In this document: positions 1 to 64,000 of the stretch, in pieces | Layout of the letters: every line of letters begins with the position of its first letter | How positions within the stretch are numbered: position 1 is the stretch's first letter | Assembly (NCBI GenBank): GCA_030592015.1 | Contig: JAUUZY010000005.1 | Coordinates: 1-64,000 of the forward strand | From: Candidatus Peregrinibacteria bacterium | GTDB lineage: Bacteria; Patescibacteriota; Gracilibacteria; UBA1369; LOWO2-01-FULL-3 | Direction of reading: 5' to 3' | Length of the DNA: 64,000 nt | The notes under the pieces: model-generated | What the model was told of the DNA's origin: nothing | The model's input: only the letters and a program-made list of their open reading frames with translations | The model's database searches: none | Program-made: the position numbers and the translations under genes

Positions 1-8
1 AAGCAAAA

Positions 9-1766
9 CTACTGACCCACAACAAGATCAGCCTCAATTCCCTTCAGAAAGTCCTGAAGAGTCATTACCTCTTGCTCCTTAGTAGCATAGTCTCTGACTG
101 CAACAGTCTTGTCTGCTACTTCCTTTTCACCAACTACAAGCATATAAGGTGATTTTTGCATTTCAGCATTTCTGATTTTCTTTCCAAGAGTTTCATTTGA
201 AGCATCAATCTCAACTCTAATATCTTTAGCCTTCAGTTCCTTTGCAACTTTTTCCGCATAATCATTGAACTTCTCTGACACAGGAAGGATCTTTGCCTGC
301 ACAGGAGAGAGCCATAGTGGCAGTGCTCCGGCATAGTGTTCTATCAAAATAGCCATAAACCTCTCCAGAGATCCAAGAATAGCTCTGTGAATCACTATTG
401 GAGTGTGAGATTTTCCATCCTTGCCTTCATATTCCAGCCCAAACCTCTCCGGCATCTGGAAATCAATCTGCACAGTCGCACATTGCCATTCTCTCTTAAG
501 TGAATCCCTTATTTTGAAATCTATTTTTGGACCATAAAATGCTCCATCACCGGGATTTAGTTCATAGTCAATTTTTCCCTTCTTCAGCGCACTTGCTAAA
601 GCCTTTTCTGCATTGTCCCATTGCTCATCTGTCCCCATAGCCTTCTCGGGTTTGGTAGACAGGACAACATCATATTCAAAATCAAAAACCTCTTTATAAA
701 CAAATTGCACAAAGTCGATACAAGCTAAAATTTCATCCTCAATCTGCTCAGGAGTCACAAAACAATGTGCATCATCCATACAGAACTTCCTAACTCTGGT
801 CATTCCACCAAGCGCACCTCTGAGTTCATTCCTATGAAGCATCGCAAAATCAGCAATTCTCACAGGCAGATCTCTATAACTCTTCAAATGCATCTTGTAC
901 ATGAGCATATGTGAAGGACAATTCATTGGCTTGAGTGAGGCTTCCTTTCCGTCCATATCCACTTGGAACATATTATCTTTATAATGCTCCCAGTGACCAC
1001 TTGTTTCCCACAAACTTTTATCATAAACAAGAGGAGTAATAACTTCATCATATTCACGTTTCACATATTCCTTTCTCAAAAATTCAATTAACTTATTAAA
1101 AACTATTGTTCCTTTAGGCAAAAAGAACACAGATCCGGGAGAAATATCGTGGAATCGTATCAAATCAAGCTGCACACCAAGTTTTCTATGATCTCTTTTC
1201 TTTGCCTCAGCTAATTGTTTCAAATATGCATCCAGCTCTTCCCTTGTATGCCAACATGTTCCATAAATCCTCTGTAGCATCGGATTCTTTTCATCACCCT
1301 TCCAATACGCACCGGATATTTTCAAGAGCTTAAACGGCCCAATCTGACCTGTGTGTTCCACATGTTTACCCTCACAAAGATCAACAAACGCCGCTTTTCC
1401 ATCACCATGCATCACATTCTCATAAAAACTGATTTCCTTACCATCCTTCGCAAATTCCTTCACCAATTCTGCCTTATATTTCTGTCCTGTCATCTCCAAA
1501 AACTCGAGAGCTTTATCCGCAGGTTCTTTCTTTTCAACAAATTTCTGATTTTGCTTAACAATCTGCTTCATTCTCTTTTCAAGTAGCGGCAAATCTTCGG
1601 GAATCAAAGTCCTCGGCAGGTCAAAATCATAATAAAACCCATCATCAATACATGGCCCTATAGCAAGTTTTGCCTCAGGGAACATATCTAAAACAGCCTG
1701 AGCCAATACATGTGAGCATGAATGACGCATCGCCTCCAAATCAACTTTTTCTTTATTTTTAGACAT
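9..1766 (-). CDS. thrS: Threonyl-tRNA synthetase, lacking the N-terminal TGS domain
   Basis: 585 aa. Editing domain begins almost at Met1 (MRHSCSHVLAQAV). Class II catalytic motifs PMNCPSHMLMYK and HRNELRGALGGMTRVRKFCMDDAHCF. Typical anticodon-binding C-terminus. Confidence 0.97.
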   Translation of the reverse strand: MSKNKEKVDLEAMRHSCSHVLAQAVLDMFPEAKLAIGPCIDDGFYYDFDLPRTLIPEDLPLLEKRMKQIVKQNQKFVEKKEPADKALEFLEMTGQKYKAELVKEFAKDGKEISFYENVMHGDGKAAFVDLCEGKHVEHTGQIGPFKLLKISGAYWKGDEKNPMLQRIYGTCWHTREELDAYLKQLAEAKKRDHRKLGVQLDLIRFHDISPGSVFFLPKGTIVFNKLIEFLRKEYVKREYDEVITPLVYDKSLWETSGHWEHYKDNMFQVDMDGKEASLKPMNCPSHMLMYKMHLKSYRDLPVRIADFAMLHRNELRGALGGMTRVRKFCMDDAHCFVTPEQIEDEILACIDFVQFVYKEVFDFEYDVVLSTKPEKAMGTDEQWDNAEKALASALKKGKIDYELNPGDGAFYGPKIDFKIRDSLKREWQCATVQIDFQMPERFGLEYEGKDGKSHTPIVIHRAILGSLERFMAILIEHYAGALPLWLSPVQAKILPVSEKFNDYAEKVAKELKAKDIRVEIDASNETLGKKIRNAEMQKSPYMLVVGEKEVADKTVAVRDYATKEQEVMTLQDFLKGIEADLVVGQ

Positions 1767-1813
1767 AGATTTTTATAAGTCAATTTACTACAATAAATTG
1801 GGCAAACAATAAC

Positions 1814-2941
1814 ATGAAACTTTCCTCGCTACAACTTGAAAACTTCCGTAATTACCGTAGTTACAGCTACAAATTTAATGACGAAAAAAACGTCACGATT
1901 TTACTTGGGCCAAACGGAAAAGGAAAAACAAATTTTCTAGAAGCAATATATGTGCTTTCTCTGGGTAAGTCCTTCAGATCCATCATGCACGGGGATATGA
2001 TTGAATGGGAAATGGACTATATGCGATGCAAGGGAACGATTATACAGGATGATGAGGAGGTTGAACTGGAGGTTTTCTATTCAATTACTCCGCGCAAATC
2101 CAAAAATTTCAAAAAGAATGATGTTAATCTCAAAAATAGTGAGTATATGGGGAATCTTTTAACAGTTTTGTTTCATCCGGAAGACTTAAACATGCTTTAT
2201 CTGAGTCCGTCCCTCAGAAGACGGTATATGAACATTCTTTTATCGCAGACTGACAGGAAATATCTCTACGCCCTTAGCAAATACAACAAAATTCTCAAGC
2301 AACGGAATGTGCTGCTTGGGGTGATTCGGGAGGCACGATTTGGCGGAAGAGATACAACAAAATTGAAGGAAGATCTTGATGCATGGGATACACAAATAGT
2401 GGAATTCGGAAGCCAGATAATAGCCAAGAGGATAGCTCTTGTAAAATTTCTCATCGCCAATCTGGAAAAGATATATCGCTCAATTTCATCCAAGAAAGAA
2501 ACAATAGAACTGATATACGATAGTAAAATTGTGAAAAGGCAATTCCCAGCGGAAGAAGAAATAGCACAATTATACAGAGATGAGCTCTTCAATCGTATGG
2601 AAAGAGACACAAGATCAACAAAGACAAGTGCCGGGCCACACAGAGACGACTTAAAGTTCCTCATAGATGGCAAAGATATATCATCAGCCGCATCACGAGG
2701 GGAGTTCCGCACGCTATTATTGGCCATAAAAATAGCCGAAATAGAGTTTATAAAGGAAAAAACAGGCCGAAATCCAATATTGTTATTGGATGATGTATTC
2801 TCTGAATTAGACAGGAAACGGCAGGGGCATCTACTAAAATGTATAAAAAACTGTCAAACAATCATAACAACAACAGACCTAGAAAACCTTAAAGATGTGC
2901 AGGAGAAAGCCGAAACTATAACACTTGTCGAATTGGAATAA
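1814..2941 (+). CDS. recF: DNA replication/repair protein RecF
   Basis: KLSSLQLENFRNY and Walker A GPNGKGKTNFLEAI at the N-terminus; SAGPHRDDL and LLLDDVFSELD signature near the C-terminus. Confidence 0.95.
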   Translation: MKLSSLQLENFRNYRSYSYKFNDEKNVTILLGPNGKGKTNFLEAIYVLSLGKSFRSIMHGDMIEWEMDYMRCKGTIIQDDEEVELEVFYSITPRKSKNFKKNDVNLKNSEYMGNLLTVLFHPEDLNMLYLSPSLRRRYMNILLSQTDRKYLYALSKYNKILKQRNVLLGVIREARFGGRDTTKLKEDLDAWDTQIVEFGSQIIAKRIALVKFLIANLEKIYRSISSKKETIELIYDSKIVKRQFPAEEEIAQLYRDELFNRMERDTRSTKTSAGPHRDDLKFLIDGKDISSAASRGEFRTLLLAIKIAEIEFIKEKTGRNPILLLDDVFSELDRKRQGHLLKCIKNCQTIITTTDLENLKDVQEKAETITLVELE

Positions 2942-2953
2942 GTGTGTTATAAT
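2925..2953 (+). promoter_or_regulatory. Predicted extended -10 promoter for the downstream PrsW-family gene, inside the recF 3' end
   Basis: TGT-TATAAT (TGn-TATAAT) at 2945-2953; weak -35 TTGTCG at 2925-2930 with 17-bp spacing. Confidence 0.45.
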
Positions 2954-2983
2954 AACAAGAAAGGGAAAAACAAAAATAAAAAA

Positions 2984-3874
2984 ATGGAAGGAATATATCA
3001 AATAATTGGGTCTGTCATTTTGGCGCTTGTGCCAGCGGTGATTTGGGGCTACATCTTCTACAAGAAAAACCCAAAAGACAAAGCCTTAACTGCACTAACA
3101 TTTTTAGTGGGGGCAATGGCTGTATTTCCAATATTGCTATACAAACTCTCATGGACAGTTTTACCGTGGCTAAATGCTTTCAAGTTTGCAGATAACTACG
3201 CAGAGGACGTAATTGGCTTCACAAGTATGTTGGTGCTTCCTTTGAGTGTACTTATTACATTCATGCTTGTGGGGTTGATAGAAGAGGTCTCAAAGATGCT
3301 TTCAGTAAAGATGGTTGATGATGACAAGTTACAATGCATAGATGATTCTATCGAATTCTTTATAATTGCGGCTCTTGGATTCTCATTCACAGAAAACATC
3401 CTTTATTTCTACAATATATGGCTCACACATGGTGCGGGAGATCTACTTTTACCATTTATCTTTAGGTCATCATTTTCAAGTTTTGCACATATTTTATTCT
3501 CAGGAGTACTTGGCTACTACTACGGAATCGCACACTTCGCCAAGCCTATACTTCAGGAGGAGATTAAGAAAAACAGAAGACATTGGACAGTAATACTTCA
3601 CAAAATTTTCAACCTGAGAAAAGTTAAACTGTTTCATCAGGAAAAGATATTTGAAGGCTTGCTTGTGGCAATAGGACTACATGCAATTTTCAATATTTTT
3701 CTAGAGATGAATCTAACCTTCCTAATAGCTCCATATCTGATAAGTGGATATATCGCTTTAAACTATTTATTCAAGAAAAAGGAAAACCACAAGAACTATA
3801 GAAAGCTCGCAAAGGGATACAGAACCCATCCAGAGCGAAAATCCGGCATATATTTTGTACGGAATCCATTATAG
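2984..3874 (+). CDS. PrsW-family intramembrane metalloprotease-like protein
   Basis: Multi-TM. LIEEVSK, ALGFSFTENILYF and SFAHILFSGVLGYYYG match PrsW motifs. Start moved to ATG 2984 because the ORF-track GTG at 2942 lies on the predicted promoter. Confidence 0.82.
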   Translation: MEGIYQIIGSVILALVPAVIWGYIFYKKNPKDKALTALTFLVGAMAVFPILLYKLSWTVLPWLNAFKFADNYAEDVIGFTSMLVLPLSVLITFMLVGLIEEVSKMLSVKMVDDDKLQCIDDSIEFFIIAALGFSFTENILYFYNIWLTHGAGDLLLPFIFRSSFSSFAHILFSGVLGYYYGIAHFAKPILQEEIKKNRRHWTVILHKIFNLRKVKLFHQEKIFEGLLVAIGLHAIFNIFLEMNLTFLIAPYLISGYIALNYLFKKKENHKNYRKLAKGYRTHPERKSGIYFVRNPL

Positions 3875-3891
3875 TAATACACCCACCCCCC

Positions 3892-3920
3892 TTGTCAAAG
3901 CAGTGAAACTATGCTAGCGT
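3892..3920 (+). promoter_or_regulatory. Predicted promoter for uvrA
   Basis: TTGTCA (3892-3897), 17 bp, TAGCGT (3915-3920) with TGC extended -10. Confidence 0.4.
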
Positions 3921-3965
3921 TCTTCTACTGTAGCAATTTAAGCTGTTTTAAGGCAAAAAACGCAA

Positions 3966-6854
3966 ATGTCAAAGGATAAAATAATCGTAAAAGGGGCGAA
4001 AATCCACAACCTCCAAAACATAGATGTGGAGATTCCCCGGGATAAATTTACTGTAATTACAGGGTTGTCAGGCTCAGGAAAATCATCTTTAGCATTCGAT
4101 ACAATATACGCAGAGGGACAGAGAAGGTATGTGGAGAGTTTGTCCACCTATGCCAGAAATTTCCTGCAATTGATGGAAAAGCCGGACGTGGAATCTATTG
4201 AAGGACTTTCTCCTGCAATTTCAATTGATCAGAAATCAGCACCTAGAAACCCAAGGTCAACAGTAGGAACTGTGACTGAGATATATGACTATTTGAGGCT
4301 TCTATACGCGAAAGTGGGGACTCCTCATTGTCCAAAATGTGGAGAAACAATTGATAGACAGTCTGTACAGCAAATACTGGATGGTGTTGCTGCTTATAAA
4401 AAAGGGAAAAAGATATTGATACTGGCACCAATCGTTAGGGGTAGAAAGGGACAGCACTTAAAGGCTTTTGAAAAAGTTAGAAAAGAAGGATTCGTGCGTG
4501 TAAGAGTTGATGGGGAAATATACCCGGTGACAGACATTCCCGAGTTAGATGAGAACAAAAGCCATGACGTAGAGATTGTAGTGGACCGCTTGGTTGTTAA
4601 GGATTTTAATAAAAAGACACAAAAACTATCGTCAGGGCAGGAAATAGATCTTCCAAACCCGGACAGGACTCGTTTAGCGGATTCTATTGAGACTACAATA
4701 AAGTTTGGAGAAGGACTCATGCTGGTCGTAGACAACGATACCGGAGAAACAGATGTGTTTTCCGAGCACTTTGCATGTACAAGTTGTAATATAAGTGTAC
4801 CGGAAATCTCTCCAAGAAATTTTTCATTCAACAGTCCTCACGGGGCATGTCCTGAATGTCATGGATTGGGAACTAAGTTAGAAATAGACCCGGAATTGGT
4901 TTTGCCAAATAAAAAGCTAACACTGGGGGAAGGTGCGATCATGCCATGGTCCACAACAACTTCTCACCTTACTTGGTACAACAGAATACTTGAGAGTGTT
5001 GCAAAGGCTCACAAATTCTCAATGAGTGTCCCTATAAAAAATCTAGACGAAAAAGCTCTGGAGATAATTCTATATGGTGACAAAACTAGAAAATACAAAG
5101 TTGAAATGGGGCAGGGCGGAAAGGGATCGTTCACGGGGGATTACGAAACTAAGTTTGAGGGGGTGATTCCAAATCTTGAGCGAAGATTTCTTGAAACCGA
5201 CTCTGATTATGTGAGAAAGAAAATAGAGAATTTCATGAGGGTATTGGAGTGTCCAAGTTGTAAAGGGCAGAGACTAAGAGCTGAGATTTTAGCTGTGAAG
5301 GTAGCTGATCATTCAATTATAGACCTTACAGAATTTTCAATAGTAAAGGCGATTGATTTCTTCACAAATCTAAAGCTAAGTGAGATGAAGATGGAAATTG
5401 CCAATCAGATTTTGCATGAGGTTAAAAATAGACTGCAATTTCTTGAAAATGTAGGACTTTCCTACCTAACCCTGAATAGGGCAGCTAATACATTGTCTGG
5501 TGGAGAAGCGCAGAGAATTCGTCTGGCAACACAGATAGGATCTCGTCTCTCAGGCGTTATTTACGTACTGGATGAGCCAAGTATCGGTTTGCATCAAAAC
5601 GACAACGACAAGTTGATTAAAACGCTAATTTCATTAAGAGATATTGGAAATACAGTAATTGTAGTGGAACATGATACGGATACAATGATGGCTGCCGACT
5701 ATATATTGGATATAGGACCCGGAGCTGGAAAGCATGGGGGGAAAATTGTAGCAAAAGGAACCCCTGAAGAAATAATCAAAGATAAGAATTCCGTAACCGG
5801 AAGATACTTGTCAGGAAAACAAAAAATTGAGATACCAACAGAACGAAGAAAGGGAAATGGGAAAAATCTATCAATAGCAGGAGCGGCAGAGCACAACCTA
5901 AAAGAAGTTTCTGTTGATTTTCCATTGGGAACCTTTATAGCGGTTACCGGAGTTTCCGGATCGGGAAAATCGACTCTCGTTAACGATATACTTGTTAGAA
6001 GGATATCAAAGGAACTTTATGGCTCAAAAGCGCTTCCTGGGAAGCATAAAGAGGTAAATGGAATGGAGCACCTTGATAAAATAATAAACATTAACCAGTC
6101 ACCGATTGGTAGAACACCAAGATCAAATCCCGCAACATATACGGGAGTATTCACTGATATTAGAGATTTATTTGCACAAACACCTGAGGCAAAACTTAGG
6201 GGATACAAGGCGGGTAGGTTTAGTTTCAATGTGAAAGGTGGTAGGTGTGAGAAATGTTCAGGAGATGGAATAAAGAAAATAGAAATGCACTTCCTTCCGG
6301 ACATCTACGTCCCATGTGAAGAGTGTAAAGGTAAAAGATATAATAATGAGGCCTTAGAAGTAAGATATAGAGGTAAAAATATATATGAAGTACTGGAAAT
6401 GACGGTTGAGGAAGCTTTAGAGTTTTTTAAGGCGATTCCAAGCGTTAAAACCAAACTACAAACCTTATTTGAAGTAGGTCTAGGGTATATACACCTTGGA
6501 CAACCTGCCACAACACTTTCAGGTGGTGAGGCGCAAAGAATAAAGTTAGCTACGGAGCTTTCTAAAAGATCTACTGGAAAAACACTATACGTACTTGATG
6601 AGCCAACAACAGGTTTGCATTTCGAGGATGTGAAGAAGCTTCTGGATGTATTGCAAAGATTAGTCGAGAAAGGAAATACAGTTCTTGTAATAGAACACAA
6701 CCTGGACGTAATAAAGTCTGTGGATCATATAATCGATATGGGACCAGAGGGGGGTGACAAGGGTGGAGAGGCAATTGCAATTGGAACGCCTGAAGAAATA
6801 ATACTGGAAAAGCACTCCTACACAGGTCAGTGGCTCAAGAAGATTTTGAGCTAA
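3966..6854 (+). CDS. uvrA: Excinuclease ABC subunit A
   Basis: 962 aa. Two ABC modules ([28 protein letters not shown]), [12 protein letters not shown] twice, CxxC zinc fingers. Confidence 0.98.
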
Positions 6855-6882
6855 AGTTGGTCTAAGTTTAGTTAGTTATATT

Positions 6883-6902
6883 AAATCCTAAAGGGTTTTT
6901 TG
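6883..6902 (+). terminator. Possible weak intrinsic terminator after uvrA
   Basis: AAATCC-TAAA-GGGTTT stem (one G-U pair) running into a T tract. Confidence 0.35.
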
Positions 6903-6919
6903 TTATTTGCTATGACTCG

Positions 6920-7024
6920 CTAAAGTTTAACTAAGTTTAATAAACTTTAATAAAGTTGAATTAAATTGCTGTATAAAATCAAAATATGTATAGATTAAAC
7001 GCCTAAAGTTTAACTAAGTTTAAT
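6920..7024 (+). repeat. Pair of identical 22-bp direct repeats CTAAAGTTTAACTAAGTTTAAT (6920-6941, 7003-7024) with degenerate copies nearby
   Basis: Exact 22-bp match at the two positions. Partial copies CTAAAGTTTAA at 7159-7169 and CTAAGTTTAGTTAGTT near 6863. Confidence 0.85.
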
Positions 7025-7041
7025 TAACTTGTGAAAAAGTG

Positions 7042-7070
7042 TTGAAAATTAAAAAGTCTTGTGTTAGATT
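7042..7070 (+). promoter_or_regulatory. Predicted sigma70-type promoter for the HTH gene
   Basis: TTGAAA (7042-7047), 17 bp, TAGATT (7065-7070). Confidence 0.35.
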
Positions 7071-7183
7071 TACTCCTGCAAGACGTTTGAAAACGAGGTG
7101 GAGGGATTGAAAAGATCTATAGAACGTGGTAAAATTGAATGAGACTAGATAAAGTAGTCTAAAGTTTAATTTAATAAAGTAGA

Positions 7184-7459
7184 ATGCTTGAAGAGAAGTT
7201 CTATACCACAGATCAGGTAGCAAAAATGCTACAAGTGCATCCCTTTACAATTCTGAAATTCATAAAGCAAGGAAAGCTGAATGGAATAAAGCTTGGAAGA
7301 GTTTATAGAATTAAAGAAGCAGATATCAAAATGTTCATTAATGAACGTTCTACTGCAAAACCTCGAACTTCAAAGAAGGAAGTACAAAAAGAAGAAAAAG
7401 TGCAAGAAGGAAGAAAGCCGTCAAACAAAGAAGGGGACGACCACTACTACATCATCTAA
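7184..7459 (+). CDS. Excisionase/MerR-like helix-turn-helix DNA-binding protein (HTH_17 type)
   Basis: FYTTDQVAKMLQVHPFTILKFIKQGKLNGIKLGRVYRIKEADIKMFI pattern; Lys/Glu-rich tail. Confidence 0.82.
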   Translation: MLEEKFYTTDQVAKMLQVHPFTILKFIKQGKLNGIKLGRVYRIKEADIKMFINERSTAKPRTSKKEVQKEEKVQEGRKPSNKEGDDHYYII

Positions 7460-7472
7460 ACACTGAAGATTA

Positions 7473-7643
7473 ATGATTATACATTGCCTTTCCTGCGGGA
7501 AATCAGTATCAAGCAATTCGCACCGATGCCCATATTGCATCTCAGAAATATCAAGCTTAACGCTTGAAATGAACGGACTGGAAGATAAGGCAAGATTCAA
7601 AGAGAAATTGAGAGAACTCGTGTTTGGACTGGTACATAAATAA
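7473..7643 (+). CDS. Small (56 aa) zinc-ribbon-like protein
   Basis: ORF below the 60-aa track cutoff: MIIHCLSCGKSVSSNSHRCPYCISEISSLTLEMNGLEDKARFKEKLRELVFGLVHK*. Two CxxC knuckles; starts 13 nt after the HTH gene. Confidence 0.6.
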   Translation: MIIHCLSCGKSVSSNSHRCPYCISEISSLTLEMNGLEDKARFKEKLRELVFGLVHK

Positions 7644-7741
7644 AAAACTAAATAAAAATCTCCAATACCCTAAGTTCGTTTGCCCACGAACTACAAAGAT
7701 TCGCCCCTCGGGGAGGATCAAAAACCCTAGAAAAGCCCAAA

Positions 7742-7764
7742 AAGAACCTCAAAGCGAGGTTCTT
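7742..7764. terminator. Bidirectional intrinsic terminator between the HTH/zinc-ribbon pair and the giant-protein operon
   Basis: Perfect 9-bp stem AAGAACCTC-AAAGC-GAGGTTCTT, followed by T's on + and preceded by A's (T's on -). Located between converging genes. Confidence 0.85.
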
Positions 7765-7776
7765 TTTATATTTAAA

Positions 7777-8916
7777 CTAGTTTCCTGAGCATTGCCTGTT
7801 ATTCATTGTCTCAACGCAGCTATAAACTTTATTTATAGCTGGGAGTCCATCAACTATGGCACTGTTAAGATTGTCCAATTCGCTAACCATAGCTTCAACC
7901 GTAGCATCACTACCTTCTTTATACAAAGCCTCAAAGCGTGAGTTCATAATTTTCTGCATATTTTCTATTGTATCGTTGAATTCCTCGGATTCAATAGCAC
8001 CCAAAAGCAAGCCATAGGTAGGTCCGGAACTTCCAAACTCAGGGCTATAATATGAAAGATCGTCATATATTTCCTGGTATCCGGTTGCTGCATCCTGATT
8101 GTTTATATTTAGCTGAACTAGGCCATCAAGGAATCCATCAAAGCTAGAATCGGGGAGTGATTCAACTAATTTTTCCACACGACCACCAACTCCTTTTTCA
8201 AGTTTTTCCCAGGCCGGCGCAACTCCACCGGCAGTCTTAATAAATTCATCCCATTTGTCTGAAACTGTCGACCATGAAGAGTTTTCGCAGAAAATATAGC
8301 TCTTTTTCTTGTCCTCGTATTTCAATTCCAACCTATTAAAGAAAACATCAAATTCTGTCTTTGCAAACTGTCCTGAATCCACATATCTCTCTTTCATGTC
8401 AGCATAAATCTTATTTCGAGAAGTAAATAGAGCCTCACCGTCCTCCCCAAATCTATATGTCAAAACATCGTAAGGAAGGTTAACAACAACAGAGCCATCA
8501 ACAATATTTCTCACATAGTACAATTCCGCATTAATCTCGCTGTAAGCCCTTTTCATATTTGGAAGCTTCTGAGTGTTACAAGTCAAAAATGCATCTCTTA
8601 TATACCTCTCTATTTTATCCTGCTGATTTATCAGTGAGATAATGTCATTTGCCTGACATTGGTTTTTGTAGAGTACGTCCTCCCAGATAGCGGTATACCC
8701 TTCAAGGCCATCACTCCAAATTATTGATCGTAGGAACAAAATAAAATCAACATTCCCCTTAGAAATGCAACGCCCAGCACTAAGATCCCCATCAACATTA
8801 GGATCTATATCAGAATTGTCTTGCGCACTTGCCTGCATAGGGGAGACCAGAAGCAGCAATAAAAGCCCTAAGGAAAGGATGATTTTCAAACGAGTTTTTA
8901 GTGATTTATTATGCAT
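7777..8916 (-). CDS. Secreted protein of unknown function (giant-operon gene 5)
   Basis: 379 aa with signal peptide MHNKSLKTRLKIILSLGLLLLLLVSPMQASAQD; 8-nt overlap with the preceding gene; Cys near C-terminus (RQCSGN). Confidence 0.8.
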   Translation of the reverse strand: MHNKSLKTRLKIILSLGLLLLLLVSPMQASAQDNSDIDPNVDGDLSAGRCISKGNVDFILFLRSIIWSDGLEGYTAIWEDVLYKNQCQANDIISLINQQDKIERYIRDAFLTCNTQKLPNMKRAYSEINAELYYVRNIVDGSVVVNLPYDVLTYRFGEDGEALFTSRNKIYADMKERYVDSGQFAKTEFDVFFNRLELKYEDKKKSYIFCENSSWSTVSDKWDEFIKTAGGVAPAWEKLEKGVGGRVEKLVESLPDSSFDGFLDGLVQLNINNQDAATGYQEIYDDLSYYSPEFGSSGPTYGLLLGAIESEEFNDTIENMQKIMNSRFEALYKEGSDATVEAMVSELDNLNSAIVDGLPAINKVYSCVETMNNRQCSGN

Positions 8917-10738
8917 TTGGTTTGTTCTTTATTGCGTTACATTCATTATCAATTAGCTTGTACTGCCTGTTATAACCTTCAAAGAAAATTCTCATTTGTT
9001 TGATTTCAGGCAATGCAGTTTGATTAAATAGTTTTGTATTAGTTCCTTTATTTGATTCTTGTAGATTGGCAGCCTCAAGCAGCGCCTCGTTTCTAGCTTT
9101 ATCCTGAACTCTAGAAACTTCATTAATTATCTCGGCTATGGTTGTTCCCTCAGGAGCTGTAGCCAAGAGGAAGTCAGTTTCGTAGTCCGTAGAGAATGTA
9201 GGTTGTATGCCAATTTGGAGATCAAGAAGCTCTGTATCACCTAAAAATGGTCTATATTTCTCCACAAAACTATTCCATTCCTCAAAAATATTCTTTCCAA
9301 GAATCAAATCATCATTAGGAGGAGTAGGAATAGGAGCAGCTATGGTAATAACCTGTAGATCAGGCATAACAAGGTCAAAGCCCCCCTTACACTTAGCGGA
9401 CTCAAAAATATTCCCGGTAACCTTATTTGGGATAAGAGTATGATTAAGAGTTTTCTTCATAAATTCATTTGTCTTTTCAACTTCGCAAAGTATACAACTG
9501 TCTCCAGGGTTGAAGCTTGAAACAGTCTTCCGAATCAATTCAGTATCCAGACAAATTCCGATCTTCGCTGAGAATCCTGGACCGGCTACACCGGCTGCAG
9601 CACCGGCAGATTGTCCAATCAAAGAGTCGTAGGCATTTCCAAGACTTGAAAATCCGGAACTACCAAAGGTACTATCCGCAGCAGCAGATCCTTCAGCACC
9701 TCCCAACGCAGGACACCATGTGCTACCCCAGTCACCGACCGGAGCAGGGGAGACAGTTCCATCCGCAGCAACTATAGGCTGGGAAACTGATCGCGTCTCA
9801 TCCGTAGCAGGCACTCCGTCGTTATCATCACCATCTTCTACTACAACAGGATCATCAGATTCATCCGCTTCGGCCTCTTTCAAAGCAATTTTATCGGCCT
9901 CATAACTATTTGCAGCTTCAGCAAAAGGATCATCAACAGCACAAACATCAGACTCTAATTTTTCTATATCTCCAATAGCATCAGCAAATTCACTAATTTC
10001 ACTTCCAGCACTATCAATACGAATATCAGTCTCAACATTCCCTTCTTCATCCAGAGGCTGCCTCATGACGGCCACAGGGCCTTCATCAGCGGCATAGTCG
10101 GACCGTTCGACAATTGGATCAGTTGGGATATATGGAGAGCTTAGCTCGCCTCCAAAAGGCTTTCCGACAGTATTGGGAATAACCTCAACAAACAAAATCT
10201 CTTCAATAATTGAAAGATCATGCACAAGATCAAAACCGGAATCAAACAGATCACCGTTAGCAAAAATCTCACTAGGCGCAATAGCGGCATCTATTTCCTG
10301 CTGTAATTCAAAAGTTTCATGAAGGTCTTCAAAATCTTCCTGAAGATTGTTAAACAGAATAAATGCATTCTCCTGAGTCAGGTCTGCAGAGCGAATGTCA
10401 GGATTATTGAAAATCGGAGTAATACTGCCACCTACAACTCTCTCTGCCTCCATATTCGTAAGCCCATACTTCTGCGCAACAAGATCAAGTGCATCATTTT
10501 CCGGAGCCACAAGAAGCTTCCCGTAAACCAACTGGTATAAATCTGTACCTTGCTTTGAAGGAGTGAAAATATCAGTCCATTCAAACAAATTTCCATTGGC
10601 AACGATTTCATCCCAAGTACTTGTCGGATCTTCATCGTTCTCACCATAGGCAACAAGATTTACATCCGCAGCAATCAGCATATAGCTTGCAGCTACTCCG
10701 GCAAATACTCCTATAATGATTGGCAAAAATCTTTTCAT
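8909..10738 (-). CDS. Secreted/membrane-anchored protein of unknown function (giant-operon gene 4)
   Basis: Likely start at MKRFLPIIIGVFAGVAASYMLIAADV (ATG 10738), adjacent to the upstream stop (10740). Gly/Ala/Ser-rich middle; CxxC (DSCILCEVEK). Confidence 0.8.
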   Translation of the reverse strand: MKRFLPIIIGVFAGVAASYMLIAADVNLVAYGENDEDPTSTWDEIVANGNLFEWTDIFTPSKQGTDLYQLVYGKLLVAPENDALDLVAQKYGLTNMEAERVVGGSITPIFNNPDIRSADLTQENAFILFNNLQEDFEDLHETFELQQEIDAAIAPSEIFANGDLFDSGFDLVHDLSIIEEILFVEVIPNTVGKPFGGELSSPYIPTDPIVERSDYAADEGPVAVMRQPLDEEGNVETDIRIDSAGSEISEFADAIGDIEKLESDVCAVDDPFAEAANSYEADKIALKEAEADESDDPVVVEDGDDNDGVPATDETRSVSQPIVAADGTVSPAPVGDWGSTWCPALGGAEGSAAADSTFGSSGFSSLGNAYDSLIGQSAGAAAGVAGPGFSAKIGICLDTELIRKTVSSFNPGDSCILCEVEKTNEFMKKTLNHTLIPNKVTGNIFESAKCKGGFDLVMPDLQVITIAAPIPTPPNDDLILGKNIFEEWNSFVEKYRPFLGDTELLDLQIGIQPTFSTDYETDFLLATAPEGTTIAEIINEVSRVQDKARNEALLEAANLQESNKGTNTKLFNQTALPEIKQMRIFFEGYNRQYKLIDNECNAIKNKPNA

Positions 10739-10739
10739 A

Positions 10740-11378
10740 TTATTCACAATTGACTGTAGTTGCATCGATAAATTTCTCAGGAAGTCTCATGGATTCCCGA
10801 CGAACATCTTTCAAGGCAAGTTTATATTTAACTAAATTATTTATAATTATTTCATATTTCTTATGCATGGGATAAGCCATCCTAAACTCATCATATGCAG
10901 CAATAGTGGCCTCCATCACACGCTTTGCTTCATCTATTTCAGCGACAACTTCTGCATCTATTCTAGTACTTCCCAGCAAAACCTCTGAGATCGTAATTGC
11001 ATCCTTTGAAATTACCGTCAAATCATTCCTCGCTATCTCCAGAGTCTTCAAATAATCTATGTAAATTTCCAGAGCATCCATAGACACACAGTAGGTACTC
11101 ACGTTTTCCGGCGTACATTGCTCTTTTGTATCAGGGGCAAGAAAGTCAGGGTTACTATAGAAGCTAGGTTCCTCCAGCATATCAACCAATAGTTCCAGCT
11201 TGTCATTAAAGAAGTCATTCATTGTTGAATGATAAGTAGTTTTTATATTGTAAAAACCTGCCGTAGGACCATCGAATTCATAGTCACTCAACGCATAAAT
11301 CGTATAGCTGGAGTAGCAAAGTACCAAAGTGGCAATTGCGATGAGAAAGCTGGTTGTTAGGTTTCTAAAAAATTTCAT
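10740..11378 (-). CDS. Secreted protein of unknown function (giant-operon gene 3)
   Basis: 212 aa; N-terminal MKFFRNLTTSFLIAIATLVLCYSSYTIYA; helical, ends ...TVNCE. Confidence 0.78.
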   Translation of the reverse strand: MKFFRNLTTSFLIAIATLVLCYSSYTIYALSDYEFDGPTAGFYNIKTTYHSTMNDFFNDKLELLVDMLEEPSFYSNPDFLAPDTKEQCTPENVSTYCVSMDALEIYIDYLKTLEIARNDLTVISKDAITISEVLLGSTRIDAEVVAEIDEAKRVMEATIAAYDEFRMAYPMHKKYEIIINNLVKYKLALKDVRRESMRLPEKFIDATTVNCE

Positions 11379-11381
11379 AAA

Positions 11382-11978
11382 CTATTGAACACAGTTTTTA
11401 ACAAATTGGGGCAGTCTATTATTGAACGATGCAAAATGCGAAAACATATATGCGATTTGTAGATTCAAATCACTGAGTCGATTATTTATAACTCTACTTT
11501 TTTCCACAAAAATAGTTGCACGTTTCTGAGCACTGGTATTTCGTATATGGTCAATCATCAATTCCTTCTTCACTTCTATATAGGTCTGAGTAAGTTGGGC
11601 ACACTCACTAATTGTAGTGAATTGTTGCGCCAACCCTTCACCTCCAATATCGGGAGTAACCAGCAAAAAAGTATCTTCGATAAGTGTTTTGTATTCTCTG
11701 AATTTAGCGATGGCAATATTTGTAAGGGAAGTATTTGAACTCTTATTATTAAAGTTTTCCTCTAAAAATTTGAAAAATAATTTAGTGTAATCATCATAAA
11801 TTCTCGGCAATATGATTTTGCAATTTGTAGGATTAGCCACAAGATCCTCAACATTCTTTTGAATTACAGGCTTCAGAGCTATCTCTAGATCTATATAAGT
11901 CGATGGCTCATTTGCAGCATAGACAAGTCCCACGTTGGACAATATTAGGATCAAAATTGAGGCCAGTATTTTTTTCAT
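11382..11978 (-). CDS. Secreted protein of unknown function (giant-operon gene 2)
   Basis: 198 aa; signal peptide MKKILASILILILSNVGLVYA; starts 3 nt beyond the giant gene's last base; ends ...VKNCVQ. Confidence 0.78.
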   Translation of the reverse strand: MKKILASILILILSNVGLVYAANEPSTYIDLEIALKPVIQKNVEDLVANPTNCKIILPRIYDDYTKLFFKFLEENFNNKSSNTSLTNIAIAKFREYKTLIEDTFLLVTPDIGGEGLAQQFTTISECAQLTQTYIEVKKELMIDHIRNTSAQKRATIFVEKSRVINNRLSDLNLQIAYMFSHFASFNNRLPQFVKNCVQ

Positions 11979-11980
11979 AA

Positions 11981-14900
11981 TTATTTTTTTACAGTTTCAA
12001 TAGTAACTTCATTACTCTTGGAGAACCAATGTTTCTCATCTTCAGTAGAAATTACACTGAAGAATATGTCTCCCGGAATTATATCAGCTCCATGCAAGAT
12101 GCTTGCAGTACATGGGCAGGTATTGCATTCAGGTGGTACGACATAAACACCACTTTCACCTTCCTGATAAACACCACCATCACTGAAATCATCACTTCCA
12201 TCCAAAGGATCGGTCAAATTCTTATGAACTTCATCCCCGTCATTAACCCCACCACCATCGGTATCGGCAACTGCAGGATTAGTTCCGTAGAGATTTATTT
12301 CTTCAGAGTCGGACAATCCATCGAAGTCTCTATCAGGTGGATCATCAGATGCATCCAGAGGATCAGTTCCATTCCTAACTTCATCCCCATCGTTAACCCC
12401 ACCACCATCGGTATCGGCAATTTCAGGATCAGTTCCATACAGATTCGTTTCCTCAGAGTCGGTCAATCCATCGTCATCAATATCGGATGGATCATCATAT
12501 GCATCCAACGGGTTAGTCCCCAGATCAAGCTCGTCGCCATCATTTGTTCCTCCCTTATCACTGTCAGCATCAGTTGGATCAAGACCATATGAGCATTCAT
12601 CTGTATTGCTCACACCATCGAAATCCACATCTAAATCAGGATTTTGAATATCATATTTCTCCTCACAGAAATCAGACATGCCATCATTGTCATCATCAAT
12701 CTCAAAACAATTATAAGCTTCAAGAACTCTGGTCACCATTGTTACAAGCTCTGCTCGAGTCATCTCCTGTTCAGGATTGGCAGCTTCCTCAGTTGTGATA
12801 ATAAAATTATTCTGCAAAACAGCATTTCCAGTCATATAAGGAGTCAGGTTCTGTCCTGCAAGCATGAACGGATCATACCAAGGATCTCCAACATTTAGTC
12901 CCTCAAGATTAAGCACACCCTTCAGTTCAAGAGCTTCCAATATGATCTTCACAGACTCGGCCCTTGTAATAGTGTTTTCAGGCTTGAAAGGGGATTTGCC
13001 AGTAGCATTGTCTATCTCACCCTGATAACCATGAATAAGACCAAGTAATGAGGCCTCCTTCACAAATGGGTAGTACCAAACAAGGTCAGACTCACTATAT
13101 TGAATATCATTGAATTCAGTCCCAAGCTCATAAGATTCAGGTCTAGGAATAATACAAAGCATCTTTAGCAGAGTTTTTACAAATTCAGCCCTATTCACCA
13201 ACTCCTGCGGATTAAATATAATTCCATCCTCGCTCTCCCGCCCTTCAATAATATCTTTTTTCTGTAACTCTTTGAGAATAGCAGCCAATTCATCATCAAC
13301 ATCAATAAATTCTTTCTTGCTCAAACTAGTCTTCACAAAATCGGAAGATGGAGGAATATGCGCCTGAGCAAACGGCACATCATTCGGTCCAACTATCTTA
13401 ACTCTTCTTTTTCCACTAATAACAGAGACATAAATCTCCGCCACAACTTTTCCATTATATATAAGTTCATAAATCAACGGATCAGCCGTATGATCATTCG
13501 CCTTTTTTATTAGTTCAACCCCATCAGCAAGGAAAATAACATTTCCAGCACTATCAACAATAGCGATCTGCTTCCCTTCAATCACATCCATCAAAGCGGC
13601 AGCACCCGGATAATCCGGATCATCAGCTGCAAATTTCACAAAGCTATATCTATCTGTAATATTTTCATCACTCACATGCACACCAGTCGCCAATTCAAAT
13701 ATATTGTCCTCAAAATCAACTTCTTCCAGCACAACTACATCGGTATTCTGATCTGCAACCACGTGAATAGTCGCATAAACAGTGCCATTCGCATCCACGA
13801 TCTCAATTCTGGTTACAGTCCCGGGAGGATTGGCTTCCTCAACATTTATAAAGTATCCATCCATCAAATTTTCAACATTAGCTGTGTCAGGGTGAATTTC
13901 CGCAATTATTTCTCCGGCAGAATTCTCAACCAAGAGCATATCTCTCACAGAAAGATCATTAACCGTATAAACACCGGTTTCATCACTAAGATATTTTCCG
14001 TTCTCATCACTGGTCATAGTCTCAATCTTTTGGTTTTTCTCTACAGCCTTCAGATCACCGGCCACAACTCTATAAATAAGCCTTTTCCTCATAAGCGTAA
14101 CAGGCATATTAGGCAGAGTTTCACCTGTGGCAATTGAAGTTCTAGCAAGAGTTTCGTCCAATGTGATATTAGGAGCGGAAACATTCACCTTAATCTCCTG
14201 AGCCGAACTATTTCCAGACTGATCCACCACATGTAACAAGAATTTATGCTGACCAATATCTCCCTCATATTCGAATGGTCCAACTCTGAATCTTGGGTTG
14301 CTCCTATCATTTATAGCTATGCCATCACCATCTTCATCATAGGCGTAATTAATATCACTATAGAAAAATTGTCTCAGTTCTGTAGCTCTCTTTCCGTCCG
14401 GATCATAAGGTAAAGTCTCAAGATAGTAGGCAACTATTTCACCTGAACTATCAAAAGAATTACTCGCATCAATTTCCAGCTCCGTGAAAAGCGGAATATC
14501 ATATTCAATCTGACTTACAGCAGGGAATGGGCTGTCATTATCAGAACAGGACTGCGGAGCAATCACATTAGTAAATGAAGGAAGAGATTTCTCTCCATCA
14601 GCATTGATCGCATATATTTTTGGATAATAATTTCCATTTTCCAGCTCGATTGAAATACTTGGATTATTTGGGTCAGCCAGTTCAAGTACAAATGCATTCG
14701 GGAATTCTGCATCAGGATCAGCCACAGCCACATACCTCGCAACTGCAGTATTTTCATTTCCATCAGGAGTGCTGCCAATAAACACTTCATAGGCAACTGC
14801 ATCCTTTTTTGCAATCCAGCTAATATCAACTTTTTTGTGATTCTCAGAAGGTGAGATAACACCCTGCACACTCGCACCTCCATCCACAACATAGTCGCTC

Positions 14901-17900
14901 ACAGAGTTATTACCAAAGCCACCAGAAATCCCTCCAATCAGATTTCCCTTTGGATAATCCACCTCATTAGTATGATTTTCTTTCAGATAAACATCTCCAC
15001 CCATGGAGAAGATAATATCGAAATCACTATCACCATCAACATCATTGAACAAAGTATGTATTTCATTTTCCAATTCACTCGTATAGTTCAACACATTTTC
15101 ACTTCCATTCCCGACTGCAACAAAGAATCCTATCGGAACAGGAACAGTAGCAGCTTCATCTGACTCCAGGTAATCATCAACATCAAAATCTATATTTGCA
15201 GCAAGCAGATTACTCGTATCAAGATCGCTCACGCCACTCACATCTCTGAGTCTCTCTTCTACAGCCTCACCAAAGAAACTGGATTCAACAGTTGTCTCGG
15301 TAGATACAGGTTCATACATCTTACTTGTAGAAAGAGCGACAATCTGTCTCACACTCTGATCATTGTCGACAAGAATCCTGCCAAATTCATTATAATCCTC
15401 GATCTCACCAAGTACTGTATTAGATTCATCCAAGCCCTTTGTATACGCAATTAGGGAGTCGCGAAGCTCGGCCATATGCCTCATCTCAGGAGTATCAGGA
15501 AGATCCTGAAGCAGTATATCCGCCTCAACTTCGGCAAGAGTTCTGTTTAGTATAGGATCTGAAGGATCCAAATATTCTTGAGTCGCAGTCAGATAATATG
15601 TATCGGGATAATCAATCTGCTCCATATTATCCACATAGTCATTCAAGCTTTGATTAATGTTATTGAAATATCCTTCCACCTTAGCTATCTCAGGAGGAAG
15701 ATAAGCACCGGCATCACCACTAATATCAGCACCGACTTCTTCAGCAGCATCCTCAATAGGTGAAGTAATAGGATCAACAACTCCTTCAAGCAAAGGCACA
15801 GCAACATCAATAGCGGTTTCAGTAGCTTTCTTAAATGCAGTATCTACGGCATCATCCAGAACCTTCTGCCATGATTTCCCGCTAACTGTATTTACATTTT
15901 CAACCAAATCCATAACTTTCTCATTAAACTTATCGGCCCCATTTTTTAGAATCACATATATAAAGTCAGTCTCGATCCCCATATCCAATTTTGTAGTTAT
16001 CTTAATCTGTTCAACATAATCGTATTGAATTTCAGGCATCTGAACTCCAAGGTTTTTGATAAGAGGCAAGACAACCTGCACACTCGGCTGAGTCAAAGTC
16101 TCGATTTCAGTTGCAAGCCCCCATTCAGGAACAGGAATAAGTCCTTTCTTCAGTAGACAGAGGACGGCAAATATAGGCTTTAGATTGACAATAAGATCTC
16201 CAATAACATCAGGTAGTTGTGGGATCTTTGGCGGTCGAGGAAGGTCCGGCAATTGCGGTAATGGCAAAGGCGGAAGATCCGGAAGATCAGGCAGAGTGAA
16301 GGTAGGGAAGTCCAGCCAGTCAGGAAGATCAAATCCCGGAACTACTAATCGTAGCTCAGGAGATATCTCGGGAAGTGTAATAGTTGGTAGATCAGGAAGC
16401 CTTATCGGCTCAGGTTTGAACACAAGATCAGGCCAAACAATTTTTATACCGGCTTTTACCTGGGAAATATCAAAAACGATATCCGGCCACTTTGGCATAG
16501 GGATAATAGGGGGATCCGGAATAGCCGCAAAGAAACTCAAAAGTATTCCAAGCTTGCTAAATCTGTCATTTTTACACTGGTCACAATTCACTTGATAATC
16601 AACAATCAGATCGAGCAACAATTTCCAGTCTCTGATAGTTCGGATAACATCCTCAATCGCTCTCATCCATGACTCTATAGTTTTCTGCTGTCTGCTAATG
16701 TATCCACCTGTGTAATTCATTATCGCATCCATATAACAAATCAACTGAGTCGCATACTTTGCCTCAAGGTTCCTCCAAGTCAAAATATCTTTCGGTAGCC
16801 TTGAAATCTGGTCAATTTTGTCCATAGCCGCTCGCACAGACTTGATCAACTCTGTCATATCGAGAGTCACAGCATCACAAAGAGTTCTTCTCTCTTCACT
16901 TATATTACATGTCCAATAATCTTCTATTTTCTGAATCTGCTCTTGTTCATATTCAATCCAAAGTACCGCTTGTCTCTTCCATTTTTCAACTTCAGCTTGA
17001 GAAATAGCCGGTACTCTTATAAACACCTCTTTTCCTTCAATCTGGAACAAAGGCATACTGTTTACAGCCCTCAAAAAGTCATGAACGGAAAGGAATCCAC
17101 CTCGATTTTTATCGAAGTTCTTGAGCGAAACAGCATGATCAGAAATTAAGCTATTCACATCAGGATAGATGAAATATAAGTCAGGTAAATCCAGTAATTT
17201 ATTGAATATTTCATCGGTTTGATTATCCAGCCAGTTAGTAATCACACTTGGGAATCCGGGAATTCTGATATTCACAGCGCTGGAATACGATAGGGGAGAA
17301 TCAGGATCAGAATAATTGCTACTTGTATTGATAGCATCGGATCCGGCTGAATTTTCTCCATCAGATACAATAGTCGACATTCCCACGTCAGGATTTGAGT
17401 TAGAACTCTTCGCTTTTGCCACGGCATCATTGACCGGACCGAGAAGGTCAGGACATACACCTGCAGCCTGTACCGGCACTGCAGCAGCATAACAAGGTGA
17501 CATGTGTCCAATGTTTGGACCGGCACATATGGCAGTCCCAAGCCCACCTGTCAGAGTAGGGGAGATATACCACCTTACACTAGAAGTTAAATTTGAAGGG
17601 TAAAAAGGCATAACATACGGAGGATTCGGAGTTCCAATTGCAATCGCTGCAATCCCGGGAATCGGTCCATCCGGAGCAAGGAAAGCTCTATTGTACGGAA
17701 TCGGCAAACATCCTCCACCGGAACATCTCAGTAAGGTACTTACATTCTTGATCCCGTTGGCAATCGACTCAGAAAGATCTTGGTACTCCCCCAATGCATC
17801 ATCCCAAGAATCAACACTACCGTCATAATCGCTATCAGCGTTTTGTGAAGCCATTAACGCACTCATTCTATCTTGGAATTCTTCTGAGTTAGGATCCACA

Positions 17901-20900
17901 TCATCAAAATCAGTCGGATTAATCCCTCCTGTTCTTTCAGCCTGCTCATCAAACAATTCCTCCAGAGTAGGCTCAGAGCTAACCCTGTTTTCCAGATAAT
18001 TTACCCTTCCATTGGAAACTCCAATGGAATATTCATAAATCAACTCTGCACTTGGATTTATTTCAGGCCTTATCTGAAGATCCAGATAAGGATCATTGTT
18101 GTATGAATGTCCCAAAGCACTAAGGGGATAGTTTGCAAAATCATTACCAATATCAAAGTTCACCTTTGGCATCCGGTCAACGCTGGCAGAATAAGAAATG
18201 GTCCTCTTGCCTCCGGCAGGGACAGTAATACCGGTGATTACAAGTGAACGAGCACTCATCCCGGTTTCAGCCCACTCTAGCTCATCTCTGCAGCCACTAT
18301 CCATGCATTGCAAAGTATCTTCCAAAAGAGTCATGGAAGGAGGACTAACATCAGAGAGCATCATATTCACAATATTAGAGCCACCATTGTTATTCAAAGT
18401 AATAATATATTTTACCCTGTCATCCAATGCGATCACTTCTCCATTCACATCAACAGAACTCTTTGTAGATCTTGAAAATCTCACATCCTGCTTAATGTTT
18501 ATGAAGTCGTAGTTTTTCGGATAAGTCTGTTCAGGGATATCTCCAGTAGCAATATTTTCATTATTTAAAAGGGAATTCTGCAAATCAGTAACTGCATTTG
18601 CATAGCCTTCTACCTCCGCATTACCAACAGGAGGGTCATCACTAGGGAGTGTGAATTGAATAAACTTTCCTGAGTTGTCTTCCACAGTATCAGTATGCTC
18701 GACATCAGAATATTCAGGGATAGTAGAGGAAAGTTGCTCCATTCCAGGATAATTAACAAAAATTGTACTCGAAATATCTACTTCAGGATCAAGCTGGAAT
18801 CCAAAATTCCAAGAATTCCCATGGTTAGTATCGAGCCCGATACAACTATCTCCATCAACTTTGTTATAGAAAATTCGAACGTTCCCAGCCGAATCACTAG
18901 TCACCAGATCCTCACACCCATCCGCATTCATATCTCCGGACTTCATTTCATAAGCCTTCCCGTTAATAGCCAACTCTAGAGATTCCTTTTCAAAACTTCC
19001 ACCTTGATTTATAAACTGACTCATACAAACTTCATCTACATTGCAACTTTCTTTAGTTCCAACTATCAGGTCATCAAATCCATCATTATTCAGATCAATT
19101 TTAGTGGCGGAGAATATTCCATTAGACATTTTTAGAATATATCCCTTGTCCCTAAATCTCTTATTACTAATCTCATTCTCAAGTAGTCTCACAAGCCCAT
19201 CTTCATATAGAAGCAAGAGGTCGTCGCTACCATCACCGTTATAATCAAACTCAATCAACTGTTGTATGGTCTGTTCACCATTAAAGATTGGCTTGCCGAT
19301 ATCTTTTGTATAGCCGGTAAGACCACTCACCAGACCAACCATTCCATCCAATTTTAGACGTATCATAGGATCTCCATAAATGACACCAATCTCTGAAGCA
19401 TATGGAATATGAGATTCTCCAACAGAATTTCCAGCAGAAAAGAAAAGCATATGTTTATTGTCTCCTTCAAATCCCAAACCTGAATTACTACCTACATCCT
19501 CCAGCGAAGTTTGACCAAAGCCGGGAGCACGACCGGCATCAAGACTTGAATTCTTATCAATCAGGTAAACACCATTTGGATTGTCGCTAGAAGTTCTGGA
19601 GAAAGCACTATTAAAGTCAAAATTGTCAGCGGCAGTATTTAATTTTACATAAATACCAGGGAAGAAGCTTGTAGCTTCATCTGCGAAAGGAATTATCTGA
19701 ACAGCATTTTCAAAACTCTGTTTAAAAGTTATAAGAGTCAAGATTTCACCACGATCATATATTGCAAAGGCAAGATCATTACTCTCAAGACCATCGATAT
19801 CCTGCTGTGGGACTCTCATTTCAAGGGATTCATTATTTAGAGTGATTCTTCCAAAGCTATCCACTTTCAGCATCACAGTGCCATTATTTTCAACAAAAAC
19901 CGCATCGTTTCTCTCAACAAATTCAATATTACTATCGCTAAAAGATATTCTCTCAACATATATTCCATCCTCATCTTCGATTTTTTCTTCCTCCTCAAGC
20001 AATACAAGGTCTGTGCCATCACTTGGAACCATAAACATGGAGGCAAGTTCATCACCAAAAACACTATCGTCAAAAATCACTTTTTGATACGGGAACGAAT
20101 CGGTGGATTGAATAACCTGCATACCAACCGTTTCAGACAAAAGATCAATCTTTCCAAAACCATCCACTCCAATGAGCAGCTTGTCCCCCTCAGCAGATGC
20201 TGTGATTGATGAGACAGCCTGAGAGTCACCTGCATGAAGGAAGGTTTCAGCCAGATTATTCTCATCAAACATATTTCCAAAGGCACCACCAAGCAAAGAA
20301 ACATAAAGAGCCCGTGGAGCAAATCCTTCAACATCATCACTATCAAGACGCTTCCTGACATCCAAACTTATCTTGTCACGCATGATCCAATCAGACTCCG
20401 CAACAAGATTGAGTTTTCCACTTATGCCGGATCCCTTAATTGTAGTGGTGGCAATTCCATTGAGAGGGAGCGCAGTCCTAGCTCCGGTAAATTCAATAAA
20501 GTCCTCAGTGGCAGTTGTCGGGAGAAAGCTAATTAGAGTTTCATTATCAGCAACAACCAGATTTCCATATCTATCCAAGATCCTAGCCTCAAGCTGTACA
20601 TCTCCACCACTAGAGAAAACAATATCCTCAGAAGCGCTAAGTTCTATCCTATGAGGCTCGCCAGGCTCAATTTTTATAGTAACGCTATCAGTAGTAAAGC
20701 CAGGGACATCCACAACTATCTCAGCATCACCTGCAAGATTGTTAGGAATAAACACGGCATTTATTTCAGGCAAGGTCCCATCAACCATCTTTTTCTCCAG
20801 TTTTTGAATTGTCTGACCTGATTTTCCCAAAAATCCACCAAGGTTTGGATTAATATTTTCAATCACTATATCCCCACTATATTTATCAACTCTCACTCCA

Positions 20901-23900
20901 TGACTCATAAGATCAGCCCTAATCATTATTGACGAATCAGAACCTGGAATAAGATTTATATCTAAATTTACCTCATCAAGAATATCGAATGTTTCCTGTG
21001 CCACTACATAATCCCTAAAGTCTATTTTGCTCGTATCGTTCCCAGCCTCACTCAGCAAAGTCTCCAATTCATAATCCAGAAGCACAGCAAAGAGCTCAAG
21101 ATTTTCAATAATATCATCTTCAGAAAACAAAACAGTATCAGCAGTACCGGCAAAAGTACCAAGTTGAGTTCCAATCAGAGCGGCATTTATATCGGAGATT
21201 TGATCAAGATGCGCACCTTCTTCCACAAACAAAGCAATTTGTGCAAAAGTATTATCCGCAACATTTCCAAATTCATCCTTCACAATAAGCTTCAAGTCTG
21301 TCTTCGATTGCTCATTGGCAACAAGCACAAGGGAGTCTGCCTTTATCTCTATTTGGCTAGGCTCACCTGCGACAAGGCTCAGTTCACGATCTAATACCGG
21401 ATAAGGCTCACCCACAACCACAGCCCTTAGAGCAAAATCTCCACTTACAGTTCCGGCCCTCAAATAAACAGTAGCCACACCATTCTCACTCTGAACAACC
21501 TGACCATTCTCAAAAACAACAATATCTTCCACATCCGAAATTACAGAGAATTCAACCTGATGAGTTCTACTGTTATCAAATTCTCCCAGATCGTCAAAGA
21601 GATGAACATTAATCATCATAAGAGATTGACCATCAGCAACCATTTCAATATTCGCCTCAAGTTCATATATGCTATCCGGATTTTTCTCAGCATCTATAAA
21701 AGGATTTTCACTATCAGGAATAAGAGCCAACATACTGTCAGAGAAAAGTTCAGCAACCGGCCTAGTTCGACCTATTGATTGTACAGTTGAGTCCAAAAAG
21801 TTTTTCTGGTAATCCTTCCATTGATAATACCTTAGCCAGTTATCCGGAGCTACAGTCTCAACATGCGCATCTTCTTCCTCAGTTACTTCTTCCACGATAT
21901 CCTCAACAATTATTTCTTCTTCAACCGGCTCTTCAAGCACATCCTCAGTTGTTTCATCCAATTCAACAAGCTCTGAGAGAAGTATTATTATATTTCCATC
22001 TTCATCATATTCGACAGCATCACTGCCATCAGTAGCCCCACCACCATCAGTAGCCCTACTACCGTCAGCAATCTCACCACCACCATCGACAACATCGCCA
22101 CCATCAACAACCCCGCTACCATCAGCAACATCGCCACTACCATCGGCAACCTCACCACCACCATCAACAACCTCACCACCATCATCAACATCGCCACCAC
22201 CATCAACAACACCGCTACCATCAACAACTCCATCACCATCAACAACCCCACCACCATCAACAACATCGCCACCACCATCAACAACACCGCTACCATCAAC
22301 AACACCGCTACCATCAACAACTCCATCACCATCAACAACCCCACCACCATCAACAACCCCACCACCATCGACAACTCCACTACCATCGACAACACCGTCA
22401 CCAGCATCAGCAACCCCCAGAACATCTTCAGGCGATACATCACTATCTTTAGTAGCAAGATACTCAGCATAAGGATCAAACCCTAATTCATCGTCAGCAA
22501 CTAATTTATTTATTTTCTCCAAATCATCCTCGTCCAGACCGGCTTCATAAACAGTGAAACTCAAAATCTCCATTTTTCTATTGCTGCTAAGAACCTTCAC
22601 GTTGTTCGATTCAAGCCCGGACTCACTGCCCAGGTAAAGAGTAACCTCTCCGGATTTGTTCGTAGAATTCAAACTAAAACTAGCCTCACCTCCAACAAAA
22701 GTTTTTTGATTCGTATCAATAAATACCAAAACAGGATCATCTTCATCCTGATCAATGGTCAAAGTTAATGCTTCAGTGTTTCCAGTGTGACCTACCAAAT
22801 TTCCGTTTTCATCAATACCTTTTACACTAACTTTAACGGTATCTACACCGTCAGCGGAAAGAATAGGCTTATCAACAGTCAGCTCAAGTTTAGAAACAGG
22901 CAGAGCAGTAATAACTTCAGTATCTTCGGAAAAATCATCCTCAGCAAAAAGTTGGGACGCACCGCAAGACTCCTCAAACTCAAGCCCATCATCCCAGACA
23001 GTTATAAACAAAGGCAGTGCAATAAGTGCCTCGATAAATTCCTGGGTTTCCGTCATGAAATCTCGCAACGGAACAAAATCATCATCGTTTTCATCAGGAC
23101 TAAGTCCCTGGTCCCGCGTTTCTACACCGGAACCTTCACCATCCGCAGAAACATAAATACTCAAAGGATCAAAACTGGCATCCGTTTCCTCAGGAATGTC
23201 TTTGTTGAAATTCATATCGAAATAATCCTTTTCACCATCCAGCACCAGGTACGCAGACTCATAACCGTTTTTCACGCTGTAGCCTGGAGGGGCAGGTCGC
23301 ATAGTTGAATCAACAACAAAGGAAGTTTCATCCGGAGCAGGATTCAGATATTTCCTTAGAACATAATCATGCTTATCATCGATATTTAAATTCAGCCATC
23401 CAATAGCATCATGTAATTTTAGTGTAGAAGCAGTCTCAAGATTAAAGCCACTAATAGGAACATCAACTTGAGATCTGGTAATTATAGAAAAATAATTATT
23501 AATAATTTCATCACGAATATCTCTATAGTCACCTGGACGAACATCAGGATTTGGAATCGTATGACTTCCTGGCATCAAAGCTATACGCCAAGCAAGAGCA
23601 TCCAGATCTGCCTCCAATTGCGACAAATTCTCAACTCTAAATGAATTTGGGAAAATAACTTTTTCAGTATTACCCGGATAATAGTGCGGAGTGGTTCGAA
23701 GACTGCCAACGATAGCTTGAACATCAATAGAGTCATTTATAGGGCGAGGATCGGGATAGTCCATAGGGTGTTCAGGATCAGACGTCGGTGGCAACGGCTG
23801 TGCCTGGAAGGCTAGGTATCTAGGACTATCAATAGGCAAACTAAACGAAGCCATCGATTTTATCTGCTGAGAAATTGTATAGTCGGTCGGTTCATTATGA

Positions 23901-26900
23901 TAAACAAGACTGGAGATATCTTTGTAGAGATCAGGTTCAACCTTCAAAGTGATATCGGAATCAAAAGAAGTTAATTGATGTGGAATAGTATAAGTAGATT
24001 CATGGGACAAAAGTTTTCTGGCAATCTCATCCATATTTTGACTTGGAATTCCATATTGAATATCGGCCTCATCAAAGTCATACCATTTTGTTTCATAGAC
24101 TCCATCCTCATTTGTGTCACGCCATTCATAGTCCACGATCCCATTAGCATTGTTGTCTATTCCATCAAAAAGTCCATAACGATCAGAAAACTCCTTCAAG
24201 CTAACAAGCTCACCATCACTAGCATTTAGAACAACATCACTAGCATTGTATTCATCCAAACTGAGCCAAACATCCTCAATGTCAGGAGAAACATCAGCAT
24301 CAGCTGCATTCGGAACAGGCTGAGTAATAAACTTTCCAACAGCTTTCAGATATCGCCCATACAAATCAATTGAAATATTGTATCCCTCAAAATCAACATC
24401 GACAAGGGGACCAAAATCAAACTCGCTAGGCGGATTCAGCGGGTAGTCATAGTAATTCGAATCACTGGCAAGGCTTCCAACAGAAGGAAGACCCGAGTAG
24501 CAAGAATCAAAATAAACATCATCAATATCTTCATAGCTATACTCATCCGGGAATTGGAAAAGATCCATATGGTCATCGTAGTCAGCAGGGTTAGACGAAT
24601 TCTGATTGCCTTCCTTTTTTACATTTTCAGGAAATTTTAATTGGAACTCATCTTCACCGGGAATCTCTACCTTCAAAGGTGCAACACTTCCAGCAGGGTC
24701 GGCTATAGGCATAGAAGCAAGCTTTGGGAAACAGCGATCACTATTTTTCCCAGCAGAATTTTGAGAACAACCGGCATAACTGTCATAGCCCTTATTCCCA
24801 TATCCTCCACGCTCACTACCGGCTTGACGCATATCATTGATAGTGAAAATCGCACCATCACTACCGGACCTAAAGCTAAAGAAACGATCATCCTGAAAGT
24901 CAAATCCTTCAGGATATCCAATATCTGAGAGAAGAATAAATACTCTAGGTGCATTATTCATAAATCCGGAACCAATTGCTCCTTCGGCAGAAGTTAGTCC
25001 ACTCTTATTCAAAGTAAAACTAAAGTTATCTTCCATCAGCTCTCCATCCCTATAGAATTCAATTCCAATATTGGCTTTGGTAGAATTTATATCTCCATTT
25101 TCCAAAGCTGCCATTTTTGATTCACCTACAGGAACACCAAACATTGGACCTTCAGCATCCATACTTACTTCATAGGCAAGATCGGGAATACTGCTCAATT
25201 GATCGTTGTTAACCGCAGATATAAACCTCTGAACATCTCTATATGACCTTTCAATCGCCTGATCAAACGACCATCGATAATCAATCGTTCTATTATTTAC
25301 ACGCACAATCAGGTCACCCTCTTGCAATATTCCCTCAAGTGGATTGCTATAATTAGCATAAAGATGATTATGGGTAAAAGCCGGAACTCCACGATTAAGA
25401 TCATTTTCAATATAAGCACCGGGAACAGACAGACCTGTAAGCTCATGAGCCTCACTTGCAGAAATTACTCGGGTATTCACTCCGCTAGTATGCACAGGCA
25501 TAGAAGTGGAAATGTTATCAGTCCTAAGGGCACGAGTAAGAATAGAATACTCACCATCAACCGCAATTGGGTTGAAATCAAGATTTTCATCGAAATATTC
25601 AGACTTGGTCGAACCAAGGAACACACTACATTGCTTTGGATTTTCCAGAAGCTCAGCATCAATTCCGTTTATGTAGAATTTCCCATTAGCCTCATTAAGA
25701 TAATGGAATCTATAGTCAGTCTGGAACACAAGAGGAATAGGGGAGATGTCATCAGACGCAAAATTAATGACAAAATCATCACTATCTCCAAAGTATCCGG
25801 ATATCCTGGAAGACTCCAAAATAGGCAAAGGCTCATCAATAAGATCGATAATTTCCATAACTTTTTTCTCCACAGCAGTATTTACTTCCTTCAAGTATTT
25901 CTTGGAGAATTCGTCCTTGATAGTTATAAGAACGGCAATATTGTCCATATCATCAGGAGTATAACGACCGGTATTTTCCGCCCAATCATTCGACTGCGCC
26001 ACATACTTACTAAAAATTTCATAATACGTAAGAAGAGACTGTTCTATAATTGTCTTAGTGAATACATCCGGAACACTGGCAAGCGCATCGTCACTTTGAA
26101 ACGATCCCAAAAACTCGGCAGCATCCTCACTTGGAGGATCAATTGCCACCTCACTTGCAATATCCCCAATCAACTGCTTCGCCCAAAACTTGTTGTATCT
26201 GTTGTAGGCAAGGTGCTCAATATTATCTAAGTACTCTATATAGTGAGAATAAACATCAGGATTTATTTTTTCCTCCTCATGAAGAAGGTCAGCAAAGAAC
26301 ATTTTCTTCTCAAATTCCGCAAAATCAGGATGCCCTTCATAGTAGAGGTGATTCTTATCAAAAAATGTAGCCAATTTCTCTTTTCCTTCCCTATCTTCAG
26401 AAGGAGCCCTGATTATTCCATGCCAAATCTCAGGCTTAGGGAAGTTACTATCAAAATTCCTCTCAAACGATTCCGATTCAGAACTATATAGATAAGCCTT
26501 GTCATCAAAGTCAGTATAAGGAAATAGGCTAATAAACTTATTCCCATCTTTATTTACAACAGGCATAGGAATATCACCCACCAATACAACCCCAGCCAGT
26601 CGATTATTCCCGTTGCCATCACCATTCTGGTAAAGGTTCTCCAATGCATTTGCTAAGTCCACCACAGAGTCTTCTTCCTTGTCATAAAAAATGATCTTCG
26701 CATCGGTGAGGTCATAATTTGAACTTATATCATCAGCATATCTCAAAATCCTTGCACCAAGTGTAGGGGCATCCAAGGAAGAATATTCATTCCCAAGCCC
26801 CACATAAGAACTGTCCCCAAGGCTATTGTCTACCACTATTGCAACCAGGTCATATACTATATCCGGATCATTTGGAGACTGAGCTTGAGCAACAGCAGCT

Positions 26901-27019
26901 TCCACATCTCTATTAAATGAAAAAGCATATGCAACAGGTAAAGGTACTGTTCCTGTAACAAGCATCATTAATACGAGAATTGAAGGGACGATTTTTCGCT
27001 GTATAAAGCTAAATTTCAT
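11981..27019 (-). CDS. Giant multidomain secreted surface protein (~5,012 aa) with peptidase-C25/caspase-like N-terminal region, repeat tracts, SLH and TSP3-like repeats
   Basis: Single uninterrupted ORF. Likely start at MKFSFIQRKIVPSILVLMMLVTGTVPLPVAYA (ATG 27019), 22 codons inside the ORF-track start. Domain evidence is given in separate entries. Confidence 0.9.
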   Translation of the reverse strand: MKFSFIQRKIVPSILVLMMLVTGTVPLPVAYAFSFNRDVEAAVAQAQSPNDPDIVYDLVAIVVDNSLGDSSYVGLGNEYSSLDAPTLGARILRYADDISSNYDLTDAKIIFYDKEEDSVVDLANALENLYQNGDGNGNNRLAGVVLVGDIPMPVVNKDGNKFISLFPYTDFDDKAYLYSSESESFERNFDSNFPKPEIWHGIIRAPSEDREGKEKLATFFDKNHLYYEGHPDFAEFEKKMFFADLLHEEEKINPDVYSHYIEYLDNIEHLAYNRYNKFWAKQLIGDIASEVAIDPPSEDAAEFLGSFQSDDALASVPDVFTKTIIEQSLLTYYEIFSKYVAQSNDWAENTGRYTPDDMDNIAVLITIKDEFSKKYLKEVNTAVEKKVMEIIDLIDEPLPILESSRISGYFGDSDDFVINFASDDISPIPLVFQTDYRFHYLNEANGKFYINGIDAELLENPKQCSVFLGSTKSEYFDENLDFNPIAVDGEYSILTRALRTDNISTSMPVHTSGVNTRVISASEAHELTGLSVPGAYIENDLNRGVPAFTHNHLYANYSNPLEGILQEGDLIVRVNNRTIDYRWSFDQAIERSYRDVQRFISAVNNDQLSSIPDLAYEVSMDAEGPMFGVPVGESKMAALENGDINSTKANIGIEFYRDGELMEDNFSFTLNKSGLTSAEGAIGSGFMNNAPRVFILLSDIGYPEGFDFQDDRFFSFRSGSDGAIFTINDMRQAGSERGGYGNKGYDSYAGCSQNSAGKNSDRCFPKLASMPIADPAGSVAPLKVEIPGEDEFQLKFPENVKKEGNQNSSNPADYDDHMDLFQFPDEYSYEDIDDVYFDSCYSGLPSVGSLASDSNYYDYPLNPPSEFDFGPLVDVDFEGYNISIDLYGRYLKAVGKFITQPVPNAADADVSPDIEDVWLSLDEYNASDVVLNASDGELVSLKEFSDRYGLFDGIDNNANGIVDYEWRDTNEDGVYETKWYDFDEADIQYGIPSQNMDEIARKLLSHESTYTIPHQLTSFDSDITLKVEPDLYKDISSLVYHNEPTDYTISQQIKSMASFSLPIDSPRYLAFQAQPLPPTSDPEHPMDYPDPRPINDSIDVQAIVGSLRTTPHYYPGNTEKVIFPNSFRVENLSQLEADLDALAWRIALMPGSHTIPNPDVRPGDYRDIRDEIINNYFSIITRSQVDVPISGFNLETASTLKLHDAIGWLNLNIDDKHDYVLRKYLNPAPDETSFVVDSTMRPAPPGYSVKNGYESAYLVLDGEKDYFDMNFNKDIPEETDASFDPLSIYVSADGEGSGVETRDQGLSPDENDDDFVPLRDFMTETQEFIEALIALPLFITVWDDGLEFEESCGASQLFAEDDFSEDTEVITALPVSKLELTVDKPILSADGVDTVKVSVKGIDENGNLVGHTGNTEALTLTIDQDEDDPVLVFIDTNQKTFVGGEASFSLNSTNKSGEVTLYLGSESGLESNNVKVLSSNRKMEILSFTVYEAGLDEDDLEKINKLVADDELGFDPYAEYLATKDSDVSPEDVLGVADAGDGVVDGSGVVDGGGVVDGGGVVDGDGVVDGSGVVDGSGVVDGGGDVVDGGGVVDGDGVVDGSGVVDGGGDVDDGGEVVDGGGEVADGSGDVADGSGVVDGGDVVDGGGEIADGSRATDGGGATDGSDAVEYDEDGNIIILLSELVELDETTEDVLEEPVEEEIIVEDIVEEVTEEEDAHVETVAPDNWLRYYQWKDYQKNFLDSTVQSIGRTRPVAELFSDSMLALIPDSENPFIDAEKNPDSIYELEANIEMVADGQSLMMINVHLFDDLGEFDNSRTHQVEFSVISDVEDIVVFENGQVVQSENGVATVYLRAGTVSGDFALRAVVVGEPYPVLDRELSLVAGEPSQIEIKADSLVLVANEQSKTDLKLIVKDEFGNVADNTFAQIALFVEEGAHLDQISDINAALIGTQLGTFAGTADTVLFSEDDIIENLELFAVLLDYELETLLSEAGNDTSKIDFRDYVVAQETFDILDEVNLDINLIPGSDSSIMIRADLMSHGVRVDKYSGDIVIENINPNLGGFLGKSGQTIQKLEKKMVDGTLPEINAVFIPNNLAGDAEIVVDVPGFTTDSVTIKIEPGEPHRIELSASEDIVFSSGGDVQLEARILDRYGNLVVADNETLISFLPTTATEDFIEFTGARTALPLNGIATTTIKGSGISGKLNLVAESDWIMRDKISLDVRKRLDSDDVEGFAPRALYVSLLGGAFGNMFDENNLAETFLHAGDSQAVSSITASAEGDKLLIGVDGFGKIDLLSETVGMQVIQSTDSFPYQKVIFDDSVFGDELASMFMVPSDGTDLVLLEEEEKIEDEDGIYVERISFSDSNIEFVERNDAVFVENNGTVMLKVDSFGRITLNNESLEMRVPQQDIDGLESNDLAFAIYDRGEILTLITFKQSFENAVQIIPFADEATSFFPGIYVKLNTAADNFDFNSAFSRTSSDNPNGVYLIDKNSSLDAGRAPGFGQTSLEDVGSNSGLGFEGDNKHMLFFSAGNSVGESHIPYASEIGVIYGDPMIRLKLDGMVGLVSGLTGYTKDIGKPIFNGEQTIQQLIEFDYNGDGSDDLLLLYEDGLVRLLENEISNKRFRDKGYILKMSNGIFSATKIDLNNDGFDDLIVGTKESCNVDEVCMSQFINQGGSFEKESLELAINGKAYEMKSGDMNADGCEDLVTSDSAGNVRIFYNKVDGDSCIGLDTNHGNSWNFGFQLDPEVDISSTIFVNYPGMEQLSSTIPEYSDVEHTDTVEDNSGKFIQFTLPSDDPPVGNAEVEGYANAVTDLQNSLLNNENIATGDIPEQTYPKNYDFINIKQDVRFSRSTKSSVDVNGEVIALDDRVKYIITLNNNGGSNIVNMMLSDVSPPSMTLLEDTLQCMDSGCRDELEWAETGMSARSLVITGITVPAGGKRTISYSASVDRMPKVNFDIGNDFANYPLSALGHSYNNDPYLDLQIRPEINPSAELIYEYSIGVSNGRVNYLENRVSSEPTLEELFDEQAERTGGINPTDFDDVDPNSEEFQDRMSALMASQNADSDYDGSVDSWDDALGEYQDLSESIANGIKNVSTLLRCSGGGCLPIPYNRAFLAPDGPIPGIAAIAIGTPNPPYVMPFYPSNLTSSVRWYISPTLTGGLGTAICAGPNIGHMSPCYAAAVPVQAAGVCPDLLGPVNDAVAKAKSSNSNPDVGMSTIVSDGENSAGSDAINTSSNYSDPDSPLSYSSAVNIRIPGFPSVITNWLDNQTDEIFNKLLDLPDLYFIYPDVNSLISDHAVSLKNFDKNRGGFLSVHDFLRAVNSMPLFQIEGKEVFIRVPAISQAEVEKWKRQAVLWIEYEQEQIQKIEDYWTCNISEERRTLCDAVTLDMTELIKSVRAAMDKIDQISRLPKDILTWRNLEAKYATQLICYMDAIMNYTGGYISRQQKTIESWMRAIEDVIRTIRDWKLLLDLIVDYQVNCDQCKNDRFSKLGILLSFFAAIPDPPIIPMPKWPDIVFDISQVKAGIKIVWPDLVFKPEPIRLPDLPTITLPEISPELRLVVPGFDLPDWLDFPTFTLPDLPDLPPLPLPQLPDLPRPPKIPQLPDVIGDLIVNLKPIFAVLCLLKKGLIPVPEWGLATEIETLTQPSVQVVLPLIKNLGVQMPEIQYDYVEQIKITTKLDMGIETDFIYVILKNGADKFNEKVMDLVENVNTVSGKSWQKVLDDAVDTAFKKATETAIDVAVPLLEGVVDPITSPIEDAAEEVGADISGDAGAYLPPEIAKVEGYFNNINQSLNDYVDNMEQIDYPDTYYLTATQEYLDPSDPILNRTLAEVEADILLQDLPDTPEMRHMAELRDSLIAYTKGLDESNTVLGEIEDYNEFGRILVDNDQSVRQIVALSTSKMYEPVSTETTVESSFFGEAVEERLRDVSGVSDLDTSNLLAANIDFDVDDYLESDEAATVPVPIGFFVAVGNGSENVLNYTSELENEIHTLFNDVDGDSDFDIIFSMGGDVYLKENHTNEVDYPKGNLIGGISGGFGNNSVSDYVVDGGASVQGVISPSENHKKVDISWIAKKDAVAYEVFIGSTPDGNENTAVARYVAVADPDAEFPNAFVLELADPNNPSISIELENGNYYPKIYAINADGEKSLPSFTNVIAPQSCSDNDSPFPAVSQIEYDIPLFTELEIDASNSFDSSGEIVAYYLETLPYDPDGKRATELRQFFYSDINYAYDEDGDGIAINDRSNPRFRVGPFEYEGDIGQHKFLLHVVDQSGNSSAQEIKVNVSAPNITLDETLARTSIATGETLPNMPVTLMRKRLIYRVVAGDLKAVEKNQKIETMTSDENGKYLSDETGVYTVNDLSVRDMLLVENSAGEIIAEIHPDTANVENLMDGYFINVEEANPPGTVTRIEIVDANGTVYATIHVVADQNTDVVVLEEVDFEDNIFELATGVHVSDENITDRYSFVKFAADDPDYPGAAALMDVIEGKQIAIVDSAGNVIFLADGVELIKKANDHTADPLIYELIYNGKVVAEIYVSVISGKRRVKIVGPNDVPFAQAHIPPSSDFVKTSLSKKEFIDVDDELAAILKELQKKDIIEGRESEDGIIFNPQELVNRAEFVKTLLKMLCIIPRPESYELGTEFNDIQYSESDLVWYYPFVKEASLLGLIHGYQGEIDNATGKSPFKPENTITRAESVKIILEALELKGVLNLEGLNVGDPWYDPFMLAGQNLTPYMTGNAVLQNNFIITTEEAANPEQEMTRAELVTMVTRVLEAYNCFEIDDDNDGMSDFCEEKYDIQNPDLDVDFDGVSNTDECSYGLDPTDADSDKGGTNDGDELDLGTNPLDAYDDPSDIDDDGLTDSEETNLYGTDPEIADTDGGGVNDGDEVRNGTDPLDASDDPPDRDFDGLSDSEEINLYGTNPAVADTDGGGVNDGDEVHKNLTDPLDGSDDFSDGGVYQEGESGVYVVPPECNTCPCTASILHGADIIPGDIFFSVISTEDEKHWFSKSNEVTIETVKK
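12180..12705 (-). other. Thrombospondin type 3-like Ca-binding repeats at the C-terminus of the giant protein
   Basis: DDDNDGMSDFCEE, DVDFDGVSNTDEC, DIDDDGLTDSEE, DRDFDGLSDSEE and DTDGGGVNDGDEV repeats. Confidence 0.85.
12705..13350 (-). other. S-layer homology (SLH) domains of the giant protein
   Basis: Successive units: FIDVDDELAAILKELQKKDIIEG..NRAEFVKTLLKM; FNDIQ..YPFVKEASLLGLIHGYQG..TRAESVKIILEAL; VGDPWYDPFM..TRAELVTMVTRVL. Confidence 0.85.
16190..16520 (-). other. Pro/Leu/Asp-rich (LPDLPxLP) tract of the giant protein
   Basis: LPDLPTITLPEISPEL..FDLPDWLDFPTFTLPDLPDLPPLPLPQLPDLPRPPKIPQLPDV. Confidence 0.85.
18860..19260 (-). other. FG-GAP/VCBS-like repeat units of the giant protein
   Basis: YNGDGSDDLLLLYEDGLVRLL, LNNDGFDDLIVGTKES, MNADGCEDLVTSDSAGNVRIFYN. 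Confidence 0.75.
22016..22410 (-). repeat. 18-bp/6-aa VVDGxG tandem repeat tract in the giant protein
   Basis: About 20 imperfect units of VVDG[GSD]G, e.g. GVVDGGGVVDGDGVVDGSGVVDGSG, visible as accaccaccatcaacaac on the + strand. Confidence 0.92.
24488..24526 (-). other. Caspase/metacaspase-like DSCYSG motif in the giant protein
   Basis: Reverse complement reads DDVYFDSCYSGLPS: hydrophobic strand + D-x-C-x-S-G. Confidence 0.45.
26335..26862 (-). other. Peptidase C25 (gingipain)-like N-terminal region of the giant protein
   Basis: YDLVAIVVDNS..RLAGVVLVGDIPMPVV..FPYTDFDDKAYLYS..IWHGIIRAPSEDREGKEKLATFFDKNHLYYEG resembles the LLVGD..YAD..GRFxA..Y order of C25 domains. Confidence 0.5.
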
Positions 27020-27026
27020 AGGTATG

Positions 27027-27057
27027 ACTTGGAAGGTGAGGACACAATTTTCCAAGT
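27027..27057 (-). promoter_or_regulatory. 8-bp perfect inverted repeat in the predicted 5' leader of the giant-operon mRNA
   Basis: ACTTGGAA (27027-27034) and TTCCAAGT (27050-27057), 15-nt loop, between the predicted -10 and the start codon. Confidence 0.6.
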
Positions 27058-27061
27058 ATAA

Positions 27062-27070
27062 ATTATAGCA
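27062..27070 (-). promoter_or_regulatory. Predicted extended -10 element for the giant-protein operon
   Basis: Minus strand TGC-TATAAT; no good -35. Implies a short leader to ATG 27019. Confidence 0.45.
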
Positions 27071-27149
27071 GCTTTTACAGGGCAAAAACAGTTAGTCCAA
27101 GCGCCAAAATCGCTTTTGAATTGACAGGCTAGAGGGGGTGTGCCGTGAC

Positions 27150-27188
27150 TTATTTTACACGAAGAGCATAGCACCAAGTACCTGAGTT
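27150..27188 (-). pseudogene. 3' remnant of an additional type IV pilin gene
   Basis: Minus strand AAC TCA GGT ACT TGG TGC TAT GCT CTT CGT GTA AAA TAA = NSGTWCYALRVK*, matching the pilin C-termini DSATWCYAVFVK* (27689) and NENSWCYGVLVR* (27191). No start or body. Confidence 0.78.
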
Positions 27189-27190
27189 AA

Positions 27191-27673
27191 TTATCTAACA
27201 AGCACACCATAACACCAAGAGTTCTCATTGTTTTCGATAGGAGTGCCCATAGAACCCTCAGCTATATCACCACAATTTCCATTAGCAGACCCAAAAATCT
27301 CAACATTTACTCTAATAGAGAAAGAATAGTTGTTACCAGGGTTAGAAACATATTTGTAATCATGTCCACTAGGATCCATAGGAATTTTCCCACCAAAATC
27401 AGAAAGGAAAGCCTCTCCCCAAGAGCCAGGTTCAGAGGCCGGCCAACCTGTATTCATATCTGGGCTGATCTTTCCAGATGCATTTGGGAAAGCATCATCA
27501 GTCTCTAGACCATAGTTCAATAAAACCATTTGAATTTTTTGTAGGTCAGAAATTCTCTGAGCATCACGTCCTTTAGCAGGAGCTCTAAGCAAGGTAGGAA
27601 GAAAAGCCACAGCCAAAATACCAATGATGGTAATAACTATAAGTAGTTCGATGAGTGTAAAACCTTTTTTCAT
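27191..27673 (-). CDS. Type IV pilin-like protein (paralog 1)
   Basis: KKGFTLIELLIVITIIGILAVAFLPTLLRAPAKGRDAQRISDLQKIQ; class III signal and hydrophobic helix. Confidence 0.93.
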   Translation of the reverse strand: MKKGFTLIELLIVITIIGILAVAFLPTLLRAPAKGRDAQRISDLQKIQMVLLNYGLETDDAFPNASGKISPDMNTGWPASEPGSWGEAFLSDFGGKIPMDPSGHDYKYVSNPGNNYSFSIRVNVEIFGSANGNCGDIAEGSMGTPIENNENSWCYGVLVR

Positions 27674-27688
27674 TTTAAAGTATTAAAA

Positions 27689-28177
27689 TTATTTAACAAA
27701 AACTGCATAACACCAAGTCGCCGAGTCAGAAGAATTCTGAGTGCCCAAAACACCTCCAGATACAGAGCCACAATTTGCATTTGCATTTTCAAAAATCTCA
27801 ACAGCCCCGGTTATGGCAAGGGAATATTTTCCTGAACCAGGCGAATTAACATAGTAATAAGATGATCCATCTGGTTTAGTAGGGATTGCACCTCCAAAAT
27901 CACTAGAAAATGCACCAGCCCAATCATCAGCAGGGGCTCCAAATCCGGTTGCAAGCCCCGGAGTTATCACTCCTGTAGTAGGATATCCAGATCCATTTTC
28001 GAGGTTATAATTAATAAGTACTTTTTGAATCTTTTGAACATCAGCCATTACTTGCGTATCTCGCCCCTTTACAGGTGCCCCAAGCAAAGTAGGAAGGAAG
28101 GCCACAGCCAAAATTCCAATGATAGTAATGACAATAAGCAGTTCGATAAGGGTAAAACCTTTTTTGGATTTAAACAT
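27689..28177 (-). CDS. Type IV pilin-like protein (paralog 2)
   Basis: SKKGFTLIELLIVITIIGILAVAFLPTLLGAPVKGRDTQVMADVQKIQ. Confidence 0.93.
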   Translation of the reverse strand: MFKSKKGFTLIELLIVITIIGILAVAFLPTLLGAPVKGRDTQVMADVQKIQKVLINYNLENGSGYPTTGVITPGLATGFGAPADDWAGAFSSDFGGAIPTKPDGSSYYYVNSPGSGKYSLAITGAVEIFENANANCGSVSGGVLGTQNSSDSATWCYAVFVK

Positions 28178-28210
28178 TTTTAATAGGAGTTAGTTTGAGT
28201 TTTCTACGAT

Positions 28211-28240
28211 ATTATATCAATGCGCCATAAACAAAAGCAA
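28211..28240 (-). promoter_or_regulatory. Predicted promoter of pilin paralog 2
   Basis: Minus strand TTGCTT, 18 bp, TATAAT with TGA extended -10; same layout as the paralog 3 promoter. Confidence 0.6.
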
Positions 28241-28246
28241 GAATAT

Positions 28247-28280
28247 AAAAAAGAGGGACGTCCTTTCGGCCGCCCCTCTT
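28247..28280 (-). terminator. Intrinsic terminator after pilin paralog 3
   Basis: Minus strand AAGAGGGGCGGCC-GAAA-GGACGTCCCTCTT followed by TTTT: 13-position stem with one mismatch and one G-T pair. Confidence 0.9.
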
Positions 28281-28309
28281 CAAGCAGTTCTAAATTAAGC
28301 TAACTACTA

Positions 28310-28804
28310 TTAGTTAGACAAAAGAATATGACACCATAGAGATGCATCTCCACTATCGGTAGGAGCTACTATGTCACCAGCTGCAGCACCTACACAGGTT
28401 GTATTTGCATTAACAAAAAGCTCAACATCTGCCCAGATACCAAAAGTATAAGTTCCACTACCAGGTGCATCTATATAAGTATAAACCTCTGCATCTTGTG
28501 GCCCAGTTGGTAGTGTACCACCAAATTCAGGCGCGAAAAGAGCACCCCAAGTGTCACCAGAAGTCCCTGTAAAGAATAGTCCTGTTGCAATTGCACCAGC
28601 TTCAGTAGGATAACCATTACCACTTTCTAGGTCATAGTTAACCAAAACTTTCTGAATCTTTTGAAGATCAGCGATCCTCTGTGTGTCACGCCCTTTAGCT
28701 GGCGCTCCAAGCAGTGTTGGCAAGAAAGCCACAGCGAGGATACCAATGATCGTAATAACGATCAGTAGCTCAATAAGGGTAAAACCCTTTTTGTTTTTTA
28801 ACAT
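28310..28804 (-). CDS. Type IV pilin-like protein (paralog 3, candidate major pilin)
   Basis: MLKNKKGFTLIELLIVITIIGILAVAFLPTLLGAPAKGRDTQRIADLQKIQ. Start set at the second ATG by alignment with paralog 2. Own promoter and strong terminator. Confidence 0.94.
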   Translation of the reverse strand: MLKNKKGFTLIELLIVITIIGILAVAFLPTLLGAPAKGRDTQRIADLQKIQKVLVNYDLESGNGYPTEAGAIATGLFFTGTSGDTWGALFAPEFGGTLPTGPQDAEVYTYIDAPGSGTYTFGIWADVELFVNANTTCVGAAAGDIVAPTDSGDASLWCHILLSN

Positions 28805-28836
28805 TCTCATAGGAGTTAAGAATTAAACTTTCCTTA

Positions 28837-28866
28837 ATTATACCAATTATCCCATACGAAAAGCAA
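28837..28866 (-). promoter_or_regulatory. Predicted promoter of pilin paralog 3
   Basis: Minus strand TTGCTT, 18 bp, TATAAT with TGG extended -10. Confidence 0.6.
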
Positions 28867-28873
28867 GTGCACT

Positions 28874-30133
28874 TTAGATTGATCCAGCCAAATTGGACAA
28901 TTCCATGATAGGCAACATGATTGCGGCCACTACCGCACCTACTGTAATACCGATAATTATAAGCATTATCGGCTCAATGATTTTTGACAAACCTGCCACG
29001 GTTGTATCAACTTCATCCTCATAAAAGTCTGCAACTTTCGCCATAATAGTATCAAGCTGAGCAGTACTTTCCCCAACTTCAATCATGCTCACCAGCATCG
29101 GAGGGAAAAGATCACTAGCAGTAATACTCTCTGCCAAAGGTATACCTTGTTTTATATCCTCAACGGAAAGCATTAATCTTTTTCTATAAACCTCATTACC
29201 AACAGAGTCAGCAGTAATCTGCATAGTTCTTATAATAGTAACACTACTATCCAGTAGGTTACTAAGGGATCTAGCAAATCGGGACAGGTGAGACTTCTTT
29301 AGTAATGCCCCAAATATAGGAATGTTAATCTTTATCTTATCTATATAGTATCTACCACTCTCAGTTTTTTTAGCGATAATGAAAGTGAGAATTAGGCCAC
29401 CAATTACAGCGGCAATCTGTAACTTTCCATTAATCAATATATCACTCATCCCCACAACGATTCGTGTAATTAGAGGTAGTTCAGTACTGGTAGAAGAAAA
29501 AAGATCTGTTAATTGTGGTATTACAAACATCAACATTACGGCAATTACAGCAACCAGTAATGTAAAAATTACAATCGGATACATAAGTGCACTTTTCACT
29601 TTTTTTCTGATGGTGCTTGATTTCTCAGTATCATGTGCAAGAACTTCCAATGTCTTACTCAATTGACCGGAAACTTCACCCGCCTGTATCATTCCAACTT
29701 CTTGCTCAAAGAAAACATCAGGAAAGGCAAACAAAGCTTCAGATAAACTTGAACCAGCCACAATTCTTCCCTCCAATTCATCAATTATCATCTTCATTCT
29801 TGGGTCTTTATTCATTTGTCTAGAAAGAGATTGAAGCGCCTTAACCATAGGAATTCCAGAATTGATCATCACGGATAGAAGGTGGAAGAAAGTCGCCTTA
29901 ACCTGAATCTTTATCTTGGAATGTTTAACCATGTAAAAGTTAATCCTTTTGAAAATATCCAAGAAAGGATTACCAGTTCCCTCAAATTGAAAATCTCTAG
30001 CCTTTTCAAGCTCAATCCCTGTAGTAGACTCTTCCTTAATGTTCAGAATTACTCGCTTCTTTTTTTCCTGATCAACCTTGAAAGCTTCGCTACCATATGT
30101 TGAGAAATCCTTGTTTTCTTTTTGTTCTGGCAT
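28874..30133 (-). CDS. pilC: Type IV pilus inner-membrane platform protein (PilC/GspF)
   Basis: FFHLLSVMINSGIPMVKALQSLS, EVGMIQAGEVSGQLSKTLEVLA, MYPIVIFTLLVAVIAVMLMFVIPQL; T2SF duplication. Confidence 0.94.
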   Translation of the reverse strand: MPEQKENKDFSTYGSEAFKVDQEKKKRVILNIKEESTTGIELEKARDFQFEGTGNPFLDIFKRINFYMVKHSKIKIQVKATFFHLLSVMINSGIPMVKALQSLSRQMNKDPRMKMIIDELEGRIVAGSSLSEALFAFPDVFFEQEVGMIQAGEVSGQLSKTLEVLAHDTEKSSTIRKKVKSALMYPIVIFTLLVAVIAVMLMFVIPQLTDLFSSTSTELPLITRIVVGMSDILINGKLQIAAVIGGLILTFIIAKKTESGRYYIDKIKINIPIFGALLKKSHLSRFARSLSNLLDSSVTIIRTMQITADSVGNEVYRKRLMLSVEDIKQGIPLAESITASDLFPPMLVSMIEVGESTAQLDTIMAKVADFYEDEVDTTVAGLSKIIEPIMLIIIGITVGAVVAAIMLPIMELSNLAGSI

Positions 30134-30134
30134 A

Positions 30135-31655
30135 TTATTCAGTTTTACGTGCTACACGGTAAACTTCATCCAGTGTTGTAACACCTTCAAGGGCCTTGAT
30201 GATTCCAGATTGTTCCAAAGTCACCATTCCCGCTTTTTGGGCAGATTCCTGTAGTGCCATCATAGTAGCTCCTTCAGAAATTAACTTCCTAAGCTCATTA
30301 TTCATTCTAAATACTTCATAAAGACCAAGTCGCCCACTATATCCAATATCGTTACACTTATCACAACCCTTAGCTTCATAGAACTGTAGCTTTTCAACAA
30401 GCTGAGGATCAACCTCACCTTCTGCATGCAGGTTCTCAAGAGCTTTTTTCACCAAATCAATCATTTCAGGACTGGTTTCTGCAGGGCCTTTACAATGTTC
30501 ACATATCTTTCTAACCAAACGTTGGGCAATAATAATTTCAATAGTTGAATTCAATAGATAAGGCTGGATTCCCATATTGATCAAACGTGTAATAGACTCA
30601 ACTGCACTATTCGTATGCAGTGTAGAGAATACCAAGTGACCTGTAAGAGAAGCCTCGATAGCAGTATTTCCAGTTTCTTTATCACGAATCTCACCTACCA
30701 TCACAATATCCGGATCCTGACGTAGGGCAGCCCTCATTCCAGTGGCAAAATCATAGTCGATGTCATGATGCACCTGACTCTGATTCAAACCATCAAGCTG
30801 GATTTCCACCGGATCCTCAATAGTAAGGATATTCACCCCTATCTTATTTACACGCATCAAGCATGAGTACAGAGTAGTTGTTTTACCTGAACCTGTAGGA
30901 CCAGTAGTAATAATAATTCCATTTGGAGATTCCAAGGCCTCCTCCATGTGTCTCAAACTAATTCCTGAAATTCCCAACTCCGGCAAATCAGGTATTTTTC
31001 GTGACTTGTCCTGCAAACGCATTACAATCTTTTCTCCATTTACAGTAGGCAAAGTAGAAACACGAAGATCCATCTCTCGTCCGTCCTTAGTTGTAACATC
31101 GGCTCTTCCATCTTGAGGAATTCGCTGTTCATCAATTTTTAAATTGGACATGATCTTTATACGTGAAACAACCGCAGGATGAAGGTTCGAAGGATACTCA
31201 ACGATATGTCTAAGAACTCCATCAATACGATACCTAATTCTTACGTGAGACTTTAGTGGCTCTATATGGATATCAGAAGATTTCAGATCTAAGGCATAAC
31301 CTATGGAGATCATAACCATCTGAGGAATATTTGCTGCCAAAATGCTGTCATGCAATTGAGTCAATTTTTTGTCATTTGCCTTCTTGATTGCTAAATCCTT
31401 CTCTTTATCATCCGTAGTTGGAGTCGCAGGAGCAACTGCTGCGGGCTGAGCCGTAGGAGCGGCAGGGCTAGGACTAGGTTCCGGAAGAGGCTTAGGCATT
31501 GGAGCCGGTTTAGCCAGAGGGGCTGGTTTAGCTACGGGAACTGGTGCGGCCACAGGAGCCGGTTTAGCCACGGGGGCAACCGGAGGAACAACAGTTTTTA
31601 CTACCGGAGTAGCTTGAGTAACCTGAGCTTGTTGTGCATTGTTTTCATCAGCCAC
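30135..31655 (-). CDS. pilB: Type IV pilus extension ATPase (PilB/GspE) with Pro/Ala-rich N-terminus
   Basis: ITTGPTGSGKTTTLYSCL, DPDIVMVGEIRDKETGNTAIEASLTGHLVFSTLHTN, CEHC..CDKC zinc motif. Confidence 0.95.
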   Translation of the reverse strand: MADENNAQQAQVTQATPVVKTVVPPVAPVAKPAPVAAPVPVAKPAPLAKPAPMPKPLPEPSPSPAAPTAQPAAVAPATPTTDDKEKDLAIKKANDKKLTQLHDSILAANIPQMVMISIGYALDLKSSDIHIEPLKSHVRIRYRIDGVLRHIVEYPSNLHPAVVSRIKIMSNLKIDEQRIPQDGRADVTTKDGREMDLRVSTLPTVNGEKIVMRLQDKSRKIPDLPELGISGISLRHMEEALESPNGIIITTGPTGSGKTTTLYSCLMRVNKIGVNILTIEDPVEIQLDGLNQSQVHHDIDYDFATGMRAALRQDPDIVMVGEIRDKETGNTAIEASLTGHLVFSTLHTNSAVESITRLINMGIQPYLLNSTIEIIIAQRLVRKICEHCKGPAETSPEMIDLVKKALENLHAEGEVDPQLVEKLQFYEAKGCDKCNDIGYSGRLGLYEVFRMNNELRKLISEGATMMALQESAQKAGMVTLEQSGIIKALEGVTTLDEVYRVARKTE

Positions 31656-32294
31656 TTAAATATTTTTTTGGAAATAAGCATTGATTTGAACAGAGAAATT
31701 TATAATTTCTTCAGTCGTAGTTTCTCCCGCCTCGTTATCAGTAGATTCCTCTATAAAACTTAATCTAATAGAAGAAATATCCATCAATCTAACTTGGTCA
31801 TTTAATGATCCGGAATTCTCAACTAAATGCAAAAACTTCGTAAAGTTGTCATTTGAACTCTTAATACTCATTCTTAGAGGCAAAATAGCGAAGTTTTCAC
31901 TTTCAATAACATCTCTATAGTTGATATTTGAAACCTCAAATGAATCGGTTTTAGTGTTTAACTGTTGCTCAAAAGAGTCAATTTGTCTAGTCAGGTCAGT
32001 ATAGCTATCACCCAAAGGGAAAATGTTAGAAAGCCTTTCCTCAATTTCTTCGTTCACAGCGTTAAATGAGTCTTTACTTGCATCATAAATAGCTTTTTCA
32101 TCTGAAACTGTATCAGTCAATGCATTGATAAAGGTCTTATTAACATCAACAGCAGTTCTAAGAGTAGAATATTCCTGCCACTTATTAAAGCTGTAGAAGC
32201 CCATGGTTAAAAACAAAACAAGGCATAAAAGCGCATATGTTTTTATATAAGTTTTCTGCCTCTTCTCTACTAGTTTATATGATACTTCTGACAT
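31656..32294 (-). CDS. PilO-like type IV pilus assembly protein
   Basis: One N-terminal TM, coiled coil, ferredoxin-like C-terminal pattern; directly upstream of pilB. Confidence 0.6.
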   Translation of the reverse strand: MSEVSYKLVEKRQKTYIKTYALLCLVLFLTMGFYSFNKWQEYSTLRTAVDVNKTFINALTDTVSDEKAIYDASKDSFNAVNEEIEERLSNIFPLGDSYTDLTRQIDSFEQQLNTKTDSFEVSNINYRDVIESENFAILPLRMSIKSSNDNFTKFLHLVENSGSLNDQVRLMDISSIRLSFIEESTDNEAGETTTEEIINFSVQINAYFQKNI

Positions 32295-32310
32295 AAGGGG
32301 TATTAATCAA

Positions 32311-33615
32311 TTAAAATGGTATTTCATCTTCAGGAAATTCATCTGCCATTGGATCGAAAGTCGTAATTGCTTCAGGCAGTACAAGCTCATCTTCAGTCAA
32401 CAGAAAGTCAATCTTTAAGCTGGCAATGAATCCATCGTCAAAGGATCCTGATTTACTGAAAGACTTCATACCTGCACCTTCAAAGAATTCAGAGGCATTC
32501 AGTTTATCAATCAAATTGGTGATAAGTGTAAAGTTTGTTGTATCAAATCTCTTAGTTTCGCCAACTATAGAAATCTTTCTTGATTCAGTATTGAAGTCAT
32601 AACTTTTATAAGTTATTCCACCAAGGTCGGTATAGAGATCAGCACTATACTGATTATCTACAGCAATAGTTTTTAAATTAATTTCATTTATAACATCAGA
32701 CCATCTTATTCTATTGTTCTTTATGTCCTGAACAATACTCAAGTCATTCACAATCAAACTGTTAACATTCTTGATCAAATCAGCAAGTTCTTCATTACTG
32801 AGAGCATCAAAGTCAGCATCCAAAATCAGTGAACTTAGTGCAGTATTGCCAACAAGATTAATAGTTTGACGATAATTCTTACTTTCCCTTTTTGCATCAT
32901 CATTTTCGTCATTAATGAGTTCATTGGATTTAATATTTAGCTTTGATGATAATTCCTGGTCAAACAAAATATCGAGTTGGCTTTGCTCAGTTATTTCTTT
33001 ATCAATCAGAGATGCAGTGAATGGCTGAGTCAATTTATCAGTAGCAAGTAAGAATACTACTCTCAAATCATCTCTAAGCGATTCAAGTTCGGTCTCAGCC
33101 TTATCTTTGTCCGATTTTGTAGAAGTTTGGCTATCAGAGACTTCAAAATTTTGAGTAAAAGCATCTCCAAAGAAGCTAAACTCATCCAAATAAGCTTTAA
33201 GCTGTAAATAGTTATAAAAATTGAAATTGCTTTGTAGATTTATTATCTCAGAATTTGTGGAAGCAAGCTGTTTTGACACATTGGGAATACCAAAGGTGTC
33301 ACTCGCAAATTCCAACTTATCAGTCAACTGAGAGGTAAAAAATACAATTGAAGCAAGGCTCACAAAAAGGAAAACCGCAAAAAGAGTTTTTAGGAAAACC
33401 AGAAGAACACTCTTCTGTGGTGTTAGTCCTCGAAGTAGACTTGAATCAATCTCCGGTGCAGCCTCTAGGACTCCACCCTCTTCTTCTCCAGATTCCGTTG
33501 AGACAATATTTTTTATGAGGTCAGAGCTTTCACTAGCCTTTCCGCCTTTATCAAGTGGATTAGAAAATACTTCATCTCCTTTGGGCTTAGCTCCTTCATT
33601 TGTTTTGTCAGCCAT
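32311..33615 (-). CDS. Membrane protein of the pilus assembly block (possibly PilN-like)
   Basis: 434 aa, one TM (SVLLVFLKTLFAVFLFVSLASIVFF), long extracytoplasmic part; first gene of the block. Assignment mainly by context. Confidence 0.45.
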   Translation of the reverse strand: MADKTNEGAKPKGDEVFSNPLDKGGKASESSDLIKNIVSTESGEEEGGVLEAAPEIDSSLLRGLTPQKSVLLVFLKTLFAVFLFVSLASIVFFTSQLTDKLEFASDTFGIPNVSKQLASTNSEIINLQSNFNFYNYLQLKAYLDEFSFFGDAFTQNFEVSDSQTSTKSDKDKAETELESLRDDLRVVFLLATDKLTQPFTASLIDKEITEQSQLDILFDQELSSKLNIKSNELINDENDDAKRESKNYRQTINLVGNTALSSLILDADFDALSNEELADLIKNVNSLIVNDLSIVQDIKNNRIRWSDVINEINLKTIAVDNQYSADLYTDLGGITYKSYDFNTESRKISIVGETKRFDTTNFTLITNLIDKLNASEFFEGAGMKSFSKSGSFDDGFIASLKIDFLLTEDELVLPEAITTFDPMADEFPEDEIPF

Positions 33616-33687
33616 TTTTGTTTTTATTTTTATTCATGCATTCTATATATATTAGCAGATTTTGCCCCGTTCGTAAAGGTCTAAGTA

Positions 33688-33726
33688 CAAAAAAACGCCT
33701 ACTCCACAATGGGAATAGACGTTTTC
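33688..33726 (-). terminator. Intrinsic terminator of rplJ-rplL
   Basis: Minus strand AAAACGTCTATTCC-CATTGT-GGAGTAGGCGTTTTTTT: 14-position stem with two wobble pairs. Confidence 0.9.
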
Positions 33727-33740
33727 GAAAGTTTTCCTTA

Positions 33741-34235
33741 CTACACAAGTTCTACGCTTGCACCAGCATCTTCAAGTTTTTTCTTTAGTTCCTCAGCTTC
33801 AGCTGCATCAACACCTTCTTTGATAGCCTTTGGAGCAGCATCAACTAGGTCTTTAGCTTCTTTTAGCCCAAGTCCAAGAATATCTTTTACTGCTTTGATA
33901 ACGGCGATCTTTTGTCCTCCTGCCCCAGCAAGAATAACATCTTTCTTTCCGTCACCATCATCAGCTTCTCCACCACCTGCAGGTGCAGCACCTCCAGCCA
34001 TCATCATTGGTGCAGCAGCAGTAACTCCGAATTTTTCCTCAAGAGCTGTTACAAGCTTCGAAAGTTCCAATACTGGAAGTTTTTCTACCATATCAACGAT
34101 TTTTTGAGCATCTTTACTTAGCTCTACAGATGCAGCAGCCTCTTCTTTTTTAGGCTCTTCTTTTTTAGTTTCTTCTACTTTTGGAGCAGCTTCTTCAGTT
34201 GCTGTCTCCTCAGTTGTTTTTTCTTCGTCTGCCAT
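33741..34235 (-). CDS. rplL: 50S ribosomal protein L7/L12 with acidic N-terminal extension
   Basis: [21 protein letters not shown] and [34 protein letters not shown]. Confidence 0.97.
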
Positions 34236-34283
34236 AGTTTTGTAAGTTAGTAATTAATATTATTAAAAAAATTGACAATAAGT

Positions 34284-34817
34284 TTATCCTGTTGCCTCCT
34301 GTTTCTCTCGAACTGCATCAAGTACACGAACAAATCCTGAAATAGTATTGTTGAGCACTCCATGAAATCCTTGGATAGGAGATTTGAGAATGTAAACGAA
34401 TTTTGCAAGTAGTTCATCTTTTCCAGGTAGCATTGCAAGTTCCTTTGCTTCTGATATAGATAAAATTTTGCCTTCAAAAATAGCACCAAGCAGCTTAAGA
34501 CCTTCCACTTTCTTGCTTGTTTCGTATATCAATTTAGCAGCTGCAAGCTCATCTTCCATACTAAATGCAACAGCAACCGGTCCATCTAGAGATTCGCCGG
34601 GAATCTCATCAAAACCAGCCTCCTTAGCAGCCAGCTTGATTAATGTCTTCTTTGCAACTTTAAAACTCACACCCTTTTCTCTCATGCTGTCGCGAAGAGA
34701 ATGCATGTCGTTCACATTAAGTCCGTGAAATTGAGAGAAAACAACAGACTTTGCGTTTTTCATCTTTTCAACCAAATCCTTTAATGTCTCTTCCTTTTGT
34801 GCTTTTGTAACTGCCAT
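34284..34817 (-). CDS. rplJ: 50S ribosomal protein L10
   Basis: LKDLVEKMKNAKSVVFSQFHGLNVNDMHSLRDSMREKGVSFKVAKKTL; followed by rplL. Confidence 0.96.
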   Translation of the reverse strand: MAVTKAQKEETLKDLVEKMKNAKSVVFSQFHGLNVNDMHSLRDSMREKGVSFKVAKKTLIKLAAKEAGFDEIPGESLDGPVAVAFSMEDELAAAKLIYETSKKVEGLKLLGAIFEGKILSISEAKELAMLPGKDELLAKFVYILKSPIQGFHGVLNNTISGFVRVLDAVREKQEATG

Positions 34818-34844
34818 AATTGATTAATTAAAAAATCTCGATCC

Positions 34845-34952
34845 ATTCGCATAGACATCGAGATAATAACGGTTGCCTCTGTTCAAAGGCTTCTGAAATT
34901 TCATCGTCTGGGCAGGTTTTATGCCTTTTTCTGGCTACCTACTGTCTATGAC
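34845..34952 (-). ncRNA. Ribosomal protein L10 leader (autoregulatory mRNA element)
   Basis: Minus strand AGACAGTAGGTAGCCAGAAAAAGGCATAAAACCTGCCCAGACGATG..., directly upstream of rplJ. Confidence 0.85.
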
Positions 34953-34958
34953 TTACAC

Positions 34959-34987
34959 ACTTTAAGTTATGACTAGTCAAAAGTCAA
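34959..34987 (-). promoter_or_regulatory. Predicted promoter of the L10 leader-rplJ-rplL transcript
   Basis: Minus strand TTGACT, 17 bp, TAAAGT. Confidence 0.55.
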
Positions 34988-35043
34988 AGAAAAGTAGCAA
35001 AAAAGTCGAATAATCTATATATTTACAGCCATAATAAACAAGC

Positions 35044-35970
35044 ATGGAAATACTAGAGGACTTAACATCCTTTAAAAAATCGGCAAAAAGACCATTAATT
35101 GTGGTACTTGGACCTACAGCATCGGGCAAAACTGCTCTTTCTTTAAAAATTGCTCATCATATTGATGCTGAAATAATTTCTACAGATTCCAGACAGGTAT
35201 ATAAAGAGATGGAGATTGGAACAGATATAATACAGCCTGAGCAGCAGGAAGGAATTGCTCATCATATGCTTGGGATTCGGACACCGGACCAGACTCTTAC
35301 AACAGGGGAATACAAAGAAATAGCGCTTCAAAAAATAGAGGAGATATATAAAAGAGGGCATATTCCAATTTTAGTGGGAGGCACAGGTCTATATATAAGC
35401 TCTATTATAGAAGGCTACGATATTCCCAGAATTCCACCAAACGAAGAGTTGCGTCGGCAGCTACAAAAGGAGCTAGATGAAAAGGGCAGTGCTCACATTC
35501 ATGAGAAATTAAAAAAAATGGATCCAAAGGCAGCTGAAAAGATTCATCCAAACAATATTCCATATATTATTCGTGCAATCGAAATAAATATTGAAAGCGG
35601 AGAAAATAAAGCTGACAAAAAAAATGAATTCAGCTCACCGTTTGATCTATATATGATAGGAATAAACTGGCCGAGAGAAGAGCTCTATGCAAGGGTGAAT
35701 CTGCGAGTGGATCTTCAACTGAAGCGGGGACTCATAGAGGAAGTAAAGACACTAATGGAAAAGAAATATCCGGAAAACTTGCCTGCTATGTCGTCTCTTG
35801 GAGCGAAAGAAATTATTCCATATATAAATGGGGAAATGACTCTTGAAGACTGCATAGAAATTCTCAAAAGAAACACTAGAAGATACGCAAAAAGACAAAT
35901 GACATGGTTTAGAAGGTATGATAATGTGACTTGGCTAAATCCGAGCGAATTGGAAAAAATAATTAATTAA
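35044..35970 (+). CDS. miaA: tRNA dimethylallyltransferase
   Basis: VVLGPTASGKTALSLKIAHHIDAEIISTDSRQVYKEMEIGTD; RNTRRYAKRQMTWFRR. Confidence 0.96.
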   Translation: MEILEDLTSFKKSAKRPLIVVLGPTASGKTALSLKIAHHIDAEIISTDSRQVYKEMEIGTDIIQPEQQEGIAHHMLGIRTPDQTLTTGEYKEIALQKIEEIYKRGHIPILVGGTGLYISSIIEGYDIPRIPPNEELRRQLQKELDEKGSAHIHEKLKKMDPKAAEKIHPNNIPYIIRAIEINIESGENKADKKNEFSSPFDLYMIGINWPREELYARVNLRVDLQLKRGLIEEVKTLMEKKYPENLPAMSSLGAKEIIPYINGEMTLEDCIEILKRNTRRYAKRQMTWFRRYDNVTWLNPSELEKIIN

Positions 35971-35975
35971 AACTC

Positions 35976-36365
35976 ATGGCAAAAACAGAATTCAAAGATT
36001 TAATATTCCTGGCGGAGAAACTTCGCTCAGAATTGGGATGTCCATGGGATAGAAAACAGACAATAGCGAGCATGCTCAAGTGCGTAGATGATGAGGTAAG
36101 CGAAGTGAGGGAAGCCATAGAAAACGGAGATCACGATAATCTTAGAGAAGAATTGGGCGATGTGCTTTTTCAGATTGTGATGATTTCTCAGATCGCAAAA
36201 GAGAATGGATACTTTGATATGGATGATGTAGTCAAAGATATTGATGAAAAAATCAGATCACGGCATACCTGGGTTTTTGGTGAAGACAGAGATAAAGTGA
36301 AAACTCCGGAGGATGCAATTGCTCTATGGGCAAAAAACAAAGAAAAAGAAAAATCTAATAAATAA
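35976..36365 (+). CDS. mazG: MazG-family nucleotide pyrophosphohydrolase
   Basis: LRSELGCPWDRKQTIASM..DDEVSEVREAIENGDHDNLREELGDVLFQIVMIS. Confidence 0.9.
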   Translation: MAKTEFKDLIFLAEKLRSELGCPWDRKQTIASMLKCVDDEVSEVREAIENGDHDNLREELGDVLFQIVMISQIAKENGYFDMDDVVKDIDEKIRSRHTWVFGEDRDKVKTPEDAIALWAKNKEKEKSNK

Positions 36366-36366
36366 A

Positions 36367-38031
36367 ATGTCTCTACTTGGAAAAAAGTGGGTTATTTCCA
36401 ACAATGATCCCAAAAAATCAGCACTCGAAAAAATCCTCGAAAACAAAAAGGATATAAAGGCAAAAGAAATCAGTGAATTTTATGATCCATTCCTATTCTC
36501 CGATATGGAAAAGACGATAGACAGGATAAAAACTGCTATCAAAAACAAGGAAAGGGTAATGGTTTTTGGAGATTATGACGTGGACGGCATCACCGGAACG
36601 GCAATTTTGTTTCAAATTCTAAAAAAAATTGGAGCAGAGGTTTCATGTAGAATTCCACATAGAGTAAACGATGGGTATGGAATTTCTGACAAATTTATAG
36701 ATGAATTTATTGAGAAAGATATAAAATTGATAATTACTGTGGATTGTGGGATTTCCTGCAAGAAGCAAATCGATAAGGCAAACGCCGGGGGGATTGATAC
36801 GATTATTACAGACCACCACAATGTTCCAAAAGAGGCTCCGGAGTCCTTTGCAACTTTGCATCCAAAAGCCAAAGATTCAAAGTATCCTGACACGGAATTA
36901 ACCGGGGCAGGTGTGGCTTTAAAACTGGCACATGCGCTGATTTCAAGATTTCTACCGGAGGAGGAGCAGGAAGCTACGCTCAATTCACTCTTTGATCTTG
37001 CAGCCATGGGAACTGTGGCAGATTTGGGGAGATTGGAGGGAGAAAACAGATTGATTGTAAAGCATGGACTAAAAGTATTGGCAAACACTAAATGGGTTGG
37101 GATCAGGAAAATAATGGAAATAGCGGGAGTAAAAGAGGATGAAACTCCTACAACAGCTACAATCGGATTCAAAATCGGACCGAGAATAAATGCTGCAGGT
37201 AGAATTGGTAGCCCGTACACAGCTTTGTCATTGATACTTCAGGAAGAGCAAAATGAAAAAGTGATTTCGCTTGGAAAGAAGCTGGAGGACCTAAACCTAC
37301 GAAGAAGAGAGATAACGGAAACAGCCTTGAAAGAAGCGGAGGCTAGCATATCCGGCAAAGAGGATGCCTATATATTGATAAGCGAAAGTCCGGATTGGCA
37401 TGTTGGGATAGTTGGGCTGGTAGCAGGCAGACTAGTGGAAAAACACAGTAGACCAGCAATTATGATGCAGGATTTTGGAGATACATTGGTAGCATCAGCA
37501 AGAAGTCCAGAATTTTTTAACGTTATTGAGGCGATAAGCAGCTGCAAGGAGCTATTGGAGGGCTATGGAGGGCATAGTGGAGCTGCAGGATTCAGTATAA
37601 AAAAGGAAAACTTAGCTAAATTTAAGGAGAAAATCACTGAATTCGCAAAGGGGAAAATGGAGAATATGGACTTAAAACCAATACTGAAAATAGATTGTGA
37701 GATAGAGAAGGATGAAATAAATTTTGATTTACTCAACGCAATAGACGATCTTGCACCATTTGGCATAGCAAATCAAAAACCGATTTTGATTCTAAGTCAG
37801 ATAGAGCCACAGTTTATAGATCAAGTTGGAAAAGAAAAAAACCACTTATGTTTCAGTCTGGGAGCCGAGAAAAATGAGCTAAGAGTAATTGCATTCAATA
37901 TGGGGCATCTTGCGGAGCAGATCAGGGAGCATAAAAAGATAGATTTAGTATTCCAACTCAATCGTAACCTTTGGAACAATAAAGAATACTTGCAACTTCA
38001 GGCTCTAGACATCGGACTCAATGAGAAGTAA
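36367..38031 (+). CDS. recJ: Single-stranded-DNA-specific exonuclease RecJ
   Basis: VFGDYDVDGITGTA, TVDCGIS, ITDHHNVP, GGHSGAAGFS. Start set to ATG 36367, just after mazG. Confidence 0.95.
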   Translation: MSLLGKKWVISNNDPKKSALEKILENKKDIKAKEISEFYDPFLFSDMEKTIDRIKTAIKNKERVMVFGDYDVDGITGTAILFQILKKIGAEVSCRIPHRVNDGYGISDKFIDEFIEKDIKLIITVDCGISCKKQIDKANAGGIDTIITDHHNVPKEAPESFATLHPKAKDSKYPDTELTGAGVALKLAHALISRFLPEEEQEATLNSLFDLAAMGTVADLGRLEGENRLIVKHGLKVLANTKWVGIRKIMEIAGVKEDETPTTATIGFKIGPRINAAGRIGSPYTALSLILQEEQNEKVISLGKKLEDLNLRRREITETALKEAEASISGKEDAYILISESPDWHVGIVGLVAGRLVEKHSRPAIMMQDFGDTLVASARSPEFFNVIEAISSCKELLEGYGGHSGAAGFSIKKENLAKFKEKITEFAKGKMENMDLKPILKIDCEIEKDEINFDLLNAIDDLAPFGIANQKPILILSQIEPQFIDQVGKEKNHLCFSLGAEKNELRVIAFNMGHLAEQIREHKKIDLVFQLNRNLWNNKEYLQLQALDIGLNEK

Positions 38032-38055
38032 AATCTATAGGCAAAAATCATTACT

Positions 38056-39555
38056 ATGAAAAAGATAAAATATATATTGGCTGTAGTTTTAGTTGTTGCT
38101 TTGGGCATTCCCCAGGCTTCAGCACTTTCGACAGACGACTGGTACGCCTATAACGGAAGTTCAACTAAGCATAGTTTTTCTTTAAAATTCCCAACAGATT
38201 GGAAGGCTCACACTTTAGGGGATGATATACAGGCATTTGCACCAAGTGAACTTCACGATGATCTTTTATTTTATGTGCATGAATTTGAGGGGCAAACTTA
38301 CAGCCAGGCAATAAATTATTTTAAGGATGAGAGTACATCAGTGCTAGAGTCAAAGGATTTTGTTCTATCAAGCTCAGGTGAGGATTTGATAGCAAAAGGT
38401 GTGACCTACATAGATATTGGGACAGGGGAGGCATTCGCGAAGACCTTTGTTAAGAGGGGAAGTTTAATAATTGCAATAACTAAACCAACAAGTGATGAAT
38501 ATGGGGATATTATGGAAGGAATTTACAGTTCCTTTTCATTCACTGATAATTGGCATCAATATATAGACTTTAAAGAGAAGTATAGTTTTATTTTTCCGGA
38601 GAATTTAAAGTTAAACAATTTGAGTGATGGTGTAGAAATTTATGATGATGGTCAAATAGGAACTACAATATTTTCGATAATTAAGTATGAAAATTCATCG
38701 GCACAAGAATCAATGGAGCTTGCAGAAGGGTATAGTGAAAGTGCACAGGGGCAAGAGGAGGTGCTATTCCATGGAATAGAGGGGACATTCGATACAACTT
38801 ACACCAACGATGAAAAGGGGAAGAGTTCGAGCAAACTGATTATAGAAAAGGGAGAAAGTAGCTATGCATTAACTAATTTAAACATCGAAAGTAATTACCC
38901 TCATCTAAACTACTACGATCAATACATAGTTGAGACACTGGAAGGCTTTGAATTTTTTGATATAGAAGAGGCCTACCATAGTTATGCAAATTTTCCTGAT
39001 GTAAGAGATGATCATGTAAATGCAGTAGGAATTAATAATCTTACAAACGGTGGGGTAATAGCAGGATATCCTGATGGAACATTCAGACCTGACGGTGACA
39101 TCAATAGAGCTGAGCTTACCAAGATGATTGTTGCAACGGCAATGGTGCCGGAACTAAGTGAGTACAATAATTGTTTCCCTGATGTAAAAGAAGAATGGTT
39201 TGCACCATTTATATGCTATGCAAAGGATCAGGGCTGGGTGGAAGGGTATCCGGATGGGACTTTTAAGCCTGACAACAAAATAAACCGTGTAGAGTCTATA
39301 AAAATAATTTTGGAGGTATTGTTTAAGGATCAGCTGGATGAGTCGGAAGAATTGAAGGACAAAACGGCAGCGGACATAGATACAGAGGACTGGTACGGGA
39401 AATATTTCGTTTTTGCAGATAACAATCATCTATTGGACAAGCAGCATGTACTTCAAACCGATGATAGTTATTCATATTCTCCAGCTGGCAACATTTCCAG
39501 AAAGGAGGTAGCAGAAAGCATATACAGAAGCCTGCTCTTCTTGAAAATTCAGTAA
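38056..39555 (+). CDS. Secreted SLH-domain protein with N-terminal PsbP-like domains
   Basis: Signal peptide; C-terminal SLH units with GYPDGTFRPDGDINRAELTKMI and GYPDGTFKPDNKINRVESIKII. Confidence 0.88.
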   Translation: MKKIKYILAVVLVVALGIPQASALSTDDWYAYNGSSTKHSFSLKFPTDWKAHTLGDDIQAFAPSELHDDLLFYVHEFEGQTYSQAINYFKDESTSVLESKDFVLSSSGEDLIAKGVTYIDIGTGEAFAKTFVKRGSLIIAITKPTSDEYGDIMEGIYSSFSFTDNWHQYIDFKEKYSFIFPENLKLNNLSDGVEIYDDGQIGTTIFSIIKYENSSAQESMELAEGYSESAQGQEEVLFHGIEGTFDTTYTNDEKGKSSSKLIIEKGESSYALTNLNIESNYPHLNYYDQYIVETLEGFEFFDIEEAYHSYANFPDVRDDHVNAVGINNLTNGGVIAGYPDGTFRPDGDINRAELTKMIVATAMVPELSEYNNCFPDVKEEWFAPFICYAKDQGWVEGYPDGTFKPDNKINRVESIKIILEVLFKDQLDESEELKDKTAADIDTEDWYGKYFVFADNNHLLDKQHVLQTDDSYSYSPAGNISRKEVAESIYRSLLFLKIQ

Positions 39556-39625
39556 GAAAAGGAAAAATACGTATACAAAGCCCATAAAATTGATATACTT
39601 AGGTCTTGTTTGATATACAAGAGGC

Positions 39626-39654
39626 TTGACATATCCATGGAATTGTTTTACAAT
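39626..39654 (+). promoter_or_regulatory. Near-consensus sigma70-type promoter for the DHH phosphoesterase gene
   Basis: TTGACA (39626-39631), 17 bp, TACAAT (39649-39654). Confidence 0.75.
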
Positions 39655-39689
39655 ACATAGATACATTAAAACCCGTATCTGTTAAAACT

Positions 39690-41045
39690 ATGCAGAATAA
39701 TACTGAAAGACAGGTCCTAGATCTAATAAAGCGCAAAGAGCGAATATTAGTTTTGCCATCATCGCCAGTCGATGGAGATTCAATAGGAACGGCATTAGCG
39801 TTGTATCTTGCACTTAAAAAATTGGGAAAAGAGGCTACAGTAGTATGTAGTGAAGCAATTCCTGATTTACTGCAATTTTTGCCAAGTACAAAGGTGGTTG
39901 GCAAAAAAGTATCGTCTTCCAATGATTTTATCGTAACTCTCGATTGCAAGAACGCAAAAGTAGAGAATATAAAGAGTTTTGTTGAGAACAACAAAATAAA
40001 TATTGTAATCAGTCCACTAGAAGGACGGTTTTCAGAGGATGATATAAGCTTTAATAAAGGAGAGGTGAGTTATGATTTGATAATAACAGTAGATACGGCG
40101 GACTTAAGCCAGCTAAAGAGCATTTATGAAAACAACATCGAGATGTTTCATCAAATACCTGTCATAAATATTGATCATCATATTTCCAATGCTCATTTCG
40201 GAAAAGTGAATTATATTGATATTATGGCATCTTCTACGGCAGAATTGCTTCTTCCAATTCTTGAAAAATTGGCCAATGAAGAGGAGATTGATCTAATTGA
40301 CGAGGACATTGCTACACTTTTATTGACCGGAATAATTACTGACACAGGTAGTTTTCAGAACGCAAACACGACTCCAAAGTCTTTTGCAGTATCAGCTCAG
40401 TTAATTTCATATGGAGCGAGACAGCAAGAAATTATTCAGCATGTTTATAAAACCAAGCAGCTGAGTCAGTTAAAGCTGTGGGGAAGGGTATTGTCAAAAA
40501 TACAAACCGACAAAGAATATAGAATTGTATGGTCTTCTGTAAGCCAACAGGATTTCCGAGATACGGAGAGTACAGAGGATGAAACCGGGGACATAATCGA
40601 CGAATTAATGACAAATGCTCCGGGAGCTGAAGTAATTCTTTTACTGAAAGAGAGAAAAAATAATATAGTTTCAGTAAGCATACGAACAACGACATCAGCT
40701 ATTGATGGTTCAAAGATTGCTGAACACTTTGGTGGGGGAGGGCACACACAAGCGGCAGGATTCTCATTTTCCGACCTAAGCCTAATGAATGCAGAGCACC
40801 AGATAATTGAGTACGTTCGAAAAATACAATCACAAAGACTTGGAGTTAATACGGAATCAGAAGAAATCGATCCAATAATTGACGTGGAAGGGCTAATGAA
40901 CAAGGCCGAGGAAACACAAAAGGCAATGGACTCAATTGAAAAGATAAAAACAAAGAAAACAAAAAAGAAAAAGAAGACACTAGATCTAAAAACTTCTTCA
41001 GGACCAAAGGAGTCAGAAGAAACTATCTATAAATTCGAAGACTAA
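39690..41045 (+). CDS. DHH/DHHA1 phosphoesterase (NrnA-like) with Lys-rich C-terminal tail
   Basis: SSPVDGDSIGTALAL, INIDHHISN, HFGGGGHTQAAGF. Confidence 0.9.
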   Translation: MQNNTERQVLDLIKRKERILVLPSSPVDGDSIGTALALYLALKKLGKEATVVCSEAIPDLLQFLPSTKVVGKKVSSSNDFIVTLDCKNAKVENIKSFVENNKINIVISPLEGRFSEDDISFNKGEVSYDLIITVDTADLSQLKSIYENNIEMFHQIPVINIDHHISNAHFGKVNYIDIMASSTAELLLPILEKLANEEEIDLIDEDIATLLLTGIITDTGSFQNANTTPKSFAVSAQLISYGARQQEIIQHVYKTKQLSQLKLWGRVLSKIQTDKEYRIVWSSVSQQDFRDTESTEDETGDIIDELMTNAPGAEVILLLKERKNNIVSVSIRTTTSAIDGSKIAEHFGGGGHTQAAGFSFSDLSLMNAEHQIIEYVRKIQSQRLGVNTESEEIDPIIDVEGLMNKAEETQKAMDSIEKIKTKKTKKKKKTLDLKTSSGPKESEETIYKFED

Positions 41046-41794
41046 GTCAGAGACTCCATGACTTCATCTGGAATATCAAAGTTGCTATAAACATTGGCAA
41101 CATCTTCATCATCTTCCAGAGCATCCACAAGCTTCAAGACCTTTTTAGCATCTTCAGCAGTCTCGATTTTCACATCTTCCTTAGGCAAATAGGAGATTTC
41201 AGCCTTCTCAATCACAAAGCCAGATTTTTCCAAATTATCCCTAACCTTCATCAAGTCAGTAGGTCCTGTAATTATTTCAAAATCATTTCCATCTATAGTT
41301 AAATCCTCAGCACCAGCATCTATCACTTCAAGCTCTGCCTCTTCCTTGTCTTTCCCCTCAGCCTTTGCAAGAATCACTCCCTTCCTCTCAAACATCCATC
41401 CCACAGACCCAGCTGATCCCATATTTCCACCATTCTTTGTAAGAGCCATCTTTACTCCTGTAACTGAACGATTTTTATTATCAGTAATAACTTGAACATA
41501 AAAAGCAGTCCCACAAGGGCCGAAGCCTTCATACATGATAGTAGACAAGATCAGTGCATCCTTCCCCGCACCGGTTCCCTTTTTTATAGCCTTATCAATA
41601 TTTGCATTAGGAACATTATCCGCCTTTGCATTTGCAATAGCCGTACGAAGAGTTGCATTCATACTTGGGTCACCACCGCCATCACGAGCGATAATGGTAA
41701 TGATTTTTGCATGCTTAGTAAATATCTTTCCTCGTTTTGCATCTAAAGCCCCTTTCTTATGTTTAATCGAGGCCCATTTTGAATGTCCTGACAT
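41042..41794 (-). CDS. yebC: YebC/PmpR-family protein
   Basis: MSGHSKWASIKHKKGALDAKRGKIFTKHAKIITIIARDGGGDPSMN. Confidence 0.97.
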   Translation of the reverse strand: MSGHSKWASIKHKKGALDAKRGKIFTKHAKIITIIARDGGGDPSMNATLRTAIANAKADNVPNANIDKAIKKGTGAGKDALILSTIMYEGFGPCGTAFYVQVITDNKNRSVTGVKMALTKNGGNMGSAGSVGWMFERKGVILAKAEGKDKEEAELEVIDAGAEDLTIDGNDFEIITGPTDLMKVRDNLEKSGFVIEKAEISYLPKEDVKIETAEDAKKVLKLVDALEDDEDVANVYSNFDIPDEVMESLT

Positions 41795-41800
41795 ATGATT

Positions 41801-42946
41801 TTAGTTAACATTTTTTACAGCTTCAGCAATGGTGTCAGCAACTCCAGGGTCAAACACTCCGGGAATGATTTTTTCCGGAACCGGATTCTCAACCATAGCC
41901 GCCAAAGCCTCTGCAGCAGCAAGCTTCATCTCTGTTGTAATTTCTCTTTTTCTATTCTCTAACACACCTTTAAAAATTCCAGGGAAAACCAGCACATTAT
42001 TAATTTGATTTGGGAAATCTGACCTCCCGGTTGCGATAACCTTAGCACCACCAGCCTTGGCTTCGTCAGGCATAATTTCAGGGTCAGGGTTGGACATAGC
42101 AAAAATAATCGCATCATCAGCCATAGACTTAACCATTTCTCTATTAAGCAGATTTGGCTTTGATACACCGATAAAAGCATCTGCCCCTTTCAAAGCATTC
42201 TCTATTCCTCCTTCTAATTTATGTTTGTTAGTTACTTTAGAAATTTCCTCCTTATATGGATTTAGCCCTTCTCTTCCCTCATAAATTAGCCCCTTACTAT
42301 CCTGCAAAATAATATCCCCAAAACCATATGCAAAAAGAAGTTTTGTAATGGCCATACCGGCAGCTCCGGCACCACTAATCACAACTTTTGCACTAGCTGC
42401 ATCCTTCCCCACAACTTTCAAAGCATTGATAAGACCGGCAAGACATACAATTGCAGTCCCGTGCTGATCATCGTGAAAAATAGGAATATCAAGCTCCGCT
42501 ATAAGCCTCTCTTCAATTTCAAAACACTTAGGTGCCTTTATGTCTTCCAAATTAATTCCACCAAAAGATGGAGCAATAGCCTTAACAATATTTACAATCT
42601 CATCCGTATCCTCCGTATCCAAGCAAATTGGCACAGCATCTATATTTCCAAAGGCTTTAAAAAGAGCAGCTTTTCCCTCCATAACAGGTAAACCCGCAAG
42701 AGCACCAATATTCCCCAATCCCAAAACAGCAGTTCCATCAGTAACTACAGCTATAGTGTGTCCCTTAGAAGTATAGTCATAAGCAAGTTCCTTATCCTTT
42801 TGGATCTCTCTACATGGTTCAGCAACTCCTGGCGTATAAAACAAGCTTAGGTCCTTCGAATTCTCAAGCGGAACCGTAGACACAACTTCAAGTTTACCTC
42901 TATATTTCTTGTGTGCTTCTAAAGCCTCTTTTTTCAGATCATCCAT
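41801..42946 (-). CDS. NAD(P)-dependent malic enzyme
   Basis: LSLFYTPGVAEPCREI, FHDDQHGTAIVCLAGLINAL, VISGAGAAGMAITKLL, AMSNPDPEIMPDEA. Confidence 0.95.
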   Translation of the reverse strand: MDDLKKEALEAHKKYRGKLEVVSTVPLENSKDLSLFYTPGVAEPCREIQKDKELAYDYTSKGHTIAVVTDGTAVLGLGNIGALAGLPVMEGKAALFKAFGNIDAVPICLDTEDTDEIVNIVKAIAPSFGGINLEDIKAPKCFEIEERLIAELDIPIFHDDQHGTAIVCLAGLINALKVVGKDAASAKVVISGAGAAGMAITKLLFAYGFGDIILQDSKGLIYEGREGLNPYKEEISKVTNKHKLEGGIENALKGADAFIGVSKPNLLNREMVKSMADDAIIFAMSNPDPEIMPDEAKAGGAKVIATGRSDFPNQINNVLVFPGIFKGVLENRKREITTEMKLAAAEALAAMVENPVPEKIIPGVFDPGVADTIAEAVKNVN

Positions 42947-42954
42947 TTTAGGGT

Positions 42955-43194
42955 CTATTGGTTAGGTGGGGGATAGCTTGGAAATGGAACAGAGGGAGGT
43001 CCAGTCGGTCCATCCGTTCCTACAGGATCCACCATAACAGTTCCATCAAGATTTTCAACAATTATATAGTCCAAGTTTTCAGGACTAGTCCTGAGTGAGG
43101 AATATACAATTGCCCCGATCACTACAGCCAAAGTAATAAGCGCAGCTATCACTGTAGTAAAATATTTTTTTTCGTCCCCTTTTTTATATGCCAT
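42955..43194 (-). CDS. Small single-TM protein of unknown function
   Basis: 79 aa, one TM helix (YFTTVIAALITLAVVIGAIVYSSL), Pro-rich tail. Confidence 0.6.
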   Translation of the reverse strand: MAYKKGDEKKYFTTVIAALITLAVVIGAIVYSSLRTSPENLDYIIVENLDGTVMVDPVGTDGPTGPPSVPFPSYPPPNQ

Positions 43195-43204
43195 AAGTTT
43201 TTGG

Positions 43205-44512
43205 TTAAAATGCAGATGTTCTTCCTTCCCTAGTGTCCAAAATTAAATCAGCTGCACGTTCATATTTAAAAGTGTAATCAACACTGTCACTATAATAGTA
43301 ATCTACAGGCCCTGTGCCAACACCAATTGTATCAGTTTCGATAATAACTTTGTCAGGTAGAGAATTCAGGAGCTGCATGCCTTTATTCGCAATCAGAACA
43401 TTGGCAAAAATATTGCTCAAAACATCTTCATAATCATCAAAACCCGAAACCTCCCTATATTCAAAGGTGCTGAGCATAGCTTTTATAAACCTAGGCAACT
43501 GATAGCCCAAAACCCCCTCACCATACTCGGTATAAATAGCTACAATCCTTCCATCATCCAAGTAAACATACCAATCCACAATCCTTTGCTCAGGATAAAG
43601 AACCTCTATAGCAGGCAAGCTACCCAAATTGAATTCAGTATACTGCGCACCTGGAAAAGCATTCTTCAAAGTTGAAAAATAACTGTTTTTACTCACACCC
43701 GAATCATTATTATCAAGAGATACAACAACTTTTGCTGAATTTGGGTAAGTCCTCACAGCAGAAAACTGAAGTAAGTCATCATTCGCTTTATAAAAAATAA
43801 TCTCAGAGCCATTGTCCACAATCTGCCAACTACCGTCATATTTAATTTTAAACGGAATTGTATTATTGTGAAAGGATGACCAGTTTGTATGCAATGGGAA
43901 CGCTGTTTCTCCAGTATTTTTCACTATGATCATTCTATAAATAATTTCTGCAAAAGCCGCACGTGTCATATCTTTATTGGCACTGATTTCTCCAGCATCA
44001 TCAGCCAAAATAACATTATGTTCCCGCGCATAATAAGCAAAAGGGGCATACCAAGAATCCATAGGAGCATCCAAGAAAACATCGCTATCTACCGAATCCG
44101 GAATAGAAGCATCAGCCGCAATAGAAATGATTTTCAAAGTCTCAGCCATATTTACAGGATCACCGGGCTTGAAATATCCACTATCGTAGCCTTGAACCAG
44201 ACCGGCTTCATATCCACCCATTACAAAAGGAAAAAACCATTGATCAGTTGTGACATCAGGAAAAATCTTATCAAAACTCCCCTCATGATCAACTCCAAAG
44301 GCTCCAACGATAATTTTCACCGCTTCAGCCCTGTTTACCAAATCATTCGGCCTGAAAGTGCCATCATCGTAGCCATTGATAATATTGTTTGCCTCTAGAT
44401 ATTGAATAGCTCCAAAATTGGCATGATCCTCAGCTACATCCGGGAAAGAGCCAGCAAAAGCAGATGGAATCAGTAAAATAAATACTGCAACAAATTGAAG
44501 AAACCTTTTCAT
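43205..44512 (-). CDS. Secreted SLH-domain protein with C-terminal PsbP-like domain
   Basis: MKRFLQFVAVFILLIPSAFAGSFPDVAEDHANFGAIQYLEANNIINGYDDGTFRPNDLVNRAEAVKIIVGAF; three SLH units. Confidence 0.88.
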   Translation of the reverse strand: MKRFLQFVAVFILLIPSAFAGSFPDVAEDHANFGAIQYLEANNIINGYDDGTFRPNDLVNRAEAVKIIVGAFGVDHEGSFDKIFPDVTTDQWFFPFVMGGYEAGLVQGYDSGYFKPGDPVNMAETLKIISIAADASIPDSVDSDVFLDAPMDSWYAPFAYYAREHNVILADDAGEISANKDMTRAAFAEIIYRMIIVKNTGETAFPLHTNWSSFHNNTIPFKIKYDGSWQIVDNGSEIIFYKANDDLLQFSAVRTYPNSAKVVVSLDNNDSGVSKNSYFSTLKNAFPGAQYTEFNLGSLPAIEVLYPEQRIVDWYVYLDDGRIVAIYTEYGEGVLGYQLPRFIKAMLSTFEYREVSGFDDYEDVLSNIFANVLIANKGMQLLNSLPDKVIIETDTIGVGTGPVDYYYSDSVDYTFKYERAADLILDTREGRTSAF

Positions 44513-44554
44513 AAGAATGATAATCACTTTTTACCAATATAGCACAAAAGGAAT

Positions 44555-45904
44555 TTACGAATAAAGCAGTTCTCCCGGAGAATACTTATCAAGATTTTCT
44601 TCTCCTATAAGTTCTACCAATCTTTCTGGGACATCTTCCATATCAAGAGTTTCCTGGATTCCAATTTCCATATCCCTAATAATGGCAGTTCCCTCTCGAA
44701 CTTCAGTAATACCGATCAGTACAGTGTATGGCACCTTGAATTTATCAGCGAGTCTAAGTTGAACATTGATGGACCCTTTACCAAGAGCTCCCATAGTCTT
44801 TAATCCGCTATCTCTCAGCCTATCAATAAGACCAAGACATTTTTTCTTTGCTTCATTTCCAAGTTGTGCAACAAAAACATGCAGGGTGTCCTTTGAAGGC
44901 ACTCGTATTCTTTCTCGTTTCATATTTGCAATAATTCTCTCAATTCCAGCAGCATAACCAACAGCCGGAGTAGGCTGACCTCCCATCAGTTCAAGTAGGC
45001 CATCATATCGACCACCACCACCGATTGCATTCTGAGAACCATTATCCTTATCCCAAAATTCAAATACTGTCTTTGTATAATAATCCAATCCTCTAATAAG
45101 CTTTGGATTTTCTGTATATTCGATTCCAATTTCATCCAGATACCCTACTAATTCCTCATGATATTCAACAGACTCTTTATCAAGATAATCCCTCATGACA
45201 GGAGCCAATTGAGCAAGAATAACACAATCTTCCTCCTTACAATCCAAAAGACGAAGAGGGTTTTTGTCTAGTCTAACTTTACAGCTATCACATAGAGATC
45301 TTTCCTTTCCTGCATAGTAGTCCTGAAGTATTCCCATATATTCTTTACGAGCCTCCGGAGTACCAATAGTGTTTAATTGTAGTGATAAAATCCCGCTAAT
45401 ACCAAGATCCTCATTGATCTTGCTAGCTAACTGAATTATCTGAGCATCAAGAGCAGGATCGCTCTCTCCAATAACCTCAAATCCAAACTGCCAAAATTGT
45501 CTGTATCGACCTTTTTGCGGTCTGTCATATCGGAAATGTGGCTCAATATAATACAAAAGAACCGGCTGAGGTAATTCCTGCATACCATGTTGAATGAATG
45601 CACGTACAACACCTGCAGTCCCTTCCGGTTTTAGTGTAAGACTTCGTCCTTTTCTATCCTCAAAAGTATACATCTCCTTTGACACAATATCCGAAGTATC
45701 ACCGATACTTCTCTTGAATACATCTGTAGCCTCAAAAATAGGTGTGCTTATACGTCTAAAACCAGCTTGTCTTGCCCTATGTCTAATAACCTTCTTTATA
45801 AATGTGTGATACTCGTGATCCATTGGGAGAATATCGTGAACCCCCCTTGGACTTCTAAAAGCCTCTATTTTCTTCTCCTCTGATTTTTCTTCCTTTTCAG
45901 CCAT
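44555..45904 (-). CDS. hisS: Histidyl-tRNA synthetase
   Basis: SPRGVHDILPMDHEYH, LTLKPEGTAGVVRAFI, GLDYYTKTVFEF, GGGGRYDGLLELMGG. Confidence 0.97.
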   Translation of the reverse strand: MAEKEEKSEEKKIEAFRSPRGVHDILPMDHEYHTFIKKVIRHRARQAGFRRISTPIFEATDVFKRSIGDTSDIVSKEMYTFEDRKGRSLTLKPEGTAGVVRAFIQHGMQELPQPVLLYYIEPHFRYDRPQKGRYRQFWQFGFEVIGESDPALDAQIIQLASKINEDLGISGILSLQLNTIGTPEARKEYMGILQDYYAGKERSLCDSCKVRLDKNPLRLLDCKEEDCVILAQLAPVMRDYLDKESVEYHEELVGYLDEIGIEYTENPKLIRGLDYYTKTVFEFWDKDNGSQNAIGGGGRYDGLLELMGGQPTPAVGYAAGIERIIANMKRERIRVPSKDTLHVFVAQLGNEAKKKCLGLIDRLRDSGLKTMGALGKGSINVQLRLADKFKVPYTVLIGITEVREGTAIIRDMEIGIQETLDMEDVPERLVELIGEENLDKYSPGELLYS

Positions 45905-45948
45905 ATATAGTGAGCCTTATTAATTAATTGCGAGCAGGTACGAAAGTT

Positions 45949-45976
45949 ATTCTACCAGCTTTTTTAAGTTTTTCAA
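45949..45976 (-). promoter_or_regulatory. Predicted hisS promoter
   Basis: Minus strand TTGAAA, 16 bp, TAGAAT with TGG extended -10. Confidence 0.5.
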
Positions 45977-45986
45977 GTCGAAAACA

Positions 45987-47033
45987 CTATGAAGCAATCT
46001 CAAAGGATGTGGTGGGAACTACATTTGTTTTTTCCTTATATCTCTCAGGATTTTTTTGAAAGAGAAAATAAGCCGCAGCCGCAATCATAGCAGCATTATC
46101 AGTGCAGAAAGGGATAGTCTTTGGATGTCTAAATTTAATTCCATTTGGAATGTTATCAGCTATATACTCACGCAAACGAGTATTCGCTGAAACACCACCT
46201 GCAAGATGAATTTCCTTGATCTCAGGATATTTGTCAGCAGCCATAAGCAGTTTTTTGCCCAAAACCTCTACAACAGCCTCCTGAAAACTCGCTGCAAGAT
46301 CATCCCGAAACTTATCATCCATCTCAGATTCACTCTTTATATCATTTTTTTGTATATACGATTTTACTTCATTTAGAACTGCGGTCTTGAGCCCGGAAAA
46401 ACTAAAGTCCAAACTGCCTTTCTCCAGATAGCTCCGTGGAAGTGCAAAAGCACCTTTGTCTCCATCCAAAGCCACTTTTGAAATTATCGGACCACCTGGA
46501 TATCCCAGCCCCAGAATCCTTGCAACCTTGTCAAAAGCCTCACCAGCTGCATCATCACGAGTTTCTCCAAGTATTTCAAATTCATTATGCCCACGCATCA
46601 GCACCAATTCATTATGTCCCCCGGAAACAGTCAAAATCAAAACGGGAAACTCTATTTTCTCTTCAGCCTCAAGCCAATTTGAGTAGATATGTCCAACTAT
46701 ATGCTGAACCGGAACAAGAACCTTATTCTTCACATAAGAAATAGTATTTGCGGTTTCAGTTCCAATAATAAGGGAGCTAACAAGTCCGGGCCCCCTGGTC
46801 ACCGCAACGGCATCTATCCCATCCCAATCGCAGCCAGCCAACGTCAAACACTCATCCAGAACCGGAATAACCTTTAACACGTGCTCTCTCGCGGCAACCT
46901 CCGGCACAACTCCACCGGTCTTTGCATGCAGGTCTATCTGCGACGCGATCACATTCGACAAAACTTTCCGACCATCTTCCACAATAGCGGCAGCAGTTTC
47001 GTCACAGGATGTTTCTATTGCTAGTACTTTCAT
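45987..47033 (-). CDS. tsaD: tRNA N6-adenosine threonylcarbamoyltransferase TsaD
   Basis: LAIETSCDETAAAIV, VPVQHIVGHIYSNW, GGVSANTRLREYI. Confidence 0.97.
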   Translation of the reverse strand: MKVLAIETSCDETAAAIVEDGRKVLSNVIASQIDLHAKTGGVVPEVAAREHVLKVIPVLDECLTLAGCDWDGIDAVAVTRGPGLVSSLIIGTETANTISYVKNKVLVPVQHIVGHIYSNWLEAEEKIEFPVLILTVSGGHNELVLMRGHNEFEILGETRDDAAGEAFDKVARILGLGYPGGPIISKVALDGDKGAFALPRSYLEKGSLDFSFSGLKTAVLNEVKSYIQKNDIKSESEMDDKFRDDLAASFQEAVVEVLGKKLLMAADKYPEIKEIHLAGGVSANTRLREYIADNIPNGIKFRHPKTIPFCTDNAAMIAAAAYFLFQKNPERYKEKTNVVPTTSFEIAS

Positions 47034-47106
47034 AGGGCGAATATATCACATAATCTTAAGTTTTTCCCAAAAATACGCTATACTAGATAGAACATTCATT
47101 TTTCCT

Positions 47107-48447
47107 ATGAAACCAACGTCGATAGAAATTATAGAAATACTAAAGAAAGCTGGCCACGAAGCCTACTGGGCTGGTGGATGTGTGAGGGATATGTTGCTTG
47201 GTATAAAACCAAAAGATTTCGACATAGTAACTTCAGCAAAACCTGACGAGATAGAGGACTTACTCGAGCATACAATCCCGATTGGAAAGAAATTCGGTGT
47301 GATTTTAGCGATAAAGAACGATCATCATTTCGAAATAGCCACATTTAGGTCTGATAGCGGCTATAGCGATGGACGAAGACCTGACGCTGTTGAGTTTACA
47401 AGCGCAGAGAAAGACGCATCCAGGCGCGATTTTACAATAAACGCACTATTCTATGATCCAATGGAGGACAAGATAATGGATTACGTGAATGGCCAGAAGG
47501 ACATGGATGATAAGCTGATCCGATTCATTGGGGATCCGGAGGAGAGAATCTTAGAGGACCACCTTAGGATTTTGCGAGCTGTTAGATTCAAAAACAACTA
47601 TCAGATGCAATATCACCCTGATACGTATAGCGCTATAAAGAAACACGCAGCACTCGTGAAGAACATATCAAGAGAGAGAATCCAGGATGAATTAAACAAA
47701 ATGATAATGGGGGAGATACCCGGGCAGAGTTTTGAGGAAATGTTTGAATTGGGGATTTTGGACCACATAATTCCAGAGCTTTCAAAGTTGAAGGGGCTCG
47801 CTCAGCCGCTACAGTATCACCAAGAAGGGGATGTGTGGGATCATTCTATACGCTCATTGAACAGCCTCACAGATGAGGAGTCAGATCCAAATCCGCTTAG
47901 AGCCGAGCCACCAACAGTGGCGCTCAAGTGGGCGACGTTTCTACACGATATAGGGAAATATGACACTTTCAGCATTGATAATGAGAGAATTCGTTACGAT
48001 GGACATGCGGAGAAAGGGGCAGAGATTGCCGGGAACATTTTGAAAAGACTGGCCTTCCCGAGGAAAACAATAGAAAAGGTGCAGTGGTTGATAGCTCATC
48101 ACATGATGGTTGTTCCGTTGTTCGAAATGCCTGATGGAAGGCGAAGACACTGGTTCCTCCAGCCTCACTTTGACGACCTCCTAGAGCTGTACAGAGCCGA
48201 CGCAATGGGAATCATTCCTATGGACTTATCAGCATATGAAAAACTGAAGCAACTCTATGGGCACGAGATAGCAAAGCTAAAGCTAATGCCGAAACAGCTG
48301 ATAAGCGGAACCGACATTATGAAGATTCTTGATATTGAAGGCGGAGAGCAAGTAGGTAAAGTCATTCAGGAGATACGCGAAAAGCAGCTATCCGGAGAAA
48401 TCAAAACCAAGAAACAGGCTAAGGAATTCGTTAAAGCAAAGAACTAG
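47107..48447 (+). CDS. cca: CCA tRNA nucleotidyltransferase / poly(A) polymerase family with HD domain
   Basis: AYWAGGCVRDMLLGIKPKDFDIVTSAKPDEI, RRDFTINALFYDP, LHDIGKYDTF. Confidence 0.93.
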   Translation: MKPTSIEIIEILKKAGHEAYWAGGCVRDMLLGIKPKDFDIVTSAKPDEIEDLLEHTIPIGKKFGVILAIKNDHHFEIATFRSDSGYSDGRRPDAVEFTSAEKDASRRDFTINALFYDPMEDKIMDYVNGQKDMDDKLIRFIGDPEERILEDHLRILRAVRFKNNYQMQYHPDTYSAIKKHAALVKNISRERIQDELNKMIMGEIPGQSFEEMFELGILDHIIPELSKLKGLAQPLQYHQEGDVWDHSIRSLNSLTDEESDPNPLRAEPPTVALKWATFLHDIGKYDTFSIDNERIRYDGHAEKGAEIAGNILKRLAFPRKTIEKVQWLIAHHMMVVPLFEMPDGRRRHWFLQPHFDDLLELYRADAMGIIPMDLSAYEKLKQLYGHEIAKLKLMPKQLISGTDIMKILDIEGGEQVGKVIQEIREKQLSGEIKTKKQAKEFVKAKN

Positions 48448-48450
48448 ATA

Positions 48451-49599
48451 CTAGATCATTTTCTTTGCCCTCAAGAATGCAATATAGTCTTTTTTGATCA
48501 GAAGTAGTGAACCCGCTCCAACCAGGAAGAGGACGAGATTGAATATCCATCCGACAAGAGGAATAAGGCTTACTAAATTATATGCCAAGAGTGCCAGCGC
48601 GATTCCAAAAAAGAATCTGGTTCTCAGGTATTTTCTTTTCTTGAAGTTAATAAAATACCCTGCAAGCCAAGCAGATACGTAAATTTGAGACAGATAATAG
48701 ATCACCAAAACACCTGAAAATACAATCAATGCTATCGGTATCCCTACAACTGTAACCATCAAAATAAGTCCTCCCACAATAGCTATAATCATAGCCAAAA
48801 CACCAACTGCAAAAGCCTTCAAAGCATTTTCCATGGTTGCTTGAGAAGATTTTATAAGAATCTTAGGCGCAAACAGAACAAGAAGAAACGCTAGAAGAAG
48901 CGCTGACAGATAAGTAAGGAGCTTGAATGCTATATAAGCTATAGCAGTTGTCTTCACAGTTTCCTTCTGTTCAAACTTATTAAAATTTATTTTACCAGCT
49001 ACAACACCGGGCGGAACATCTACCTCCAAAAGAGAAGAATAGTTCAAATCACCTCCAACTTTTGCAAAAGGAGAAATAGTAAGGGCATCCTCAATAGTAA
49101 CCTCAACATCCCCATCAACGGTTCCGTTTAGAATCAAAGCCCCCATTACTCCCCAAATCTCTTCTTTCACATGACCATCCATCGCTAGATATCCGGCAGC
49201 AATCAGGATTGTTCCACCTACTGTAGAATTTTTACTGACATCAACAGTACCTCCGGCCACAACGATATCATCACCAACATCAGAAAAAATAGTAACCTGT
49301 CCTCCCATAACTCTTATATCACCTCCAACATCTCCAAGTACGGAAACTTTTCCTCCGACAACAACCAGATCCTCCAACACATTTCCATCTATAGTAATTG
49401 CACCACCGGCAATGTAGAGATCGCCCATTATATCAGCATCAACATTCGTATTGCCTGCCAAGATATACATATCATCAAGAACAGTCCGACTAATCACAAC
49501 ATTGTCACCAGTATTAAAGTCCACAATAGCATAAGCCGGAACAATCTGTATGGAAAACAAGAGTAATGAAAGGGTAACAATTGATAACAATTTCTTCAT
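48451..49599 (-). CDS. Membrane protein with bactofilin-like beta-helical repeats and C-terminal TM segments
   Basis: Signal peptide, VDADIMGDLYIAGGAITIDGNVLEDLVVVGGKVSVLGDVGGDIRVMGGQVTIFSDV repeats, then several TM helices. Confidence 0.75.
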   Translation of the reverse strand: MKKLLSIVTLSLLLFSIQIVPAYAIVDFNTGDNVVISRTVLDDMYILAGNTNVDADIMGDLYIAGGAITIDGNVLEDLVVVGGKVSVLGDVGGDIRVMGGQVTIFSDVGDDIVVAGGTVDVSKNSTVGGTILIAAGYLAMDGHVKEEIWGVMGALILNGTVDGDVEVTIEDALTISPFAKVGGDLNYSSLLEVDVPPGVVAGKINFNKFEQKETVKTTAIAYIAFKLLTYLSALLLAFLLVLFAPKILIKSSQATMENALKAFAVGVLAMIIAIVGGLILMVTVVGIPIALIVFSGVLVIYYLSQIYVSAWLAGYFINFKKRKYLRTRFFFGIALALLAYNLVSLIPLVGWIFNLVLFLVGAGSLLLIKKDYIAFLRAKKMI

Positions 49600-49677
49600 A
49601 TTTTCATTGGTAATAAATCTATTTAATAAAAAATAGAACCAAAACGAAAAAGTGGCTAATCAATACTCTTGACATAA

Positions 49678-51078
49678 CTAAGCGCTCCTTTCTAGCAAGG
49701 CAACGTTTTCAATGTGGTAAGTCTGAGGGAACATATCTACAGGCTGAACCTTTTTGAGCTTATATCCATACTCTTTGAGCCAATCACAGTCACGGGCAAG
49801 AGTAGAAGGATTACAAGAAACATAAACAATCTGAGAAGGTGCAAACTCACTGATTTTCTCAATAATTTTTTGAGTAATACCAGCTCTTGGTGGATCTATG
49901 ACAATAAGAGACGGACGCTCGCGTAGATTTTTCAAAAGTTTAGAAACATCACCGGTATAAAAATCTATATTGAATATATTGTTCTTCTTAGCATTCTCCT
50001 GCGCGGATTTCACAGCATCCACATTCATCTCAATTCCCAAAACCTTATCTACATGCTTCGCCAAAAATAAACCAATCGTCCCAGTTCCACAAAACAAATC
50101 GAAAACAATATCATGCTTTTGCTCCAAAGCCATCTTCAAAATCTGACTATACAAAACCTCTGCCTGTGCAGTATTAACCTGAAAAAAGCTCTGTGGCAAA
50201 ATTTCAAAATCCAATTCATCCCCATTATCCAAAACCATTTTTTCACTATAAGTTTTTGATCCAAAGAGAAGTTTGTCCTCAATACGTCGCGGACTACCTC
50301 TCTTACTGATGATAGTAGACCAATAAACGGAAACTATTTTCTGCTCACCCAAATCAAGACCATTCAGTAGTACAACAAATTCCTGCAATTCATCCTCGAA
50401 ATTTTTAGGAAGATCCTGAGAACTGGTAAGCGTAACCAATATCTCATTTGTGCTCTTTCCTTCTCGAATATATAGAGACCTAAGGCAGCCTGTTCCATTT
50501 GAATATTTAAATGGTGGCCATTTCTTACCAATAACAAATTCACGAACCGCATTCACAATCTTTACAGAAGCTTCAGATTGCAAATAGCAAATATCCAAAT
50601 TCAAAATATCAAACCTTCTACCTGGCAAATGCATTCCCAAAGTAAAATTCATATCCTTGTCATAGCCAAAAGAAAACTCCATCTTATTGCGATAGTAAAA
50701 AGACTTCTCAGATCCAATAATCTCCTCAACAGGAGGGTCATAAATCTTTCCAATCCTTTCAAACGAGTCGATCACCTGCTGCTGCTTAAATTCCAATTGC
50801 GCCTCATAGGGCATGAACTGAATCTGACAACCACCGCAAATGTCAGAATACTTGCATCTTGGCTCTATTCTTTCCGGAGACTCCTTAACTATTTTCTCCA
50901 ACTTAGCTTCAGCAAAATTCTTCTTTATCTTCGTAAATGAAGCCTCAACCTTATCCCCGGGCATAGTACCGGCAACAAAAACAGTCAGGCCATCAAATTT
51001 GCCAATACCTCTCCCGCCAAAAGCGAGCTTCTCAATATCGAGTTCAACTATTTGTCCCTTCTTTAATTGCATGGACAC
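49678..51078 (-). CDS. 23S rRNA (uracil-C5)-methyltransferase, RlmD/RumA family
   Basis: TRAM-like N-terminus, CKYSDICGGCQIQ FeS cluster motif, DLFCGTGTIGLFLA, VIDPPRAGI, YVSCNPSTLARD. Confidence 0.95.
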   Translation of the reverse strand: MSMQLKKGQIVELDIEKLAFGGRGIGKFDGLTVFVAGTMPGDKVEASFTKIKKNFAEAKLEKIVKESPERIEPRCKYSDICGGCQIQFMPYEAQLEFKQQQVIDSFERIGKIYDPPVEEIIGSEKSFYYRNKMEFSFGYDKDMNFTLGMHLPGRRFDILNLDICYLQSEASVKIVNAVREFVIGKKWPPFKYSNGTGCLRSLYIREGKSTNEILVTLTSSQDLPKNFEDELQEFVVLLNGLDLGEQKIVSVYWSTIISKRGSPRRIEDKLLFGSKTYSEKMVLDNGDELDFEILPQSFFQVNTAQAEVLYSQILKMALEQKHDIVFDLFCGTGTIGLFLAKHVDKVLGIEMNVDAVKSAQENAKKNNIFNIDFYTGDVSKLLKNLRERPSLIVIDPPRAGITQKIIEKISEFAPSQIVYVSCNPSTLARDCDWLKEYGYKLKKVQPVDMFPQTYHIENVALLERSA

Positions 51079-51112
51079 TTCATACCAAAAGCACCCCCTC
51101 TAAGCAAGCCCA

Positions 51113-51673
51113 TTACGCAGCTTTTTCGCCAGAGTCATCAATTTCTTTAACCTGCTCACTCACTCCCTTGCGATAATCATTTATGTCTGTAACGCCTTCA
51201 GGCAGTGGGACCTCTCTATATTTTCCATCATCTCTATAGCCCAATTCCGGGAAAACTTCCTTAAAGATTAAAAATTCTTTATTTTTCTTTGCTTCATCAA
51301 ATTTACTCAAATACATTTTCTCATATTCTTTATATATACGTTCGTACTTACTTGCGTAATACCAGTTATAAAGTTGTTCAATCATTTGTTCAGGACTTTT
51401 ATCACCACGAATTCTATCCACAAATTCATAAAAATTCTCCACAGCCTTTTTCTCATCATAGTCTTCAACGCCTATTGCGCTCAGATAATTTTTCGCAGAT
51501 TTTTTGCCGGGAGATGGCTCATTAGTGAGCTCAGATATCACATGAAACAGTCTTTCAGATGGGTGCATCAGCTTAGCGTGATCAAACCCTCCTTCTAGAG
51601 CTTTTTCAACACTTCTCTGAGTAGCAGACGCTTCTCTTGGGATATCACCTGATTCTGGGCTCTCGTATGGCAT
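51113..51673 (-). CDS. Hypothetical cytosolic protein
   Basis: 186-aa charged, helical ORF; no family recognised. Confidence 0.6.
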   Translation of the reverse strand: MPYESPESGDIPREASATQRSVEKALEGGFDHAKLMHPSERLFHVISELTNEPSPGKKSAKNYLSAIGVEDYDEKKAVENFYEFVDRIRGDKSPEQMIEQLYNWYYASKYERIYKEYEKMYLSKFDEAKKNKEFLIFKEVFPELGYRDDGKYREVPLPEGVTDINDYRKGVSEQVKEIDDSGEKAA

Positions 51674-51777
51674 AATGAAAATTAACTAATTAAATTATTA
51701 TAGCACAAACACCTCCTTTCAACAACTATTTTCTCCACTCAATACCTGTTAAATTTAAGAAAACATAAATATTTCAT

Positions 51778-52683
51778 GTGAGAACAACTCTACTAGTCTT
51801 GGTGTCTATCCTTCCGGTTCTTGTCTTGCTTCGTTATTTTGACAAGCAGGATAGAGGGAAGAAAGAGCCTCTTCGGCTGAAGTGGAAGGTATTTAAGTGG
51901 GGGATACTTGCTACGATAATTGCAGGAATAATAGAAATAAATCTGGACTCCATAATGCTGAGTATTTCAGAGAATAAGTTGATTTATGGTTTTCTGACAG
52001 CATTTGTGACAGCCGCAATCGTAGAGGAGGGACTAAAAATGTGGGTGGTAAGAAGAGAAGTATACAAAGACAAGGATTTCGACGAGGTAATGGACGGGAT
52101 TTCATACACTGTAATCGCGAGTATGGGATTTGCCCTGCTAGAGAACATTTTATACGTAGTAGAAGGGGGACTCGCTGTAGGAATAATAAGAGCTTTGATC
52201 TCTGTGCCGGCCCACGCAATGTTTTCGGGAATAATGGGCTTCTATATAGGAAAGGCAAGATTTGCACCGATGTCATGGCAGGGAAGCAAACTTTTATGGA
52301 AAGGTTTCGCAATTGCAGTTTTCTACCACGGACTCTTCAACTTCCTGCTCTTCACTGAAAGTCCATTAATGTTCCTTGTTATACCTCTTCTCATAACAAT
52401 GGCTGTTCATCTTCATCAAAAAATAAAACAAGCACGGTATGAGGACAAAGTTGATAGACGACCTCCTGCAAATGTAAGTATATGGACTATTGTAAAAATC
52501 TTCTTCGCATCCATGTTGATAGTGCTGGGAACCGGAAGCTTCATCGGTAGTATAGTCCTAGCCGGAGACGCAAGATACGATTACGGAAAAGACGATATAA
52601 TATCTAGCGCAATATTTGCCGTAGTTCTCTATATCATTGGATATTTTATAATCCGTAGAAAGAAAGATAGATCCAGGTCCTAA
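51778..52683 (+). CDS. PrsW-family intramembrane metalloprotease-like protein (second copy)
   Basis: AAIVEEGLKMWVV, ASMGFALLENILYV, SVPAHAMFSGIMGFYIG; GTG start. Confidence 0.85.
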   Translation: MRTTLLVLVSILPVLVLLRYFDKQDRGKKEPLRLKWKVFKWGILATIIAGIIEINLDSIMLSISENKLIYGFLTAFVTAAIVEEGLKMWVVRREVYKDKDFDEVMDGISYTVIASMGFALLENILYVVEGGLAVGIIRALISVPAHAMFSGIMGFYIGKARFAPMSWQGSKLLWKGFAIAVFYHGLFNFLLFTESPLMFLVIPLLITMAVHLHQKIKQARYEDKVDRRPPANVSIWTIVKIFFASMLIVLGTGSFIGSIVLAGDARYDYGKDDIISSAIFAVVLYIIGYFIIRRKKDRSRS

Positions 52684-54794
52684 ACACTTTCAAATTTCTC
52701 CTTGAAGAACCATTTAATAACATTCCAATTATTATCACGCGGGAGAAGAGTATAAGCGTGGTTCTCACCTTCACAACCGGGCTTAGGCTGCCCCGCCGCT
52801 TCAGCAGAAGCAATTAAAGCACTACATTGTTCAGTAGTAATATAAGGAGGAACATAAAGAACATTCCCGGATGACATAACATCATTCGAAAGTATCTCAT
52901 AGTTTTGATAACGGAAATAATAAGCAACAGCCTCTTCTATATCGACATCAGTCTCAGTTTTTTCCAAAACTGTTTTTGCAATTTCATAGAAAGTATCAGC
53001 ATCACCAAAACCAAAATTCTTTGCCTTGTCCTGCAAAGATTTCAAAATAAGTTGTTGTCTCTCCGCCCTGGCAAAATCAGAAGAAGTATGACGACTCCTA
53101 GCCAATCTCAAAGATTCCTTTCCACCAAGATGATAAGTCCCCGGCTCATAATGCAAAGTTCCAACAACTCCATCATCAACAGTTCTATAGGTAGGATCAA
53201 TAACAGCCTTCTCCAAAGTAACATCTATTCCTCCAATCAAATCCACCACGTCTATAAAGGCATACATGTCTATCAGTACATATTTATCCAACTTGTATCC
53301 AGTCATATCGCTCAAAACTTTTTTCAGCTCCGGCATTCCATAAAAATAACCATAAGCATTAATCTTCCTGCCATTATAATGGAGATCCCTTGGAATACTA
53401 ATCATCCTTACCTCTTTTTTATCTTCATCCACATGAGCAAAAATCATGGTATCAACCAAATTTCCATGCTTGCCGGCTATCAGAATATTGAAAGAATGGT
53501 CATCACTACTAAGCTCATCACCATATTCCGGAATATCATCAGGTATCTCTAGAGTTTTTTTTTTGAACTCCGGATCAAAGAATAAAAGATTCTGACTGTT
53601 TGTTCCCTCTGTATTCACTATATTGATGACCGCAGTAGATTCCTCTACCACTATGGAAGAGATCAAAATGCCATCTGTATCTGAGATATCATAAAAAATC
53701 CTGCCATCATAAAATCTTGGCTCCTTAGAAATACTTAGATTATTTCCATTCAAAAGCATCTGAAATCCTGTATCTGAAATAGTATTTTCAATATTTTCTC
53801 GCGCCTCCATAACTTTTTTCTGAATAACTGTATTCGTATCAAGTTTGGCTATAAAAGGGGGGAGCGACATAGCAAGGTCAGTAACGATAAGTTTACTATC
53901 ATTATCCCTTTTATTAACAAGGCTAATCTCCAGAGTCGAAAGATTCAAAACAATCTCAGCAACGATGTCACCAGATCGACTCTTTATAGGGTAAACCGCC
54001 TTAAGGTCCGCCTCAGTATATTCTGACGAAACAATTACTCCTGCATTATCAGCAGCAGATTGTACTTCAGTGGAAATAAGAGCAGTCGCAATAGATGCGG
54101 TAGCCTCATTTAGACTGGAAAGACTCTTTATTACAGAGTCCTTATTCTTATTTATATAATCTATAGCAGATTTTTGAAAAGCATCAGTATTTTCAGCATC
54201 AACCTCAGATTTATCCAATGGAGTTTTCACGTATAACACTGAATCATCCTTTGAAAGGTAATATTTAAAAAGGCTCTCACCATTTACATCACTCATAGCC
54301 AGAGACACGGAATAATCATCTTCATTTATCTGTCCCAATGTCAGGTCATGAGAGTCAACAAAGCTACGAAAATCAGTAGAGTCTGCCGTATCCTGAAGAA
54401 AGGATTTCTTTAAAGCGAGTTTTTCCAAATTTGTGCTACTCACAGATAGGTAGTCAACATACTGAAAAAGGGCGAGCTGAACATCATTCTTATTCTTATC
54501 CACATCATTAGTAGAATCAGTACTATCTTCAGCAGTTTCAAGATCATCAAAGCCAAGATAATTCTTTGTAGGCATAAGCAAAAAATTTCTAACTTCATTC
54601 AGATCTTGCCCAAAAGCAAGATAAGTATCCTTCACTTGACCAATCTCAGTAATAAGCGAACTGTCTCGAGTTTCAAGGAAATCAATAGAGCTGCTTATCT
54701 TGGCCAGCTGAAAATACTGCATAACAATAAGCACCACGATAACCGCGACAATAATTGTTTTTCCATTAATGATTTTCCTAATCTTACCTTTCAT
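52680..54794 (-). CDS. LytR-CpsA-Psr (LCP) family protein
   Basis: N-terminal TM; C-terminal LCP core SFNILIAGKHGNLVDTMIFAHVDEDKKEVRMISIPRDL..RLARSRHTSSDFARAERQQLILKSL. Confidence 0.9.
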   Translation of the reverse strand: MKGKIRKIINGKTIIVAVIVVLIVMQYFQLAKISSSIDFLETRDSSLITEIGQVKDTYLAFGQDLNEVRNFLLMPTKNYLGFDDLETAEDSTDSTNDVDKNKNDVQLALFQYVDYLSVSSTNLEKLALKKSFLQDTADSTDFRSFVDSHDLTLGQINEDDYSVSLAMSDVNGESLFKYYLSKDDSVLYVKTPLDKSEVDAENTDAFQKSAIDYINKNKDSVIKSLSSLNEATASIATALISTEVQSAADNAGVIVSSEYTEADLKAVYPIKSRSGDIVAEIVLNLSTLEISLVNKRDNDSKLIVTDLAMSLPPFIAKLDTNTVIQKKVMEARENIENTISDTGFQMLLNGNNLSISKEPRFYDGRIFYDISDTDGILISSIVVEESTAVINIVNTEGTNSQNLLFFDPEFKKKTLEIPDDIPEYGDELSSDDHSFNILIAGKHGNLVDTMIFAHVDEDKKEVRMISIPRDLHYNGRKINAYGYFYGMPELKKVLSDMTGYKLDKYVLIDMYAFIDVVDLIGGIDVTLEKAVIDPTYRTVDDGVVGTLHYEPGTYHLGGKESLRLARSRHTSSDFARAERQQLILKSLQDKAKNFGFGDADTFYEIAKTVLEKTETDVDIEEAVAYYFRYQNYEILSNDVMSSGNVLYVPPYITTEQCSALIASAEAAGQPKPGCEGENHAYTLLPRDNNWNVIKWFFKEKFESV

Positions 54795-54911
54795 CTTCAC
54801 TTAGCTTAAATGCTAAAAAAGTCTATGAGAAAATTCAGCTCTTTGCAAATTAACTTAAACAATTATGCTAAATGAGCTTTTCAAAAGAGGAAAATGTTTC
54901 AGAGTTAGCTA

Positions 54912-56450
54912 CTAGTCTGCTCCAAACAAGGTGTCTTCATCTATTTCGGGAAAGACCTTTATAGAAATTTCATTCTTTGGATTAGCACACCTGTCCTGAA
55001 ATATAGCATAACCGTCCCTAACATCTACAAATTTCCCCCGTCTTTCTAAGTCTCTAACTATTTTCTTCAAATCGCATAATAAGGTACCACCCTTAGTCGC
55101 AACAAGTTGAGCTTCAATTGCCTCCCAGGGATATTTTTGCTTGTCCTCATCTGAAAGAGCTTTTTCCCAATCCCCACAAAAAGAAGTAAGAAAAGATTCT
55201 GCATACACAGATATAATAGTCTTGCAGTCAGAATCCATATTTAGTGTTCTGCCCATCTTTGATCCAAGCTCACCCATAAGAGCAAGGACTACACTTTGAG
55301 GCAAATCAAGAGTTTCAGATTTTCCCTCAATAAAGTTAGCAAACTCTTCTCTATCTTCTTCTGTAATATTTGTCTTACCCTTTTCACCAGGAGCTAAACG
55401 AGGGAATTGAATTAGTTTAGAATCAGATACTATAACGTACTTGCTATAATCTGGAGAATCGCTCTCACGGCTTCCAGCATTAATAAAAACAAGGCTACCC
55501 TTATTGTTTATCTTGTGGAATTCACCTCCACCTTTAAGACTCGACACAGTGTCTAATGCACGCCGACCACCAGCCACTAGTCGCTTTACAGCACCACCGA
55601 AAATACTTTCTAGATCCGGAAGACCATTCTCATCCAAAGTACAGCCTGGACCTGCAAGCTTTTGTATAGCTGCAAGATGAGCAGGATTCTTAGGGGGGTC
55701 AGCTTTCAGTTTTGTATAAATATTGCTGAATTGCTCCTCATAATTGGCCAAGTATGGTTCAACAGGGAGTACAAAGTACAGAGTTTTAGCACCCTCATCC
55801 AGTTTTAGTTCCCAATTCATAGCCCTAGCAGCTCTACAATTAATGGCATAGAGGTGTTTAAAGTCAATTGTGAGTTCACCTCCATGACGGATGACATCAG
55901 CAGCTTGCTTCTTCGCGTCATCAGGAATATTTTTTATTAAATGATCAATAACAGCCATTTCCTCTTCTGGATTACCGAGGAAACCTCTTCGAGGAGTTTC
56001 AGGTGGAGGAGGTGGCTTTCCTTCAGATGGCTGTGAAGCTTCGGGGGATTGTGAGGGGGCAGTAGCTGGAGTTCCACTTCTGAGTATAATCACACGGCGA
56101 GTTCTTCGTGGTTTTGGCGCATTAAGAGGTTCTGGTTCATCAGGGTCTGTCAATTCACTAGGATCTGGTGCCTTATATCTGAAATCGCTTTTTGGAGACA
56201 TCTCATTCGAAGTGGCCAAAGGAGCATTATCTAAGGATATACCTGGATTCGCAGGATCCGCAACTTGCTGTATCGCTTTCAGGGTATCAAGGATTTTATC
56301 ATCAATTGTCTGTGTTTTCTCATCGTCATCGTCATCCTCCTCGTCTCCAAGTTCATCAAGTTCTTCAATGTCCACAGCCCCTTCTACTTCATCCACCACA
56401 TCTTCAACAGGGTCACCGTCCCCAGGTCCCTTAATTTCTTTAGTTGCCAT
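54912..56450 (-). CDS. Orphan protein with acidic, disordered N-terminal third
   Basis: 512-aa ORF; ELDELGDEEDDDDDEKTQ and PPPPETPRR low-complexity segments, then a globular-looking region. Confidence 0.7.
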   Translation of the reverse strand: MATKEIKGPGDGDPVEDVVDEVEGAVDIEELDELGDEEDDDDDEKTQTIDDKILDTLKAIQQVADPANPGISLDNAPLATSNEMSPKSDFRYKAPDPSELTDPDEPEPLNAPKPRRTRRVIILRSGTPATAPSQSPEASQPSEGKPPPPPETPRRGFLGNPEEEMAVIDHLIKNIPDDAKKQAADVIRHGGELTIDFKHLYAINCRAARAMNWELKLDEGAKTLYFVLPVEPYLANYEEQFSNIYTKLKADPPKNPAHLAAIQKLAGPGCTLDENGLPDLESIFGGAVKRLVAGGRRALDTVSSLKGGGEFHKINNKGSLVFINAGSRESDSPDYSKYVIVSDSKLIQFPRLAPGEKGKTNITEEDREEFANFIEGKSETLDLPQSVVLALMGELGSKMGRTLNMDSDCKTIISVYAESFLTSFCGDWEKALSDEDKQKYPWEAIEAQLVATKGGTLLCDLKKIVRDLERRGKFVDVRDGYAIFQDRCANPKNEISIKVFPEIDEDTLFGAD

Positions 56451-56647
56451 ATAATTTTAAATTTTTTAAATAGTGCCTAGCAAAAATCTCGAGCCAGGAT
56501 TGAGAGTTTAAAGAAAAGTTTAAAAAAATACAAACCAATTCAAGTTTTAGTAAAGGGGGGTGGCGCCCCACACAACCCTACTGGCTAAGGGGGAGAGAAT
56601 TTTGTATAATACTTGCAAGTAGTAATTACAAAAATTAACAAAACAAC

Positions 56648-57097
56648 ATGATTAAAAATTGGAGAACCGCAGCAATATGGGGATTAGTATTATGGGTAGC
56701 ATTAGTAGTTGGAATCTCATTAATAGAACTAGGCTTAGCCCAGTTAGAAGAGTGTAGCAGGCAGGTATTCTGGCTACTTATTGCAATTCCAATCACAATA
56801 TTTGCTGCAAGCAGGTATTTCAAAAAGTATCCGGGTGAACTAAAAGAGGGGCTAATGTTAGGAGCATGGTTTGTGGGAATGGCTATAATTTTAGACATGA
56901 TAATTAGAGTGCCACTATTTTATAAATTTAACTACGGTGCATATTGGACTTCAACAGTAGGAGTATTTGGAGGCTTTGCAGTTATAATTATCTGTTCAGC
57001 AATTACTGCTCTGGCCATGCAGCTTATTAGTAAAAAAGAACCGAAGAAAGTGGAGGAAGAGCCTGAAGAAGGTAAAGGAGAGGAAACTAAAAAATAA
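56648..57097 (+). CDS. Four-TM membrane protein of unknown function
   Basis: 149 aa, regularly spaced hydrophobic segments, charged tail EEPEEGKGEETKK. Confidence 0.7.
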   Translation: MIKNWRTAAIWGLVLWVALVVGISLIELGLAQLEECSRQVFWLLIAIPITIFAASRYFKKYPGELKEGLMLGAWFVGMAIILDMIIRVPLFYKFNYGAYWTSTVGVFGGFAVIIICSAITALAMQLISKKEPKKVEEEPEEGKGEETKK

Positions 57098-57112
57098 ATA
57101 AAAAAACACATA

Positions 57113-58768
57113 ATGCAAACAACAAATCCAACACCACAAGTACCACAGCAACCACAGCCCACACCTCAAGTACACGAGCAAGCAGGAAAAAAATCAGGGG
57201 GGAAAATAATTATCGCGATTGTTATTGTTTTAGTTCTACTCGCGGGGGGATATTTTGCTTATCAAAAATTGTCTAAGACTGACGAAGCAGAAACAGACAC
57301 TGTGGCGATTGAAACTGAGAGCTTGGATCTCCTACCTCCGGAATTTGATAAATATGCAGTAGGTGAGGATGCAAATGGATTTATTATAATAAGAAATGAT
57401 GAAGAGCTTACAAATCTATGGGAAAAGCTTGCTGATCCGGAACCAGGGGTAGAGACACCAGATCTAGGGGCATTTAAAAACGGTTTAATATTGATCAAGG
57501 CAGGGGAGGAAGAAGGGATCAAGGCGATATTGCAATTCGAAACCGAAGAAGATGCAGAAAAGGCAATAAATGGATATAATGAATATTTTGGCAATACATC
57601 TGGCATTTTTGGATCTAGAGAGGGGGAAAGTGACGTGAGCACTGAAGGGAATTTTCTGATTTTTACTTTTGCGGAAGAAACTATCAGTTTTAACGGCTCA
57701 CTATATGACAACCCACTTTTAGAAGATGTAGATCAAACATTACTGGATGCTCAAATAATAGTTTATTTAGATGAAAAAATGAGCAGCATTTTGATAAATG
57801 CGATGTTAGGTGCATCACTAGCAGATGCAATGCCATATGCACAGTCAGTGGCAAGTAATAACTATAGGGGATTTTCCATATTTCCTACCGCACACGCACA
57901 GTTTTTAACCGATAGCGATAGGTCTACTGTACTAGGAACAGCCACAGAAGAGGAGCGCATACCGGTAGAAAGAATAATGATAAGCGCTTTGTCGACAAGT
58001 AAGAGTATCGGCATTTTTATCAAGGTCAGCGAAAACGATTTAAAAATAACCCTAGAGGATAGATTTATGGAAGTAGAGGATGTATTGAAATGGATGGAAG
58101 AAGAGGGGGTTGAAGCAACAGAAGAAGACTTGGAGGACTATAAGGAAGGATCTGCCCAAGGAATGAGAGACCTAGAGAAGGCCCTTCCGGAAATAGAATC
58201 TACAATTAATACTAATTTCCCAAAAAACACTAATACAGAAGCAACTCTTGAGGACCGTAAATTCACTTTAAACGTTTCGGTGTCTATTGAAGACTTGCTC
58301 GAATTTATAGACAACACAGGAGAAGAAATAGAATTGGCAGACATAAAAGGAAGGGACGCAACTAGAATCACAGATCTACAAAAAATTCAGAAGGGTCTTG
58401 TAGTCTATGATTTAGAAAATACTTCATACTTTCCACGTATTGGAGGACAAATTATCGCTTCGTTGGAAACCGGATTCGAGGCCCCTGACGATACATGGGG
58501 AACGGCATTTGCAGGTGAACTCGGAGGGGAGCTGCCAATAGGAACATATTTTTACACAAGTTTCGCAGATGGTTATGGTTTTGCATTATCTGGTATTGTA
58601 GAGGGAGTAGAGAGTGCAAATGCGGATTGTAAGGATGACAATGCAAATATAAAAGCCGGAATACTTGGGGATCCTACTGAGCCTGGCGCAATTCCTTGCT
58701 ATGTGATTTTCCGCGGGGCTACCACTCCGGACAGTTCAGCTAAAGAAAACAACAAGCTTGCAAGGTAA
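57113..58768 (+). CDS. Membrane-anchored protein with C-terminal pilin-type globular domain
   Basis: N-terminal Pro/Gln-rich segment + TM (KIIIAIVIVLVLLAGGYFAYQ). C-terminal KGRDATRITDLQKIQKGLVVYDLE... aligns with the local pilins downstream of their signal helix. Confidence 0.85.
   Translation: MQTTNPTPQVPQQPQPTPQVHEQAGKKSGGKIIIAIVIVLVLLAGGYFAYQKLSKTDEAETDTVAIETESLDLLPPEFDKYAVGEDANGFIIIRNDEELTNLWEKLADPEPGVETPDLGAFKNGLILIKAGEEEGIKAILQFETEEDAEKAINGYNEYFGNTSGIFGSREGESDVSTEGNFLIFTFAEETISFNGSLYDNPLLEDVDQTLLDAQIIVYLDEKMSSILINAMLGASLADAMPYAQSVASNNYRGFSIFPTAHAQFLTDSDRSTVLGTATEEERIPVERIMISALSTSKSIGIFIKVSENDLKITLEDRFMEVEDVLKWMEEEGVEATEEDLEDYKEGSAQGMRDLEKALPEIESTINTNFPKNTNTEATLEDRKFTLNVSVSIEDLLEFIDNTGEEIELADIKGRDATRITDLQKIQKGLVVYDLENTSYFPRIGGQIIASLETGFEAPDDTWGTAFAGELGGELPIGTYFYTSFADGYGFALSGIVEGVESANADCKDDNANIKAGILGDPTEPGAIPCYVIFRGATTPDSSAKENNKLAR
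58346..58720 (+). other. Pilin-like C-terminal globular domain within the 57113-58768 protein
   Basis: KGRDATRITDLQKIQKGLVVYDLENTSYFP..LETGFEAPDDTWGTAFAGELGGELP..ESANADC..GILGDP..CYVIFRG compared with pilin 2 KGRDTQVMADVQKIQKVLINYNLENGSGYP..LATGFGAPADDWAGAFSSDFGGAIP..ENANANC..GVLGTQ..CYAVFVK. Confidence 0.9.
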
Positions 58769-58778
58769 TAAAACAACA

Positions 58779-59423
58779 ATGATAAATAAATTCATCAAGG
58801 CAGGAATTATAATCTTTGTCTTCTTCGTATTCTGGTCGCTCTATAACCTGATAGCTGTGTTAGATTCAGGGGCTGGGATGGACATGTTATTCAATTACTT
58901 TGGAATAACCATCCTCTTTTCAGTAATAACGGTATCAGTAGTTTTCAGACCAAAGAAAAAACCAATTCTCAAAATTGCAGACAAGGAATTGACAACAATG
59001 GCAAAGGAAGTCCTCAAAAACTTATTGGCCTCAATAGAAAAAGGATCAATTGTTTCTAGAGAGAACATTTCTCCTAGACTCATTCCGATCATGCAAAAGG
59101 AAATGGATATCTACAAGGAAATTCTTTCCAATGGCATAGAGGTAGAATGCAAAGCAGAAAACATAGACCACACAAGTTGCAGGATCGTAGAGGAAGGTGA
59201 AAAGAATATTAAACTAAAACTCATTGGGGTTTTTAGGCACAACTATTATCACAATAAAAAGATGCTGGACAACCCCGCGGACAAAAATAACTATGCAAAC
59301 AGCAATATAAGACCTTTTCAGGCTGGAGGATATACTCTAAATTTCGAAAAATTCGCCAGCGGTGATTATCGTCTAATTGGCTATACAGACGATATTGTTG
59401 GCAACAAATATGGGGAATTGTAG
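58779..59423 (+). CDS. Hypothetical membrane protein
   Basis: Two N-terminal TMs then soluble region; start moved from TTG 58758 to ATG 58779. Confidence 0.65.
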   Translation: MINKFIKAGIIIFVFFVFWSLYNLIAVLDSGAGMDMLFNYFGITILFSVITVSVVFRPKKKPILKIADKELTTMAKEVLKNLLASIEKGSIVSRENISPRLIPIMQKEMDIYKEILSNGIEVECKAENIDHTSCRIVEEGEKNIKLKLIGVFRHNYYHNKKMLDNPADKNNYANSNIRPFQAGGYTLNFEKFASGDYRLIGYTDDIVGNKYGEL

Positions 59424-59425
59424 CT

Positions 59426-59788
59426 CTACCTCTTCTTCCACCATTCATACACAAAAATCACCAACCATATCCCCATCAAACTGGCGAATAGGTCCAAAAG
59501 ACTGAACGTTCGGTTCATTGAGAAATTCTGCATCAATTCTTCAACAATTGTAAGAACAGTAAGGATTGCTGGACCAACTGGCAGCCCATATGCCTTATTT
59601 CTATTGAACGCTCTATGTACCAGATAACCCCAAATGCCATACAGAAAAAAATGCCCTAAAAGATCATAGTGGGGGATAAATGCTATCCAGTTGGGTATGC
59701 CCTTTGTATAGGCTAGATAAAGGATAACTGCTATTCCCGACGTATAGATTAGGGCAAATACAATCCATTTATTATTCCTCAGGTTCAT
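59426..59788 (-). CDS. VanZ-like membrane protein
   Basis: PHYDLLGHFFLYGIWGYLVHRAF..EELMQNFSMNRTFSLLDLFASLMGIWL. Confidence 0.78.
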   Translation of the reverse strand: MNLRNNKWIVFALIYTSGIAVILYLAYTKGIPNWIAFIPHYDLLGHFFLYGIWGYLVHRAFNRNKAYGLPVGPAILTVLTIVEELMQNFSMNRTFSLLDLFASLMGIWLVIFVYEWWKKR

Positions 59789-61355
59789 AGGTTTCTTTAG
59801 TTTTTTCAGGTTCTTTGTATTCAAAGTATGTTTTGAGTGAACTTAGTTTGTCCATGGCCTTTGCCCTATTGAAATTGTAGGCAAATATAGAACTTTCTTT
59901 TCTGAGCTCACGTAGTTTTGCCTCAATAATATTTTCAACCCTTAGTTTTTGCTTATAAGTTAGGTCAACGTCTTTCAGCATATCAAAAGCAAGCGTGGCA
60001 TCTACAGATAAAGTTCCAAGGTAATTCAAGTCAAAAATTGTACTATTAAAATCTATAGCATCACTATATACAACACTTTTTGACTCTATAAATTTTTGAA
60101 TATTTTGCTCTGCAATCACTCGGTCCACATTTATAGAAGAGACAGCAGTTAAGGCAGTAAGCCCTATCACTAAACTTAGATAAAAATATTTTCTAAACTC
60201 TAAGCTAGCAATCAAACTTGCCGCTCCAATCAATGTGAGTACTATGGTTAGATAAATAAACCATTCAACATACAATCTCAAAATGGTATATCCGTATGCA
60301 TCTTGATATAGGTTCATCCTTTTTAGTGCTGAGAAGGCAATCACGGCAACCTGGAATATCAACAAGACTTGTAGAACTGTAACAGCCTTTGACTCCCCAT
60401 GGTGCGAGAAGGATTTGTATATAGCCCCCAATATAAATGAGGCCAATACGATCACCCACGCCAGCTCAAAGAAACCACTCCGAGCATAGTTCGCAAATGT
60501 TATTCCATTTTCACTTATAAATTCTGCATTTCCGAATAAGTACTGAACCTGGATAAATACAAATAATAGAAACAGTCCATTTATCAATGCCAGTACCGTT
60601 ATAGTTGTAATTCTATCTAATTTCATCGCATCTGCTATTTTTTCCCCCAATTTATGCTTCTTGCCAATAAGAACATAGAAAAAACCGCTTAGCAGTAGGG
60701 CCACGGTAACTGTTCTAATCACACGCCATCCTTTATCAACATCTATATCAAAATTGAATATTCGTACCATCAAGTCTGAAAATACAGCATCAGCATTCGC
60801 AAATAGAAGGGCAAACAAGAATAAAATTGGTAGTGATATGGCAATCCCCTTTATGATTTTTTTTGTAACATCTGTATTACTGACTTTTTTAAAGTTCAAA
60901 ACATCATTCTTTAGATGTTTAAGTTTATTTAGGACTATGAATACATTGCGTACTACAGGGATCTTTGCAAAAGAAAACAAATGACTATGAGGATTTTTCA
61001 AAGTAGAAAATACAGAAAAGAGAAACAAAAGGATTAAAACGAAAAGAGGTACTCCAGTCTGTACGAGACTATTGTTTAGAAGCAAAATATCTATACTCAT
61101 TATTGAAATTGGTATGAGTAACAATAAAGACAATTTGTTTTTTAACTGCTTTATGGATACGCTTATTGCCAAAAAGCCGAGCACATAAATAAGCACAAAA
61201 AGTGCAAATCCAAGTCCGGGTTGGATGTCCCATAGGAAGATTTCAGAGAGGACCGCCAGTACTAATGCAAATCCTGCAAAGATAAGGCGAGAAGATTTTT
61301 TTGTTTCTATAATATGAGAAAATGTTTCATTTTCCATAGTTTTGTAAATTAGCAT
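59772..61355 (-). CDS. Polytopic membrane protein, DUF4153/DUF4173-like
   Basis: 527 aa, about 12 hydrophobic segments; family call from overall pattern. Confidence 0.55.
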   Translation of the reverse strand: MLIYKTMENETFSHIIETKKSSRLIFAGFALVLAVLSEIFLWDIQPGLGFALFVLIYVLGFLAISVSIKQLKNKLSLLLLIPISIMSIDILLLNNSLVQTGVPLFVLILLFLFSVFSTLKNPHSHLFSFAKIPVVRNVFIVLNKLKHLKNDVLNFKKVSNTDVTKKIIKGIAISLPILFLFALLFANADAVFSDLMVRIFNFDIDVDKGWRVIRTVTVALLLSGFFYVLIGKKHKLGEKIADAMKLDRITTITVLALINGLFLLFVFIQVQYLFGNAEFISENGITFANYARSGFFELAWVIVLASFILGAIYKSFSHHGESKAVTVLQVLLIFQVAVIAFSALKRMNLYQDAYGYTILRLYVEWFIYLTIVLTLIGAASLIASLEFRKYFYLSLVIGLTALTAVSSINVDRVIAEQNIQKFIESKSVVYSDAIDFNSTIFDLNYLGTLSVDATLAFDMLKDVDLTYKQKLRVENIIEAKLRELRKESSIFAYNFNRAKAMDKLSSLKTYFEYKEPEKTKETYEPEE

Positions 61356-61435
61356 ATTGAGAACAAATTATATGCCTTTTTGCAAGTTTTGGTAGTACTT
61401 TGGCTTTACAGAAAAAGAGGGTTTATCTCAGAGGG

Positions 61436-61463
61436 TTGACAAAATCGAGACTTCTGGTACACT
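61436..61463 (+). promoter_or_regulatory. Near-consensus promoter for the 61536 gene
   Basis: TTGACA (61436-61441), 16 bp, TACACT (61458-61463) with TGG extended -10. Confidence 0.7.
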
Positions 61464-61535
61464 GTTTGCTAGCTTGTTTCGCTAGAAGTTACTTGAAATC
61501 TCTCTCTACATACATAAACCAAAAAGGAGACCAGC

Positions 61536-62414
61536 ATGTTGTGGATCATTATAGCGGTAGTTGCGTACTTGTCATTCAATGTTGCGGTCTGGCTTGCTGT
61601 AGGGCAGGGCGGGATCGTGGCTCTTGGGGTGGCAAATATTTTGGGCGGACTATTAACGGCGATTAAGTTCCGCAAGGAGCTAAAAGCCAAACCAAATCTC
61701 AAAGTTGCAGCAATGGGGGCTGCAGGAATACTGGCTATTGTATTTGGGTTGCGGTGGTCGCACTCAGTACTTCCCGTTTCTCTTAGCATGGAGGCAGTAT
61801 ATAACCTCTTTGCGCTAGGAACATGGCCACTTTTTTTATTACTACATAAGTGGTGGCCTAAGGGCTATCCCGAAACGCCAAATTGGTTCGACCTAGTATG
61901 TCATATGGCAATGTTCGTACTGGTAGTCGCCAGGTTTTACACCTATGGCGACTTTCAGATTGAATTTGTGGCAGCTGCTTCAATATTTTTAGCCATCGTT
62001 GGGTACGCATGGTTCAACATCAGTATCAAAACAGCTGCTCAGTTAGAACAAGGGCAGAGGAGGCCCACAAACGTAGCCATGAACCTAATTGCCGGCACAA
62101 GTCTCGTGCTGCTGTCATTCGCCATTGATACCCCATCAATGGTCACCTCAACACAAAACCTGCTGGGATTGTTTCTTGGCGGGATAGCAATTTTGGGGAT
62201 TGTAGCAGCTCTAGGTGGAGCATACATTCACTTTGGGGGGCGCAATCAGGGGTCTCTGGTTGCACCGCTGGTGTATGACGGACTACTAGTGGCAAGTCCA
62301 CTAGTGATGTTCATAACAGGGGAGGGAAAGCACGTGTCATATTGGACCTTTGTTGTCGCCATACTAATGCTAGTAGTGACGATAGTTAGGTACCAATATC
62401 ACCAGCGCAAGTAA
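61536..62414 (+). CDS. Polytopic membrane protein of unknown function
   Basis: 292 aa, about 9-10 TM segments; strong SD (AAGGAG) 9 nt before ATG. Confidence 0.8.
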   Translation: MLWIIIAVVAYLSFNVAVWLAVGQGGIVALGVANILGGLLTAIKFRKELKAKPNLKVAAMGAAGILAIVFGLRWSHSVLPVSLSMEAVYNLFALGTWPLFLLLHKWWPKGYPETPNWFDLVCHMAMFVLVVARFYTYGDFQIEFVAAASIFLAIVGYAWFNISIKTAAQLEQGQRRPTNVAMNLIAGTSLVLLSFAIDTPSMVTSTQNLLGLFLGGIAILGIVAALGGAYIHFGGRNQGSLVAPLVYDGLLVASPLVMFITGEGKHVSYWTFVVAILMLVVTIVRYQYHQRK

Positions 62415-62424
62415 CTTACACAAT

Positions 62425-62478
62425 CCAGCTTATGTGCGAAGATAGTAAATATCGCACATAGGTTGGTAGGAGTTTTTT
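62425..62478 (+). terminator. Long hairpin and T tract after the 61536 gene
   Basis: CCAGCTTATGTGCGA (62425-62439) pairs with TCGCACATAGGTTGG (62452-62466), 15 positions with two G-T pairs, followed by TTTTTT at 62473-62478. Confidence 0.7.
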
Positions 62479-62490
62479 AGTACAACTTAT

Positions 62491-63198
62491 TTAATTAATA
62501 TCTCTAATACTTGCCCCAGCACTCAAAGATTTGTGTATTTCCGGACTTCCCATATAGCTCAATTTTGAAGCACCGCTTAGAGTTACATCAAGATCATCAT
62601 TCGCCCAAATCGTAAAATTACTGGCACCTTCTCCATAGGCCACTGTTTCATTACTTTCAAAATTCTTAGCTCTAAAGGCACTCGCTCCACTTAAGCTCAA
62701 ATCCTGCACATCAACTCTACCTGCTATATCCACCTTTGAAGCACCTGAAATATCAGCAACAAGTTTATTTCCCTCAAAAATATCAAGATTAAGCTTGCTC
62801 GCCCCACTTAGCTCGACTTCAAATTCCTCCGTACTGAATTTACTGATATTAGCCTTTGAAGCACCTGAAATAGTTAGCTTGTTTAAGTCCTTAACCGTTA
62901 GATTGAAAACAACTGATCTCTCTGCTTTCTTGAAGTCAAAATCAGCTATACGACCCAGTACAAGTGTATTTCCATCCATTTCAACACTGACCCCTTCCAT
63001 TATTATATCATCTGCAATAACTTCTAAACTTTCAGTATCCCCCTGAGTTAAATTTAAAACAGTATCCAGACCTATCTCAACATTCTGAACATCCGAAAGC
63101 TCTATTATTGAACCTGAAGTACCTAGCTCTATAGGTGTAGAATTACAAGCTGCAAATACAAATGTGGCTAGAATTAGAATGAGGAATAGTCTTTTCAT
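62491..63198 (-). CDS. Lipoprotein with DUF2807/GIN-like beta-helix domain
   Basis: MKRLFLILILATFVFAACNS (lipobox); repeated SGASK turns. Start moved from 63249 to 63198 to fit the signal peptide. Confidence 0.82.
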   Translation of the reverse strand: MKRLFLILILATFVFAACNSTPIELGTSGSIIELSDVQNVEIGLDTVLNLTQGDTESLEVIADDIIMEGVSVEMDGNTLVLGRIADFDFKKAERSVVFNLTVKDLNKLTISGASKANISKFSTEEFEVELSGASKLNLDIFEGNKLVADISGASKVDIAGRVDVQDLSLSGASAFRAKNFESNETVAYGEGASNFTIWANDDLDVTLSGASKLSYMGSPEIHKSLSAGASIRDIN

Positions 63199-63261
63199 GT
63201 GTTTAGGGTTATTTACAGAATAAGAGTAACAAAAAGCATAATTTATCACAACGTACCCCTA

Positions 63262-64000
63262 TTAGGTCAAGACCTCCAGTTCAAGTTCCAACTCCATCCA
63301 CTCTTTTTCATTTCTATCGATGGTCTCATCAATTTCCGATAGACGCTTAGTCTTTTCCTCAGAAAATTTATCAAAATTTTTCTCAAACCATTCAAGCAAA
63401 ACAGTTTTCTCTTCCTTCAGCTTTACAACATTCCTTTCCAAAAAATTCAATCGTTTTTTTGCCTCCCTAATCTTCATCCTCAATGCCTTCTTTTCCTCTT
63501 TTCCAAGATTCAACTTCGGCTCATCAGCTATGCCTAGATCTTCTTCAATATCTCTTTGAAGGTGATATACATATTCTTCATAATTATGAATGTAACGCTT
63601 AACCCTACTATTTTTCACTTCAATAATACCGTTGGCAACGATTTCCACAAATGTACGATTATGACTTACAAAAACAACAGTCACATTCGATTCCCTCAGT
63701 GCCTGAGCCAATGCCTCAACAGTTTCAAAATCCAAGTGATTCGTTGGCTCATCCAATAGAATTACATGATTTTTCTGCAATAATATTTTTGCCAAACAAA
63801 GCCTAGCCTTTTCACCTCCACTCAATACGGGAATCCTCTTTTTCAATGCTTCATCCTTAAACAAAAAATTCCCAGCCATCTTGAAAACATCCTGTTCTGA
63901 ACTATCAGCTGGAGATACTCTCATAAGGTAGGACTTCACAGTCTCATCAAAATTTAAGGATGCAGGAATATGCTGAGCATAGTAAGCAACTTTGATATTG
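63262..64000 (-). CDS. ABC-F family ATPase, C-terminal part (5' end beyond the window)
   Basis: LSGGEKARLCLAKILL, ILLDEPTNHLDFETVEALAQAL, FVSHNRTFVE. Frame continues open past the track start to the window edge (NIKVAYYAQHIPASLNFDETVKSYLM). Confidence 0.92.
   Translation of the reverse strand, partial: NIKVAYYAQHIPASLNFDETVKSYLMRVSPADSSEQDVFKMAGNFLFKDEALKKRIPVLSGGEKARLCLAKILLQKNHVILLDEPTNHLDFETVEALAQALRESNVTVVFVSHNRTFVEIVANGIIEVKNSRVKRYIHNYEEYVYHLQRDIEEDLGIADEPKLNLGKEEKKALRMKIREAKKRLNFLERNVVKLKEEKTVLLEWFEKNFDKFSEEKTKRLSEIDETIDRNEKEWMELELELEVLT

Follow-up and report, generated by a model that had tools for sequence, protein, structure and literature searches.

Cultured members of the class to which this locus belongs attach to and consume other bacteria, and long proteins have been proposed to take part in host contact (PMC8080830, PMC13059738). 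In cultured Absconditabacteria, very large surface proteins are linked to that contact (PMC8080830, PMC13059738). The giants of Vampirococcus lugosii and the Absconditicoccaceae resemble the protein described here in that they are very large and surface-located, have DUF11 or integrin-type domains, and belong to members of this class that live as episymbionts or predators (PMC8080830, PMC13059738). The literature so far names such long surface proteins genome by genome, and how this large, mostly uncultured group holds and exploits other cells is an open question. Here we describe, from a tiny bacterium that probably lives attached to a host, a giant gene at the head of a unit of five (giant, P2, P3, P4 and P5). 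Most of the class shares this single unit, in which a core and four partners are constant, turning the question into a testable one about five named genes.

Architecture of the locus

The window (the whole stretch of DNA that was analysed, 64,000 nucleotides long) carries the five genes in a row on the minus strand (Table 1). An earlier note on the window had claimed five tightly spaced reading frames with gaps of 2, 3 and 1 nt followed by an 8-nt overlap, and this gene structure is shown exactly as claimed; its claim of N-terminal signal or anchor segments in all five proteins held as well, these segments being hydrophobic as judged by eye. The mechanical reading frame of the giant opens at TTG 27085, upstream of a promoter-like element, and ATG 27019 is its likely start. 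For P4 the first ATG, at 10765, would give a 26-nt overlap with the preceding gene; because Met10 of this longer reading is nearly invariant, the start is best placed at 10738, with a 1-nt gap.

The extended -10 element that the note took as the upstream bound of the unit also held. In 13 of 21 genomes the 80-nt stretch before the giant contains TGnTATAAT with at least 7 of the 8 positions matched; a single shuffled stretch typically scores as high in 0-20% of cases. In some of the genomes without such a match the start of the giant was wrongly chosen. The locus itself extends beyond 27070, into a type IV pilus (T4P) block that the note missed, as it missed the class-wide extent of the unit and the fact that gigantism is not constant (the first gene encodes about 1,000 aa in one family). 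The strong downstream terminator that it proposed held only in part: the 14-pair hairpin at 7768-7738, the strongest of 3 terminator-like sites with 3.2 expected, is plausible and may be a terminator, but the site count is not significant. No terminator-like site was called between the T4P block and the giant. Because this block adjoins on the same strand with no such site between, the 5' limit of the transcript is unsettled, and the promoter motif and hairpin are merely consistent with a single transcript, an inference from sequence alone without RNA data.

Table 1. Features of the five-gene unit, the giant protein and the adjoining pilus block (positions in the window)
Feature	Positions	Strand	Remarks
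Hairpin resembling an intrinsic terminator	7738-7768	-	3' of P5; 14 pairs, 4 GC
P5, gene 5	7777-8916	-	379 aa, predicted exported; conserved Cys
P4, gene 4	8909-10738	-	609 aa, predicted exported; conserved CxxC and other Cys
P3, gene 3	10740-11378	-	212 aa, predicted exported
P2, gene 2	11382-11978	-	198 aa, predicted exported
Giant, gene 1	11981-27019	-	5,012 aa, predicted exported; ATG 27019; homologues of 3,921-5,617 aa in 20 relatives
TSP3 calcium-type repeats	12227-12507	-	150-bp DNA repeat, 1.9 copies
SLH region, residues 4590-4790	12650-13252	-	Pfam and conservation
Class-wide core region, residues 3080-3700	15920-17782	-	conserved Cys, long helices, LPxLP stretch
DUF11 domain, residues 2851-2960	18140-18469	-	Pfam
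FG-GAP propeller-type repeats, residues 2480-2720	18860-19582	-	Pfam and conservation
Invasin_D3-like Ig domains, residues 1792-1958	21146-21646	-	Pfam
18-bp tandem array	22026-22403	-	encodes VVDGGG-type repeats
Ig-like domain, residues 1378-1474	22598-22888	-	GH2_C5 / Big_1 match
Conserved middle module, residues 1001-1287	23159-24019	-	conservation among giants
N-terminal domain, residues 47-426	25742-26881	-	profile matches in 214/292 class genomes; low-confidence alpha/beta model
Extended -10 element TGCTATAAT	27062-27070	-	42 nt 5' of the giant's ATG
Three type IV pilin genes	27191-27673, 27689-28177, 28310-28810	-	directly upstream of the giant
PilC/GspF	28874-30133	-	T4P platform
PilB/GspE ATPase	30135-31655	-	T4P platform
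PilO-like	31656-32294	-	T4P platform
PilN-like	32311-33615	-	T4P platform

What is the giant made of? Among 21 giants, the best-conserved stretches are residues 50-400, 2500-2720, 3080-3700 and 4600-4780. The SLH match (PF00395) has an E-value of 2.8e-06 and 27.6 bits against a cut-off of 20.8, and the TSP3 match an E-value of 7.5e-11 (Pfam). Both kinds of repeat had been read in the earlier note and held; Ig domains of Invasin_D3/Big_1 type, FG-GAP repeats and DUF11 were found too. In 29 giants, eight of them from lineages in which TGA encodes glycine, the order of modules is constant wherever they are detected; rows flagged as out of order arose because the C-terminal profile gave additional partial matches, and the middle was masked in L077. 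In giants of the recoded class lineages (code 25), which are 4,000-4,351 aa long, the modules follow one another as gN, gMid, gFG, core and gC. Variation is greater in the Ig, FG-GAP and DUF11 modules than in the conserved set of core and P2-P5; modules of these kinds are typical of adhesive stalks. The array of VVDGGG-type repeats is likely a length-variable linker.

The CsaB family (PF04230) is present in G000 at 2.7e-46, in 19 of 21 genomes and in 11/11 of the best. The presence of SLH and of this CsaB-type pyruvyl transferase is shown and, because of the two, we assign the giant in this order to the wall, which supports the cell-surface anchoring claimed earlier. SLH was not detected in the core proteins of family f18 (see below) or in two recoded giants scanned, so anchoring to the wall through SLH does not hold for all members.

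The model of the N-terminal domain is poor (pLDDT 56.6), and Foldseek gave no significant match for it (best E 0.07). That of the core is fair by pLDDT (76.1; pTM 0.48) and contains a beta region, long helices, among them one of 73 residues (segment residues 329-401), and a long beta-hairpin. A fold search with the core found no match in PDB or in BFVD (viral models), with best E-values of 1.1 and 0.44, which suggests a new fold without proving it. No entry of Pfam, NCBIfam, PHROGs or PADLOC matched P2-P5 above cut-off, and the claim that the four partners match no known family therefore held for these collections. Profiles of the core, N-terminal domain, P4 and P5 had no meaningful match among PDB sequences; a P5 match in PDB (0.0015) to a four-helix bundle protein was not taken as meaningful. 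Viral contigs gave no match. Cysteines are conserved in the alignments of the core, P4 and P5, and the window's own genome has a VKOR gene. Together these suggest, from sequence alone, that the exported proteins are held by disulfides.

Conservation inside and outside the order

Homologues of the giant's N-terminal third occur in 53 of 60 relatives, and every one of the 40 most complete has them, the named matches being mostly metagenome bins of Peregrinibacteria, Peribacteria, Gracilibacteria and Absconditabacterales. All 20 same-order genomes with usable contigs keep the order giant-P2-P3-P4-P5, with short gaps or overlapping genes (P2 was assigned by position alone in L038 and L039, and P5 of L025 is truncated at the contig end). 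Unrelated neighbours are also kept within the order: uvrA in 17/20, a small HTH gene in 18/20, and rplL in 11/16 upstream flanks. Synteny within the order alone is for this reason weak proof, for P2-P5 and for the T4P block alike.

Outside the order, none of uvrA, prsW, recF, thrS, rplL, rplJ, pilB and pilC was found near the unit, and only the small HTH gene matched there, at two loci. Families f20, f21, f167 and f175 nonetheless keep the five-gene unit (family numbers, here and below, are anonymous labels). The arrangement giant-P2-P3-P4-(P5 slot) is found in f20 (G413, G472), f21 (G422, G441) and f175 (G440), giant-slot-P3-P4-slot in f167 (G432), and giant-P3-P4-slot in f17 (G457), a family whose partners are often located away from the giant. 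In f171 (G436) the giant sits on a different contig from P2-P3-P4-P5, which adjoin one another. Linkage of the unit outside the order exceeds the background conservation of neighbours. The best evidence for a tie among the five genes is that the unit is kept while other neighbours change; this evidence does not cover the T4P block. By the earlier note's own criterion, loss of synteny in relatives would have refuted the fixed multi-gene surface unit that it claimed; this was tested, and the claim is supported both in the order and in other families.

Across the class, the core profile matches in 90 of 118 genomes, including TGA-recoded lineages, and P3 is found in 65 of the 118, including recoded families, where it often lies at another locus. 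Searches in other classes of the phylum gave five weak partial matches to the core only (E-values of 1e-4 to 8e-3), none of them convincing. Those Patescibacteria that can be manipulated genetically fall outside the class and do not have the unit. Among the recoded families, f170 still has P3 and P4 adjoining the giant; other exported proteins beside this giant were tested as P2 or P5 and found unsupported. In f174 and f179 the P3 homologue is at a separate site, and no P2, P4 or P5 was recognised in the giant's neighbourhood. Family f19 has no unit and no core or P3 match. Co-conservation of the five genes and a class-wide core are shown by these data.

The first gene takes a short form of only 960-1,350 aa in the distant family f18. 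Weak core matches there fall in reading frames some 960-1,370 aa long, and the family has no N-terminal domain match. The core gene is followed by four exported genes, commonly with overlaps of about 4 nt (L246, L249, L250, L251); in L247 the second slot has no called gene. When the slots are compared by hhalign (leaving out P2-P5 of G358, L248), the f18 core matches the class core profile at 99.45% (E 4.9e-22), and slots 2, 3 and 5 match P2, P3 and P5 at 88.6%, 95.9% and 89.8%, respectively; slot 4 matches P4 at just 50% (E 1.6e-4). All five matches lie on the diagonal of the profile-profile matrix, and off-diagonal values reach at most 8.3%. On the strength of the diagonal matches, all five genes, in this order, were probably present in the ancestor of these families. 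A history in which protein 1 was short and then extended is favoured over shortening in f18, and we lean to an ancestral state of a core protein and four exported partners with gigantism added around the core; there is no tree behind either view. Forms of about 1,000 aa and of 4,000-5,800 aa share one slot of the unit, which bears on the origin of giant proteins.

A putative surface complex and its rivals

It is tempting to hypothesize that the five genes encode one envelope-associated complex at the cell surface. All five proteins would be exported via Sec, as inferred from their N-terminal segments. The core of protein 1, with its disulfide-prone cysteines, long helices and proline-rich stretch, would be its working partner for P2-P5. 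We infer this pairing from co-conservation, the core and P2-P5 probably acting together because they form the conserved set. P2-P5, mostly helical and with conserved cysteines, may serve to hold the core or to assemble it. Protein 1 would in most lineages have grown on both sides of the core into a fibre of 4,000-5,800 aa, with the N-terminal alpha/beta domain, Ig-like rods, FG-GAP region and DUF11 domain on one side and, at the C-terminal end, within this order, SLH repeats that would fix it to a wall polymer. The exposed part of protein 1 would most likely touch other cells, which fits the way cultured class members live, as episymbionts or predators.

A Sec-exported, wall-anchored attachment complex is in our opinion the best reading, and one that may prove wrong as readily as right, since the complex, its topology and its role in attachment are all inferred and there are no interaction data. 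The multi-subunit complex proposed in the earlier note accordingly has the same standing: co-conservation supports a fixed gene unit, and the physical complex stays an inference. Of the attachment or processing role suggested there, both parts are still inference, and processing is disfavoured by the lack of a conserved catalytic pair in the N-terminal domain. A bolder reading, which we offer with rather more doubt than belief, is that at least five exported proteins, built on a new-fold core, form an envelope machine that defines the class. It would have been inherited from the common ancestor of Gracilibacteria, Peregrinibacteria and Absconditabacteria and be used for host contact or feeding, the giants being later extensions of the core.

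The main rival, which remains possible, would make the giant, like PilY1, both tip adhesin and priming complex for a dedicated type IV pilus, so that a PilN-PilO-PilB-PilC-pilin filament would be capped by the giant and P2-P5. The T4P block (27191-33615) lies on the same strand directly upstream of the giant and, in the order, stands there wherever the flank is long enough (PilB and PilC in 15/16 and pilin in 16/16 flanks reaching it). It has no pilT, and Saccharibacteria use for host binding a second T4P that likewise lacks pilT and whose adhesin bears a propeller (PMC12206443). PilC and pilin also lie upstream of the giant in f171, and in f174 a PilB-type ATPase is encoded a few kb from the isolated P3 gene, in one genome together with a pilin. 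Against this reading, unrelated neighbours are almost as conserved within the order (uvrA and rplL, above), and no T4P gene is near the unit in other families that keep it. The giant has FG-GAP repeats only and no PilC/PilY1 beta-propeller domain (Pfam), P2-P5 lack a prepilin motif, the giant has its own conserved promoter motif, and SLH suggests the wall rather than a pilus tip. As proof of pilus function the linkage is weakened by the neighbour control and by its absence in other families, and the tie between block and unit, kept only within the order and in f171, is unproven.

The remaining rivals find less support. Protein 1 might be the main coat or an S-layer-like protein, with P2-P5 as factors for assembly or wall coupling and adhesion secondary. 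It is single-copy and near-universal in the class, with a C-terminal SLH and CsaB present, and the unit of f18 adjoins MurG-/MurB-like genes as the partners in f17 adjoin CsaB-like genes (N-termini, by eye). However, just one SLH stretch is above the Pfam threshold, none being seen in the f18 cores or recoded giants scanned, and the window encodes further SLH-type proteins at 38056-39555 and 43205-44527. As a rule, S-layer proteins are much shorter, and their sequences vary. We consider this reading unlikely, and likewise a transfer or uptake device in which the helices and beta-hairpin of the core would form, with P2-P5, an envelope conduit for host material, the giant serving as docking arm. 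In favour of a conduit, the core and not the adhesive modules is the most conserved part, its model has the 73-residue helix and long hairpin, it persists in f18 without the giant extensions, and class members feed on other cells (PMC8080830). But the core has no fold match, its model is of only middling quality (pLDDT 76, pTM 0.48), the unit encodes no ATPase, and direct evidence of a channel is absent. Least credible is that the N-terminal domain is a C25/caspase-like peptidase and that the system processes surface or host proteins. The idea was prompted by DSCYSG, VHTSG and a VVLVGD strand; by eye the order of the sequence resembles that of C25 peptidases, and RgpB appears at Foldseek rank 22 with the low-confidence N-terminal model (pLDDT 56.6). 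Yet its E-value is 0.33 where the best overall is 0.07, 21 members have no Pfam peptidase match beyond chance, and the invariant C419, C706 and C718 have no invariant His partner, the invariant alignment columns holding no His/Cys pair. With the DSCYSG motif of the window not conserved, nor the VHTSG and VVLVGD types, and no significant fold match, we rejected this candidate.

Comparison with described systems

The proposed wall-anchored attachment complex can be set beside several described systems. The Absconditicoccaceae giants differ from it in having been reported as a list of long proteins, with no partner genes, core or class-wide order in the relevant sections. Modules of the giant are shared with recoded lineages of the class, a comparison made without Vampirococcus itself; judged by size and domains, with no sequence comparison, the longest protein there (4,163 aa; PMC8080830, PMC13059738) is likely a member of this family. 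Candidatus Peribacter, of a related lineage, has large exported proteins, some of them Cys-rich or with FG-GAP, for which attachment was proposed; these cysteine-rich proteins, many in a 14-gene cluster, differ from our unit, and no five-gene unit is described in the relevant sections (PMC4736985).

The PilY1 tip complex and the T4P-2 of Saccharibacteria with PilX2 are alike in having an exported propeller-type protein near pilT-less PilB/PilC genes, with host binding proposed (PMC12206443). Compared with these, the giant is several times larger and lacks a PilY1 domain, its partners are not prepilin-like, and the linkage is limited to the order and f171. SLH-anchored proteins with CsaB share the SLH near the C-terminus of the giant and the PF04230 protein in the genome; unlike in these, SLH is undetected in the f18 cores and two recoded giants, and the constant part is the core with P2-P5. 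No description of the conserved core, the four partners or the class-wide unit was found in the openly licensed literature that we searched. Giant surface proteins in these bacteria, by contrast, are already known.

Repeats and neighbors of the giant gene in the window

Two DNA repeats lie within the gene for the giant, the 5,012-amino-acid exported surface protein that opens the five-gene unit (see table). The 18-bp array is likely to be a site of length variation between strains.

The type IV pilus (T4P) set next to the giant is compact, and PilT is absent from it. The window's own genome contains eight T2SSE-type matches (the weakest of them below the cut-off), and therefore several T4P/T2SS sets are present. 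The window also encodes two further S-layer-type proteins and two PrsW-family intramembrane proteases; the proximity of one protease gene (2942-3874) to the five-gene unit is often kept within the order to which the window's genome belongs.

Repeats, pilus genes and other surface and membrane proteins in the window
Feature	Position	Remarks
PrsW-family protease	2942-3874	
150-bp direct repeat	12227-12507	1.9 copies, 85% match; spans the giant's TSP3 region
18-bp tandem array	22026-22403	codes for VVDGGG/VVDGSG repeats
Compact T4P set	27191-33615	PilN-like, PilO-like, PilB/GspE, PilC/GspF, three pilins; immediately 5' of the giant
S-layer-type protein	38056-39555	SLH domains above the Pfam cut-off
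Second S-layer-type protein	43205-44527	weak SLH-type NCBIfam match only
PrsW-family protease	51778-52683	

The P3-P4 pair in family f17

In family f17 (loci L252, L255, L256 and L178), the genes for the exported partner proteins P3 and P4 form a pair separate from the giant. A few kilobases 5' of this pair we identified, by eye from the N-termini, a CsaB-like gene (L255, L256, L178) and also a glycosyltransferase (L255, L178).

The giant in other lineages

Records L096 and L154, titled Nitrospirota and Euryarchaeota, contain a Peregrinibacteria-type N-terminal domain of the giant; both are probably mis-binned contigs. Within the class, TGA-recoded lineages (L170-L177, L239-L245) also encode the giant, with 4,000-4,351 amino acids under code 25. 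Near it, two TGA-recoded genomes (G549, G653) carry a set of exported 121-150-amino-acid proteins and a glycosyltransferase. Another class member, G433 (family f168), has a 7,874-amino-acid open frame (G433:C6:102600-126210) with both the N-terminal domain and the class-wide core.
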